The notes beneath the pieces were generated by a model that saw only the letters and a program-made list of their open reading frames with translations, was not told the origin of the DNA and did no database searches. Of a DNA stretch of 64,000 bases, positions 1-64,000 are shown piece by piece. The position numbers were made by a program, and so were the translations under genes. Origin of the DNA: Loxodes magnus (Eukaryota; Ciliophora; Karyorelictea; Loxodida; Loxodidae); contig CAMPDV010001582.1 of assembly GCA_946699065.1 (NCBI GenBank), forward strand, positions 1-64,000, read 5' to 3'. How positions within the stretch are numbered: the first letter of the stretch is position 1; every line of letters starts with the position of its first letter.

Positions 1-676
1 GTTATTAATTATTGTTTTTCACTTACATTTAATAAAAAAAATTATTTATTTAATCTTTTTACTAATTAAAAAAAAGTAAATAAAATTGTTTCTTATTAAT
101 TAGTTTGAATAAATATTAAAAAACATCAAATTATTTAAAAAAAAGCATTTTTAGAATTTATAAGATAAAATCTTTTAATTGCCCACTTTCTTACTATTAT
201 TTAATTAAAACTTTTTATTTATAAAGGTCTCTCTTAAAATAATAAACTAATATAATTTATTTTAATGTTGATTCTAAGCAAAATATATAAATTTAATGAA
301 TATAAGTAGTAGAAAGTAAATATTTAAACTAACTAGAAATGGTGTATCACTAATTATATCTTACAATTATTAAATAGTAATATTTAATTTTATTATTAAA
401 ATAAGCTTTAATATGTTTAATTATATCTATTAAATACTTAAAATTTCATCCTTTTAGCTTTATTAGTTATTAATTAATTTCTCTTTAATTTAGATATTAG
501 ATTAGTTATAATTAATAGATTTAGATAACTTTCTCTTTTATAGCAAACTAATATTAATTATTTATGTTATTTTTGTAATTATCATTTCTAATTAATAATA
601 CCTAAATTATTCTAGATTATTTAAAGATAAAAACTTTATTCTATTATTATATACAAATCTATATTATATTGCTAGC
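1..676. repeat. partial WD40-element 5' flank
   Basis: This stretch matches the sequence upstream of the WD40 gene in the other copies (17271-17955 and 51540-52225 direct, about 32820-33300 inverted) at high identity. No coding signal is seen. It stops matching just after the short run ending gctagcacta, where block X begins. From its orientation, a WD40 gene read on the minus strand should lie just left of the window. Confidence 0.85.
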
Positions 677-689
677 ACTACAACTTTAT

Positions 690-1545
690 GATTTCGCGTT
701 CCCATCTGCGATTTTTTTAGATAGTTTTACCTTTCTACATTCCTGTCTGGCTGGTTATAATTCCATATTCTTTCTCTTATACATACTTCCATTTTCGTGC
801 AAAAAAATTTTGTTCAGCACAATTGCTTCTGTTCGCTTTGCTTATCACAAATTCCTTTGTTTCTATTGAAACTTCTTACAGTTCTGATATAGCTTTTATT
901 GGTTTTAGAAGCGAAAGCATCTTTTCTGAATCGGAATTAGTCTCATTTGAGGTTAAGCTTAGGGTTTGACGATTATTGAGATCGATCCAGTATTTAGCTA
1001 TTCCATTCTTGATTCTTTTAGGAGTTGAATTTCCTATTCTTATTTCACTACTTAATCATTCAGCTAAGTTATATTCTTATCCAAATGGTATTGGATGTTG
1101 AAGAATGCATCCATTTAACGCTCATAATTATATATACGATCCCAGTCCATTTAAGTTTTTCTTCTGGCTTAAAATTAAGTTTTTCGTTCAACTATTTCTA
1201 CTTTTAAACCTCTTCATTAAATTTCACCACCGTCAATGCAAATTACTCAATGTCAACTTGATCTGAGTTGTATCCAAAGGTTCTTTCTTTCTAGCAATGC
1301 AATGCAATCTCCTGCTAATTTCGATGTCTCTCTTCCTTTTTGGAGTTTATAGAGTTTGTTTCTGTTGTTTACCCGGCTTTGAAAGTTGTTAGGTCCATTA
1401 TTAAGTTTTTTTGCTGATCAAAAGGTTGGTCTAATTAAAGAAAAGACGTGAGGTTAGAAGAAATGGCATCTCGCATGCTCTCTTCCTTTTTATCTTTGTA
1501 AGAGGTAGTAAAGAAGGCCTATTGGATGTTTAGCATTTTTTTAAT
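690..1545 (-). pseudogene. decayed Gln-rich coiled-coil frame
   Basis: The minus strand, read with TAA/TAG as Gln, gives a frame shared with 56265-57090. In both copies it runs through a TETN start-like motif, a Gln/Arg-rich part, FGYNSDQ (FGFNSEQ in the other copy), FNEEVQK and then FKP. It then has to change frame to reach a second block (SLTSNETNSD, SKANRSN). Copy A and copy C differ by single-base indels and by a GGA/TGA change. The region is richer in G+C than its surroundings. No family is recognised. It is treated as a broken coiled-coil protein, possibly part of the unassigned gene that follows it in block X. Confidence 0.4.
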
Positions 1546-1955
1546 TTCATATAAATAGATGTATCTTATAATTATCTAAGCTAGAAAAAGCTTAAAATTT
1601 TATAAAGTTAATAATTTAAAATAATTTAATTATTAGATTTAACCTTTTTAAATAAAATTTAGTTTTAAAATAAGCTTACTAAATATTATTGCTTTTAAGA
1701 AAGCATCTTAAACATTTTTTATTTTAAGTTTTGAAAATTAAATTAAATTTTATTTTAAATTAAATTAAATTATTAAATATGTTAATGTAAATAATCTTAA
1801 ATAGGTTTAGCTTTTAATATTGCTTCAATAAGAGCTTGCAATATTATTAGAATATAAATATTTAAAAGATAGTTTAATTAAAATTGTTTTTAAAGTTTCT
1901 ATCTATATAGAGGACAAAAAACTCAAACTCTATAGATATATTTCACATTTCAAAT
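1546..1955. other. AT-rich spacer, nothing recognised
   Basis: Very AT-rich, with short runs of the type aattaaattaaa. No conserved frame or RNA is seen. It is repeated in copy C (57090-57440) with several small deletions. Confidence 0.5.
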
Positions 1956-1959
1956 GACG

Positions 1960-3850
1960 TGGATTACCATGCAAAGCAGCCCCCTAAATTTATGAGAATG
2001 ATGAAAAACATATAGGATATCCTACCACGTCTTCTATTTGCTGTTATATTCTTTCTTTTTCTTGGTTGAAGATTCCTACTACTTAAATAGATTTTTTCTG
2101 AAGGAATATAGTCAGTTTCCTCTTATGTTTCCTCTTATATTTCTTCCTGCTTTTCTTCACTTTCTTCTACATATTTTTGTTATGCATCCTGATTTGCTCT
2201 TATAGTTTATCCAAATTACATTGCTATAAGACTTGCTTATTCTTTACATGATTTCTTTTTTTTTCTCCAATTCATATCGTAATTGTTAAGCTTGGAAGTT
2301 TTTTCTTGAAAACCTCATATACTGCGCTATTTTAAAATACTGTTCTTGCAATTATAAATAAAATAAATTTGACTCCTAAAGGTGGCGTAGGTTTTTCTTC
2401 TTTATAACCATCTAATTTTCTCTTATATAACTCGAGCATTTTCTTCAGTTCAATCTTTTGCTAAACTGAAAATAATAATTTTTCATTCTTTGCTATTTTA
2501 AGATGTATGAATTTTATTTGAAAAAGGATATCTTAAGATATGATAAATATTTAACATTTATTTAGTTTTATTTACTTTTTCTTATTCAGTTTATTAAGTA
2601 CTAAGAACATTTTAAGTATTTTAGTCTATTTTTAGTGGTATGGGACCATTTTATTATATTAATCTAAGCATTTCTTGTTCAAACAGCACATCTATTAAAC
2701 TTACTAGCTTCTAGAATAAATTCGGCAACTCCTGCTTCACTTAAGGAGCTTTTCCCACTTGGACAAATTGCTAAACATAGAATAGTAATTCCATTCAAAT
2801 TTTTACAATTTTACCTTACTAAAAAATAATTCTTCTAAGTAGAATATAAGCTAGACATTCTTCATGGTCTCTAAAATACTGTTCTGAAGCAATCTAATTC
2901 AAAATTTCAACTTATTGTCTTATTTTGCACTGAACTTCATACTTTTTTGTGTAAATATTCAATCAGTTAATCACTTTCAAGTATGCTTTTCATTTAAAGA
3001 CTTGGAATATTTCTAGCAAATCTTTCCCAAATCATTCTAAGGATTTAATCAGATAATCCATCAGCTGTTATATTTTATTGATGAGTAAAATATAAACCAT
3101 AGAAAAAACACCATAAGTCGGTTATTTAAGAATGCTTTGCTATTTCAAAATCTCTCATATTATAAAGTATGAAATCATAGTCACTAGGATGAAGAAAATT
3201 TATATAATCTCTATACTTTAAAGCTGCTTCAAGAGAGCTATTTCTCTTCATCATCTTTTCTTCCAATAGCTATATTCCTTACAATTTCTACTAAAAGCTT
3301 ACCAAGTTAGGAACTTTCACGATTATTCTCTTAGAATTATTTATACAGTACTTATCTTAGCCATATATAGGTTAAATATATGTCTTCTCCTGATCTATAA
3401 TAAGCCATTAAAGTACCATAAATACATACTAGGTAAGACTAAACCATTTCAAGAGCATATATTTTTTATTTCCCCCTCTAATCTTAAAAACTTATTCTAT
3501 GCATCAGGCTCTAGATGTACGAAAGATGATATTAGTCAGTTTTAGTTCTCTTGAAGCTTCTCTCCAAAATGCATTATTAATTATACTGCAAGGTAATAAT
3601 CCTAAAACACCTCGCTAATTTACACGCTTCATTCAGACCCAATTATTTGTTCTAAAATACAAACAGGTACAGTTCCCTTTTGTAATGTTACATCTGTTTC
3701 TGGTAGTTAAAAAACAAGCATTAAATACACATAAACTTCAGTTTTTCCATCATGAGTTTTAAAGGTATCATTAAGTATTTCAAATCTACATTTTATCTCA
3801 ATAAATTTTATCTCTCTGTAGTTCACTATGTTGGAGATAATATTTAATAA
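1960..3850 (-). pseudogene. unrecognised protein, block X copy A (broken)
   Basis: Several minus-strand segments read as protein and align with the better copy at 57450-59340. The N-terminal part carries FEILNDTFK and LPETDVTLQKG. A middle part is Tyr/Phe/Trp-rich with ITADGLSDQ. A later part carries EEKPTPPLGVKF, and the C-terminal end has an acidic EESEEKQEE stretch followed by basic RKRK and NRRRGR. Relative to copy C this copy has extra frame breaks: an added G in a G-run near 3465 and single-base losses near 3390 and 3325. No family is recognised. Conservation between copies supports a real ancestral protein. It is not functional here as written. Confidence 0.45.
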
Positions 3851-4565
3851 TTAATTATTGGAGTCAGGCAATCTTAATAAGATATAAAAAGTACAGGGAC
3901 TGTAAATTTAATAACAATAAAAAGTGTTAATTAATATATAATAGATTTTTAGAATATTTATACTACTGAAGACGCGGTATGGGTCAGAATTAATTACTTG
4001 AACTATTCTTCAGAGATAAAAAATAAAATGATATAATCACTGACTAAAGATAAGTAGCAAGATGTGCTTTACAAAGTCTTATCTACTTTTAATGAATCTT
4101 AGTTTATTGTCTTTAATTGGTTATTCTTTTAAAATTATATTGCAATGTATTATTTCAAATTCTATATAAAACTTCACACTGAATCTTAAATGTATCCCAA
4201 CTCTGATGTAACATTTATTTTAACAAAGAACAGTAACCTTAAATATTTAAAGAATTCTAAATAGATGAATTAACATTTTCAAATAGAACTTTAAGATGCT
4301 AGTAGTAGCAAATAATTTTAAATAAAGTTTTAAATAAAATAGAATAAACATTTTATTCAGATGTAATAGGAAGGTTGAGTGCAATGCCTACTTTACACCT
4401 TTATTTAAAGATTAAGATAATAACATTGACTAATAGAAATTTCCAACTTATACTTACACAATATTAAACAAGACAATGATTCGAGAAATAGTATCAATTT
4501 TCAAATTAATAACCTTTAGTTACAATTTTTAGTATTATTTGAGATATAGGTACTATTAAATAAAA
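3851..4565. other. AT-rich spacer, nothing recognised
   Basis: No conserved frame or RNA structure is seen on either strand. The stretch is conserved in copy C only as part of the block. Confidence 0.5.
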
Positions 4566-4568
4566 CAC

Positions 4569-4940
4569 TCTGAAATTTGCATTTGCGGAGAATAAGAAAC
4601 CTATTAACATATTTCTTAATGTGAAGCTCTGCAAGATTTAATGGAAGAATTTAAAGACTTGAAAAATTATGATTTGCTTAAACTTATAACTTACAAAAAA
4701 TTTAAATTAATTCTAACTTCCATACTCTAGGATAACTTTAACAAATTGACAACAGAATTAAATACTTTCATTCAAAATTGCTTCATAGAAGAATTTAAAT
4801 TTTAGAGTAAAAAAACGAACAAGTGGAAGAGTTAATGGAATAATTTGGCTTGTGAGCAAGTGCAGAAGAAAATGATTAAAGAAAATTAAATCAAGATTAT
4901 TGAGATGGAAGTTGTAAAACATTTTTTATTATCTATATGA
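4569..4940 (+). pseudogene. LINE ORF2 C-terminal tail with zinc motif
   Basis: The ciliate-code frame contains CICGEQET-x-QHISQC (codons from 4578), the CxCG...H...C motif that follows the reverse transcriptase in many non-LTR retrotransposons. It continues open for 120 codons (EALQDLMEEFKDLKNYDL...) to a TGA at 4938-4940. A second copy sits at 60080-60440 with the first Gly and one Cys lost, and a third, diverged, at 20407-20712. No RT domain lies upstream, so this is a 5'-truncated fragment. The family assignment rests on the motif and on the full elements elsewhere in the window. Confidence 0.7.
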
Positions 4941-5285
4941 AATATGGTAAACACATATAAATTTTAATTATTATATATATTAATCAATATAAGTAAAAAA
5001 AATAACCATTTTTAATTTTTAACTTAGTTTTTTAAATTATATATCAAAAAATTTTAATTTAAATTAGAATTATAATTGAAAATATTATTAAAATTAAGGC
5101 TTTGAAATGAAAGCTAATGTTTTCATAATTAAATAATTTTTTAAATTAAATTAGTAATTAGTTATCATTTTCATATTATATCAAGATTAAAAATTGCTTT
5201 GCAAGCGTAACAATCTTTTTGCTTAATTAAAATGCTGCAAAAATTTTAATTAATTATAAATAATAAAAATTAAAGTTTAGGTTTA
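4941..5285. other. AT-rich spacer, nothing recognised
   Basis: Almost pure A/T with no gene signal. Repeated at 60440-60785. Confidence 0.5.
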
Positions 5286-5289
5286 AATC

Positions 5290-5810
5290 TTAAGTTATTG
5301 TCACCTTCAATTATCATTGAATCATTTCTTTATTCTTTCAATTCCATTTAAAGATGTAGTTTGTACTGATTTTCTTCTATTTTTTCTAATTTGCTGATTA
5401 GTTCTTTCTGCTTCTATTGTTAGTTTTGAGATTAACTACTCTAGTCTTGTGATATATTTCAAAATGCGTTAAGGTCTCTTTCTTAGGTCACGAGTCTCGA
5501 TTCTATTTCCTCTGCAAGTTCAAGTTTTACATTAACTTCTTATTGTCTTTCTTCAACATTTTTACCTCTTCCTGGAGGTCTACCACATTTTAACAAGCTA
5601 ATCATAGTTTATTTACTATTATGTGGTGAGATTCGAGACTTCCGAGCGCATAATATTCTTATCCTATTTTTAGGCTTTTTTTAGAGGTGGGAGATTCATC
5701 CTGATTGATGATTTTTTATTACTCTTTTCCTGGTCCTAACCTTTCTAAGATGTCGTTAACTCCTACTTTTTAGGAGCCACGAAGAATCCCGGTTTGAATC
5801 CTGACATCTT
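5290..5810 (-). pseudogene. ORF1-like coiled-coil frame, block X copy A
   Basis: On the minus strand an ATG at about 5808 opens a frame MSGFK..., followed by a Ser/Lys part and a Glu/Lys/Gln coiled coil (VEERQQEV, AEEIESR, QERDLNAF). It is broken by frameshifts and a TGA after NAF. The layout of basic start, Ser-rich stretch and coiled coil matches the plus-strand frame at 26760 and the copies at 61310 and 21900. An ORF1-type nucleic-acid-binding protein of the LINE family is the likeliest origin, inferred from composition and context rather than from a recognised domain. Confidence 0.45.
5747..5810 (+). tRNA. tRNA-like hairpin (degenerate)
   Basis: An 8-bp perfect outer stem (AAGATGTC at 5747-5754, GACATCTT at 5803-5810) closes a 64-nt segment. 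It contains a CTCCT/AGGAG hairpin and a B-box-like ggtttgaatcc at 5791-5801. The D-arm is missing. Copy C (near 61265-61313) keeps most of the outer stem. It overlaps the start of the minus-strand ORF1-like frame, so one of the two readings may be accidental. Weak call. Confidence 0.25.
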
Positions 5811-6640
5811 TAAAAAAATAAGGTTAAAAGATAATAATTAATAAAGATAAAATGTAAGATAAACTTTAGAATTTATAATAAATAAAATTAAAAAAAGTAA
5901 AATTTCATTCAATTAACAGATAATCCTTATTATTTTTAATTTAGATCCTCTTAAAATAAAATAGATAAAAAGATATTTTAATTAATGTTATAATCTAAAA
6001 ATATTAGAAGTAAAAAAAGAGTTAAATCTTAAATGATTCTTTAGTAATAATATTTCTAGATAATCGTTAGTAAAGAAAAAGAAAATCATAAATTTTAAGA
6101 TTTTTTATTAAGTTTATGAAGAAAAAATTAATATTAAAATTCATTCCTAAAATGAATTACAATTTAAACATATTTAACTACTAATTATTTAAATTTTACA
6201 TATTTTTAAAAAGCTAAATTTTTATATAAATTAAAGAACTATTTCTAAAATTAAATAAATATTTTTATTATATATTAAAGAATTAAAAAATTTATAAATG
6301 TGCAAGGCAATTACAAATAAACCTTTCTTAAAAAAGAGTTTAGCGTTTAGAAAATTATAAATAAATATATAATTACTAAAACATTTAAACTAAAAATTAC
6401 ATAAATATTCTTATTTTTAGCAAATTTTAGCTTTAAATTCTAAAATTAAAAGGTTATCTTAATTTAATAAATAGAGCGATAAAGATATCTAATAGTAAAA
6501 GATTGAAATTAAAAGAGATAATATTTATAGGATATTAATGAATCTATTAAGTAAAAAAGAATTTCTAAAGTTTTATTATTATTATTAAATAATTAATTCT
6601 TATGCTACATAATTATTTAATTTAGTATAAACTAGCTAAA
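5811..6640. other. AT-rich spacer, nothing recognised
   Basis: No gene signal on either strand. Short (tta)n runs occur near 6570. Confidence 0.5.
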
Positions 6641-6649
6641 ATGTAATAA

Positions 6650-7440
6650 AAATATAATATAAAATTAGTTGTTTAAGTTTAATAAAATAGATTTAAAATA
6701 CTTTGATTAATATATAGTTAAATATTCTAAAAGGGATTCCTTGATTATGAAAGTTTTAAATTAGGCTTTTTAATAAATTGAATATGATTTAGTGATAATT
6801 TTAGAATATTTAAAGTAAATTAGGATTATTTAATAAATGATAATTGAATTTGATTAAAAAGGATAAAATGATTAGTTAGTATTTTGACTTAAAGTAGTTA
6901 ATGAATAATAGACTAATGATTTAATGATTATATTGATTTTGAATAATAATGTTTATAGTTTTAAAATATTAGTAGTATAATCCCTTATAATGCTTTTATA
7001 TTTTTGATGACTAATTTAAATTAATCTTTTTTGATAAAATAATAATTTAATTAATTAATTTTATTATTTTTAAATTAAATATACTAATTATTTATTTATC
7101 AATTCATAGTCATTTAACATTATTTAAATAACATTTAACTATATCAACAGTAACTATCAAAACTACTATTACTACTATCAAATATACTATTTACATATTT
7201 TTACTAACAAACCTAAATAACTCATTTCAAATTACTTCTTTAATAACTTATATAATATCTATTTATTATTTAACATACAAATATTACATTCTACTATTAT
7301 AACAAAAACTATAACCTATTTTACTTCTACTAAATCCAAACCCATACCTAGTTATTAGATTATTAGAAACTAAAAAAAACTAAATACCATTTACTTTATT
7401 CCTATTAATATCAAACCTTTACTAACATTATTTCTATTTC
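6650..7440. other. base-skew switch region
   Basis: Direct counting gives 26 G and 2 C in 6781-6960 but 4 G and 55 C in 7141-7440. The G-rich strand changes abruptly around 6970-7080, near a loosely palindromic taattaattaa core at about 7040. No coding frame is apparent. The whole asymmetric region is preserved in copy C (62180-62960). The role is unknown. Confidence 0.7.
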
Positions 7441-7851
7441 TTAAATAAGAAAAAGAAGCAATAGTTTAAGGGTATTTCTAGAATTAAAATTTAGAAATTT
7501 AAAATGTTTGCTTTAAAGTTTCCTCCTTAATAAACCATTATTTGAGTTATTTGCTTTACTATAATAAAGCATAATATTATTTCCTAAAATAGAATTTTAA
7601 CATAAGAACAACATGTGTAAGAGAAAGATTTAGATTAGCTATCTATAATTCATTAAATATTGTACAAGTGTTGGGAATAATAGTTTATTTTTACCTTTCA
7701 TTTTAATATCGACAATGATAGCTCCAATTTAGCAAAAATAATTCTACTTAGTAAAAAAGATAAAATTACATCATTTAATCTTTATTCTCAAAATCAGAGT
7801 AAAGAAATTAATTTGAAGTAAGATAAATATATTTTTTTAATTAAAAGTTAT

Positions 7852-8655
7852 CAAGATAATCAAAACCTTGCTTACTTATGAATATTTGCAAATAGATATT
7901 ATAATTGATGATTTCAAAGAGTTTAATAAGCATAGCAATATTTAAATAAAAATATTTATTCTAAGAATGCCTTTAAAGAAATGCAGTCATATCAACAGCA
8001 AAAAGATTTGTTGATTTAATAAGAGATATATAAAACGTTTTCTCTTTAATAATATACGCTAAATAAAATAGACATCTAATTTAAGAAACTATTTCAATCT
8101 AAAAACTAATTACTTGAACTTATAATTTTTAATATGAACTGAATCATCGATATATCAAAACTCAATTCAATAAAGTTTGCTTAAGTAGATAGGAATTTGA
8201 TACATTTGAGCACATTTTCAAACGTAATCTTTTTACAGATATTCTAAAAAAATTGTAATAAACTTAAAATAATTAATGGAAAATAGTGTAAAAGACTTGT
8301 TTTATATGACTAAAACTATATTAATAAATAATTTACAAAAGATAAGATAATTAAATTAGATAAGTACATAAAATTATTTCATCAATAATATTTAGGAGAC
8401 CATTTAAGATTTTAAGAACTAGAGTGAAGAGAAAATAAGTTATATTAAAAACCCATAAACAGATTTAATGAGCTTAAAAATTCTTTATCAAGATGAGAGT
8501 GAAAGAGAACCATGAATGAAATATAGAAACTTTTAAATTTAGCGTAATTCGCATGGTTAAATGCCAATAATTATAAAATTATGTCTCAATATTTAAAATA
8601 TTTAAACTCTTATAGTTTATTATTATTACTTATTATTTAAACTTTTAAATAGTGA
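7852..8655 (+). pseudogene. unassigned frame with seven in-frame TGA
   Basis: One frame without indels runs about 267 codons. It reads as protein only if TGA is tolerated (TGA at 7879, 7906, 7909, 8140, 8425, 8494, 8500). Protein-like parts include IFANRYYN, the stretch after NAFKEMQS, and KRTMNEIQKLLNLAQFAWLN near the end, where a TGG is also used. Copies at about 41345-42125 and 63380-64000 share it but carry small indels that break the frame. No family is recognised. In sequence this AT-rich a random frame meets TGA every 60 or so codons, so openness alone is weak evidence. Confidence 0.3.
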
Positions 8656-8659
8656 ATAA

Positions 8660-9785
8660 GATTTTTTAACTATTAATTTTTTAAAAATAAAAATAAAATA
8701 AATTATTTTAATAATTATCATTTATTTTATTAATTTTAAGCTAAAATATGGGCCTTTCTAATATAATTGTTGATATATATATAAATAATAAAAATGATAG
8801 GATAAATAAAATTTAATCTTTTAGCATTTATAATATTAAAGGATAGTTTTAGTTAAAATATGTTTTTAAATAAAAGAAATAAAGTAATTTAATTATAGTT
8901 AAATATTTTATGTAAGTATAATTTTCTTATTATTAGCAAATTAATAATAATGACTTATATTTAAATTTCTATAACTGACAATGATAAAATAATTAATTTT
9001 ACATAATTATATTAAGTTTAATTAAATTTGATATATAAATTAATAATTTATACTTAACTTTAAAATATAATAAAAGTTAGTTAAGATTATTATTATAATT
9101 ACTTATATTACTTAGAACTAAAAATTATACATTCATTAAATTTATAATTATTTATAGTTCTTTATTAATTTTATTTTATACAGTTATCTCTAAAGATATG
9201 TTTAACTATATTTACTTTTTAATTTACTAAATTATTGTTTTAATTATTGTAGACATTAATTATCAAATGTGAACTTTTATATTTTTATAATCTAGTAATC
9301 AAATGCTTATTGTTAACCAATTATTTAAAACTCATATCAAAATTATGAAAAGCATCCTCTTTATTAGTTTTAAATTGATACAAAGATAATTAATTCTAGC
9401 TAAGCATATAATTATTTAATTATTTGATATAGTATTTTTAATATTAATATCTTACTATTATAAAGGATTATTTTAAACTATATTTTGCTATCATTTAGAA
9501 TTTATATTATTAAAGTAATAAAGCTAAAGTTCTCTTTGGTTTACTTAGAATTTAAATTCCTTTTAGATATTACTTCCTTTATATTATCTATGTTTTATTA
9601 ATTATAGTTAAATAAAGAGTTCTTTAAATGACTTAATTAGCAATTTAATTAGTTTTTAAAACTTAAATTTTAATATTTATTTATAAAAATAAATGGTATA
9701 AATTTAAGCTATTTAGTAATAATATTTCACTTTAATAATAGAGTTATTGTATGAAACTGTTTATTTAAATTTTAAATTAAAATAA
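8660..9785. other. AT-rich spacer, nothing recognised
   Basis: No gene or RNA signal. Repeated at 42130-43245 with small indels. Confidence 0.5.
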
Positions 9786-9789
9786 TTTT

Positions 9790-12170
9790 TTGACATCTAT
9801 AACTGCATGAATTGCTTCCTTTAATTATAGACATTAGTAAATGTTTTTAATGCTTTTTAATTATAGTTTTGATCTCATCAATTTTTAATTACTCTTGTTA
9901 TAGTCTCTCTTTTATGTTTTCCTTTTTTACTTTTTCCATTTCTAATAATTCTAATCTTCTTGATATAAGTTTCTTGTGAAATATTTTTATTTATAAATCT
10001 AAATATCCCAAATAAGACTTTGGAAAGAAGTTTATAAGTCCTTAATCATATATTATAAAGCGCTTAAGTCATAATACCCAATCTTTTACGATAGTAAATC
10101 TCTTATATTAGAATAGTATATACATTTAAAAATGTGCTAAATTTTACCATACTCTCCACACATACAGTAGGGATTATCAATAGGATAATGACAATCTTAA
10201 AAATCTTTTCGAAAACTATAAGATTGGGTTCTAAGTTTATATTTACTGATAATTTATTTTCTAAATTTTTTGTTAAATTTAGTGTAAGCAATTACTAGAA
10301 ATTGGTTAAGATACGAAATTGTTCAGTATATATTTTAGTTTTTCATTCTCTTAAACTTTTGAGTAGCTGTATTATAGAAATATTATTGTATTTTATCTCT
10401 TATATATTTAGTAAAAATTTTTAATTTGTACTAATCTTTGAATTCTACAGGTAGATACTATAGAGATCTGATAATTGCTAAACTTGATCATAGCATTGAA
10501 ATCCTTTTTTTCAGTTGGTAACGAAAAGAGAGCCTATTGTCGATGTTGGAAAATCAATATTTTCTTATTTCATTTTATAATAGAATTAAAAAAACTTTAT
10601 TGCCATAATGTGTTTGAAAGATAACCAGTTTAAATCTATGAAACATAACTTATTTATGTGCTTAAAGTGCTTTTTTTGAAATCATTCTTATATTTGATTC
10701 AATTCTATTCAAAACTCAAGTTATTCCTCTCTGAATACACCATGGTACTAGTTCTCTCCATATTCTGCTTTAGGTAATGTAAAAAGTCTGCATAAAGTTT
10801 TAAAATGCCAAGAAATCACATTCTTATATCTCATAAGTTAAAAACAGCTTTTTCATTGCAACTAAATACTTGATCACGACTTCTCTACAATGAGAATTAA
10901 AATTCTTCTTCTAATGTAGCATTACATCTAAATATGTAACTAGTTCCTTTTAAATAATTGGTTAATTAACTAATCATAAATTTAAATTTTATTATTTCTA
11001 ATGTTTCTTTAAAATTTAGATTTATTCAGATTTGATAAATTTTATCTTTAATTGATTTTATGTAAAAATGCTTATCTTTAGCACGTTTCCGATAGTTATC
11101 AATTATTTGTTATATTATTCAAATTTATTAAGTTGTTTATCTGATTTTTATAAATCCCATTTATGAAGGGTGAATCAAATTTCTCTAATAAATCAGATTG
11201 AATAATCTTTTTGTTAAAGCTTTATCATATAGTTTTATAATAATATTAATAAGAGAAATAGGTAGTCAGTTTTTCCAGTCATCTTTGATTCCTTTTTTAA
11301 TATTGAAATTATCGCCAATATATTTAATTCCTAAGGGATTCTTCCAAATTTTAACATATTATTCAGAAAAGATTGAAGAATTATTATCCAATATTATCCA
11401 CCATATTTCAGAAATTCACTTTTTATTCTGTCTGAATCAGCTGATTTTCCGTTCGTAATTTCTTGTATTTCTTGTATGGTAAAAAGATAAAATCCTAATA
11501 AATATGAGAGTTGATAATTTTTAATTTCCTATATACTATCTTATATTTTATCTATTTTTTAATTACTGAGAATTATATTATTTAGTTAGATTAAAATTTT
11601 TCTAAAAAATAAATTCTTCCATGACTCAATGGATTTATTTTTGATTTCTTAATCAAAGTTCATTTAATTTATTATTTTAGGGTTTTTAATTTTCTTAGTA
11701 TGTGAAAATATTTCTTTAGCATCTCCATTTAGAAGTAAAAGTTTCTTTTTTGCTTTGTTTTTTCAAAATTTCACAAATTAGAATTGAAGTCATTCAGAAT
11801 GTCGTTTCACTTTTTCATGAATATTAGTTACTTATTAGTTTATTCTTCCAGATATAATGTATGCTTCTTATATACTGAGTTAGCCCTTTTAGGCCTAAAT
11901 ATTTCTTAATAAGATCTCGAGAAATTTGTTATAACTTGAGTCTGGAATAAAGAATCCTAATGTTTAATCAGCATTGTATTAGATGTTATTTTTGATAAAT
12001 TCATATTAAATTTCAAGATTATCTTAATCTATCTAAAAGAATTCTAGATAAGTTTGCAGGAAAGATTCTAAATATTTTTGACGATTTATTGCATCTTATA
12101 ACCTATTTATTTTATATTTCCTCAAATTCTTGCACATTTTCAATTAATCTCATATAAAATTAAGTTTTGT
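9790..12170 (-). pseudogene. LINE ORF2 (end of EN, RT, zinc tail), copy A
   Basis: Minus-strand pieces in order: the end of the endonuclease and its linker (KYKINR, AINRQKYLESFLQTY, LGFFIPDSSYNKF, from about 12160); an RT region with NGKSADSDRIKSEFLKYGG and GRIPQELNILAIISILKK; LPISLINIIIKLYDKALTKR and QMGF (RT core, about 11450-11080); a degraded thumb region; and the zinc motif CMCGEYGKIQHIFKC at 10166-10120 with a coiled-coil tail. These are the classic non-LTR retrotransposon ORF2 domains. At least three frameshifts are present and no YADD box was found. The 5' part (most of EN and ORF1) is missing. A TGA at 11268-11266 sits where relatives have Trp (NWxPISL). Confidence 0.8.
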
Positions 12171-12499
12171 TTTATAAATCAATTTGCAGAAAAAATTATC
12201 TTTTTAAGCTATAATATCATCTTATCACTGTTTATCTTATAAAAGAATTGTTTTAATAATTAAGTTTTTATCTTTAAATAATCTAGCAATTTTCAGTTGA
12301 TATCATACTTTATGAATAAATATAATTACAATCTTTAAAACATTAATAAAATAGATAAATAAACAATAAATAATGACTATTTAATTAGAAAATGAATATG
12401 AAAACATTTTAATTTAATTTCTTGATAAGATATTTTAAATTAAAATAAGTGTTTAATCTTTTAAAAATCATATTTATTAAACCACTATAGAACAATTTT

Positions 12500-13080
12500 A
12501 AAACCTAAGATAATTCCCCAAAATAACATACACGAAATTAAACAAAAAATATTTGAAAGAAATAATTTGCATCTATAAGATTAGAAGCCAGTCTTACGCA
12601 TTTCGAAAGACTCTGAAAGATCGAAATTATATTATTGAAAATCCTTTTTGTATATGCGGAGAATATGACACTCTCCAACATGTAATGGAATGTATATATT
12701 ACATTGATATAAGAGAATGATTGGTCTCCAAAATTGGTTAATGTGATATTTTTAAACTAATAAATTACGATTAACTATATATAAACTCTTTTCCTAAGAA
12801 AAAAATAGAAATTGTGGATGAATAAATAAAAATATTCATTCAAATGTTTATCAAAAGGAGGCAAGAAATTCTATAACAAGAGAAAGAAGAAGAGCAATAC
12901 GAGAAATAATAAAAAGAAGCAAATCTAAGAATAGAAAATTTTAATGAAGAGAATGAAGAATAATAAAATCAAGAAAACAAAGAATAAGATGTCCAACAAA
13001 ATTAGATGAAAAATGATGAGGAAGAAGAAGATTGGAACGAAGAGGAAAACGATAGCGAAGATGAAGAAGAAGAAGATTGA
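12500..13080 (+). pseudogene. LINE ORF2 C-terminal tail, acidic (copy A)
   Basis: One frame reads FPKITYTKLNKKYLKE, then KDRNYIIENPFCICGEYD and QHVMEC (zinc motif from 12649). It continues through KRRQEILQQEKEEEQ to a Glu/Asp-rich tail ending EEEED and TGA at 13078-13080. It aligns residue by residue with the tail at 40440-40995 (FPQITYPKLNKQYRKE, CICGD, HILEC). An in-frame TGA at 12718-12720 falls where that relative has TGG Trp (DMREWL). No RT precedes it, so it is a 5'-truncated insertion lying tail to tail with the minus-strand LINE. Confidence 0.8.
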
Positions 13081-13221
13081 CAACAGAAAATAGAAAAAAA
13101 TGAAAGTTAGCTTGAAAATGAACAAGAAAGGAGATACTTAGAAGAAAAAAAAACCTAAACTAGAAAATTAGTTCTGAAGAGCAATAAACTTGATATATAA
13201 TAACATTTAAAAACAATATAA

Positions 13222-13261
13222 TACCTTCAATTGGAAGAACATATTCTGAAAATTGAAGGTA
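13222..13261 (+). other. 3'-UTR stem-loop of LINE tail
   Basis: Perfect 11-bp inverted arms (taccttcaatt at 13222-13232, aattgaaggta at 13251-13261) enclose an 18-nt loop. It lies about 140 bases after the stop and just before the shared end tttttagttaaattta, which also ends the element at 41078-41093. Non-LTR elements often carry such a hairpin as the RT recognition site. That role is inferred. Confidence 0.55.
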
Positions 13262-13289
13262 CCACAAATTTTTTTAGTTAAATTTAATT

Positions 13290-14589
13290 AAATTTAATTT
13301 ATTAAACCACTTTAAATATTATTATGTTTTGAATATTTAGTATCTTAAATTAAAAATTACTATATTGTATAATAACCAAACATTTATTAAAGGAATGTGA
13401 AATTAAAAATTATAATTTAGTTGTCTAATAATTTAGCATATAACAAAAATAGCTCATTATTAAGGTTGTTTATGAAATTGTGTACTATTAGCATTATTGG
13501 CTTAGTAGAAACTTTGCTTTTTATTATGCTATATATGGTTCTTTTTATATTGTACGAAATATTTCCAATTTTTTATAGATATAATTATAATAGTTATTAA
13601 CTTACACTTTGTATATTATTTTAATTAATACAAAAGATTAAAGTTTTTCTTTTAACCTTTTTTGATATAATTAAGGTATATTGATTTCTTAATTATTTAC
13701 ACTTTCATTTTGCTAATTCGTGTTATTTAATATTAGAATATAATTTTATTCTTATTTTAGATGGAAATATAAGATAATTTACAAGAAAGTGAAGATTTTT
13801 ATAATTTTGCATATATTCAAACTACTTATATAGTTTACTAAAAAAAGTTTTTATATGATAAATAATCAATCAATTTTTTAAAAAAGTTTTCAACTTTAAT
13901 AAAATAGCTTCATTAGAAATTCAATCTTTAAGATTAATAAATAAAATCGATTTTCTATATACATAGTAGATATATTCAAGTTGCTTAAAATCAGAAAGTT
14001 TATCTTTAAAGCTTTTCTTTTAATATTACAGAATGAGAAAAATTTTAAAGAGAAAAAATACTTAATATAGCAATTTTTCTTAAAAAACTTGTTTTCCTCT
14101 TCTAAATTAACATCTTTTCGCAAACTAAAAACAGATAGTTAGTCGTAGTAAGCTCTTTTCAAAACTCTTTTACTAATCTTAAATTTTTAATATTTTTCTA
14201 ATTATTATAATAAAGCAGAATATTTTTAAACTTGATTAATAAATTTTTGTTTCTATATTTTATATAGTTAGGTTAGATACATTATTTAGATCCTTGTTTA
14301 ATTACTTTTTTTAGATTCTTTGTAAATTGGCCTAAAATTTATTATTACAGATGTATTTACCTCATTTTTTCTACTTGATTGATCATATTTTTATAAAGAG
14401 ATTTTTTAGCTCTTTTTAGATTAGTTATTTTTAAAATTCGCAATATCTATTAAAAAGGTAGTTTTAAGCCCTCTTATAGAAAAATTTTTTAACTAATTTA
14501 TTTCTTCCTAAAATTGTAATTTATTTTTTTATCTTTACTTCTTAAAAGTTATTTAAAAAACTTTTCAAATCTTTTAAAATTCTATCACT
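13290..14589. other. AT-rich spacer, nothing recognised
   Basis: No supported gene. Repeated at 46750-48035. Confidence 0.5.
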
Positions 14590-15220
14590 TTAAGAAAAGG
14601 ATTTATCCATCCCGAAAATCTTTTGTAGCGAAAAAAGGATAATTTTTTCACGATTTCATGGTTATTTTATTATATCTCCTTTTTTCTTGAGATCCTTTTC
14701 ATTTAAGTAAATTCTTATAATATTAAAAATTTTTAAAACAAATTTTTTCATTTACTCAAAAAGAAGTTCAAAATTAAAAATTGTAATTTTTCCAAAGCAT
14801 AAACAATAAATTTTTTTTATAATTTCAAACATAATTAACCTTATCAAAAATATACTTTTAAATAAAAAAGAAAAAAAGTTTTGATTAAAATTTTTCAAAA
14901 AATTTTATAATCCAATCGGAAACGAAACATATTAAAATAAAAATAAAAATTTATTATTGAACTTAAATACAAGAATAAACAAATTTAATTAAATTTATTA
15001 ACATATAACTTAAAAAATTAAATTAGCATCCCAAAATTCAAAATTTTTTTAGTTTTAAGTCTATTTAAAAAAAAAAACCTTTTTTACATATTAAAAAACA
15101 AATTTTTTGTTTTCATGAAATTTAAACTCTAAAATTGAAAAATAATGATAAATAAAAAACTTAATATAAGGAAATTTTATAATCCAATCGGAAACGAAAA
15201 ATATTAAAATTTTATAATAT

Positions 15221-15310
15221 CAATAAATAATAAATAATAAATAATAATAATAATTAATAATAATTAATAAATAATAATAATCAATCATAAAAAATAAATA
15301 ATAAAAAAAC
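15221..15310. repeat. ATA/AAT microsatellite
   Basis: Imperfect runs of aataaat and aataata units. Much shorter at the same place in copy 3 (49380-49440) and copy 2 (about 35280-35340), so it varies in length between copies. Confidence 0.7.
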
Positions 15311-15783
15311 AAAATTTAATTTAATTTAAAATAAAATAAATAAAATACTAAATTAAATTTTTTAATTAAAAATAAAGATTATAAACTTACTTTACCATAA
15401 TAAATAATATTTTAACCACTTCACAAAAAAAATGAAAATTTATACTCAACTTGAAATTTTTACAAAATCTAAAAATAAATCCATAAAATTTTACAGCATA
15501 AATTTAAACTTAAACTTATTTCATGCTTTCATTTAACAAAATTATATTTTAAATATTTTTAAACATTACCACTTTAAATCAACATACCTCACTAATTTCT
15601 ATAACCTATCACTCAACCTTTTTTTTAAACTAATAATATTTAAGAATATAACAAATTTTTAATTAATAATTAAAAAACTTCATATAACTAAAAACATTAT
15701 TAACATTAAACATTCATTTAAATGCATTACCAATATCTTATATCTTTAATCGTAAAATTTAATTAAGTCAAATAGCAAGTTAC

Positions 15784-16855
15784 TCAACTCGAAACTCTCC
15801 ACTTTCTTATCGTCTCGTCATATCCTCCCGATACCAACCATCTATTATCAACACTCAATGCTATAGATTATATTAAACTTGTATGTCCTTACAAAGTCTA
15901 TATACACTCACCCTTATCAAAGTTCCAGATCTTGATTGTTTCATCGTAAGATCCAGAAAATATAACACTTGAATCAACACTTAACTGAATACTTGATACA
16001 CCATCTACATGACCTTAAAGAGTACGAATAAACTAACCAGAAAAGAAGTCCCATATCTTAATAGTACTGTCATCCGAGCCTGATATTATATACCTGATAT
16101 CCTTAGACACTATCACCGATAAAACAGAACCTGAATACCCAGTATGAGTTCGCACAAGCTGACCTGTCTAGAAATTCCAAATCTTTATAGTTTTATCCCA
16201 AGATCCCGATATAATATATCTAGAGTCATAGGAGATTACTACCGATATAACTGTATTAGTATGCTCAGACAAAGTCCTTTAGAGAGTTCCATTGTGGAAA
16301 TTTCAAATCTTTATGGTTTTGTCATAAGATCCTGATACTATATATCTATAGTCAGGGGAAATTACTACCGATGTAACATATGAAGTATGACCCGTTATAG
16401 TTCTTTGAAGAGCACCAGTCTATAAGTTTCAGATCTTTATGGTTTTATCATCAGATCCTGATACTATATAGCTAGAGTCTGAGGATATTACTACCGAGTT
16501 AACTGAGGAAGTATGTCCTGTTATAGTTCTTAGGAGAGTACCTGTCTGGAAATTCCAGATCTTTATAGAATTTTCAGGAGTTCGTAAACTTGATACAATT
16601 CAATTCAGGTCACTTGATATGGCTACCGACTAAACACGTGAAGTGTAACTATTAAGGATTTAATCTATAAAATATTAAAGAAATACCTTTACTTTGGTCA
16701 TAACTGATCTTATTTATTAACTTTTAGTAGCATAAGTTAGGCAGAATTTCATACTTAAAATGAAGTAGAGATATTTTCCCTAGGATGTGGCTTCTCGCTC
16801 TTAAGAGTTTTCTTAAAAAAATAATTTTAGCAAATTGCTTTTCTTTTTTCTCCAT
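15784..16855 (-). CDS. WD40 beta-propeller protein, copy 1
   Basis: Read on the minus strand with TAA/TAG as Gln. Exon 1 (16855-16687) encodes a 56-residue basic N-terminus starting MEKKEKQF, with [20 protein letters not shown] 22-nt GT-AG gap (16686-16665) follows, and removing it restores frame. Exon 2 (16664-15784) encodes seven WD repeats of about 42 residues (GHxxxV-SV-ISxD-xYIISGSxDxTIKIW). The last repeat ends RKWRVSS and TGA. TGA also occurs in frame at 16602, 16431 and 16305, each where Trp is expected (DLN-W-I, TIKI-W-N twice). There are no frameshifts. WD40 propellers are protein-binding scaffolds; the specific partner is unknown. It is either a gene using TGA as Trp or a copy inactivated only at Trp codons. 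Confidence 0.75.
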
Positions 16856-16999
16856 TTTAATTTTTATAACTTACTTCAATAAATATTTAATTAAAATAAC
16901 TCAATGAATTTTACTTACTTAATTTCAATATAATTAAACAATTAAATTATTTATTACGCATACTTTTAAATATCTTCTTAAACATTGATTTTTCTATTT

Positions 17000-17018
17000 T
17001 TGTCTTAAAACAAGACAA
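17000..17018. promoter_or_regulatory. conserved palindrome upstream of WD40 gene
   Basis: TTGTCTT-aaaac-AAGACAA, a perfect 7-bp inverted repeat with a 5-nt spacer, about 145 bases upstream of the ATG. The same palindrome sits at the same distance in the other two copies (33548-33566 and 51264-51282) while neighbouring bases vary. An operator-like or RNA-hairpin role is inferred. Confidence 0.5.
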
Positions 17019-18251
17019 GATAATAAACTAATAGTGTACAAACTTTTATAATTTTAATTATTTTATATCCTTTTACTTTTAAATGAAAGGATAATTTATT
17101 ATATCAAAAGTTTATAACGAAGAATTATATCCTTATTATAATAACTTTAATATGCATTTATTAATTATTACTTATTTGTGCTTAAAATAAAAGACTCTTA
17201 ATAAGAATACCTTATTTCTTTATAGACTCTTTTAAATAATAAATAAAATATTAGCATTTTTTAAGGCTATTGCTATTAATTATTACTTTTCACTTACATT
17301 TAATCAAAAAAAAGGATTTCTTTAAACTTTTTACTAATTAAAAAAAGTAAATAAAATTGAGTTTCTTATTAATTAGTTTGAATAAATATTAAGAAACATC
17401 AAATTATTTAAAACAAAGCATTTTTAGAATTTATAATATAAACTCTTTTAATTGCCCACTTTCTTACTACTATTTCATTAAAACTTTTTATTTATAAAGG
17501 TCTCTCTTATAATAATAAACTAATATAATTTATTATAATGTTGATTCTAAGCAAAATATATAAATGTAATAAATATAAGTAGTAGAAAGTAAATATTTAA
17601 ACTAGCTATAAATGGTGTATCACTAATTATATCTTACAATTATTAAATAGTAATATTTAATTTTATTATTAAAATAAGCTTTAATATGTTTAATTATGTC
17701 TATTAAATACTTAATATTTCATCCTTTTAGCTTTATTAGTTATTAATTAATTTCTCTTTAATTTAGATATTAGATTAGTTATAATTAATACATTTAGATA
17801 ACTTTCTCTTTTTATAGCAAACTAATATTATATTTATTATTTATGTTATTTTTGTAATTATCATTTCTAATTAATAATACCTAAATTATTCTAGATTATT
17901 TAAAGATAAAAACTTAATTCTATTATTATATACAAATCTATATTATATTGCTAACACTATTAATACTCTCTTTCTTAAAATTAGTTGTTTGATATTTAGA
18001 AAATTATAAGTTTTTTTAAGAAAGCATATTTTTACTATCTTCTATTATTATTTTCTGAATTAATAGAAAGAGTAAACTTAACATAATATGTTTCTTTGTA
18101 ATAAGTATGAGATAATATAAGTATTAGATTAGCTAGTATAAGTTATTTAAAACTAAAATTAATGTCACAATAAATTCTAGTTGGTTTTAGTCATAAAATT
18201 TAAAAAGAATACAGTCTTTAGTAGTAATAAGAAAGTATTTAAATAAACATA

Positions 18252-18770
18252 ATGAAAGTGAGAAAAAAATTAAACCTACAAGATAAGAGTTTTAAATCTT
18301 AAATTGAATATTATTAATTAAAAGATTCAAGAATATCATTTCCTATCTAGAATGAAATAGCTGCTAAGTTACAATTTTTCTCAATAAAATAAAATAATCA
18401 ATTACAACAAAAATGCATGCTTGATATTTAAAAAATATTTAAGTTTTTAAGTAGTAATAGATTGGATATTGAGCATGGTTTAACAAGTGTTTCTATAGAT
18501 AAAATAGAGTAACAAAAGTTTTACAGAAGAATTAAATAATTATAGAATTCCAGTGTTTCTAAATGAATAAAAAAGAAGTCACTAAAATTTAATTAATCAA
18601 AGTCTTAAATAAAAAAGTTGCTATTAAATGAGAAATGTACATATCCAAAGGGGTTGCCAAAATGTCTATTTTGAACTTATAAATCTAAGAATTGTCCTTT
18701 TGAAAAAACAAAAAAGTGTAAATCCTTCTAGAACTAGAATATTCAATGGCTTTTATAAAATTTAGATTGA
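18252..18770 (+). pseudogene. Cys-containing unassigned frame
   Basis: An ATG at 18252 opens 104 codons to a TGA (18564). The same frame continues through a second TGA (18672) to a third (18768). The second part carries EKCTYPKGLPKC and NCPFEKTKKC, a C-x9-C-x9-C-x7-C spacing that could be a small zinc-binding module. If TGA were Trp, the TGA at 18672 would sit between the first and second Cys pairs. The sequence is unique in the window, just inside the WD40 element boundary. No family is recognised. Coding status is uncertain. Confidence 0.3.
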
Positions 18771-19463
18771 AATATTCATGCAATAGCTCGAGATCTAAAT
18801 TTTCGAAGTAGCATAATTTTACACACTCTTTAAGTTTTTCAATTTCTTGATTATCTTAAATCAAAAATTTTCAGTTACGTTTATTTTTTATTTTCTAAAG
18901 AACCTAAGTGCTTCAGAATGAGAGTGATATCATAAAAATTATTTTATTAAGCTGAAAGGCAAGCATTATTTAATTTAATTTAATATTTTCTAAGGAATAT
19001 AAAAAATTGCTGTCTTTTTTCCAACTTTGCAATATCTTAGATTGAATTTGCTGCTTCATTCACTTCACTATTCAATAGACATAAATTTAAACCCCAAAAT
19101 TACAAAAGCATTCATACTTTAGTCTCTTGAAAACATTATCATTCTAATCCTTTAAAACTCTATCTGCTTAACTTCCCTTTTCTTAATTTAGATCATACTA
19201 ATCTATTTTGATTTTCCTTATATCTTTAAGCTAAAATAAATCTAAAATACTAACTACCATAAAAAGCATTAAAGCTAGATTTTATTTTTAAATTAGTTTA
19301 ATATACTTATTAGCAAATATCTTGTAAATAAAAGCTTAGAATGAAATATATAGTATATTTAAAGGTTTAATGTATCTTGTTAGTTTATTAAATCTTATTT
19401 AAAAATAAACGCTTTTTGTTTTCCTTTATTTTAACTTTTATTTTATTTTATTTTTCTCTTAAA
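18771..19463. other. AT-rich spacer, nothing recognised
   Basis: No conserved frame. A pyrimidine-rich run precedes the next small frame. Confidence 0.45.
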
Positions 19464-19793
19464 ATGTGAAATTTCTGTAAACCTGTTTCATCTGGGAAAC
19501 TAGATAAAGAGAATCGTTTTGAAATTTTAGATATGTAGCGAGGCGTCATCTCTTTTAAAAAATAGAGAAAGAAAGTAGAAATACCAGCTGGGATTTATAT
19601 TTCGGTAAAAACGGAAAAGAGTTTAAGAAAATACATTTTAAAACTTGAGGTTGATATAGATATGAAAAATATCAAAAGGTAACACAAGTATTTGCATTTA
19701 AAGAATGGATACTTTTATCTTTATTTGATTGAAAATAGTAGGACCAGATTTTAAATATTATTATAATTAGTCGTTTTACTACTGAAGCACTGA
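19464..19793 (+). CDS. small unassigned frame
   Basis: ATG-TGA at 19464-19469, then an open frame of 107 codons (NFCKPVSSGKLDKENRFEIL, later KVEIPAGIYISV and YFYLYLIENSRTRF) to TGA at 19791. The region has more G+C than its surroundings. The residue mix (Gly, Pro, Asp, Glu, Arg) is less biased than in random AT-rich frames. Translation from the ATG would need TGA read as an amino acid at codon 2; otherwise the frame is the 3' end of something larger. Not recognised. Confidence 0.3.
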
Positions 19794-20406
19794 AATCTAC
19801 GTTTGTTTAGATGTAGTATATTAAAATTTAATTATTACATAGAACAAAATGCTAGTGATATGCAATTAATATGAGTTGAACGATTGATAATCGAATTACT
19901 TTATAAAAGCATTGTAATGATTTAAATATCAGAAATATCTGAGATATAAAAAAATCGAAAGAGAAGTTACTTTTAAATCAATGATAGATTTAAAAAATAA
20001 CACCAGAGAAAAAAAAGGTAAAGAAAATGTCTACTCTATGCTAGGTAAAGTTAAAAAAATAAAGAGCTGTAATAATTTAAATATCTTAGTCGTAATTTCG
20101 ATCTATATAGCAGAGATCTTAAATTATGAATATCTTGACTTTTAATTTATATAAAATAGATCTTACATATATCAGCTTATTTAAAATAGAATGCTTATTT
20201 ATTTTTTGATTAAGATACTACTTATTTCCTTAAAGCAACATAAAAATTTGTTAATAATTTTTTTCATATTTCCTTAGTTTGATTCACAGCTGTATACGAT
20301 TTGAGACCTTTGAAATTATTTAATTCTAAAAATTATTGATTCCTTCAGACAATATTTTTATTTTGACTTCTATTTTATATCAATTAGCTTTGCTTGTAGC
20401 TTTGTT
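19794..20406. other. spacer, nothing recognised
   Basis: No conserved frame or RNA is seen. Confidence 0.45.
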
Positions 20407-20712
20407 CATATTGAATCATGTGAAGCTCTGCAAGATCTAATTTAGGAATTTAAAGATTTTAAAAATTACGACCTAATAAAAATGTTAACATATAATTAAA
20501 GTTATCTTACTCTTAATTTCCCTACTTAAAAACAGCTAAGAGAAATAGATTTTAGAATTAAAAGCTTCCATTAACAATTATTGAAGAGAAGAATTGAAAT
20601 CCTATAGTGGAATGAGGAAATACTACAGTGGCAGAACGATTTGGATAAAGTTGTAGCAGTAGGAGGAGAAGAACAAGAACAAGAAGAAAAAGAAAAAGAA
20701 CATGAGCAATGA
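20407..20712 (+). pseudogene. LINE ORF2 C-terminal tail fragment
   Basis: Starts inside the zinc motif (HIESCEALQDLIQEFKDFKNYD) and stays open for 101 codons to TGA at 20710. It ends in Glu/Lys/Gln repeats (EEQEQEEKEKEHEQ). It aligns with the tails at 4578-4940 and 60110-60440 but has its own acidic end. The part before the zinc motif is missing, so it is a very short 5'-truncated insertion. Confidence 0.65.
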
Positions 20713-21299
20713 ATAAAATAGGAATGATGAATTAGATGTAAAATAAACAGTTTTATTATCTATATGAAAATATAGTAAAGACATATTAAATGATATTATT
20801 ATTATTAGCTTTGCTTGGCTTTCTATATTACCAAACAACGTAAGCTTACTTATTGAATATCGATCTTTTATTTTATGATTTTTGCATGATTATAAACGTT
20901 TTAAGTAAAAACTCCTCATTACTATTTCTTGTTAGTGCAAATTTTTTTAACTATGACTGAATATGAAAAGCTTTTTAGTTTAATATCTCTTTCATTTACT
21001 AAATTTCCTATTTGTTTCGGAAAATAAAAATGTTCGAATATCTTTTTTAGTAGATTGTTAATTCACTAAATTTTTATAGCATAAATCACCCAGTTTCTTC
21101 TTATCTTTGAACTTTAGATATTGTTTAATTTAAATCTGAGAATACTTCTAGCAAATTTTAGTATTTAATTTTGAAATAATTCAAATTTTATCTTATAGAG
21201 CTGTAATTATAACTCTCTATTTCAATATAAAATGGAACTATGAATGAAAAGAAAATTAAAGGTATAATATAAGACTTTTTGCAAAAATAAATAAAAATA
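20713..21299. other. spacer, nothing recognised
   Basis: No supported gene. Confidence 0.45.
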
Positions 21300-21900
21300 A
21301 AAATGCAAAATTAAATGTTTGGCGATCTTGGAGATATTTCAACCTTTTTCCCGCCAACTTCTAGATTGATCTAGAAACATAAAATAAAAGTTTGAAAATC
21401 TCTAAAACTCTTCTCCTTGCCCATGCTTTTTGTCCTTGAATTCTTAAATCACCTAGATACTAGATATCATTTTTTCTTGCAAGTTTAACATATTTGTTAC
21501 TATATAGTCTTTCTCTTTATAGTTTTAGTTGTTACTATCTCTTCTTTTATTTTTCCAAATACTTCTACCAGTTTTAATATTCTTTCTTGAAATTGAGAAA
21601 CTTCTAGCAGCTTTTTCACAGATATATTTGAGAATTACAATATTAACATCTTTTTACTTGTCTTTTAGTTGAAATCTTGAGTAATTTTTGTCTTCAATTA
21701 TTATTAGATTATTCCTTATTCTTTCAGTTTCATTTAACGGAGCAATTTTATCTGATTTTCTAATATTTTTCTAACTTGTGAATCAACTCTTTCTACTTCT
21801 ATTGCTAGTTTTGAGTTTAGCTGTTCTAGTCTTGCTAAATATTTCAAATTACGTTAAGGTCTCTTTCTTATGCCTTTGATCCAATTCTGTATTTAAATTT
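21300..21900 (-). pseudogene. ORF1-like frame, diverged
   Basis: The minus-strand segment at about 21860-21690 matches the coiled coil of block X (QQKQKELIHKLEK). Further on the same strand comes RQVKRCQYCNSQIYL, then a basic stretch with KYVKLARKN, LGDLRIQGQKAWARRR and SRSIQKLAGKRLKYLQDRQ. The Arg/Lys-rich end and the CxxC pair suit a nucleic-acid-binding ORF1 protein, but no domain is recognised. Frame changes and TGA codons interrupt it. Confidence 0.35.
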
Positions 21901-22430
21901 AAATTTTTACAAAAATATGAAAATTCTATTTTTAATTTTTAAATAAATAAAGAAAAAACATACTAATTTTTCTATAATTTAAATTTTCTCAATTAATTTA
22001 CTAAAGTTTGTTTAAATCTTAAATTAAAAAAATTTTGCATCTATCGACTACATATCTTTACGTAAAAATAAAGTTTTTAGTAATTTAAAAAATTTATTTG
22101 AGATTAAATTAATTAAACGACAAAGTTAATTTATTTTTTTTAAAATTCTTTCTTTAAAAACATTAATATGAAAAAAAGTTGCCATTTATACAATAAAATA
22201 AACTTATATAATCTATGTTTATCTCATTTAATTTGGTTAATTTATCTATTTTTTTTATATAATAAAGAATTTTAATTATAGAGTGCGTAGAACCAGGTTG
22301 GTATGCAAGTTTTTCAATATTAATATTAATATAAAAGTGTTCTCATTATTCATGTTATTCATTCTATTCATTCAGTAAATCACATCAGCTTTTCCAAGTG
22401 GAAAAAACGACCTATTAATAATTAAAAAAA
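21901..22430. other. AT-rich spacer, nothing recognised
   Basis: No supported gene. Confidence 0.45.
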
Positions 22431-22439
22431 TGGAAAATT

Positions 22440-23045
22440 ACTAGTAAAAAATCTCTTCTAAAAAGGAATCATCTTAGTACAGTTATGCGTAATAAAAAAT
22501 AATTAAAAAACTCTAAATCATGCAATAAAAAATTTTAAGCTATAAAGAACTGTACAAGAAATTGAAAGAAAAAATGAAAACTTGATGAGTAATTCAAAAG
22601 AGAGAACATTGAAAATGAAAAGCTAGGAATTATAAGAATAGAATAACTAGAAACAAAATTTAATCAAATCGTAGAGCTAACTGAAAGCATATTACTGCAA
22701 AAATTTAGATGAATGATCCGATGATTGTAAAGAGAAAGCCTAAAGAAGATTATATTCCCGAATGGAAATCAAAAAGATGTTAAAAATTAAAGCAACCTAA
22801 GCAAAAGTTAGAAACTGCTTACATATCAAATTAAAAAAAAATAAAATAGAGAACTAATAAGAAACAATCTCGAGGATTTTTTGAAAATAAGAAGGTAAAT
22901 TATACAGGAAAAATAACTCAAGATAAACAAAGAAATTATTAACATAAAGAAGGCAGCAAACAATTTATTAAAAAAATGAATGAGAATCGAACTTTCAGAA
23001 ACTCTAAGAAAAAATAGAATAAAAATTTTTAGAAGATAAGATTGC
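22440..23045 (+). pseudogene. Lys/Glu/Gln-rich coiled-coil remnant
   Basis: Plus-strand frames give long Glu/Lys/Asn/Gln helices (RTVQEIERKNENLMSNS, MEIKKMLKIKATQAK, KNKIENQQETISRIF) interrupted by TGA and frame changes. Composition resembles the ORF1-like frames elsewhere. It runs up to the truncated tRNA-Lys repeat at 23051. Origin uncertain. Confidence 0.3.
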
Positions 23046-23050
23046 AAAAT

Positions 23051-23094
23051 GGCCCGAACCCACCAAATTAAGAGTCTGACTGAGCTAGCCGGGC
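23051..23094 (-). pseudogene. truncated tRNA-Lys(CTT)-like copy
   Basis: The minus strand from 23094 reads gcccggctagctcagtc, then actcttaat and gtgggttcg, after which homology stops in the T-arm. It matches the longer copy at 23708-23763. The next ~45 bases on the 5' side of the tRNA (plus coordinates 23095-23140) are also shared with 23764-23807, so the two copies come from duplication of a segment larger than the tRNA. Confidence 0.7.
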
Positions 23095-23604
23095 TTATTC
23101 TTTATAACTCATCTTTCTTAAATAATTTTTATTTGCTTTATTCTCAATAAAAATGTAAATATAATGTGCGTTTTTTTCGAACTTAGAAATAACTCTTTTA
23201 TGACTGATTTTCATTACTCAAGTATATTCACATATTTTTCAAACTAAATTGTATCTATTTTAACCAGTTTTTAAAACTTAAACATCGTAATAGTTATATC
23301 AAAAGAAAACGGGCCATAAAGATGTGCTTATTTTTAACTATATTAAACTTTTTTACTTTTTAGGAAGTTAAAGATGACTGTATATGGCAGGAAATATTCT
23401 GAGATTAAATCTCTTTTTTACAAATTTATTTTTAGACCAAAATCTTAAATAAATGTTATTTGAAAATATTTAAAAAAATATTAGAGCATTTTAAATATGC
23501 CTTCAAAACTTATGATTTCAAGTTTATAGCAACTACTAAAATGACTAATTTGCTGTTTTTAAAAATAACATCCTTATAGATACTCATATGAAATAATTTT
23601 GCAC

Positions 23605-23683
23605 TAAAAAGATTCAAATGTCCAGTGGTTAGAATATTCTACTATAACTCGAAAGCCCCGAGTTCAAATCCTGATATTATCTT
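23605..23683 (+). pseudogene. tRNA-like sequence (Glu/Asp type arms)
   Basis: A D-arm-like tccagtggttagaat (A box) and a T-arm-like gagttcaaatcctg (B box) are correctly spaced around an imperfect anticodon-type hairpin. The acceptor arms do not pair. This fits a decayed tRNA gene or tRNA-derived repeat, not a working tRNA. It lies 25 bases from the tRNA-Lys pseudogene on the opposite strand. Confidence 0.4.
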
Positions 23684-23707
23684 TTTATTAATTAATAAAA
23701 ATAAAAA

Positions 23708-23763
23708 CGCCCAACGTGGAGCTCGAACCCACCAAATTAAGAGTCTGACTGAGCTAGCCGGGC
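23708..23763 (-). pseudogene. tRNA-Lys(CTT) pseudogene, D-arm deleted
   Basis: The minus strand gives acceptor GCCCGGC (23763-23757) pairing with GTTGGGC (23715-23709, one G.T and one mismatch). It then has TAGCTCAGTC, an anticodon loop CTCTTAA (anticodon CTT) and a near-canonical T-arm GTGGGTTCGAGCTCCAC. It is 56 nt long against about 73 for tRNA-Lys: the second half of the D-loop and the D-stem partner are missing. It is therefore a tRNA-derived relic. The parts present are very close to the eukaryotic tRNA-Lys consensus. Confidence 0.8.
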
Positions 23764-23809
23764 TTATTCTTTATAACTCATCTTTCTTAAATAATTTTTA
23801 TTTGTTTTA

Positions 23810-24900
23810 TTATTGTAATTTTTTTTTACTTCATTTTTTTTTACTTTTTAAACTTTTATATCATTTTTTTATCAATTTTTATTCGTTTCATTTTTTCTTA
23901 TTTTTAAAGTTTTGATTTATGTTTTATATTTTTTTCTGTTTTTTTTCTAATTGCTTTATAATGATTTTTTTTTAATTATAATTTTTTTTAAAGTAAGTGA
24001 TTTGATATATAGATTTATGATAGATACTTATTTTTATTTATTCGAAAATTATTTTAATTAATTTTTTTAAATTTTTTATTATAATTTAACTTTTTTTTTT
24101 TTTTCGATTGTTTATGTTTACATATACAATATTTAACTTATATACAAATTTTTAAGAAACGGTAAATTTTCTTTAAATTTAAATCTTTTTATGTTTGATT
24201 TTCTTTTGAATATTGATCAAATAGATTTGTAAGATTTTTTATTCTTTAATTTATGAATTTTCGTTTTAAGACATATTAACTAATATTAAAAAAATATTTT
24301 AAGTGATTTTTTTATTATTAATCCAAAAAAAGTTTTTTAATCTATTCTTTTTGAATATAAATCATAAAAAAATTAAAATTAAATAAAAAATAAATAATTT
24401 GTTTTCTTTATGTTATGGCTCTTTTTGATTTCTAAGGTTTTTTATATTTTTCTCGAATCAAGTTTTTTTTTTCTTCCAAAAATTTCTTTTTTCTAAGCAG
24501 CCTTTATTTTCAATTCTTTTCTCATTAGTCATAGTTGAAACCTCTATCTTGTTTTCATCTCTTTATATATAAAAGATAAATTTATTTTAAAGGTTTTTAT
24601 TAAGTAAAGGAATGGATATGAAAACGTGACAGATTTTTTTTAAATTATAATAATTAAGTCTAATAAATAGGTTTGAAATGTTTACATTCTTTAGTTTATA
24701 TTTACTTTCTTAATTTAAAAAAAAATTCATTTTTCGAATGTTTTTTAGAATTTTTATTCTCTTTATAGGTGATTTTTTTATTATCATGCTTTTAAACTTT
24801 CTTAGTTAATAAAGTATCTAAACTTCTATTAAGATTTAGTTTTTTAATTTTTTAATTTAGTAAATAGTTTCTTATTATTTTTATCTTTTGTTAATTATTA
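23810..24900. other. T-rich strand-asymmetric stretch
   Basis: Long T runs dominate the plus strand (for example 23815-23990 and 24090-24110), with few C. No frame with protein-like composition is seen. It could be untranslated or relic sequence. Confidence 0.45.
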
Positions 24901-26755
24901 AGTTTTATTTTACTTTTATATTGTAAAAGCTCTGTTTTTGGTAAATTTTTCTTTGTATTTAGCTCATATAAAGAATTTCTAAAGGAAAGTTCTGTTTAGG
25001 ATTTAAACGTTCTAATTTTATATTTTCGAAAAATTTTTAATTTTACTATCTTTTTAGTGTAAATGTTAGAGACTTTGAGTATGAATTAAAAAATTGGCTT
25101 ATCAAAGATATAGATGTAATAGTGCTAGTGATGAGGTTTTTTTGGTATTTATGTCCAAATTAAAGTACAACTAAGCTAAAAAAGATTAAAGCCATCTGTC
25201 CAGTTATTAAAATTGTTAATAAGAAATATAAGATATAAACCTTAAACTAGGGAAACATTTTTTAGATCATATAAAAACAAATTAAAGTTTTACATTTTTC
25301 TGACCTAAATTATTAGATAATAATTAGAAGTTTGAAATCAAATTAAGAAGATAACTTGAAATTTTTAGTTAAACATGAAGCGCTTTCTGTAATTTATAAA
25401 CAGTTTCAATGAAATAGAATTAATTCCAATTAAAGAAATAAATAAAAATAAAAAGAAACAAAGAAAGGCAAATATCTCGGAACAAGTTATAGATTAAACA
25501 ACAATTTTTGGCTTTACGTGTATTTAGACAATTTTATCTTAACATTCTTCACATTAAAAGCCTTAATTACAAATATTCTTGCTAGTTTATTGACTCTTTT
25601 AATTTAAAATCTTAAAAGCAAAATGGTATTATGATTATTAAAATAGTGATGAAAAGAAGTTAATGTAAGAAGTAGCTATAATAATAATTAATAAAGAGAT
25701 TGTTCAAAGAACTATAAATAAAGCAAAATAATAATAAGTAAAATAATGTTTAATTAAACATAGTTAACTATACTGCTTATATCATTTAATACTTTGAAGA
25801 TTATTAATAAATTTAATTTTAATTAAAAAGAGTTCTTATTTAATAAGCAAATAAAATATTCTATTTTTAAAAGAAATGTTTGGAATACTTAAAAACCTTA
25901 TCTAAATCCTATTTCTACAAGTACAAGCTGAGTAACAGTATAAAAAATAAATAATAAGTAATAGCTAGTAAAATAGAATAACTTAGAACAATAATCATTA
26001 GGGAGATATTCTATATAACAAAAATTAAATTTTTATGTTAAAATAATCTATTTAAGCTGAATCACTAGTGAGGAATTAAGAACACTTGAAATCGAACTTG
26101 TTAAAAAGAAAATCTTCTTTTCTAATGTCTATTAATAGATACTTAAGTCACTGAAATAGTTCTGCTCGGATTTGAATATTCGGACCTTATCACCTTTTTC
26201 CATACTTATTTTTGATTGAAAGGTAGTCAGAATCCATTTCTTTTACGCTCTGAATACTGTAAATGTCGTGCTTTTAAGAATATTCTTTTTAGGATGTAAA
26301 GGTAATTTCATTCTTGATTAATCAGAAGTAGATACGTTAAAGATATCTCTTGATTTCTTCTTTCTATTTTAGCTATAGATCTTTTTACACAGATAAATCC
26401 CTTCTAGTGTTTTTCCGAGCAAAAGAATCAAATGTGCTATAGAATAAGAATCTTCTATCAATTTGATTATTTTAAATAGAAAGATTCATCTTTCATCTCT
26501 TCTTTATTTTCTAAATATTTGTTAGTTTTTATTTTTAATATAGATAAGTGTTTTTTAGTTGTGGCTGAATATTTTCCATTTTGTTTGGCTTTAAAATTTT
26601 AAGATTAACTAAAATTAAAAAAATTATTAAGTTAGATTACATCTAAAGCATTTAAAGAGTTAAAGTTAAAGTTAAAAGATAATTAAAGTGCTTTAGTTAA
26701 GCTACTATATTTAATATCAAAAATAATCTTAAATTAAAGGAAAACTAAGAAGAAA
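24901..26755. other. spacer, nothing recognised
   Basis: No frame resembling a known protein on either strand. A small (agttaa)n run lies at about 26655-26680. Confidence 0.45.
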
Positions 26756-26759
26756 AAAA

Positions 26760-27396
26760 ATGGATTAATCTCTTCGACTCTCAAAAAATTAACTTAGAAA
26801 CCTAAAGAGAAAAGCGGCAAAAGAAATTTAGAAAAAATAATAACAATAGGAGGAGTCAAGCTCTTCTTCAGAAGGTAAAATTATGGTAGGATAAATAGAG
26901 ATAAGTTAACCTAAAAACGAAACTAATCAAAAACTTTAAATTTAATTAGACCAAATGTAAAAAGTAATCTCAAATTATGAAGAAACAACTTACAACTTAG
27001 GCGAAAAAATACGGGAACTAATGAGTAACATAGAAGATTAGAACAACGAATTACTAATACTTAGAAGATAACTTATTTGTAGCAAATTAATAACGGAAGA
27101 ATAACTCTGAACTTAATCATAATAAAATTTTAAATACGACACAAAAATGGAAATAGAAAAAATACCAATAGAATTAAAAACAGAATTGAATCCAGAAAAA
27201 GAAATGATTGCTACAAGTTTCATTAAAAGATTAGAAAATATAGAAAATAAATTATCATAAAAAAGAACGAAATAAAGATAATAATACAAACTTTGTTATG
27301 TTGCAAATCAAATCAACATATTTTAAAAAACTGTTGATAATGAAAGAAAATAAACGAATAAGAGCAGAAAAGAACATGGAGACAACTCAATAAACT
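26760..27396 (+). pseudogene. ORF1-like frame with Ser-rich and coiled-coil parts
   Basis: An ATG at 26760 opens 116 codons to TGA (27108) and the same frame continues to about 27396. The layout is a basic start (MDQSLRLSKNQLRNLKRKAA), a Gln run followed by EESSSSSEG, and coiled coil (LDQMQKVISNYEE, GEKIRELMSNIEDQNNELL). After the TGA comes another Glu/Lys helix (MEIEKIPIELKTELNPEKE). Domain order matches the minus-strand frames of block X. A retroelement ORF1 is the likely origin; an independent host gene cannot be excluded. Confidence 0.45.
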
Positions 27397-27432
27397 ATGA
27401 ATAACTCCAACAGGGATCTACAAATAAAAGCT

Positions 27433-27553
27433 TTTTGCAAGACCACTCGAACGGTTACAGTGGTAACCTTCCACTTAATAAAAAGGTCGTGGATCACACC
27501 TACGTTAAAAAAACTGTCCGCAGGAACTGGTTGCAATTCCAGAGAATGCAAAA
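27433..27553 (+). ncRNA. G+C-richer structured island, tRNA-Lys-like
   Basis: The outer stem TTTTGCA (27433-27439) pairs with TGCAAAA (27547-27553). Inside are a D-arm-like CCACT/AGTGG hairpin with a GG-containing loop (27443-27463), the triplets CTTAAT as in the tRNA-Lys anticodon loop, AAGGTCGTGG as in its variable and T arms, and a 5-bp T-arm CGTGG/CTACG with a 7-nt loop (27488-27504). The anticodon loop is too large and the B box is lost. Codon choice in the overlapping open frame is unlike its neighbours. A decayed tRNA-derived RNA gene is favoured. Confidence 0.35.
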
Positions 27554-27615
27554 CTCTACTAACTTTAAGTATATTATTATTATTATTATTAAAGGAAAAC
27601 TTTAGCTCTTTATAA

Positions 27616-30290
27616 ATAATAAACTTCTCTAGTTTTAATTTTCTAAGTTTCTTTTGTCTATTATAAGCTTATAAGTCTAACTTAATTGTATTTTAATTAT
27701 TAGTTATGTGAACTATAAATAATTAAGTTTTAACTTGTAGATTCTATTATTCAATCTTATATCCAAAATAAAGATGCTATTTAAATACTTGAGGTAAATA
27801 AATTTACCATAGTTTGCTATTTTAGTGATTAGATCTATATTTCTTTTATTCATTTATTCTAGCTGTGTATCAAGCTCAGTAGTTTACTTGTTTTCTTTTC
27901 AAATCTTTTGTATTTTTCTAATATTTTAAGATAATTTTCATCTAATGTAGTTCATTTAATTATTTTAGTGAAAATATTGCTTAATAATAAAAATAAATAG
28001 AATGGTAATAAATATATAGTAATAGTATAAGATACCTATTGATTAAGATTAACTTAAGAAAGGAATAATTAATTTATTAGTTACTTTTAAAATACTAAGC
28101 TTCTTAATATTAGTTATATAGCCTTAGTTAAATTACTTATATAAGCTTACTAATGCTATTATTTTTAACTTTAATTTGTATTATAATTTCTTTATTTAGT
28201 TTATAATACTTTATTATTTTAGCTATATACATTTCCTTATAATTAAAAGCATTAATATCTATATATTAGTTAGTGCTTCTTTATCTATTATTAATATAGT
28301 TTATATTTTAAAGAATGCTAAGAATAATAATTTAAATATAGTTAACTTAAAGACTTGTATTATGTCATTTATTTTTAATTCTCTATCTCTCTGCAAAATT
28401 CAAAGGCTAGTTTTATAATCTCCTAATTTAGCTTAAGATATCTTTAATAATTTTGTGAAATCATTGTTAAAAATTCCTAAGTTCCTTTCTATTAGTACAT
28501 GATAACAAAATTTTATTAGAAGAAATAAAAATTAGCTTTCTAGGTTGCTTTTGGTTTTTAGATGCTTTTATTTGAGTCTTATTTCCTAAATTTTTTCTTA
28601 TTCTATCATTAAAGAACTTCCTCTAAATTCTATTTTTTCACTTCCCATTTATTGAACTGAAGGTTGTAGCTCATTCTATGGTCTAAAATTATCTTGCTTC
28701 GTTATTTTTGCCACTTTTGTAATTATTTAATGAGGCATTTCTTTTGTTTTGCGAAGATTTTTCTGAATTCTCAAAATCAGAATTCAAACTGATTATAATA
28801 TTTCCTATTTGTTTATTTTATACTTCTTAGATTTTATTCTTAACAGGTATTTTTTGTAGTTTTTTACTCTTATTCTGCTCAATTAATCCTTTTTCACTTT
28901 CAAATAAAAATAATTTCCAATAGCTTCAGTAAACCTTAAAATCTAAATATTTTATTTTTGATGTCTATTAATTTCTTTTTGATTTATGACTTAAAATTTC
29001 TTATTTGCAAATTATAATTGTTATTCTTATTTACTTGCTAAGTCTCAAATCCTTATTTTGGGATAATTTTTCAGTCAGTTTAGATGGAGTTAAGACTTTA
29101 GTGAAGTTTAGAAGGTATTAAAACATTTATTGTTCCCAGTTAAGTCTTTTATTTCTTTAATTTAAATGAAATAGGAATCTTTCTTTTATTTAATAAAGAT
29201 TTATATAAAATTAAAGATATTCAATTAATATATTAATAGAAATACTTTTAGTTAAGAAGTCTTCTACTATTATTATTTTTCTTATTCTTAAAATTATACT
29301 AATTTCCTTTATCTAAAATTGAGTCTTATTATTATTATTTTAATCCATTCCTTATTTTTAAATAAGATGATATTATGATTTTGCTCTAATGCTTTATAGC
29401 TAAAAGATTAAAATTTAAATTCTATTAAAAGATAACCGAGCAAACTAATCTTCTTAATCTTCTTAATCTAATGAATGTTAAAATTTTAGATAAATCAAGT
29501 TCACTTGAAGGCTTAAATCATTATTTCATATCTATAACTTGTTCCTAAACTCTTCCTTTTTCCACTTCTATTCCCTTTTAGTTATTTTTGTTTTTTGGAG
29601 TTCTTGATGTTCCAGCCAATCGAGAATTGACTTCTATAAAATCCTTGATCTTAAATTACAACTTTCAACTAATCTCTTCAATTAACTTCAATGCTTTTAA
29701 ACATCTTATTTGGAATATTCTTTTCTGCTTAAAAATTGTCTCTTTAAGTTAATCCTAATATTTTTAAGAATTGATATCTCAGCATGGTACCATTTAAGAA
29801 TTTTAAGTGGAGCTTGAAATTTACGCCTTTAAGTTTTATTATTATTAAGTTATAATTATACATATTAATGTATTAAAGTGTTCTTACCTTAGTCTTCATT
29901 TGTTACTTCTAATGCTTATATTATTCTATTAAGATTTAAGTCTCTTCCTCAATCTTGCAAGCTAACTGTTCACAACTTGTTTATGAATATTATCACAAAA
30001 TAGAAGGTTTAGCTGATTCTATAACTAATCTATAATAAAATTTAGTCTCTACAGCTAATAAAATCGCTTAGTAAGTTTTATTAAGTTGATAATGATTTAC
30101 TTGCTTCAATAAATTAAGGATTAGCTTTTTTTCTTTTTTAATAAATTTAATTTAAAAATTAATAAAATATAAGTGTTTATTTATTAAAATAGAGCCAAGA
30201 AAAGAGTTCATTAATAACTCTTCATTACAGTTAAGTCTTAAATTATTAAAAATTAATAAAGTAATTTAAGCTTTTTAAGTAAACAGAACA
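27616..30290. other. spacer, no supported gene
   Basis: Contains a minus-strand frame of about 250 codons (29130-28365) without indels but with at least four TGA, the number expected by chance at this base composition. No family resemblance and no second copy. Confidence 0.4.
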
Positions 30291-30570
30291 TAGATAGTCC
30301 AAGACTACAATTATAAAAAAAAGCCTGAATATTTACCTATACAGCTAAACATTCCTATAGATATATCTCATTGGAGATTAGATGAGAAGTTAAATTTATA
30401 AAAGACGGAACTGTATAAAAAATGTAATAATATGAAAGATAATCTATATTGCAAGATGCATAAATAATAAAAGAGTAATTATTTGTAAATTTAGAAAAAT
30501 TAGAAGCATAAAGCTAATTAGAATCTTAATTAGTAAGATAATAAGACTAATTAGTTCATCAATTGAAGAA
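30291..30570 (+). other. possible short coding remnant
   Basis: One frame reads QDYNYKKKPEYLPIQLN, then DISHWRLDEKL and CNNMKDNLYCKMH, open for about 90 codons to a TGA near 30560. The first half looks protein-like; the second is Asn/Gln/Lys-rich. Not recognised and not repeated in the window. Confidence 0.2.
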
Positions 30571-32514
30571 AGTTTTAATAAAGAAACTAAAATTTATAAT
30601 AAACCAGAGGAAGATTAATTATTAGGGAAATTTAAGAAAATAAGCTAATACCTATAGGTACTAAAAGATAATAGCCTGCTTATATAAATTAGTCTTCATT
30701 GATCTTCAAATTAATATCCTAAGATATATTCTTAGATATTATATTTCTCAGCTGATGGAATTTTTTAATGCAAAAATTATAAATTTAAGAAATAGAAGAG
30801 CTATGAAAATGTACAAATTTAATTGAGAAACACTAAGAAATAAAAAAATATACAATTAATTTTGTTAGAATAAATAAAGGTAAAAAAATACATTAAAATT
30901 TAGGTTTGAAAAAACTCTAAAGGCTTAAATAAGCCAAAGCACGCACTCAAAATTATCATAACATCTTTATAAATCGCAATTAGAGATCTAATTCTTGTTC
31001 TTTTAATTTTTGTTCGAATTTCTACAATGATATATTGAATGTAAGTTCTACGCATTAGAAACAAGTATTGCTTGAATTTATAGTTATTCAACTTTTTTTC
31101 TAGTTTTCTTTTCATAGTTATGTTTATATTCACCATGCATCATAGTTCTTTTTCTTTTAGCGCTGATATCTAGCAGAAAAATTACACAAAATAACTTTAT
31201 CAATAGATTTAGGCCTTCTTTAATTTTATAGCATCTTAGTTTTTTTCTTAAATTTTTCTTTTTATTATTGTTGTTTCTCTCATTTTATCTTTTGTTTTAT
31301 TCTATTTATCTTTCTTAAAATTGCTTTATGCAATAGCTATTTCATACAATTTTTCAGCTTTTGAAGGTAGTTTTCATCAAAATTGCAATCTCAAATTCAA
31401 GCTTTAACTTTAATATAATTTACTTAGTTATAAATTTTCTAGATGTAATTTATTTTGGTTGATTTAATGAAGTTCTTATTTTATTAGATTATAGATTTTC
31501 ATTTAGCTTTTATCATATTAGACTTGCTATCTTTTTCTTGATAAATGTTTAACTAGCTTTAATTTTATTGTTTAACAGCAACACCTAGCACGATTAAAAA
31601 TTAGATCCTTAATTATATAGTAAAATAGCTTATTAATAGAGTAGATTGTTAGCCTTAGTTAAAGAAATGTAAAGTAAGTTAAAGCTAAAGGCTTAATATT
31701 AAGATGATAGTAAATTTAGTATAAATAAGTAATTTTTAAAGGTTTAATCCATAGTTATTATATAAGGTAGCCCGTTTTTAGTTGTTAGAGATTTAATTTT
31801 AGTTTGAAATAGATTGATTAAAATAATTAGAAACTTAATTTTAGTTGATTGATTTTATAATGATAATTGATGTGAGTATCTGATTAATAGAAATGAGATT
31901 ATGCAATCTAATACAATTTAATTAAAGATAAGTGGTTAAAATAAGATATAATTTTAGCCTATGGTTGGCTTTTAATTAAGCATAATATATATAATTAACT
32001 AATTCTAAACTTTTTTACGCTTAATTTTAGTTATTAATTCATTTTCACTATCTGTTAATCTTTTTTTCACTTACCTTAGATTAAATTCAACTTTTCTCTA
32101 AAATTCCTCTTGCTCTCCCTTGCTTAGTTTCTATTTTCTTTGTTTAGTTAATTCATTATATAATAACGTATGTTCATTAGATCCCAAAAAAATATTTGTC
32201 AATTACTTTTTTATTTGATAAAATTCTTTCAATGTATCTTTTCTTCCTTTTTTTAATATTTCTTTAATGTAATCTTTTACTATAAAGTCTATTTATTACT
32301 TCAGTTTTTCTTATTGGTTACGTATTCAGTAATTAAATTGTTAACTGCCTCATATATGTGTATTAGTTCAAAGTTTGGTAAATCTATTAATTCTAACCTG
32401 CTATTGAGATAAATGTTGTACAATTAAGATTTACATCTTTCTCTTTCTTCCATATATTATTCTCATGTACTTATGATGGGAGTTTCGTCTTATACCCCAA
32501 TATTGCAGAATTTA
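30571..32514. other. spacer, nothing recognised
   Basis: No supported gene on either strand. Confidence 0.45.
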
Positions 32515-33547
32515 CAAATTATGATGTGCTATAAAGCAAAACATGAAGTATTGCTGATTAGGAACCGAAAGATATAGAATAATAGTAGACTAATAAAATG
32601 TATTAAGAGTAAATAATAATCTATTAGATTAGTTTTAAATAGTTTATATTAGCTAATCTAATACTTATATTATCTAATACTACAAAGAAACATATTATGT
32701 TAAGTTAACTCTTTCTATTAATTCAGAAAATAATAATAGAAGATATTAAAAATATGCTTTCTTAAAAGCTTATAATTTTCTAAATATCAAACAACTAATT
32801 TTAATAAAGAGAGTATTAATAGTGTTAGCAATACAATATAGATTTGTATAGAATAATAGAATTAAGTTTTTATCTTTAAATAATCTAGAATAAAGGTATT
32901 ATTAGATTGAAATGATAATTACAAAAATAACATAAATAATAAATATAATATTAGTTTGCTATAAAAAGAGAAAGTTATCTAAATGTATTTATTACATTTA
33001 TATATTTTGCTTAGAATCAACATTAAAGGTAATAAATTATATTAGTTTATTATTTTAAGAGAGACCTTTATAAATAAAAAGTTTTAATTAAATAGTAGTA
33101 AGAAAGTGGACAAATAAAAGATTTATCTTATAAATTCTAAAAATACTTTGTTTTAAATAATTTAGAGTTTTTTAATATTTATTCAAACTAATTAATAAGA
33201 AACTCAATTTTATTTACTTTTTTTTAATTAGTAAAAAGCTTAAAGAAATCCTTTTTTTTAATTAAATGTAAGTGAAAAGTAATAATTAATAGCAATAGCC
33301 TTAAAAAATGCTAATATTTTATTTACCAATTAAAAGAGTCTATAAAGAAATAAGGTATTCTTATTAAGAGTCTTTGATTTAAAGCACAAATAAGTTGTAA
33401 TTAATAAATGCATATTAAAGTTATTATAATAGGGATATAAATTCTTCGTTATAAACTTTTTAAATAATAACTTATCCTTTTATTTAAAAGTAAAAGGATA
33501 TAAAATAATTAAAATTGTAAAAGTTTGTACATTATTAGTTTTATATA

Positions 33548-33566
33548 TTGTCTTGTTTTAAGACAA
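33548..33566. promoter_or_regulatory. conserved palindrome upstream of WD40 gene
   Basis: TTGTCTT-gttttt-type spacer-AAGACAA, the reverse-orientation counterpart of 17000-17018, about 145 bases before the ATG at 33711. Confidence 0.5.
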
Positions 33567-33710
33567 AAATAGAAAAATCAATGTTTTAGAAGATACTTAT
33601 AAGTATGCTTAATAAATAATTTAATAGTTTAATTTTATTGAAATTAAGTAAGTAAAATTTATTGAGTTATTTTAATTAAATAGTTATTTAAATAAGTTAT
33701 AAAAATTAAA

Positions 33711-34782
33711 ATGGAAAAAAAAGAAAAGCAATTTACTAAAATTATTTTTTTAAGAAAACTCTTAAGAGCGAGAAGCCACATTTTAGGGAAAATATCTCTA
33801 CTTCATTTTAAGTATGAAATTCTGCCTAACTTATGCTACTAAAAGTTAATAAGCAAGATCAGTTATGACCAAAGTAAAGGTATTTCTTTAATATTTTATA
33901 GATTAAATCCTTACTGTTCATTCTTCAGCTGTGTTATCGGTAGCTATATCAAGTGACCTGAATTGAATAGTATCAAGTTCAGGATATCCTGAAAATTCTA
34001 TAAAGATCTGGAATTTCCAGACAGGTACTCTCCAAAGAACTATAACAGGATATACTTCTAATATTTTATCGGTAGTAATATCCCCAGACTCTAGATATAT
34101 TATATCGGGATCTTTCGATAACACGATAAAGATCTGAAATTACCACAATGGAACTCTCTAAAGAACTATAACGGGACATACTTCCTCAGTTTACTCGGTA
34201 GTAATCTCCCCTGACTCTAACTATATAGTATCGGGATCTTATGACAAAACCATAAAGATCTGAAATTTCCACAATGGTGCTCTCCAAAGAATTATAACGG
34301 GGCATACTAATACAGTTATATCGGTAATAATCTCCTATGACTCTAGATATATTATATCGGGATCTTGGGATACAACAATAAAGATTTGGAATTTCTAGAC
34401 TGGCCAGCTTGTGCGAACTCTTACTGGGCATTCAGACTCAGTTTTATCGGTGATAGTGTCTAAGGATAATAGATATACAATATCAGGTTCTGGTGACAGG
34501 ACTATTAAGATATGGGACTTCTCTTCTGGTTAGTTTATTCGTACTCTTCAAGGTCACGTAGATGGTGTACGTAGTATTCAGTTAAGTGTTGATTCAAGTG
34601 TTATATTTTCTGGTTCATGGGATAAAACAATCAAGATTTGGAACTTTGATAAGGGTGAATGTATATAGACTTTGTAAGGGCATACAGATCCAATATCTTC
34701 TATAGCATCGAGTGTTGATAATAGATGGTTGGTATCGGGAGGACATGACAATACTGTGAGAAAATGGAGCATTTCGAGTTGA
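33711..34782 (+). CDS. WD40 beta-propeller protein, copy 2
   Basis: Exon 1 (33711-33879) gives MEKKEKQF and a basic N-terminus nearly identical to copy 1. A 22-nt gap (33880-33901, gtatttc...tttatag) and exon 2 (33902-34782) follow. There are seven WD repeats with typical GH and WD/WN dipeptides ([33 protein letters not shown]) and stop TGA at 34780. TGA is in frame at 33964 (DLN-W-I in copy 3), 34135 and 34261 (TIKI-W-N). No frameshift occurs over 349 codons, and many Gln are TAA/TAG. A seven-bladed propeller is complete in fold terms. No catalytic domain is attached. A protein-interaction role is inferred. Confidence 0.75.
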
Positions 34783-35457
34783 GTAACTTGCTATTTGACT
34801 TAATTTAATTTTACGATTAAAGATATAAGATATTGATTATTCATTTAAATGAATGTTTAATGGTAATAATGTTTTTAGTTTTATGAATTTTTTTTAATTT
34901 ATTTAAAATTTGCTATATTCTTAAATATTATTGGTTTAAAAAAAAGGTTGAGTAATATGTTATAGAAATTAGTGAGGTATGTTGATTTAAAGTGGTAATG
35001 TTTAAAAAGTATTAAAATATAATTTTGTTAAATGAAGACGTACAATAAATTTAAGTTTAAATTTATGCTATAAAATTTTATAGATTTATTTTTAGATTTT
35101 GTAAAAATTTCAAGTTGAGTAAAAATTTTCGCTTTTTTTGTGAAGTAGTTAAAATATTATTTATAAGGTTAAAGTTAGTTTATAATTTTGATTATTAATT
35201 AAAAAATTTAATTAAGTATTTATTTTATTTTAAATTAAATTAAATTTTGTTTTTTAATTTTGTTTTTTTATGATTGATATTTAATATTAATTATTATTAT
35301 TATTAATTATAATTAATTATTAGTGTTTATTATAATTATTAAATTTTAACATTTAAGTTTAATATGTTTCGTTTCCGATTTGGAAAATTAATTTTTCTGA
35401 TGGTAAGTTTTTATCTTTCAGGTTTAGAGCTTAAATTTCATGAAAACAAAAATTTGT

Positions 35458-36280
35458 TTTTTTGCTCATAGTTTTACACTACCAAAGATTTTTGGGACGG
35501 AATAAATTTAATTATTTCGGGATAAAAATACCTAAATAGGAATAAATTTTTTTATTTCGGAATAAAAAAGCTAAAAAGGAATAAAAAATACCTAAATAGG
35601 AATAAAAAATTTAAAATTTTTTTTATAATATATTTTTGAAAGCGATTTTTGAAAATATTTGTTGGAAAATTTTTAAAAAATTTGTTTTTTTTTAGGAAAA
35701 TGAATTTTTATAGCTTCCTTTGATTAAAAATTTTTTCGAAAAATTACAAATTTGTTATTTGCTCAGTGATTTATACTACCATAGATTTCTGGGACGGAAT
35801 AAATTTAATTATTTCGGGATGAAAAAAGTTAAAAGGGAATAAAATTTCAAAAAAAATTTCAAATATAAAAGATTTTTGAAAAAAATAGGAATTAAAAAAA
35901 TTTTTTAGTATAATTAGAATTTGTAAATCTTCTTTTTAAAATGGTATTTTGTAAAAATGAAAACACTTATTTTTGTTTTAAGGAAAAATATTTGATTTTT
36001 TTTTATTTTAGCAAATTTTTTGTTGCTTTTTTTTATGTTTTTGATAAAAATTAATTTTTTTTGACTTGAACTAAAATTAAAAAAATTTTAATTTCTTTTC
36101 AAGTAAATGAAAAACTAGTGATAAAATTTTTTAATTTTATAAGAATTTACTTAATTGAGAAGGATCTCAATTAAAAAGAGAGAAAAGAAAGTAAAGAATG
36201 AAATTGGGAAAAATTATTTTTTATTTTTTAGCTCTGAGTCTTACACTTCAAAAGATTTTCAGGATGGATAAATTAAAAAA
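35458..36280. repeat. tandem repeats in WD40-element 3' flank
   Basis: The unit gctca-agttttacactacc-aaagatt-ttgggacggaataaat occurs at about 35460-35505 and 35760-35805, with a diverged version at 36230-36275. Between 35505 and 35620 a short unit of the type ttcgggataaaa/cctaaataggaat repeats about four times. Copy 3 carries the same repeats, inverted and expanded. Confidence 0.7.
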
Positions 36281-36349
36281 AAGGGTTAGATTTTTGATAG
36301 ATATAAAATTTTTTAACAATGGTTTTTAAATTAAGATATCAAAGATTAA

Positions 36350-36595
36350 GCTTATGAACTTCTTGACACATTGCTAAATAAGTTTGATGAGAATCCACAT
36401 ATACTGACGGGAAATTTCAACACTCTTTTATAAGGTTTTGCATACAATCCTGAAAATAATTTGATAATACATATAAATTATAAGAATTTCTCCTACAAAA
36501 TGATCTTGAAATAATGAATGATAGTAAAGTTAAATACATGTATACAAAGAAACTGTATAATTGTGGTGTAATAATTATATCATTATAAGCACCAA
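36350..36595 (+). pseudogene. LINE endonuclease fragment
   Basis: The frame reads LLNKFDENPHILTGNFNTLLQG, then YNPENN, followed after a frame shift by QEFLLQNDLEIMND. It aligns with the intact motif at 39555-39700 (PHILMGDFN, QELLIQKYLEIVNN). The catalytic Asp of GDFN is Asn here. It sits directly against the end of WD40 element copy 2, separate from the longer element downstream, and is a short, dead piece. Confidence 0.6.
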
Positions 36596-36662
36596 TTTAA
36601 AGTAAAATAAATGAAAATACTTAAAATTCACTAGTTTTAACTAGCGACTCTTCTTTAATTGA

Positions 36663-38090
36663 TTATAAAAAAGCTTCAAACTCGTAGATAAATCACAGGC
36701 AGGCGCATAAAAACCTCCAAATAAAAGAATTAGAGTTGCTAAAAATCAAATAAGTAAACATAATAATGGATTTATTAAGAAAATTACTAAGTATCTGTAG
36801 TTAAAAACTAGAAAATAAGTTCTTACGCGTTCCACTGAAATCACTTCGAAATTCTCTTCATCGTGGACATCAATTTTAGCATCTATTGAAAGAAAAATAA
36901 ACCTATAGGTAGAAAACTAGCTTAGCCACCTAAAATACTTACGCCGAATATTTAAAAAGATCATCCAAAAAATCTTCTCAAAATTAAGATATTATCTAAG
37001 ACACTCCGATCTCTTAAGATATGCTTTCAAATCTGAATTAAATATTAAATAAAAATATACTTTTACAATAGTCAAAAAGTACGTAAAATTTGATTTATTT
37101 TTGAATAATAGTAACCAGTAATTCGATTAAATTGAATGTAATAAAAACAGTTAAAAGTAAGACAATAATATTAATTCTGTTAATTCAAAGTATCACTATT
37201 TATCTGATCTTAAGAATTAAAATAAACAACTTTAATAAAATGTTGATCCAATAAATGCAATATAAAATTAAGCAATTAATAATTAATTTAATGAAAATTA
37301 GTTTATTTAATAAATAAAAGTACTTAAATATGATATATAAAGACTAATAGATAAGAACTTTTTATTAAATGAAAAATTAGATAGTACAGAAACAAAATAC
37401 GAACTAGAAAAATAAACCTTGATAAATAACTAAGAATCATCAAAAGCATATTATAAAGCATATATTAATAAAATTAATTAGAAATTAAAAAAAAATTAGT
37501 TACTAAAATTTGACTTATAATATTATTAGAAAAAGTTATTGAAAAATAATTAAATATTATAACAGATAAATAATAACCTATTAATAATTTTAAAGTAGAA
37601 GATTAAACTGAACAATCTCATTAGATAATGTTACTTATAAATAATATCTTTCTTTAGTAAAACATAATTAATAACTACTTTTAGAAAATTTTTCAATAAA
37701 AATTTGAGAGGAATTAGTTTTCATTTTAATCCAAAGAGTAAATAAGAATTCATGAATAATCAGTATAAACAACTTATGTTAATTCTAAAGAGATAACTGT
37801 TGAAACAGATTTTATAATAAAATGTATTGAATAAAGAACTTAAACTAACAATAGAGTTTTTATAAATTAAGAAGCGTAAACGCAATAGATAAAATTAGAA
37901 ATGGATCAAACATAAACTGAAGAATCATAATTATATTCAAAATAGGAATATTTAAAATAATAAATTTCATTCTACTAATAGTAATTTTCTGGACAACAAC
38001 ACATTTGGTAACTACTTTAAGAAGTTTGATAATAAAAGGCTAATATTGAATTTGAATTAAACTATATTTTTAATTATAATTAATAACTGA
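36663..38090 (+). CDS. long Asn/Gln/Lys coiled-coil frame (LINE ORF1 candidate)
   Basis: A 475-codon frame without TGA (36663-38087), far longer than chance allows here. The first third is basic (KRIRVAKNQISKHNNG, RRIFKKIIQKIFSKLRYY) with a Ser/Trp patch (KFSSSWTSILASIERK). The middle is a Gln/Asn/Leu coiled coil (IKVLKYDIQRLIDKNFLLNEK). From about 37730 another frame (QTTYVNSKEITVETDF ... EEMDQTQTEES-type) reads better, so a frameshift or unseen intron is likely. There is no in-frame ATG near the start, so the true 5' end is missing or lies in an earlier exon. It directly precedes the endonuclease of the same element, the usual ORF1 place. Confidence 0.5.
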
Positions 38091-39060
38091 AATCTTAAAA
38101 TTAAAAAGTAACTGATTAAGTATAAATATTATAAAGCTAACTTGAAATTTTTAACTTTGAATGAGAAAAGAAATATTCTTAGAAATCGGATTTTGGTAAT
38201 AATCATTAATAGAATCTATAACTTAAAGAATTGGATTATTAAAGCATATTAAGTTCATTACATTTGTAAAAAAATAAGTATATCCAAGAATTTAAAGATG
38301 CTTTCAGATAAACAAAAATACCTTAACTATAGAATGATTACACACAGGTTGAAATTTAATCCAGTGATTAAAAAATTCAAACAATTATTTTGACTTTAGA
38401 TATGGCTACTGGAACAGACCTACTACATTTGAATTAAATTTCCTAGTGCGACTATATTGATTCTAAATACATAATAAATAATATGATCAATTAAATGAGT
38501 AACTAATCAATCGAATCAAAGCTTTTGATAAAGTGGCATAAGAAAAATGTACTTTAATGGAAAATCTGAAATAGAACCAAATTTTTAAGTAGTTAATTTC
38601 TTCCAATTTAACATTTCTATCCATAAAATTCTGTGAATAATCCTTTTAGATTTTCAACAACTCTCATTCATGAAATCTAAAATAGGATACTTAAGCAAAT
38701 TCTTTGGAATAAGATTTTATAAATTAATTAAAGAGAAAACATCCAGATCCATATTTTCCATCTACTAAATAACATATCAATAAAATGGAAGAAAATTAGG
38801 CTTTTATAAAAAATTACAATGTTAATTCAAAATAGCTAAGAGACTTTATATTATCTAACTTTTGAAGAAGAACTAATTTCTAAACTATAATTTAAAGCAG
38901 ATACGTTGTACTTGACTAAGAACTTGATAAAGGATAGATTGACAGTCAAGTAGTTAAAATTAGCATTGATAAGAGATTATTAAAGATATATAGCAGAAAA
39001 TATCTCTATATTATAATTTAATTTTATGACTAAAATAAATAACATTAAAAAAATAGGTTC
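38091..39060 (+). pseudogene. second part of LINE 5' coding region, broken
   Basis: Two overlapping frames supply protein-like text in turn: ILTLDMATGTDLLHLNQ and CDYIDSKYIINNMI (about 38390-38490), then KHPDPYFPSTKQHINKMEEN and RYVVLDQELDKGQIDSQVV (about 38740-38965). TGA and frame changes separate them. No domain is recognised. Position between the coiled-coil frame and the endonuclease suggests the remainder of ORF1 or the ORF2 start. Confidence 0.35.
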
Positions 39061-39102
39061 ATCTTGAAATGAGGGGACAAAAAAAGAAATTTTAATTTAT
39101 GA

Positions 39103-39885
39103 ACCTGGGTGGAAAAGAGGCTCTTAACTAAATCAACAAGGAAAAAAAATTATTTTAGATCAAGATAATCACTAAAGAGAAGTAGCGTCAATCAAATTAA
39201 GATTGGATATGTCAACATAAATGGATTAGCAAGTAAACTATATAAAATAGAAGAATTCATAAGAGAAAATAGTATTGACATTTTTCAATTAATGAAACTT
39301 GGTAAAAACAAGATTTCCATCCAATATTAATATAAGGTTATAAGACTTATTACAAAAATTCAGGAAAAGGAGGAGTGTATGTCTAGTTATTAAAGAAGAA
39401 CTCAATAGTACTGAAGAAACTAATATAATTGATATATCCTAGAATCGATTTATCATAGCCAAACTAGATAATATATTAATTACGTCCAGTTACATGCCAG
39501 ATAATAGCTAAAATGAGAACATAAAAAACCAAGCATATAACTATATTAATTTGCTACTTAATCAATTCCTAAATAGCCCACATATTCTAATGGGAGATTT
39601 CAATGCTCCCCTATAAGATTATGGAGATAATCCTAATAATGACTATGATAATACAAACAGATTCTAGGAACTTCTTATTCAGAAGTATCTTGAAATAGTA
39701 AATAATATGAAAAACAACATTTGCATACATAAAGGAACATATTTTATGTATTACAATGACTATATTGTAATAAATAATCACCTGAATATTAATCAATTTG
39801 AAAACTTCTAGGTTCATTATAACTAACTATTTACTGATCACATACCAATTACGGTAAATTTTCTCTTCAACACAATTCTCTATTT
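39103..39885 (+). pseudogene. LINE AP-endonuclease domain
   Basis: Opens with a basic leader and IKIGYVNINGLASKLYKIEEF, the N-terminal signature of the apurinic-type endonuclease of non-LTR retrotransposons. Next come GYKTYYKNSGKGGV (oxyanion/GG strand), SSYMPDN, PHILMGDFNAPL with the catalytic GDFN (39591-39602), and TDHIPI (39833-39850), the SDH-type catalytic His. At least two frameshifts lie near 39290-39370 and the region before GYK is damaged (a conserved Glu-Thr is not seen). Role: nicking target DNA for reverse transcription. Broken as written. Confidence 0.8.
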
Positions 39886-40995
39886 GGACATAATTACCTA
39901 AAGAAAATATAAAATTAGCAGGCCACAAGACCCTATTGACAGATAAAAATATTAAGAATCTTTTTTTTTGAAACTTATAATGAATTTTTCAAATTGATAG
40001 GAATAATTTAGAGGATTAATACTAATGTATTAAACGCAATATATAATATAATGCAGATGTAATATTAGGTTCATTTATTCCAGACCCTAAATATAATAAA
40101 CTTACAAAAGACCTCATGAAGAAGTATATTGAAGTTAAAAGAGCTAATCAAGTATATAAAGAAACTCACACGAAGTTTGGAAGAATTAATTAATAAGTAA
40201 TTCCCTTTTTAAGAACAATTGGTAAGAAGGATATTAATATAGAGATTAAGTAACAAGACTATCTGAATGTTACGAAATAGATATTAATAATTAGGAATAT
40301 AGTAGTAGCTTTAATACTTTTACAAAATATATTAAAAGTAAGATTCAACATTAATTTTATGAAGTAACTATTAAAAGACTAAAAAGAATGACCACTGTAA
40401 AGTTATTTATAGAATAATTAGAATAATAATAATTCCCGTAAATTACCTATCCAAAACTAAATAAATAGTATCGAAAAGAAATAATTAGTATATACAAACT
40501 CAGAACCTGAAGTTACAATTCTCGCAAGGATCTTTAAGACAGACATTATTTAGTTGAGAATTCCCATTGTATATGTGGAGATTTGATTAATTTGAACATA
40601 TTCTGGAATGCGATTGCTATATAGATATGCGAGAATGGTTAATAACAAAAATTGGAAAATGCGACATTAGAAAATTAATAACCTATGACCAAATTATATC
40701 AATTAATTTCCAAAAAACAAATTAGAATACATTTATCTGCAAATTAAAATTTTTCATAGGATGTTACTTAAAAGGAGATTAGAATTATTCGAATTAGAAA
40801 AAAAACTTATAATAAGAAAGTTCTGAGACTAAGGGTAAAGAAGCGAAAGAGCAAAATAAAGATGAAGAGAATAATGAAAATAAGGAAGGAAAAGAAGAAC
40901 AAGAAGAAAAAGATGAGCAAGTGGAAGATTAGAATGAATAAACTGATAACGAAGATAATAAAGCTGAAGAAGAAGACGAAGTAGAAAGTTTTTGA
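39886..40995 (+). pseudogene. LINE linker plus C-terminal tail, RT deleted
   Basis: After the endonuclease come PIDRQKYQESF, LGSFIPDPKYNKL and KKYIEVKRANQVYKETHTKFG (to about 40190). The text then moves at once to the post-RT part: YPKLNKQYRKEIISIYKL, SRKDLQDRHYLVENSHCICGD (40560), EHILECDCYIDMREWL, and a Glu/Lys/Asp tail ending VESF with TGA at 40993. The roughly 1.2-1.5 kb RT domain is absent. One base is off in the zinc motif (frameshift near 40575). TGA at 40508 replaces a Gln of the relatives. The minus-strand element at 9790-12170 keeps the matching RT. Confidence 0.75.
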
Positions 40996-41344
40996 GTTGA
41001 AAAACTTTAAAAAAACATTATAACAACTTTAATTGAAGGAAGTAATTCCAACAATGAAAAGATGTCTCAAGACTCTTTTAGTTAAATTTAAATAAAGAAC
41101 AACATGTGTAAGAGAAGGATTTAGATTAGCTATCTATAATTAAATATTGCACTAGTGTTGGGAATACTAGTTGATTTTTGCCTTTCATTATAATATCAGT
41201 AATGCTAGCTCCAATTTAACAAAAAAAATTCTACTTAGTAAAAAGATAAAAATTACACCATTTAATCTTTATTCTCAAAATCAGAGCAAAGAAATAAATC
41301 TGAAGTAAGATAACTATTTATTAAAAATTAAGAGTTGTCAAGAT

Positions 41345-42125
41345 AATCAAAATCTTGCTTACTTATGAATATTTGCAAATAGATATTATAATTGATGATT
41401 TCAAAGAGTTTAATAAGCATAGCAATATTTAAATAAAAATGTTTATTCTAAGAATGCCTTTAAAGAATGCAGTCATGTCAACAGTAAAAAGATTTGCTAA
41501 ATTAATAAAAGATATATAAAACATTTTCTCTTTAATAATATACGCTAAATACAATAGATATCTAATTTAAGAAACTATTTCAATCTAAAAACTAATTACT
41601 TATACATATAATTTTTAATATGAACTGAATCATCGATATATCAAATTCAATTTAATAAACTTTGCTTAAGTAAATAGGAATTTGATACATTTGAGTACAT
41701 TTTCAAGTGTAATCTTTTTACAAATATTTAAAATTTTTTTTAATAAACTTAAAATAATTAATGGAAAATAGTGTAAAAAACTTTTTTTATATGATTAAAC
41801 TATATGAAATCGTTTTCAAAAGATAAGATAATTAAATTAAATAAGTACATAAAAATATTTAAATAATATTTAGAAGACCATTAGAGATTTTAAGAACTAG
41901 AGTAAATAGAAAATAGATTATATTAAAAACCCATAAACAGATTTAATGAGCTAAAAAATTCTTTATCAAGAGGAGAGTGAAAGAGAACCATGAATGAAAT
42001 ATACAAACTTTTAAATTTAGCTTAATTTGCCTGGTTAAATGCCAATAATTATACAATTATGTCTCAATATTTAAAATATTTAAACTCTTATAGTTTATTA
42101 TTATTACTTATTATTTAAACTTTTA
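41345..42125 (+). pseudogene. unassigned TGA-studded frame, copy B
   Basis: Copy of 7852-8655. Loss of one A near 41467 breaks the frame, but the C-terminal part (EWKRTMNEI with the first W as TGA, LLNLAQFAWLNANNY) stays readable. One TGA of copy A (8494) is GGA here. Not recognised. Confidence 0.3.
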
Positions 42126-43244
42126 AATAGTGAATAAGATTTTTAAATTATTTTAATAATTATCATTTATTTTATTATTTTTAAGCTAAAATATGAAAAT
42201 TTTCTAATATAATTCTTGATATATATCAATAATAAAAATGATAGGATAAATAAAATTTAATCTTTTAGCATTTATAATATTAAAGGATAGTTTTAGTTAA
42301 AATATGTTTTTAAATAAAAGAAATAAAGTAATTTAATTATAGTTAAATATTTTATGTAAGTATAATTTTCTTATTATTAGCAAATTAATAATAATGACTT
42401 ATATTTAAATTTCTTTAACTAACAATGATAAAATAATTAATTTTACATAATTATACTAAGTTTAATTAAATTTTGATATATAAATTAATAATTTATACTT
42501 AACTTTAAAATATAATAAAAGTTAGTTAAGATTATTATTATAATTACTTATATTACTTAGAACTAAAAATTATACATTCATTAAATTTATAATTATTGAT
42601 AATTCTTTATTAATTTTATTTTATACAGTTATCTCTAAAGATATGTTTAACTATATTTACTTTTTAATTTACTAAATTATTGTTTTAATTATTGTAGACA
42701 TTAATTATTAAATGTGAACTTTTATATTTTTATAATCTAGTAATCAAATGCTTATTGTTAACCAATTATTTAAAACTCTTATCAAAATTATGAAAAGCAT
42801 CCTATTTATTAGTTTTAAATTAATACAAAGATAATTAATTCTAGCTAAGCATATAATTATTGAATTATTTTAGATTTTTGATATAGTATTTTTAATATTA
42901 ATATCTTACTATTATAAAGGATTATTTTAAACTATATTTTGCTATCATTTAGAATTTATATTATTAAAGTAATAAAGCTAAGGTTCTCTTTAGTTTACTT
43001 AGAACTTAAATTCCTTTTAGATATTTCTTCCTTTATATTATCTATGTTTTATTAATTGTAGTTAAATAAAGAGTTCTTTAAATGGCTTGATTAGCAATTT
43101 AATTAGTTTTTAGAACTTAAATTTTAATATTTATTTATAAAAATAAATGGTATAAATTAAAGCTATTTAGTAATAATATTTCAATTTAATAATAGAGTTA
43201 TTGTATGAAACTGTTTATTTAAATTTTAAATTAAAAGAGTTTTT
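42126..43244. other. AT-rich spacer, nothing recognised
   Basis: Counterpart of 8660-9785. No gene signal. Confidence 0.5.
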
Positions 43245-43249
43245 TGAAA

Positions 43250-45660
43250 TCTATAACTGCATGAATTGCTTCCTTCAATTATAGACATTAGTAAATGTTT
43301 TTAATGCTTTTTAATTATAATCTTGATTTCATAAATTTTAAATTACTCTTGTTATAGTCTCTCTTTTATGTCTTCCTTTTTTACTTTTTTCATTTCTAAA
43401 AATCTAATCTTCTTGATATAAGTTACTTGTGAAATACTTTTATTTATAAATCTAAATATCCCAAATAAGACTTTGGAAAGAAGTTTATAAGTATTTAATC
43501 ATATATTATAAAGCGTCTTAAGTCATAATACTCAATCTTTTACGATAGTCAATCTCTTATATTAGAATAGTATATACATCTAAAAATGTGCTAAATTTTA
43601 CCATACTCTCCACACATACAGTAGGGATTATCAATAGGATAATGATGATCTTAAAGATATTTTCGAAAACTATAAGATTGGGTTCTAAGCTTATATATAC
43701 TGATAATTTCTTGTCTAAATTATTTGTTCAATTTAGTGTAAGTAATTACTAGAATTGGTTAAGATATGAAATTGTTTAGTATATATTTTAGCTTTTTCAT
43801 TCTCTTAAAATTTTGAGTAGCTGTATTATAGAAATATTATTGTATTTTGTCTCTTATATATTTAGTAAAAATTTTTTAATTTGTACTAATCTTAGAATTC
43901 TACTGATCGATACTATAGAGGTCTGATAATTGCTAAACTTGATCATAGCATTGAAATCCTTTTTTTCAGTTGGTAATGAAAAGAGAGTCTATTGTCGACG
44001 TTGGAAAATCAATATTTTCTTATTTCATTTTATAATAGAATTAAAAAAACTTTATTGCCATAATGTGTTTGAAAGATAACCAGTTTAAATCTATGAAGCA
44101 TAACTTATTTATGTGCTTAAAGTGCTTTTCTTGAAATCATTCTCATATTTGATTCAATTCTATTCAAAACTCAAGTTATTCCTCTCTGAATACACCATGG
44201 TACTAGTTCTCTCCATATTCTGCTTTAGGTAATGTAAAAAGTCTGCATAAAGTTTTAAAATGTCAAGAAATCACATTCTTATATCTCATAAGTTAAAAAC
44301 AGCTTTTTCATTGCAACTAAATACTTGATCACGACTTCTCTACAATGAGAATTAAAATTCTTCTTCTAATGTAGCATTACATCTAAATATGTTACTTGTT
44401 CCTTTTAAATAATTGGTTAATTAACTAATCATAAATTTAAATTTTATTATTTCTAATGTTTCTTTAAAATTTAGATGCATTCAGATTTGATAAATTTGAT
44501 CTTTAATTGATTTTATGTAAAAATGCTTACCTTTAGCACGTTTCCGATAGTTATCAATTATTTGTTATATTATTCAAATTTATTAAGTTGCTTATCTAAT
44601 TTTTATAAATCCCATTTATGTAGGGTGAATCAAATTTCTCTAATAAAGCAGATTGCAAATTCTTTTTGTTAAAGCTTTATCATATAGTTTTATAATAATA
44701 TTAATAAGAGAAACAGGTAATCAGTTTTTCCAGTCATCTTTGATTCCTTTTTTAAATATTGAAATTATCGCCAATGTATTTAATTCCTAAGAGATTCTTC
44801 CAAATCTTAGCATATTATTCAGAAAAGAGTGAAGAATTATTATCAAATATTATCCACCATATTTCAGAAATTCACCTTTTATTCTGTCTGAATCAGCTGA
44901 TTTTCCATTCGTAATTTCTTGTATTTCTTGTATGGTAAAAAGATAAAATCCTAATAAATATGAGAGTTGATAATTTTTAATTTCCTATATGCTATCTTAT
45001 ATTTTATCTATTTTTTAATTACTGAGAATTATATTATTTAGTTAGATTAAAATTTTTCTAAAAAATAAATTCTTCCATGACTCAATGGATTTATTTTTGA
45101 TTTCTTAATCAAAGTTCATTTAATTTATTATTTTAGGGTTTTTAATTTTCTTAGTATGTGAAAATATTTCTTTAGCATCTCCATTTAGAAGTAAAAGTTT
45201 CTTTTTTGCTTTGTTTTTTCAAAATTTCACAAATTAGAATTGAAGTCATTCAGAATGTCGTTTCACTTTTTCATGAATATTAGTTACTTATTAGTTTATT
45301 CTTCCAGATATAATGTATGCTTCTTATATACTGAGTTAGCCCTTTTAGGCCTACATATTTCTTAGTAAGATCTCGAGGAAATTTGTTATAACTTGAGTCT
45401 GGAATAAAGGATCCCAATGTTTAATCAGCATATTATTAGATGTTATTTTTGATAAATTCATATTAAACTTCAAGATTATCTTAATCTATCTAAAAGAATT
45501 CTAGATAAGTTTGCAGGAAAGATTCTAAATATTTTTGACAATATATTGTATCTTATAACCTATTTATTTTATATTTCCTCAAATTCTTGCTCATCTTCAA
45601 TTAATCTCATATAAAATTAAGTTTTGTTTTATAAATAAATTTGCAGAAAAAAATTATCTT
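43250..45660 (-). pseudogene. LINE ORF2 (end of EN, RT, zinc tail), copy B
   Basis: Counterpart of 9790-12170 with the same domains. The RT core reads LPVSLINIIIKLYDKAL around 44710-44660, preceded by the same TGA (44723-44721) at the Trp position of NWxPxSL. The zinc motif CMCGEYGKIQHI lies at about 43620-43580. Extra changes relative to copy A lie in the linker. Both copies share the older frameshifts, so the element was dead before block Y was duplicated. Confidence 0.75.
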
Positions 45661-45959
45661 TTTAAGCTATAATATCATCTTATCACTGTTTATCTTATAA
45701 AAGAATTGTTTTAATAATTAAGTTTTTATCTTTAAATAATCTAGCAATTTTCAGTTGATATCATACTTTATGAATAAATATAATTACAATCTTTAAAATA
45801 TTAATAAAATAGATAAATAAACAATAAATAATGACTATTTAATTAGAAAATGAATATGAAAACATTTTAATTTAATTTCTTGATAAGATATTTTAAATTT
45901 AAATAAGTGTTTAATCTTTTAAAAATCATATTTATTAAACCACTACAGAACAATTTTAA

Positions 45960-46535
45960 AACCTAAGATAATTCCCCAAAATAACATACACGAAATTAAA
46001 CAAAAAATATTTGAAAGAAATAATTTGCATCTATAAGATTAGAAGCCAGTCTTACGCATTTCGAAAGACTCTGAAAGATCGAAATTATATTATTGAAAAT
46101 CCTTTTTGTATATGCGGAGAATATGACACTCTCCAACATGTAATGGAATGTATATATTACATTGATATAAGAGAATGATTGGTCTCCAAAATTGGTTAAT
46201 GTGATATTTTTAAACTAATAAATTACGATTAACTATATATAAACTCTTTTCCTAAGAAAAATAGAAATTGTGGATGAATAAATAAAAATATTCATTCAAA
46301 TGTTTATCAAAAGGAGGCAAGAAATTCTATAACAAGAGAAAGAAGAAGAGCAATACGAGAAATAATAAAAAGAAGCAAATCTAAGAATAGAAAATTTTAA
46401 TGAAGAGAATGAAGAATAATAAAATCAAGAAACAAAGAATAAGATGTCCAACAAAATTAGATGAAAAATGATGAGGAAGAAGAAGATTGGAACGAAGAGG
46501 AAAACGATAGCGAAGATGAAGAAGAAGAAGATTGA
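45960..46535 (+). pseudogene. LINE ORF2 C-terminal tail, acidic (copy B)
   Basis: Counterpart of 12500-13080. It keeps CICGEYDTLQHVMEC and the TGA at 46176-46178 at the Trp position. Two small deletions relative to copy A (AA near 46257 and one A near 46430) shift the frame before the acidic end. Confidence 0.75.
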
Positions 46536-46675
46536 CAACAGAAAATAGAAAAAAATGAAAGTTAGCTTGAAAATGAACAAGAAAGGAGATACTCAGAAGA
46601 AAAAAAACCTAAACTAGAAAATTAGTTCTGAAGAGCAATAAACTTGATATATAATAACATTTAAAAACAATATAA

Positions 46676-46715
46676 TACCTTCAATTGGAAGAACATATTC
46701 TGAAAATTGAAGGTA
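46676..46715 (+). other. 3'-UTR stem-loop of LINE tail (copy B)
   Basis: Identical 11-bp arms and loop to 13222-13261. Confidence 0.55.
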
Positions 46716-46749
46716 CCACAAATTTTTTTAGTTAAATTAAATTTAATTT

Positions 46750-48039
46750 ATTAAATCACTTTAAATATTATTATGTTTTGAATATTTAGTATCTTAAATT
46801 AAAAATTACTATATTGTATAATAACCAAACATTTATTAAAGGAATGTGAAATTAAAAATTATAATTTAGTTGTCTAATAATTTAGCATATAACAAAAATA
46901 GTTCATTATTAAGGTTGTTTATGAAATTGTGTACTATTAGCATTATTGGCTTAGTAGAAACTTTGCTTTTTATTATGCTATATATGTTTCTTTTTATATT
47001 GTACGAAATATTTCCCATTTTTTATAGATATAATTATAATAGTTATTAACTTACACTTTGTATATTATTTTAATTAATACAAAAAATTAAAGCTTTTCTT
47101 TTAACCTTTTTTGATATAATGAAGGTATATTGATTTCTTAATTATTTACACTTTCATTTTGCTAATTCTTATTATTTAATATTAGAATATAATTTTATTC
47201 TTATTTTAGATGGAATATAAGATAATTTACAAGAAAGTGAAGATTTTTATAATTTTGCATATATTCAAATTATTTATATAGTTTACTAGCAAATGCTTTT
47301 TATATGATAAATAATCAATCTATTTTTTAAAAAAGCTTTCAGCTTTAATAAAATAGCTTCATTAGAAATTCAAATTTTAAGATTAATAAATAAAATCGAT
47401 TTTCTACATGCACAGTAGATATGCTTAAGTTGCTTATAATCAGAAAGTTTATCTTTAAAGCTTTTCTTTTAATATTACAGAATGAGAAAAATTTTAAAGA
47501 GAAAAAATACTTAATATAGCAATTTTTCTTAAAAACTTGTTTTCCTCTTCTAAATTAACATCTTTTCGCAAACTAAAAACAGATAGTTAGTCGTAATAAG
47601 CTCTTTTCAAAACTCTTTTACTAATCTTAAATTTTTAATATTTTTATAATTATTATAATAAAGCAGAATATTTTTAAACTTGATTAATAAATTTTTGTTT
47701 CTATATTTTATATAGTTAGGTTAGATACATTATTTAGATCCTTGTTTAATTCCTTTTTTTAGATTCTTTGTAAATTGGCCTAAAATTTATTATTACAGAT
47801 GCATTATACCTCATTTTTTTTATTTGATTGATCATATTTTTATAAAGAGATTTTTTAGCTCTTTTTAGATTAGTTATTTTTAAAAATTTACAATATCCAT
47901 TAAAAAAATAGTTTTAAGCCCTCTTATAAAAAAAAATTTTACTGATTTTGTTTCTTCAAAAATTGTAATTTATTTTTTTATCTTTACTTCTTAAAAGTCA
48001 TTTAAAAAACTTTTCAAATCTTTTAAAATTCTATCCTTT
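46750..48039. other. AT-rich spacer, nothing recognised
   Basis: Counterpart of 13290-14589. Confidence 0.5.
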
Positions 48040-48539
48040 AAGAAAAGGATTTATCCACCCGAAATTCTTTTGTAGCGTATAACTCAGAGCGAAAAAAGGA
48101 TAATTTTTTCACGATTTCATGGTTATTTTATTATATCTCCTTTTTTCTTGAGATCCTTTTCATTTAAGTAAATTCATATAATATTAAAAATTTTAAAACA
48201 AATTTTTTCATTTACTCAAAAAGATGTTCAAAATTAAAAATTGTATTTTTTCCAAAGCATAAACAATAAATTTTTTTTATAATTTCAAACATAATTAACC
48301 TTATCAAAAATATACTTTTAAATAAAAAAGAAAAAAGTTTTGATGAAAATTTTTCAAAAAATTTTCTTAAAAACAAATTTTTTTTTTTAATTTTTACAAA
48401 AGACCATTTCTACAAAAAAAATTTCCAAATTCTATTTTAATATAAAATTTTTTTTAATTCCTATTTTTTCTCAAAAATTTTATATATTTGGAATTTTTTC
48501 TTGAAATTTTATTCCTATTTTAAAATTTTTATCCCGAAA

Positions 48540-49410
48540 TCATTAAATTTATTCCGTGCCGAAAATCTTTGGTAGTGTAAAACGCTGAGCAAAAAAACAA
48601 AATTTTTATTTTCATGAAATTTAAGCTCTAAAATTGAAAGATAATGATAAATAAAAAACTTAATATCAAAAAATTTTATAATCCAATCGGAAACGAAACA
48701 TATTAAAATAAAAATTTATTATTGAACTTAAACACAAGAATAAACAAATTTAAATAAATTTATAAACATATAACTTAAAAAACTAAATTACCATCCAAAA
48801 ATTCAAAATTTTTTTAGTTTTAAGTCTATTTAAAAAAAAAACCTTTTTTACATATTAAAAAAATGTATCCCGTCCCAGAAATATTTATCAAAAAAAGTTT
48901 TCAAAAAAATTCCTTAAAAAAAATTTAAAGATTTTTAAAATTAATTTCCAAATTTAATTTCAAAAACGATTTTAGATAATTATTTTCGAAATTATTTTAG
49001 AAACGCTTTTCTAAGAAGTTTTAAAAACTTTTTTTAAAATTACTTTCAAAATTTTTATTCCTATAATGAATTTTTTATCCCAAAATAAAAAAATTTATTC
49101 CTATTTAGATTTTTTTATCCCAAATAAAAAAATTTATTCCTATTTAGAATTTTTTATCCTGAAATAAAAAAATTTATTCCTATTTAGAATTTTTTATCCC
49201 AAAATAAAAAAATTTATTCCGTCCCAGATATCTTTGGTAGTGTAAAACGCTGAGCAAAAAAACAAAATTTTTATTTTCATGAAATTTAAACTCTAAAATC
49301 GAAAATAATGATAAATAAAAAACTTAATTTCAGAAAATTTTATAATCCAATCGGAAACGAAACATATTAAACTTAAATATTAAAATTTTATAATATCAAT
49401 AAATAATTAA
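48540..49410. repeat. duplicated 3'-flank module with 40-bp minisatellite
   Basis: A module running from ttattccgt, through ctttggtagtgtaaaacgctga, to aatccaatcggaaacgaaac occurs at about 48550-48700 and again at 49212-49365. Between them a unit of about 40 bases (ttttttatcccaaaataaaaaaatttattcctatttag type) repeats four times (about 49053-49220). The same motifs lie inverted at 35365-35620. Confidence 0.75.
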
Positions 49411-49908
49411 TAATTAATAATAATTAATAAATAATAAAAAAACAAAATTTAATTTAATTTAAAATAAATACTTAATTAAATTTTTTAAATTATAATCAAG
49501 ATTATTAACTTACTTTAACCTTATAAATAATATTTTAACCACTTCACAAAAAAAATGATAATTTATACTCAACTTGAAATTTTTACTAAATCTAAAAATT
49601 AATCCATAAAATTTTATAGCATAAATTTAAACTTTAACTTATTTCATTCTTTCATTTTACAAAATTATATTTTAAATATTTTTAAACATCACCCAGTTTA
49701 AATCAACATACCTCACTAATTTCTATAACCTATCACTCAACCTTTTTTTTAAACTAATAATATTTAAGAATATAACAAATTTTTAATTAATAAATTAAAA
49801 AACTTAATATAACTAAAAACATTATTAACATTAAACATTCATTTAAATACATTACCAATATCTTATATCTTTAATCGTAAAATTAAATTAAGTCAAATAG
49901 CAAGTTAC

Positions 49909-51120
49909 TCAACTCGAAACTCTCCACTTTCTTATTGTCTTGTCCCATCCTCCCGATACCAACCATCTATTATCAACACTCAATGCTATAGAAGATATTG
50001 CATATTTATGCCCTTATAAAGTCTATATACACTCACCCTTATCAAAGTTCCAAATCTTGATTGTTTTATCATTTGAACCAGAAAAGATAACACTTGAATC
50101 AACACTTAACTGAATACTTGATACACCCCTTGTATGACCTTGAAGAGTACGAATACACTAACCAGAAGAGAAGTCCCATATCTTAATAGTACTGTCAACA
50201 GAACCCGATATTATATACCTATTATCCTTAGACACTATCACCGATAAAACTGAGTCTGAATGCCCAGTAAGAGTTCGCACAAGCTGACCAGTCTAGAAAT
50301 TCCAAATCTTTATTGTTGTATCCCAAGATCCCGATATAATATATCTAGAGTCATAGGAGATTACTACCGATATAACTACATTAGTATGTCCAGACAAAGT
50401 TCTTTGGAGATCACCATTGAGGAAATTTCAGATCTTTATAGTGTTATCGTAAGATCCCGATACTATATAGCTAGAGTCTGGGGAAATTACTACCGATATA
50501 ACTACATTAGTATGTCCAGACAAAGTTCTTTGGAGATCACCATTGAGGAAATTTCAGATCTTTATAGTGTTATCAGCAGATCCCGATACGATATAGCTAG
50601 AGTCCTAGGAGATTACTACCGAGTTAACTGAGGAAGTATGCCCCGTTAAAGTTCTTATGAGAGAACCAGTCTATAAGTTTCAGATCTTGATCGTGTTATC
50701 AGCAGATGCTAACACTATACAATTAGAGTCAGGGGAGATTACTACCGAGTTAACTGAGGAAGTATGTCCTGTTATAGTTCTTATGAGAGCACCTGTCTGG
50801 AAATTCCAGATCTTTATAGAATTTTCTGGATATCCTGAACCTGATACAATCCAATTTAGGTCACTTGATATGGCTACCGATAAAACAGGTGAAGAGTGAC
50901 CAGTGAGGACTTAGTCTAAAAATATTAAAGAAATACCTTTACTTTGGTCATAACTGATCTTATTTATTAACTTTTAGTAGCATAAGTTAGGCAGAATTTC
51001 ATACTTAAAATGAAGTAGAGATATTTTCCCTAGGATGTGGCTTCTCACTCTTAGGAGTTTTCTTAAAAAAATACTTTTAGTAAATTGCTTTTCTTTTTTC
51101 TCCATTTATTTTTTCTCCAT
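49909..51120 (-). CDS. WD40 beta-propeller protein, copy 3 (eight repeats)
   Basis: The ATG matching the other copies is at 51105. An in-frame ATG at 51120 adds MEKKQ, a short duplication of the start. Exon 1 ends at 50937. The gap is 21 nt here (50936-50916, gtatttc...tttttag), so it is frame-neutral if unspliced. Exon 2 encodes eight WD repeats; two adjacent ones (NFLNGDLQRTLSGHTNVV) are near identical, a recent one-repeat (42-codon) duplication. TGA is in frame at 50682, 50556 and 50430, exactly 126 bases apart and all at TIKI-W-N. The DLN-W-I codon that is TGA in copies 1 and 2 is TGG here. No frameshift. Ends RKWRVSS and TGA. Confidence 0.75.
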
Positions 51121-51263
51121 TTTAATTTTATAACTTAATTCAATAAATATTTAATTAAAATAACTCAATGAATTTTACTTACTTAATTTCAATATAATTA
51201 AACAATTAAATTATTTATTAAGCATACTTTTAAATATCTTCTAAAGCATTGGTTTTTCTATTT

Positions 51264-51282
51264 TTGTCTTAAAACAAGACAA
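51264..51282. promoter_or_regulatory. conserved palindrome upstream of WD40 gene
   Basis: TTGTCTT-aaaac-AAGACAA, identical to 17000-17018, 144 bases before the upstream ATG. Confidence 0.5.
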
Positions 51283-52545
51283 AGTATTAAACTAATAGTG
51301 TACAAACTTTTATAATTTTAATTATTTTATATCTTTTTACTTTTAAATGAAAGGATAAATTATTATTTCAAAAGTTTATAACGAAGAATTTGTATCCCTA
51401 TTATAATAACTTTAATATGCATTTATTAATTATTACTTATTTGTGCTTAAAATAAAAGACTCTTAATAAGAAAACCTTATTTCGTTGTAGATCTTTTAAA
51501 TGATAAATAAAATATTACAATTCTTTTAAATCTACTGTTATTAATTATTATTTTTCACTTACTTTTAATCAAAAAAAATTATTTCTTTAAGCTATTTACT
51601 AATTAAAAAAAAATTAAATAAAATAAGTTTCTTATTAATTAGTTTGAATAAATATTAAAAAACATCAAATTATTTAAAACAAAGTATTTTTAGAATCTAT
51701 AAGATAAACTCTTTTAATTGTCCACTTTCTTACTACTATTTAATTAAAACTTTTTATTTATAAAAGTCTCTCTTATAATAATAAACTAATATAATTTATT
51801 ATAATGTTGATTCTAAGCAAAATATATAAATGTAATAAATATAAGTAGTAGAAAGTAAATATTTAATCTAGCTATAAATGGTGTATCACTAATTTTATCT
51901 TACAATTATTAAATAGTAATATTTAATTTTATTATTAAAATAAGCTTTAATATGTTTAATTATGTCTATTAAATACTTAAAATTTTATCCTTTTAGCTTT
52001 ATTAGTTATTAATTAATTTCTCTTTAATTTAGATATTAGATTAGTTATAATTAATACATTTAGATAACTTTCTCTTTTTATAGCAAACTAATATTATATT
52101 TATTATTTATGTTATTTTTGTATCTATCATTTCTAATTAATAATACCTAAATTATTCTAGATTATTTAAAGATAAAAACTTAATTCTATTATTATATACA
52201 AATAGAAATTATATTGTTACCACTATTAATACTCTCTTTCTTAAAATTATTTGTTTGATATTAAGAAAATTATAAGCTTTTAAGAAAGAAAGCATATTTT
52301 TAATATCTTCTATTATTATTTTCTGAATTAATAGAAAGAGTAAACTTAACATAATATGTTTCTTTGTAATAAGCATGAGATAATATAAGTATTAGATTAG
52401 CTAATATAAGTTATTTAAAACTAATCTAATAAATTATTATTTACTCTTAATACATTTATTAGTCTATTATTATTCTATATCTTTCTGTTCCTAATCAACA
52501 ATTCTGCATGTTTTGCTTTATAGCGCATCCTCATTTATTAATCTT

Positions 52546-55500
52546 ATTACAAAAGATTTAAACCTAAAAAGATGATATAGATATTTATAGAAATATTTGA
52601 AGCTGAGATATTAAAATAAGTTTGAATTTTAGATTATTTATAATTTTCCTAAATTTAAATTATATTTATATATTCCTTTTTATTAACTATCTTTTGTAAT
52701 TAACTTTTGTTTGGAAAACTGACAAAAAGATACATTTTGTAAAATATTTAGTCTTAATTTATCTAAGTTTATTTTAGTGATTATAAGAATATATTAAATT
52801 TAAAGTATTATACTAGTTCTATAAAACATTTAGGTAATTATATGTACTAAAATAAATAGTAAAGAGAAAACATTATTCTTTTATATAATTAAATAAAGAA
52901 AAGCTAATTTAAATATTCAATAGAGTCAATTATTCATATATCTAAAATTCTCTATTTATCTTAAAATCAAGAGTTTAATATATTATAGCCTCCTTTACTA
53001 ACTCATTTAGTAATACTAATTCATAAAATCTTAAAAGAAAATTCCTTTTTACTTTAACTGTACTTGCAAATATTCTAAGTCCTTTAACTAGTTAAAGATA
53101 GGCTTAATTAGAGACTAATAAGAAATTTTCTTATCCTCTAGATAAAATATTTAATAAAGTTGTGGTTGCATTTCTTACTAATGAAGAATAATATTTTAAA
53201 TTAAAATAAGGAAAATTAATATTTTTCTATTTGTTTAATAAAAATTTAAAATAATTTATTATATAAAATCTATTAATATTTTATAAAAAACCAAAGTAAA
53301 TGCAAAAACATCAGCTAAATATAATTTAAAAAATATTAAGAAAATTTATAATTCTAAATGATATTATAAATAAATATTTTAAATATTTACTAATGTTTAG
53401 ATAAAACATATAATAAATTATGTAATCTCTATTTTAACCTTAGAAATGTAGTAAAATATTTTTAAAAGTTAAATGAAAAATTATAAGGGAAACTTATGAA
53501 ATTAAATATTTCTATAAAAAATGAATATAAAATTTACTAATTATTTTATTGACACTATCAGTTCTATTAAATTATTTAAAAATATTACTAAAAGAATAAA
53601 ATAAAGTATAAATTAATTAATTAAAAAATTTAAAAAATTATAATTTAAAACTTTATATTTAACAATATTTGTGATAAAGATAAATATTAAAGAATAAAAA
53701 TTTCATTAATCTAGCATGGATTGACTTTTTAAATAAAGTAATTCAACATAAAAATAATTATTCTTAGAAATTTTCAATTTCAATTTCAAAAATATAAAAA
53801 ATGTTAAAAATGTTAAAAAATTCTCTAACTCTCAGATTTTTATAATCAGCCTATTCAAAGATAGTTTATTTTTACTATTTTTCATAGATTATGGATGTAT
53901 ATATGGTATAAGTATTAATTATTTTACTAATCTCAAATTTACTTCTGCTTAAGTGAAAACTTTTAATAAATAAGTAAAAATAATTTAATTTTTTATTTTC
54001 TAAACTTAATATGAAATCCCACTAAATGTTTTTAAAAATAATTTAATTTATATCAATATTAAGATTCTAACTTTAAATGTTAAGTAAAGTAGCAAAATAA
54101 ATTATAATTTTGAATTAAAAACATATTTATTTTTAATTTTATTGATTCAAATATGCCTATAAATAAAAAAATATGAAATTAGAACAATTTTTTATTAAAA
54201 GGAGAGTTAAAGATTGTCTAAGAACAATAAATAAAATAAAATTAAATTAAAGTTTTTGATAAATTTGTATTAATAAAATATAAACTATATAAATTTGAAT
54301 ATTATTCTTGCTTATTTAAAATTTAATATTATTTAAATATTTTAAATATTTCTGGTAATTAAATTTTATAAAAACTTACTCATTTATAGTTATTAATTAT
54401 TAGTGAAAATAATATTATTATAATACTATTTATAATTTATTTACGTATCTTATATTTATTATTTTTATATATTAAATTTCATAGAAAAATAATTAGTAAT
54501 AATTAGTATTTAATAATTAATGCAATTCTACTAATTATAATTAAAATCCAAGTTTTCAAATTCTAGGTTTAACAGACTGGAAAATGCTATTTTTTTACTT
54601 AAAATAGGTACATAAGGAAAAATTATTTATTTATAAAATAAATTATATCAATAGAGTATATATCCCTTCTTATTTTTAGTTTAAAATATCCCTTTCTATA
54701 AACATTTATTTTTTAAACAATTTTGTCGAAACTAATTATAAAAATCTATTTTGTAATAAATTAAAAACTCTATCAAGTTGATAAGTAATATTTATACTTT
54801 TATCGAAGAGAATTTCTTTCTAATTATATTATAGCAAGTGGTTATCATACTTTCAAATATATATAAAAATTAAAATATAAATGAGAATAGCATTTTAAAG
54901 CCTTTACATTATAAAAAGATGTATTTTATAGATAGTAAATTTAAGCAAAGAAATGATAAAGTAATAAAGAATATAATAAATAATTTATATAATGAATGGA
55001 TTCTTTTTATCTATTATAAAAATATTTAATTTCTTATTATATATTAAAATAATATATTTTTATATTTATAAAATAGTTTTAATTAATTTCTCATATAACT
55101 TTAGTTTAGTAAAATCTTTATAAATTAAAAAGAATTTAGATATCAAATTTAAAATATTTAATTTGTAAAATGATTAAAAATTTAATAAAACTATAATATG
55201 ATTTTAAGATATAATTAGAAATAAAAGAAAGTATAAAATTTATGTATCGTATTTAAAAAATATAATTAAACTTATTTAATATATTTAAATAACTTAAAAA
55301 ATAATTTTCTTTATTTTTAAACATTTTAAGCATAGTTTTAAATAATTTTAAGTTATATATAAATATAAATATTATTATTTTAATAAAAATTATAAATCAA
55401 ATAGTTTAATTTATATAATTCTTTCACACTATATTTATAGCATTTTCATTTCTTATTATTTTTATTATTAGATTCTAAATATTTTTAATAGTGAAATTTT

Positions 55501-56200
55501 ATATTTAGTTTTTATTTGTTTCAATACATTTTTCTTCGTTATAACTTTATTATTAAATTGTGTCATTTATAATATTTATCATATTCTTTTTTTGATTAAA
55601 TATTATCTTATATTTGTTAAATTCTTGTCATAATAACTTATTAATATCGTAATTATATTACTTAAAATTTAAGCTCCAATTAATTTAATTCTAGCGAATA
55701 TCTTCCAATAAATTAAATTTCTTCACTATTAAATTAAATTAATCTATTTTTTCTATATTTTTAAATTATTTTATTTCAAATTGTCATATTCTATTAAAAA
55801 ATTACTCTGATGTTTAATAAAGTTCGAAAAGTTATTTTTGCTCATTTTTTCACTTAAATTTTTTTATATCAAGAAAAATTTGACTAAAATCTTAATTATC
55901 ACAGTATCAGCCAAGCTTTTTTCTCAACTAGAATCGAATGATTAAGTTTAAATGAAATTCATAGTTTATTTAATAGTATTATTTTAATTTTTCATTTGTA
56001 TTATCGATATCCTTTTTTATATAAAAGCTTCTAACTTTTGGAGTAAAACAAATATCTTTGGAATTAATGAGGAGAAAATGCATACTTAAAATTAAATCAT
56101 TTGATACTATAAAGTTTTAGATAAAACACCAAATATTAGGTTTTGTAATTATTATTATATAAAATTGTTTCTCCATTATTAAGGAGTTTTACCCTCTCAA
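52546..56200. other. extremely AT-rich gene-free stretch
   Basis: Longest stretch without any recognisable feature. Mainly A/T with isolated G or C, no repeated block, no protein-like frame, no tRNA-like box. It is unique in the window and separates WD40 element copy 3 from block X copy C. Confidence 0.55.
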
Positions 56201-56264
56201 AAGTACAGCGCTTCAAGCTTTTCGCTGTTCGTTAAAATACTTGGGCAACAGAAAGATTACACGT

Positions 56265-57090
56265 ACCCATCCGCGGGTTTTTTTAATAGGTTTTACGTTA
56301 TAATTCCCTTAGGACTTGGTTATAGCTCCATTTTCTTCCTCTTGTTCGTACTTCCATTCTCGTGCAAAAAATCTTGTTCAGCCCAATTGCTTTTGTTCGC
56401 TTTGCTTATCAGAAATTCTATTGTTTCCATTGAAACTTCTTACAGTTCCGATATAGTTTTTATTGGTTTTAGAAGCGAAAGCATCTCTTCTTGATCGGAA
56501 TTAGTCTCATTTGAAGTTAAGCTTAGGGTTTGACGATCATTGAGATCGATCCATTATTTAGCTATTCCATTCTTGATTCTTTTAGGAGTTGAATTTCATA
56601 TTCTTATTTCACTACTTAATCCCTCAGCTAAGTTGTGTTTTATCCTAATGGTGTTGGATGCTGAAGAACGCATCCATTTGCGTTCATAGTCATCTATACG
56701 ATCCCCGTCCATTTAATTTTCTTTGTGGCTTGAAAATTAGTTTTTTGTTCTAGTATTTAAACTTTTAAACCTCTTCATTGAAGTTCACCACTCTTAATGC
56801 AAACTACACTACATCAAATTGCTCAGAGTTAAAGCCAAAGGATCGTTCCTAGTCACGCAATATCATCTCCTACTGCCTTCGAGGCCTCTCTTCCGTTTTG
56901 GAGTTTACCAAGTTTGTTTCTGTCGTTTACGACTTTGGAAGTTGTTAGGTCTGTTATTAGTTTTTTTGCTGATAAAAGGTTGTTCTAATTAAAGAAAAGA
57001 CGTGAGGTTAGAAGAATGACATCTCGCTTCCTCTCTTCCTTTTTGTCTTTTGAAGAGGTGGCAAAGAAGCCCTATCGGATGTTTGACATT
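56265..57090 (-). pseudogene. decayed Gln-rich coiled-coil frame, copy C
   Basis: Counterpart of 690-1545. An ATG near 57030 opens MSFFQPHVF, then about 110 codons (KSQTTETNLVNSK, QQEMILRDQERSFGFNSEQ, NFNEEVQKFKYQNKK) to a TGA. After a frame change, EGLSSEIRI, a TGA (GGA in copy A) and SLTSNETNSDQEEMLSLLKP, SKANKSNWAEQDFLHENGS follow. Conserved frames in both copies show an ancestral protein. Not recognised. Confidence 0.4.
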
Positions 57091-57449
57091 TTTTTAATTA
57101 CATATAAATTGATGTAATTTATAATTATCCAAGCTAGAAAAAACTTAAAATTTTATGAAGTTAATAATTTAAAATAATTTAATTATTAGATTTAACCTTT
57201 TAAATAAAATTTAGTCTTAAACATTTTTTATTTTAAGTTTTGAATATTAAATTATTAAATTAAATTATTAAATTAAATATGTTAAAGTAAATAATTTTAA
57301 TTATTTTTAGCTTTTAATATTGCTTCAATAAGAGCTTGCAATATTATTAGAATATAAATATTTAAAGGTAGTTTAATTAAAAGCGTTTTTAAAGTTTCTA
57401 TCTATATAGAGGACAAAACTTCAAACTCTATAAATATATTTCGCATTTC

Positions 57450-59340
57450 AAATGACGTGGATCACCATGCAAAGCAGCCCCCTAAATTTATGAGAATGAT
57501 GAAAAACATATAGGATATCCTGCCACGTCTTCTATTTGCTGTTATATTCTTTCTTTTTCTTAGTTGAAGATTCCTACTACTTAAATAGATTTTTCTGAAG
57601 GAATATAGTCAGTTTCCTCTTATGTTTCCTCTTATATTTCTTCCTGCTTTTCTTCACTTTCTTCTACATATTTTTGTTATACATCCTGATTTGCTCTTAT
57701 AGTTTATCCAAATTACATTGCTATAAGACTTGCTTATTCTTTACATGATTTTCTTTTTTTTCTCCAATTCATATCGTAATTGTTAAGCTTGGAAGTTTTT
57801 TCTTGAAAACCTCATATACTGCGCTATTTTAAAATACTGTTCTTGCAATTATAAATAAAATAAATTTGACTCCTAAAGGTGGCGTAGGTTTTTCTTCTTT
57901 ATAACCATCTAATTTTCTCTTATATAACTCGAGCATTTTCTTCAGTTCGATCTTTTGCTAAACTGAAAATAATAATTTTTCATTCTTTGCTATTTTAAGA
58001 TGTATAAATTTGATTTGAAAAAGGGATATCTTAAGATTTGATAAATATTTAACATTTATTTAGTTTTATTTACTTTTTCTTATTCAGTTTATTAAGTACT
58101 AAGAACATTTTAAGTATTTTAGTCTATTTTTTAGTGGGAGCATTTTATTATACTACTTTAAGTATCTACTCTCCTGTTCAAACAGCACATCTATTAAACT
58201 TACTAGCTCCTAGAATAAATTCGGCAACTCCTGCTTCACTTAAGGAGCTTTTCCCACTTGGACAGATTGCTAAACATAGAATAGTAATTCCATTCAAATT
58301 TTTACAATTTTACCTTACTAAAAATTAATTCTTCTAAGTAGAATATAAGCTAGACATTCTTCATGGTCTCTAAAATACTGTTCTGAAGCAATCTAATTCA
58401 AAATTTCAACTTATTGTCTTATTTTGCACTGAACTTCATACTTTTTTGTGTAAATATTCAATCAGTTAATCACTTTCAAGTATGCTTTTCATTTAAAGAC
58501 TTGGAATATTTCTAGCAAATCTTTCCCAAATCATTCTAAGGATTTAATCAGATAATCCATCAGCTGTTATATTTTATTGATGAGTAAAATATAAACCATA
58601 GAAAAAACACCATAAATCGGTTATTTAAGAATGCTTTACTATTTCAAAATATCTCATATTATAAAGTATGAAGTCATAGTCACTAGGATCAAGAAAATTT
58701 TTATAATCTCTATATTTTAAAGCTGCTTCAAGAGAGCTATTTCTCTTCATCATCAATTCTTCCAATAGCTATATTCCTTACAATTTCAACTAAAAGCTTA
58801 CCAAGTTAGGAACTTTCACGGATTATTCTCTTAGAATTATTTATACAGTGTTTATCATAGCCAATATATAGATTAAAAATTTGTCTTCTTCTGATCTATA
58901 ATAAGCCATTAAAGTACCATAAATACATGCTAGGTAAGACTAAACCATTTCAAGAGCATATATTTTTTATTTCCCCTCTAATCTTAAAAACTTATTCTAT
59001 GCATCAGACTCTAGATGTACAAAAGATGATATTAATCAGTTTTAGTTCTCAGGGAGTTTCTTTCTCCAAAATGCATTATTTATTATACTGCAAGGTAATA
59101 ATCCTAAAACACCTCACTAATTTACACGCTTCATCCAGACCCAATTATTAGTTCTAAAATACAAACAGGTACAGTTCCCTTTTGTAATGTTACATCTGTT
59201 TCTGGTAGTTAAAAAACTAGCACTAAATACGCATCAGCTTCAGTTTTTCCATCATGATTTTTAAAGGTATCATTAAGCATTTCAATTACTACATTTTATC
59301 TCAATAAATTTTATCTCTCTGCAGCTCACTAAGTATGAGA
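57450..59340 (-). pseudogene. unrecognised protein, block X copy C (best copy)
   Basis: From an ATG at 59280: MLNDTFKNHDGKTEADAYL, LPETDVTLQKGTVPVC, then TGA (59133) and SEVFQDYYLAVQQIMHF. After a frame change comes a 199-codon open stretch (59035-58439) with YLACIYGTLMAYYRSEEDKF, LDPSDYDFILYNMRYFE, LWCFFYGLYFTH and QILRMIWERFARNIPSLQ. Further parts follow in shifted frames: RDHEECLAYILLRR, QVGKAPQVKQELPNLFQ, MLELYKRKLDGYKEEKP, then an acidic EESEEKQEE run and a basic RKRK/NRRRGR end. Mixed residue use and conservation with copy A support a genuine large protein (over 500 residues originally). No family is recognised. It is broken by several frameshifts or unseen short introns. Confidence 0.5.
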
Positions 59341-60075
59341 TGGTATTTAATAATTAATTATTGGAGTCAGGCAATCTTAATAAGATATAAAAAGTACAGG
59401 GACTGTAAATTTAATAACAATAAAAAGTGTTAATTAATATATAATAGATTTTTAGAATATTTATACTACTGAAGACGCGGTATGGGTCAGAATTAATTAC
59501 TTGAACTATTCTTCAGAGATAAAAAATAAAATGATATAATCACTAGCTAAAGATAAGTAGCAAGATGTACTTTAAAAAAGTCTTATCTACTTTTAATGAA
59601 TCTTACTTTATTGTCTTTAATTGGTTATTCTTTTAAAATTACATTGCAATGTATTATTTCAAATTCTATATAAAACTTCACACTGAATCTTAAGTGGATC
59701 CCAACTCTGATGTAGCATTTATTTTAACAAAGTACAGTAACCTTAAATATTTAAAGAATTTAAAATAAATGACTTAACATTTTCAAATAGAACTTTAAGA
59801 TGCTAGTAGTAGCAAATAATTTTAAATAAAGTTTTAAATAAAATAGAATTAAAATTTTATTCAGATGTAATAGGAAGGTTGAGTGCGATGCCTACTTCAC
59901 ACCTTTATTTTAAAGATTAAGATAATAACATTGACTAATAGAAATTTCCAACTTATACTTACACAATATTAAACAAGACAATGATTAAAGAAATAGTATC
60001 AATTTTCAAATTAATGACCTTTAGTTTCAATTTTTAGTATTATTTGAAATATATGTACTATTAAATAAAACACTC
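59341..60075. other. AT-rich spacer, nothing recognised
   Basis: Counterpart of 3851-4565. Confidence 0.5.
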
Positions 60076-60079
60076 TTAA

Positions 60080-60440
60080 ATATAGATTTGCAGAGAATAA
60101 GAAACCTATTAACATATTTCTTAATGTGAAGCTCTGCAAGATTTAATGGAAGAATTTAAAGACTTGAAAAATTATGATTTGCTTAAACTTATAACTAGCA
60201 AAAAATTTAAATTAATCCTAACTTCCATACTCTAAGATAACTTTAACAAATTGACAACAGAATTAAATACTTTCATTCAAAATTGCTTCAAAGAAGAATT
60301 TAAATTTTAGAGTAAAAAAACGAACAAGTGGAAGAGTTAATGGAATAATTTGACTAGTGAGCAAGTGCAGAAGAAAATGATTAAAGAAAATTAAACCAAG
60401 ATTATTGAGATGGAAGTTGTAAAATATTTTTTATTATCTA
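60080..60440 (+). pseudogene. LINE ORF2 C-terminal tail, copy C
   Basis: Counterpart of 4569-4940. The first Cys is replaced and CGE has become CRE; the rest (YQHISQCEALQDLMEEF onward) is readable. It has lost more of the zinc motif than copy A. Confidence 0.65.
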
Positions 60441-60839
60441 TATGAAATATAGTAAACACATATAAATTTTAATTATTATATATATTAATCAATATAAGTA
60501 AAAAAAATAACCATTTTTAATATTTAACTTAGTTTTTAAATTATATATCAAAAAATTTTAATTTAAATTAGAATTATAATTGAAAATATTATTAAAATTA
60601 AGGCTTTAAAAATGAAAGCTAATGTTTTCATAGTTAAATTATTTTTTTAATTAAATTAGTAATTAGTTATCATTTTCATATTATATCAAGATTAAAAATT
60701 GCTTTGCAATTACAACAATTTTTCTGTTTAATTAAAATGCTGCAAAAATTTTAATTAATTATAAATAATAAAAATTAAAGTTTAGGTTTAAATCTTGAGT
60801 TATTGTCGCCTTCAATTATCATTGGATCATTTCTTTATT
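60441..60839. other. AT-rich spacer, nothing recognised
   Basis: Counterpart of 4941-5289. Confidence 0.5.
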
Positions 60840-61310
60840 CTTTCAATTCCATTTAATGCTGCAATTTTTACTGATTTTCTTCTATTTCCTAATTTGCTGA
60901 TTAGTTCTTTCTGCTTCTATTGTTAGTTTTGAGATTAACAGCTCTAGTCTTGTGATATATTTCAAAATGCGTTAAGGTCTCTTTCTTAGGTCATGAATCT
61001 CGATTCTATTTCCTCTGCAAGTTGAAGTTTTTCCATAAACTTCTTATTGTCTTTCTTCAACTTTTTAACCTCTTCCTGGAAATCTAGCACCACTTTAATC
61101 AGCTAATCTTAGCTTATTTACTATTATGTAGCGAGATTCAAAGACTTCCGAGCGCATAATATTCTTAGCCTGTTTTAGGCTTTTTTTAGAGCTGGAAGAT
61201 TCATCTTGATTGATGATTTTTTTATTACTCTTTTCCTGGTCCTAACCTTTCTAGGATGTCGTTAACTCCTATTTTTAGGAGCCGCGAAGAATCTTTTTGA
61301 ATCCTGACAT
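60840..61310 (-). pseudogene. ORF1-like coiled-coil frame, copy C
   Basis: The ATG near 61307 opens MSGFKKILRGSQKQELTTSQ, then KKIINQDESSSSKKSLKQAK and FESRYIIVNKLRLADQ. After a frame change comes FQEEVKKLKKDNKKFMEKLQ, AEEIESRFMTQERDLNAF and TGA, then QSQNQQQKQKELISKL. It is the best preserved of the three minus-strand copies and shows the basic/Ser-rich/coiled-coil order clearly. The tRNA-like segment overlapping its start is less well paired here than in copy A. Confidence 0.5.
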
Positions 61311-61319
61311 CTTTTAAAA

Positions 61320-62170
61320 AAAATAAGGTTAAAAGATAATAATTTATAAAAATAAAATGTAAGATAAACTTTAGAATTTATAATAAATAAAATTAAAAAA
61401 GTAAAATTTCATTCAATTAGCAGATAATCCTTATTATTTTTAATTTAGATCCTCTTAAAATAAAATAGATAAAAAGATATTTTAATTAATGTTATAATCT
61501 AAAAATATTAGAAGTAAAAAATGAGTGAAATCTTAAATGATTCTTTAGTAATAATATTTCTAGATAATCGTTAGTAAAGAAAAAGAAAAGCATAAATTTT
61601 AAGATTTTTTATTAAGTTTATGAAGAAAAAATTAATATTAAAATTCATTCCTAAAATGAATTATAATTTAAACATATTTAACTACTAATTATTTAAATTT
61701 TACATCTTTTTAAAAAGCTAAAATTTTATATAAAGTAAAGAACTATTTCTAAAATTAAATAAATATTTTTATTATATTCTAAAGAATTTTAAAATTTATA
61801 AAATGTGTAAGACAGTTACAAATAAATCTTTCTTAAAAAAAGTTTAGCGTTTAGAAAATTATAAATAAATATACAATTACTAAAACATTTAAACTAAAAA
61901 TTACATTAATATTCTTATTTTTAGCAAATTTTGGCTTTAAATTCTAAAATTAAAAGGTTATCTTAATTTAATAAATAGAGCGAAAGATATCTAAAACTTA
62001 ATAAATTCTAATAGAAAAAAGTTGAAATTAAAAGAGATAATATTTATGTGATATTAATGAACCTATTAAGTAAAAATAATTTCTAAAGTTTTATTATTAT
62101 TATTATTATTATTAAATAATTAATTCTTATGCTACATAATTATTTAATTTAGTATAAGCTAGCTAAAATG
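61320..62170. other. AT-rich spacer, nothing recognised
   Basis: Counterpart of 5811-6640. A (tta)n run at about 62090-62115 is longer than in copy A. Confidence 0.5.
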
Positions 62171-62179
62171 TAATAAAAA

Positions 62180-62963
62180 TATAATATAAAATTAGTTGTT
62201 TAAGTTTAATAAAATAGATTTAAAATACTTTGATTAATATATAGTTAAATATTCTAAAAGGGATTCCTTGATTATGAAAGTTTTAAATTAGGCTTTTTAA
62301 TAAATTGAATATGATTTAGTGATAATTTTAGAATATTTAAAGTAAATTAGGATTATTTAATAAATGATAATTGAATTTGATTAAAAAGGATAAAATGATT
62401 AGTTAGTATTTTGACTTAAAGTAGTTAATGAATAATAGACTAATGATTTAATGATTATATTGATTTTGAATAATAATGTTTATAGTTTTAAAATATTAGT
62501 AGTATAATCCCTTATAATGCTTTTATATTTTTGATGACTAATTTAAATTAATCTTTTTTGATAAAATAATAATTTAATTAATTAATTTTATTATTTTTAA
62601 ATTAAATATACTAATTATTTATTTATCAATTCATAGTCATTTAACATTATTTAAATAACATTTAACTATATCAACAGTAACTATCAAAACTACTATTACT
62701 ACTATCAAATATACTATTTACATATTTTTACTAACAAACCTAAATAACTCATTTCAAATTACTTCTTTAATAACTTATATAATATCTATTTATTATTTAA
62801 CATACAAATATTACATTCTACTATTATAACAAAAACTATAACCTATTTTACTTCTACTAAATCCAAACCCATACCTAGTTATTAGATTATTAGAAACTAA
62901 AAAAAACTAAATACCATTTACTTTATTCCTATTAATATCAAACCTTTACTAACATTATTTCTA
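62180..62963. other. base-skew switch region, copy C
   Basis: Same asymmetry as 6650-7440, nearly base for base: G-rich and C-poor up to about 62500, then almost free of G from about 62665 to 62960. Confidence 0.7.
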
Positions 62964-63129
62964 TTTCTTAAATAAGAAAGCCAGCAATAGTTTAAGGGTA
63001 CTTCTAAAATTAAAATTTAGAAATTTAAAATGTTTGCTTCAAAGTTTCCTCCTTAATAAACCATTATTTGAGTTATTTGCTTTACTATAATAAAGCATAA
63101 TATTATTTCCTAAAATAGAATTTTAACAT

Positions 63130-64000
63130 AAGAACAACATGTGTAAGAGAAAGATTTAGATTAGCTATCTATAATTCATTAAATATTGTACAAGTGTTGG
63201 GAATAATAGTTTATTTTTACCTTTCATTTTAATATCGACAATGATAGCTCCAATTTAGCAAAAATAATTCTACTTAGTAAAAAAGATAAAATTACATCAT
63301 TTAATCTTTATTCTCAAAATCAGAGTAAAGAAATTAATTTGAAGTAAGATAAATATATTTTTTAATTAAGAGTTGTCAAGATAATCAAAACCTTGCTTAC
63401 TTATGAATATTTGCAAATAAATATTATAATTGATGATTTCAAAGAGTTTAATAAGCATAGAATTATTAAAAAAAATTTATTCTAATAATGCCTTTAAAGA
63501 AATGCAGTCATATAAACAGCGAAAAGATTTGTTGACTTAATAAGAGATATATATATAAAACGTTTTCTCTTTAATAATATACGCTAAATAAAATAGACAT
63601 CTAATTTAAGAAACTATTTCAATCTAAAAACAAATTACTTATTCTTATAACTTTTAATATGAACAGAATCGTCGATATATCAAAACTCAATTAAATAAAC
63701 TTTGCTTAAGTAGATAGGAATTTGATACATTTGAGCACATTTTCAAACTTAATCTTTTTACAGATATTTTAAAAAATTTTAATAAACTTAAAATAATTAA
63801 TGGAAAATAGTGTAAAAGACTTGTTTTATATGACTAAACTATATTAATAAATAGTTTACAAAAGATAAGATAATTAAATTAGATAAGTACATAAAAATAT
63901 TTAATAATATTTAGAAGACCATTAGAGATTTTAAGAACTAGAGTGAAGAGAAAATAAGTTATATTAAAAACCCATAAACAGATTTAATGAGCTTAAAAAT
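63130..64000. repeat. block Y, copy C (cut by window end)
   Basis: Begins at the same aagaacaacatgtg junction after block X and matches 7604-8480. The unassigned TGA-studded frame is present from about 63380, with 4-base indels. The rest should contain the LINE pieces and another WD40 element beyond the window. Confidence 0.85.

Follow-up and report, generated by a model that had tools for sequence, protein, structure and literature searches.

TGA codons at tryptophan positions inside WD40 genes of Loxodes magnus, and TGA at their ends

In a 64-kb window of Loxodes magnus DNA, the whole stretch analysed here, we describe three WD40 genes that carry TGA codons in frame. We consider, with a probability of about 96%, that these are working genes in the code published for this species (table 27), in which UGA would be read as tryptophan inside the gene and as stop near the 3′ end. 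In this karyorelict code, UAA and UAG stand for glutamine, and UGA for tryptophan or stop by context (PMC11441545, consulted in excerpt, as are all the papers cited here). A preliminary description of the window had proposed that TGA has these two meanings, as in ciliates with context-dependent codes. This proposal is supported and, as the code is already published for L. magnus, the observation correctly rediscovers a rare code that was known before. Few features of genetic codes are as rare as a stop codon whose meaning depends on context, and the WD40 genes provide clean, checkable cases: within a single short gene, repeated in many copies, TGA would stand for tryptophan at a fixed structural column and for stop at the end. 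Interest beyond the code itself may lie in the size of the WD40 family, in its NLR-like hypervariable sites and in the use of TGA at these sites.

Gene models and position of the TGA codons

The window is made up of segmental duplications and its three WD40 genes each consist of two exons joined by a predicted GT..AG intron of 21-22 nt, as judged from the frame and the spliced translation. Copy 1 lies on the minus strand (16855..15784, 349 codons; exon 1 16855-16687, exon 2 16664-15784), copy 2 on the plus strand (33711..34782, 349 codons; exons 33711-33879 and 33902-34782) and copy 3, which has one extra repeat, on the minus strand (51105..49909, 391 codons; exons 51105-50937 and 50915-49909). 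For copy 3, a further ATG upstream, at 51120, is an alternative start. The predicted introns measure 22 nt in copies 1 (16686-16665, minus strand; at a site identical in nine copies of the family) and 2 (33880-33901, plus strand), and 21 nt in copy 3 (50936-50916, minus strand), lengths that fit the short introns published for Loxodes (mean 19.3 bp, 93% of 25 bp or less; PMC11441545, in excerpt). All three genes end on a common TGA, at 15786-15784 (minus), 34780-34782 (plus) and 49911-49909 (minus). The earlier claim that about 1,090 codons are free of frameshifts holds for the 1089 codons of the models (349 + 349 + 391), while copies 1 and 2 read in a single frame only once the 22-nt intron, which had not been mentioned, is removed.

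PF00400 was matched over six stretches in copy 1 (E 1.9e-73), seven in copy 2 (E 1.2e-77) and eight in copy 3 (E 1.1e-92). A structural model of most of copy 2 exon 2, computed from eight sequences with TGA as tryptophan, has 27 strands, no helix and a mean pLDDT of 96.2; we read the predicted strand order as seven four-stranded blades of a WD40 β-propeller. Pfam scans returned nothing over the cut-off for exon 1 (56 aa) and nothing over the curated cut-off for other GC-rich stretches of the window, and a bacterial-code list of open reading frames and a tRNA scan of the 64 kb were uninformative.

Nine TGA codons lie inside these genes, and each was confirmed to be in frame and at a tryptophan position, as first described. 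In copy 1 (minus strand), the TGA at 16600..16602 replaces the tryptophan of DLN-W-IV, and those at 16429..16431 and 16303..16305 replace that of TIKI-W-N. The same arrangement is found on the plus strand in copy 2 (33964..33966 for DLN-W-IV; 34135..34137 and 34261..34263 for TIKI-W-N), and in copy 3 (minus strand) all three TGA, at 50680..50682, 50554..50556 and 50428..50430, are at TIKI-W-N. Apart from the shared terminal codon, the gene models contain no other TGA, again as described. In the 391-column codon alignment of the three copies, the internal TGA occupy only four columns (78, 135, 177 and 219). Three of these are the tryptophan of the WD repeat, in a 42-codon register with TGG anchors, and the fourth, column 78, corresponds to the DLN-W-IV position, confirmed as TGG in copy 3 and TGA in copies 1 and 2. 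All four are among the 13 columns where tryptophan is expected, eight from the repeat register and five from a TGG in another copy, a coincidence with a chance of 7e-7. The residue encoded by internal UGA, as read from the alignment, is very probably tryptophan. The caution that concerted repeat duplication makes the counts non-independent was justified, and the nine TGA amount to about four ancestral events.

Selection on the copies and rival readings

The main rival reading, raised at the outset, is that the copies are dead and that AT-biased mutation has turned TGG into TGA. Indeed, the family is repetitive and present in many copies (with 150 scored matches among 2,865 candidates), some of these may well be dead, and the window itself is composed of segmental duplications. 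However, dN/dS between the three copies is 0.40, 0.40 and 0.44, well under 1, and each value is lower than any obtained when the same changes were shuffled 300 times. The WD40 copies evolve under purifying selection, which argues against decay. Furthermore, we found six additional copies with a full frame, the 22-nt intron and TGA at the same tryptophan columns. None of the nine copies has a frameshift, despite a median pairwise dS of 0.22 among eight of them. Decay by G-to-A change would also give TAG as readily as TGA, yet the repeat tryptophan columns of eight copies (57 cells, which are not independent events) hold 40 TGG, 17 TGA and no TAG. These cells were collected by searches that did not require tryptophan at the scored position; by contrast, two other counts, TAG in 0/51 with a finder demanding tryptophan at the anchor and TGG in 387/387 with a finder demanding TGG, are circular and carry no evidential weight. 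Finally, TGA is also found at conserved tryptophans of RPC2, an RNA polymerase III subunit of the same genome. Failing on selection, on intact frames and on the absence of TAG at repeat tryptophan columns, the death of the three copies is very improbable.

Two other readings are more improbable still. In the first, TGA would simply mean tryptophan, which the internal WD40 codons fit, and another codon or signal would terminate the proteins. Against this, TGA stands at the expected end of all nine WD40 copies and of the six conserved segments that were carried to their end. Moreover, TAA and TAG serve as glutamine codons within genes, in agreement with the published code, which leaves TGA as the only remaining stop. 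In the second, internal TGA would encode selenocysteine or be skipped, hardly a credible proposal since TGA swaps with TGG at columns 78 and 254 among the WD40 copies and, in RPC2, aligns with the tryptophan of solved relatives.

We retain the reading of UGA as tryptophan inside these genes and stop at their end. The karyorelict code is also marked by a shortage of coding UGA over the last 20 or so codons ahead of the stop, and we compared our genes with this feature. The internal TGA nearest to the gene end lies 30 codons away in the nine WD40 copies and 41 in the conserved segments, distances that agree with such a shortage, although the TGA are too few to demonstrate it.

Conserved genes, tRNA-Trp and eRF1

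In-frame TGA were also found, as the context-dependent reading had anticipated, in undoubted conserved genes of the organism. RPC2, an essential gene, has TGA at two conserved tryptophans and ends on TGA. The first, in SGN-W-TLKRF, aligns with tryptophan in the RPC2 chains 5fj8_B and 7a6h_B and in 36ro_B, and the second, in PSS-W-GMLCP, with tryptophan in 7a6h_B and 36ro_B and with phenylalanine in 5fj8_B. Over nine conserved-gene segments we counted 72 TGG and 11 TGA. All six that were extended to the gene end are followed by TGA. This count, like that of the nine WD40 copies, is partly circular, since we placed each end by inspection where homology runs out ahead of a TGA; in RPA2 and RPC2, alignment with solved chains stops within a few residues of the terminal TGA. 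In the same nine segments, TAR is more frequent than CAR (317 vs 118), and TAR occupies the glutamine of RHG-Q-KG in RNA polymerase subunits. On these alignments, UAA and UAG are read as glutamine in this genome.

TGA is used sparingly and unevenly. In ValRS and one IleRS copy we counted 43 TGG but not a single TGA, and non-tryptophan residues align with TGA in pelota, at three TGA of RPA2 and at one of RPC2. One ValRS-type match with two TGA is a split copy adjoining TGA-free copies. It may be a pseudogene, and so an in-frame TGA in this genome need not always be sense.

The preliminary description had suggested looking for a tRNA-Trp(UCA) gene. One exact UCA pattern, which a divergent form could escape, had no match in the genome, and all 100 listed of 209 tRNA-Trp matches carry CCA. 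Instead, there are genes for tRNA-Trp(CCA) whose anticodon stem is 4 bp long, position 27-43 being A.C (contig C67 type) or T.C (C148 type). On contig C110, the two genes scored of the three listed have a 5-bp stem. The Loxodes eRF1 reads NIKSRAVQKA against NIKSRVNRLS, the last serine of which we take to be human eRF1 Ser70. This serine is replaced by alanine, also in a second eRF1 copy. In Blastocrithidia, a 4-bp-stem tRNA-Trp(CCA) occurs together with a change of eRF1 Ser70 to glycine (PMC12153298, in excerpt). The short-stem tRNA-Trp(CCA) and the Ser70Ala change of Loxodes are both of a kind that has been linked elsewhere to UGA readthrough.

We can propose the following mechanism. UAA and UAG would be decoded as glutamine, UGA in the body of the message as tryptophan and UGA near the 3′ end as stop. 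Published studies of other species suggest that UGA would be read by the short-stem tRNA-Trp(CCA), that the altered eRF1 would compete poorly within the coding region, and that at the last UGA the proximity of the poly(A) tail would tip the balance to termination.

The WD40 family and known systems

What is new here is the family of which the WD40 gene is a member, which numbers at least 150 copies (the scored matches among the candidates) and has hypervariable propeller sites. In 20 stretches of WD40 arrays, again searched with no tryptophan required at the scored position, the tryptophan of TIK-x-W is TGG in 1361/1395 matches and TGA in none. In the array units read, structural tryptophans are TGG and tryptophans at hypervariable columns are always TGA, a codon one step from other NNA codons. 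Five of the seven fungal NLR sites used in published work coincide with five variable Loxodes columns at an offset that we chose. Column classes based on four or more residues make any inference on selection circular, and we relied on columns defined from other genes. Tentatively, the small WD40 propellers of Loxodes might form a very large family, of at least 150 and perhaps thousands of members, which together with many-kilobase WD40 arrays would diversify at the surface positions that vary in fungal NLR sensors. UGA-coded tryptophan might be part of this diversification, served by amplified short-stem tRNA-Trp genes, in a recognition system exploiting a reassigned codon. We regard this possibility as rather unlikely.

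The fungal HNWD sensors (Podospora het-d and het-e) likewise have uniform WD40 repeats with a few hypervariable positions (PMC12222747, in excerpt), but they carry a NACHT domain, and none is seen in the 349-391 aa Loxodes proteins. Membership of the WD40 genes in this NLR type was rejected, since all 31 NACHT matches fall on contigs other than that of the window and the 56-aa exon 1 has no Pfam match over the cut-off.

With respect to the code, Blastocrithidia resembles Loxodes in its 4-bp-stem tRNA-Trp(CCA) and in having eRF1 altered at Ser70, but differs by UAR as glutamate, UAA as stop and glycine in eRF1, where Loxodes has alanine (PMC12153298, in excerpt). Condylostoma magnum shares the context-dependent stop or sense meaning, and mass spectrometry showed UGA to be tryptophan there. 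According to the same excerpted source, no tRNA-Trp(UCA) was detected in its macronuclear genome, as with our one exact pattern here, and it differs in that UAA and UAG are also stops (PMC4967479). From the karyorelict code of table 27 (Loxodes, Parduczia), we found no difference in these genes: UAA and UAG as glutamine, UGA as tryptophan within genes and as their only stop, and short introns are the same (PMC11441545, PMC4967479).

In-frame TGA codons in the window genes and in conserved genes

The three WD40 genes (copy 1, minus strand, 16855..15784; copy 2, plus strand, 33711..34782; copy 3, minus strand, 51105..49909) lie in a window composed of segmental duplications of about 86-95% identity, which pair 1706-8481 with 57215-64000, 7593-14906 with 41084-48365 and 15093-18156 with 49257-52424, with an inverted duplication around copy 2 (32629-35462). 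GC-rich stretches at 601-1600, 1901-3900, 56001-57200 and 57401-59400 reach up to 38% in 300-base windows, and a six-frame search of these stretches gave no Pfam match.

Once a predicted GT..AG intron of 21-22 nt is taken out, each gene is read in one frame, of 349, 349 and 391 codons respectively, with three internal TGA and a terminal TGA common to all copies. The nine internal TGA were all recovered where the preliminary description had placed them (16602, 16431 and 16305; 33964, 34135 and 34261; 50682, 50556 and 50430), and its caution that these counts are not independent was well founded, as they amount to about four events. They occupy 4 columns of the codon alignment. Either the 42-codon repeat register or a TGG in another copy predicts Trp at 13 columns, and all 4 are among these (chance 7e-7). 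Another frame of the same strand contains 13 to 17 TGA per gene, versus 3 in the coding frame. TGA is very probably read as Trp inside these genes and as stop at their end, which was the first explanation of the preliminary description. This is the published code of L. magnus, a karyorelict ciliate, and the context-dependent use of UGA is already known for this species. According to PMC11441545, the code of karyorelicts is table 27: UGA is the sole stop and also encodes Trp at a sufficient distance from the poly(A) tail; coding UGA is depleted over ~20 codons ahead of the stop, and introns have a mean length of 19.3 bp.

In-frame TGA was also sought at conserved Trp positions of undoubted genes, and two such sites were found in RPC2, an RNA polymerase III subunit (locus L034). 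At the first, SGN-W-TLKRF, Trp is present in both aligned RPC2 chains (5fj8_B and 7a6h_B) as well as in 36ro_B, a more distant chain; at the second, PSS-W-GMLCP, 7a6h_B and 36ro_B have Trp and 5fj8_B has Phe. A third RPC2 TGA sits at a non-Trp column. Across nine conserved-gene segments (RPA2, an RPA2-like copy, RPC2 in two parts, RPB2, two IleRS copies, ValRS and pelota), we counted 72 TGG versus 11 TGA and, for Gln, 317 TAR versus 118 CAR; TGA follows all six segments carried to the gene end, the ends being placed by eye. A search against solved structures identified RPA2, RPC2 and pelota; the RPA2-like copy, RPB2, IleRS and ValRS are presumed identities, from Pfam matches, of unaligned segments. 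The pelota TGA and the three RPA2 TGA align with non-Trp residues, and both ValRS and one IleRS copy have zero TGA. On another contig of the assembly (G000:C29:1059200-1083985), four equal-scoring ValRS-type copies, spaced by ~5.7 kb or more, are accompanied by a split copy with two TGA, its neighbours being TGA-free; this split copy may be a pseudogene.

Constraint on the WD40 copies

The second explanation of the preliminary description, that the copies are dead and that mutation made TGA from TGG, is ruled out by dN/dS, by intact further copies and by the lack of TAG. The dN/dS comparison, which that description had itself proposed, gave 0.40, 0.40 and 0.44 among the three copies, below all 300 shuffles of the changes, whose minima for the respective pairs were 0.46, 0.43 and 0.51. 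Six further members were read among the 150 listed, at the top, in the lower part and at the bottom; all keep the frame complete, have an intron of 22 nt in the same position and a terminal TGA, and carry TGA at DLN-W (or DMN-W) and at the second and third TIKI-W columns. One of them (L054), almost identical to another (L053), was omitted from the 8-copy comparisons of dN/dS, Trp columns and pN/pS. Over the 28 pairs of the 8 copies, dS ranges from 0.08 to 0.28 and dN/dS from 0.36 to 0.66. While the same G-to-A mutation would also yield TAG at the repeat Trp columns, these hold TGG in 40/57 cells, TGA in 17/57 and TAG in 0/57, the cells not being independent. The 28 internal TGA of the 8 copies are distributed between repeat Trp (17), DLN-W (7) and hypervariable columns (4). 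Modelled with TGA as Trp, copy 2 exon 2 is predicted to adopt a beta-propeller (mean pLDDT 96.2).

tRNA-Trp and eRF1

Judging from gene sequences, the reading of UGA as Trp probably involves a tRNA-Trp(CCA) with a 4-bp anticodon stem and an altered eRF1. A tRNA-Trp pattern, allowing at most 3 mismatches, gave 209 genome matches, versus 0 for the reversed pattern. Among the matches listed (100 of 209), 48 are on C67, 49 on C148 and 3 on C110, and the anticodon is CCA in every one; those on C67 form a tandem array (G000:C67:482300-491370, repeat of ~188 nt) whose last listed copy is incomplete, and those on C148 an array (G000:C148:155441-168721, repeat of ~241 nt) plus one apart. At the top of the anticodon stem, all complete C67 copies read (overlapping loci L042 and L043) have an A.C pair and the 8 C148 copies read a T.C pair, which leaves 4 bp in both types; two C110 genes have a 5-bp stem. 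One exact pattern for tRNA-Trp(UCA), which a divergent form could escape, had 0 genome matches. Since PMC13092985 (in the part available) attributes increased UGA readthrough to the 4-bp-stem tRNA-Trp(CCA) and already records this tRNA from Loxodes, our observation is a confirmation; that part contains no statement that we could find on array size. On C78, C103 and C158, other tRNA matches are regularly spaced, at ~1,752 and 527 nt, so that Trp may not be the only tRNA with tandem arrays.

Both eRF1 copies (L010 and L011, on G000:C196) keep NIKS and carry Ala in place of a Ser that we take to be human Ser70, reading RAQ-NIKS where solved chains have TAS-NIKS. Blastocrithidia has Gly rather than Ala at this site, a change tied to UGA readthrough (PMC12153298, in the part available). 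A switch of UGA to stop near the 3' end, as published for Condylostoma and Parduczia (PMC4967479, likewise in part), probably applies here.

The WD40 family and its variable columns

It is the WD40 family that deserves attention. Each window gene encodes one propeller preceded by a lead of 56 aa, and belongs to a family of at least 150 scored matches among 2,865 first-look candidates (copies 1 and 2 included), the scored matches being 89-98% identical to exon 1 of copy 2. Its copies are interspersed over contigs C360, C349, C13, C213, C743, C1642 and others (loci L049-L054 among them); they may be a gene family or may ride on a ~3 kb mobile unit. None of 31 matches to NACHT, the NLR domain of fungal WD40 sensors, is on the window contig. 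We found no paper on Loxodes WD40 genes, and none of the titles listed by a second literature search concerned WD40 genes of ciliates.

Elsewhere, giant WD40 arrays fill 10-kb stretches (loci L012-L031, on C119, C1503, C1832, C9, C620, C272, C6957 and others). Five of the six stretches examined, each with 75-79 repeats and 8 to 84 TGA, hold every TGG-anchored repeat in a single frame; in L012, the sixth, which has 7 TGA, 74/79 repeats do so, which implies a break or an intron there. Over 20 stretches, the TIK-x-W Trp codon is TGG in 1361/1395 matches, otherwise TGT (27), TCG (3), TTG (3) or TGC (1), and TGA in 0/1395. Among 387 distinct units, three variable columns contain 78, 134 and 89 TGA and 0 TGG, with 3 TGA outside them, and in two of the three the alternative codons are mostly other NNA. 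By contrast, the window family has one variable column with TGG 10 and TGA 2. When five variable columns chosen from the arrays were tested in the window family, pN/pS (pooled pairs, not independent) was 1.28, versus 0.40 for the other WD40 columns and 0.20 for the lead. At an offset that we chose, each of these five columns matches one of the seven sites used for the HNWD repeats of Podospora.
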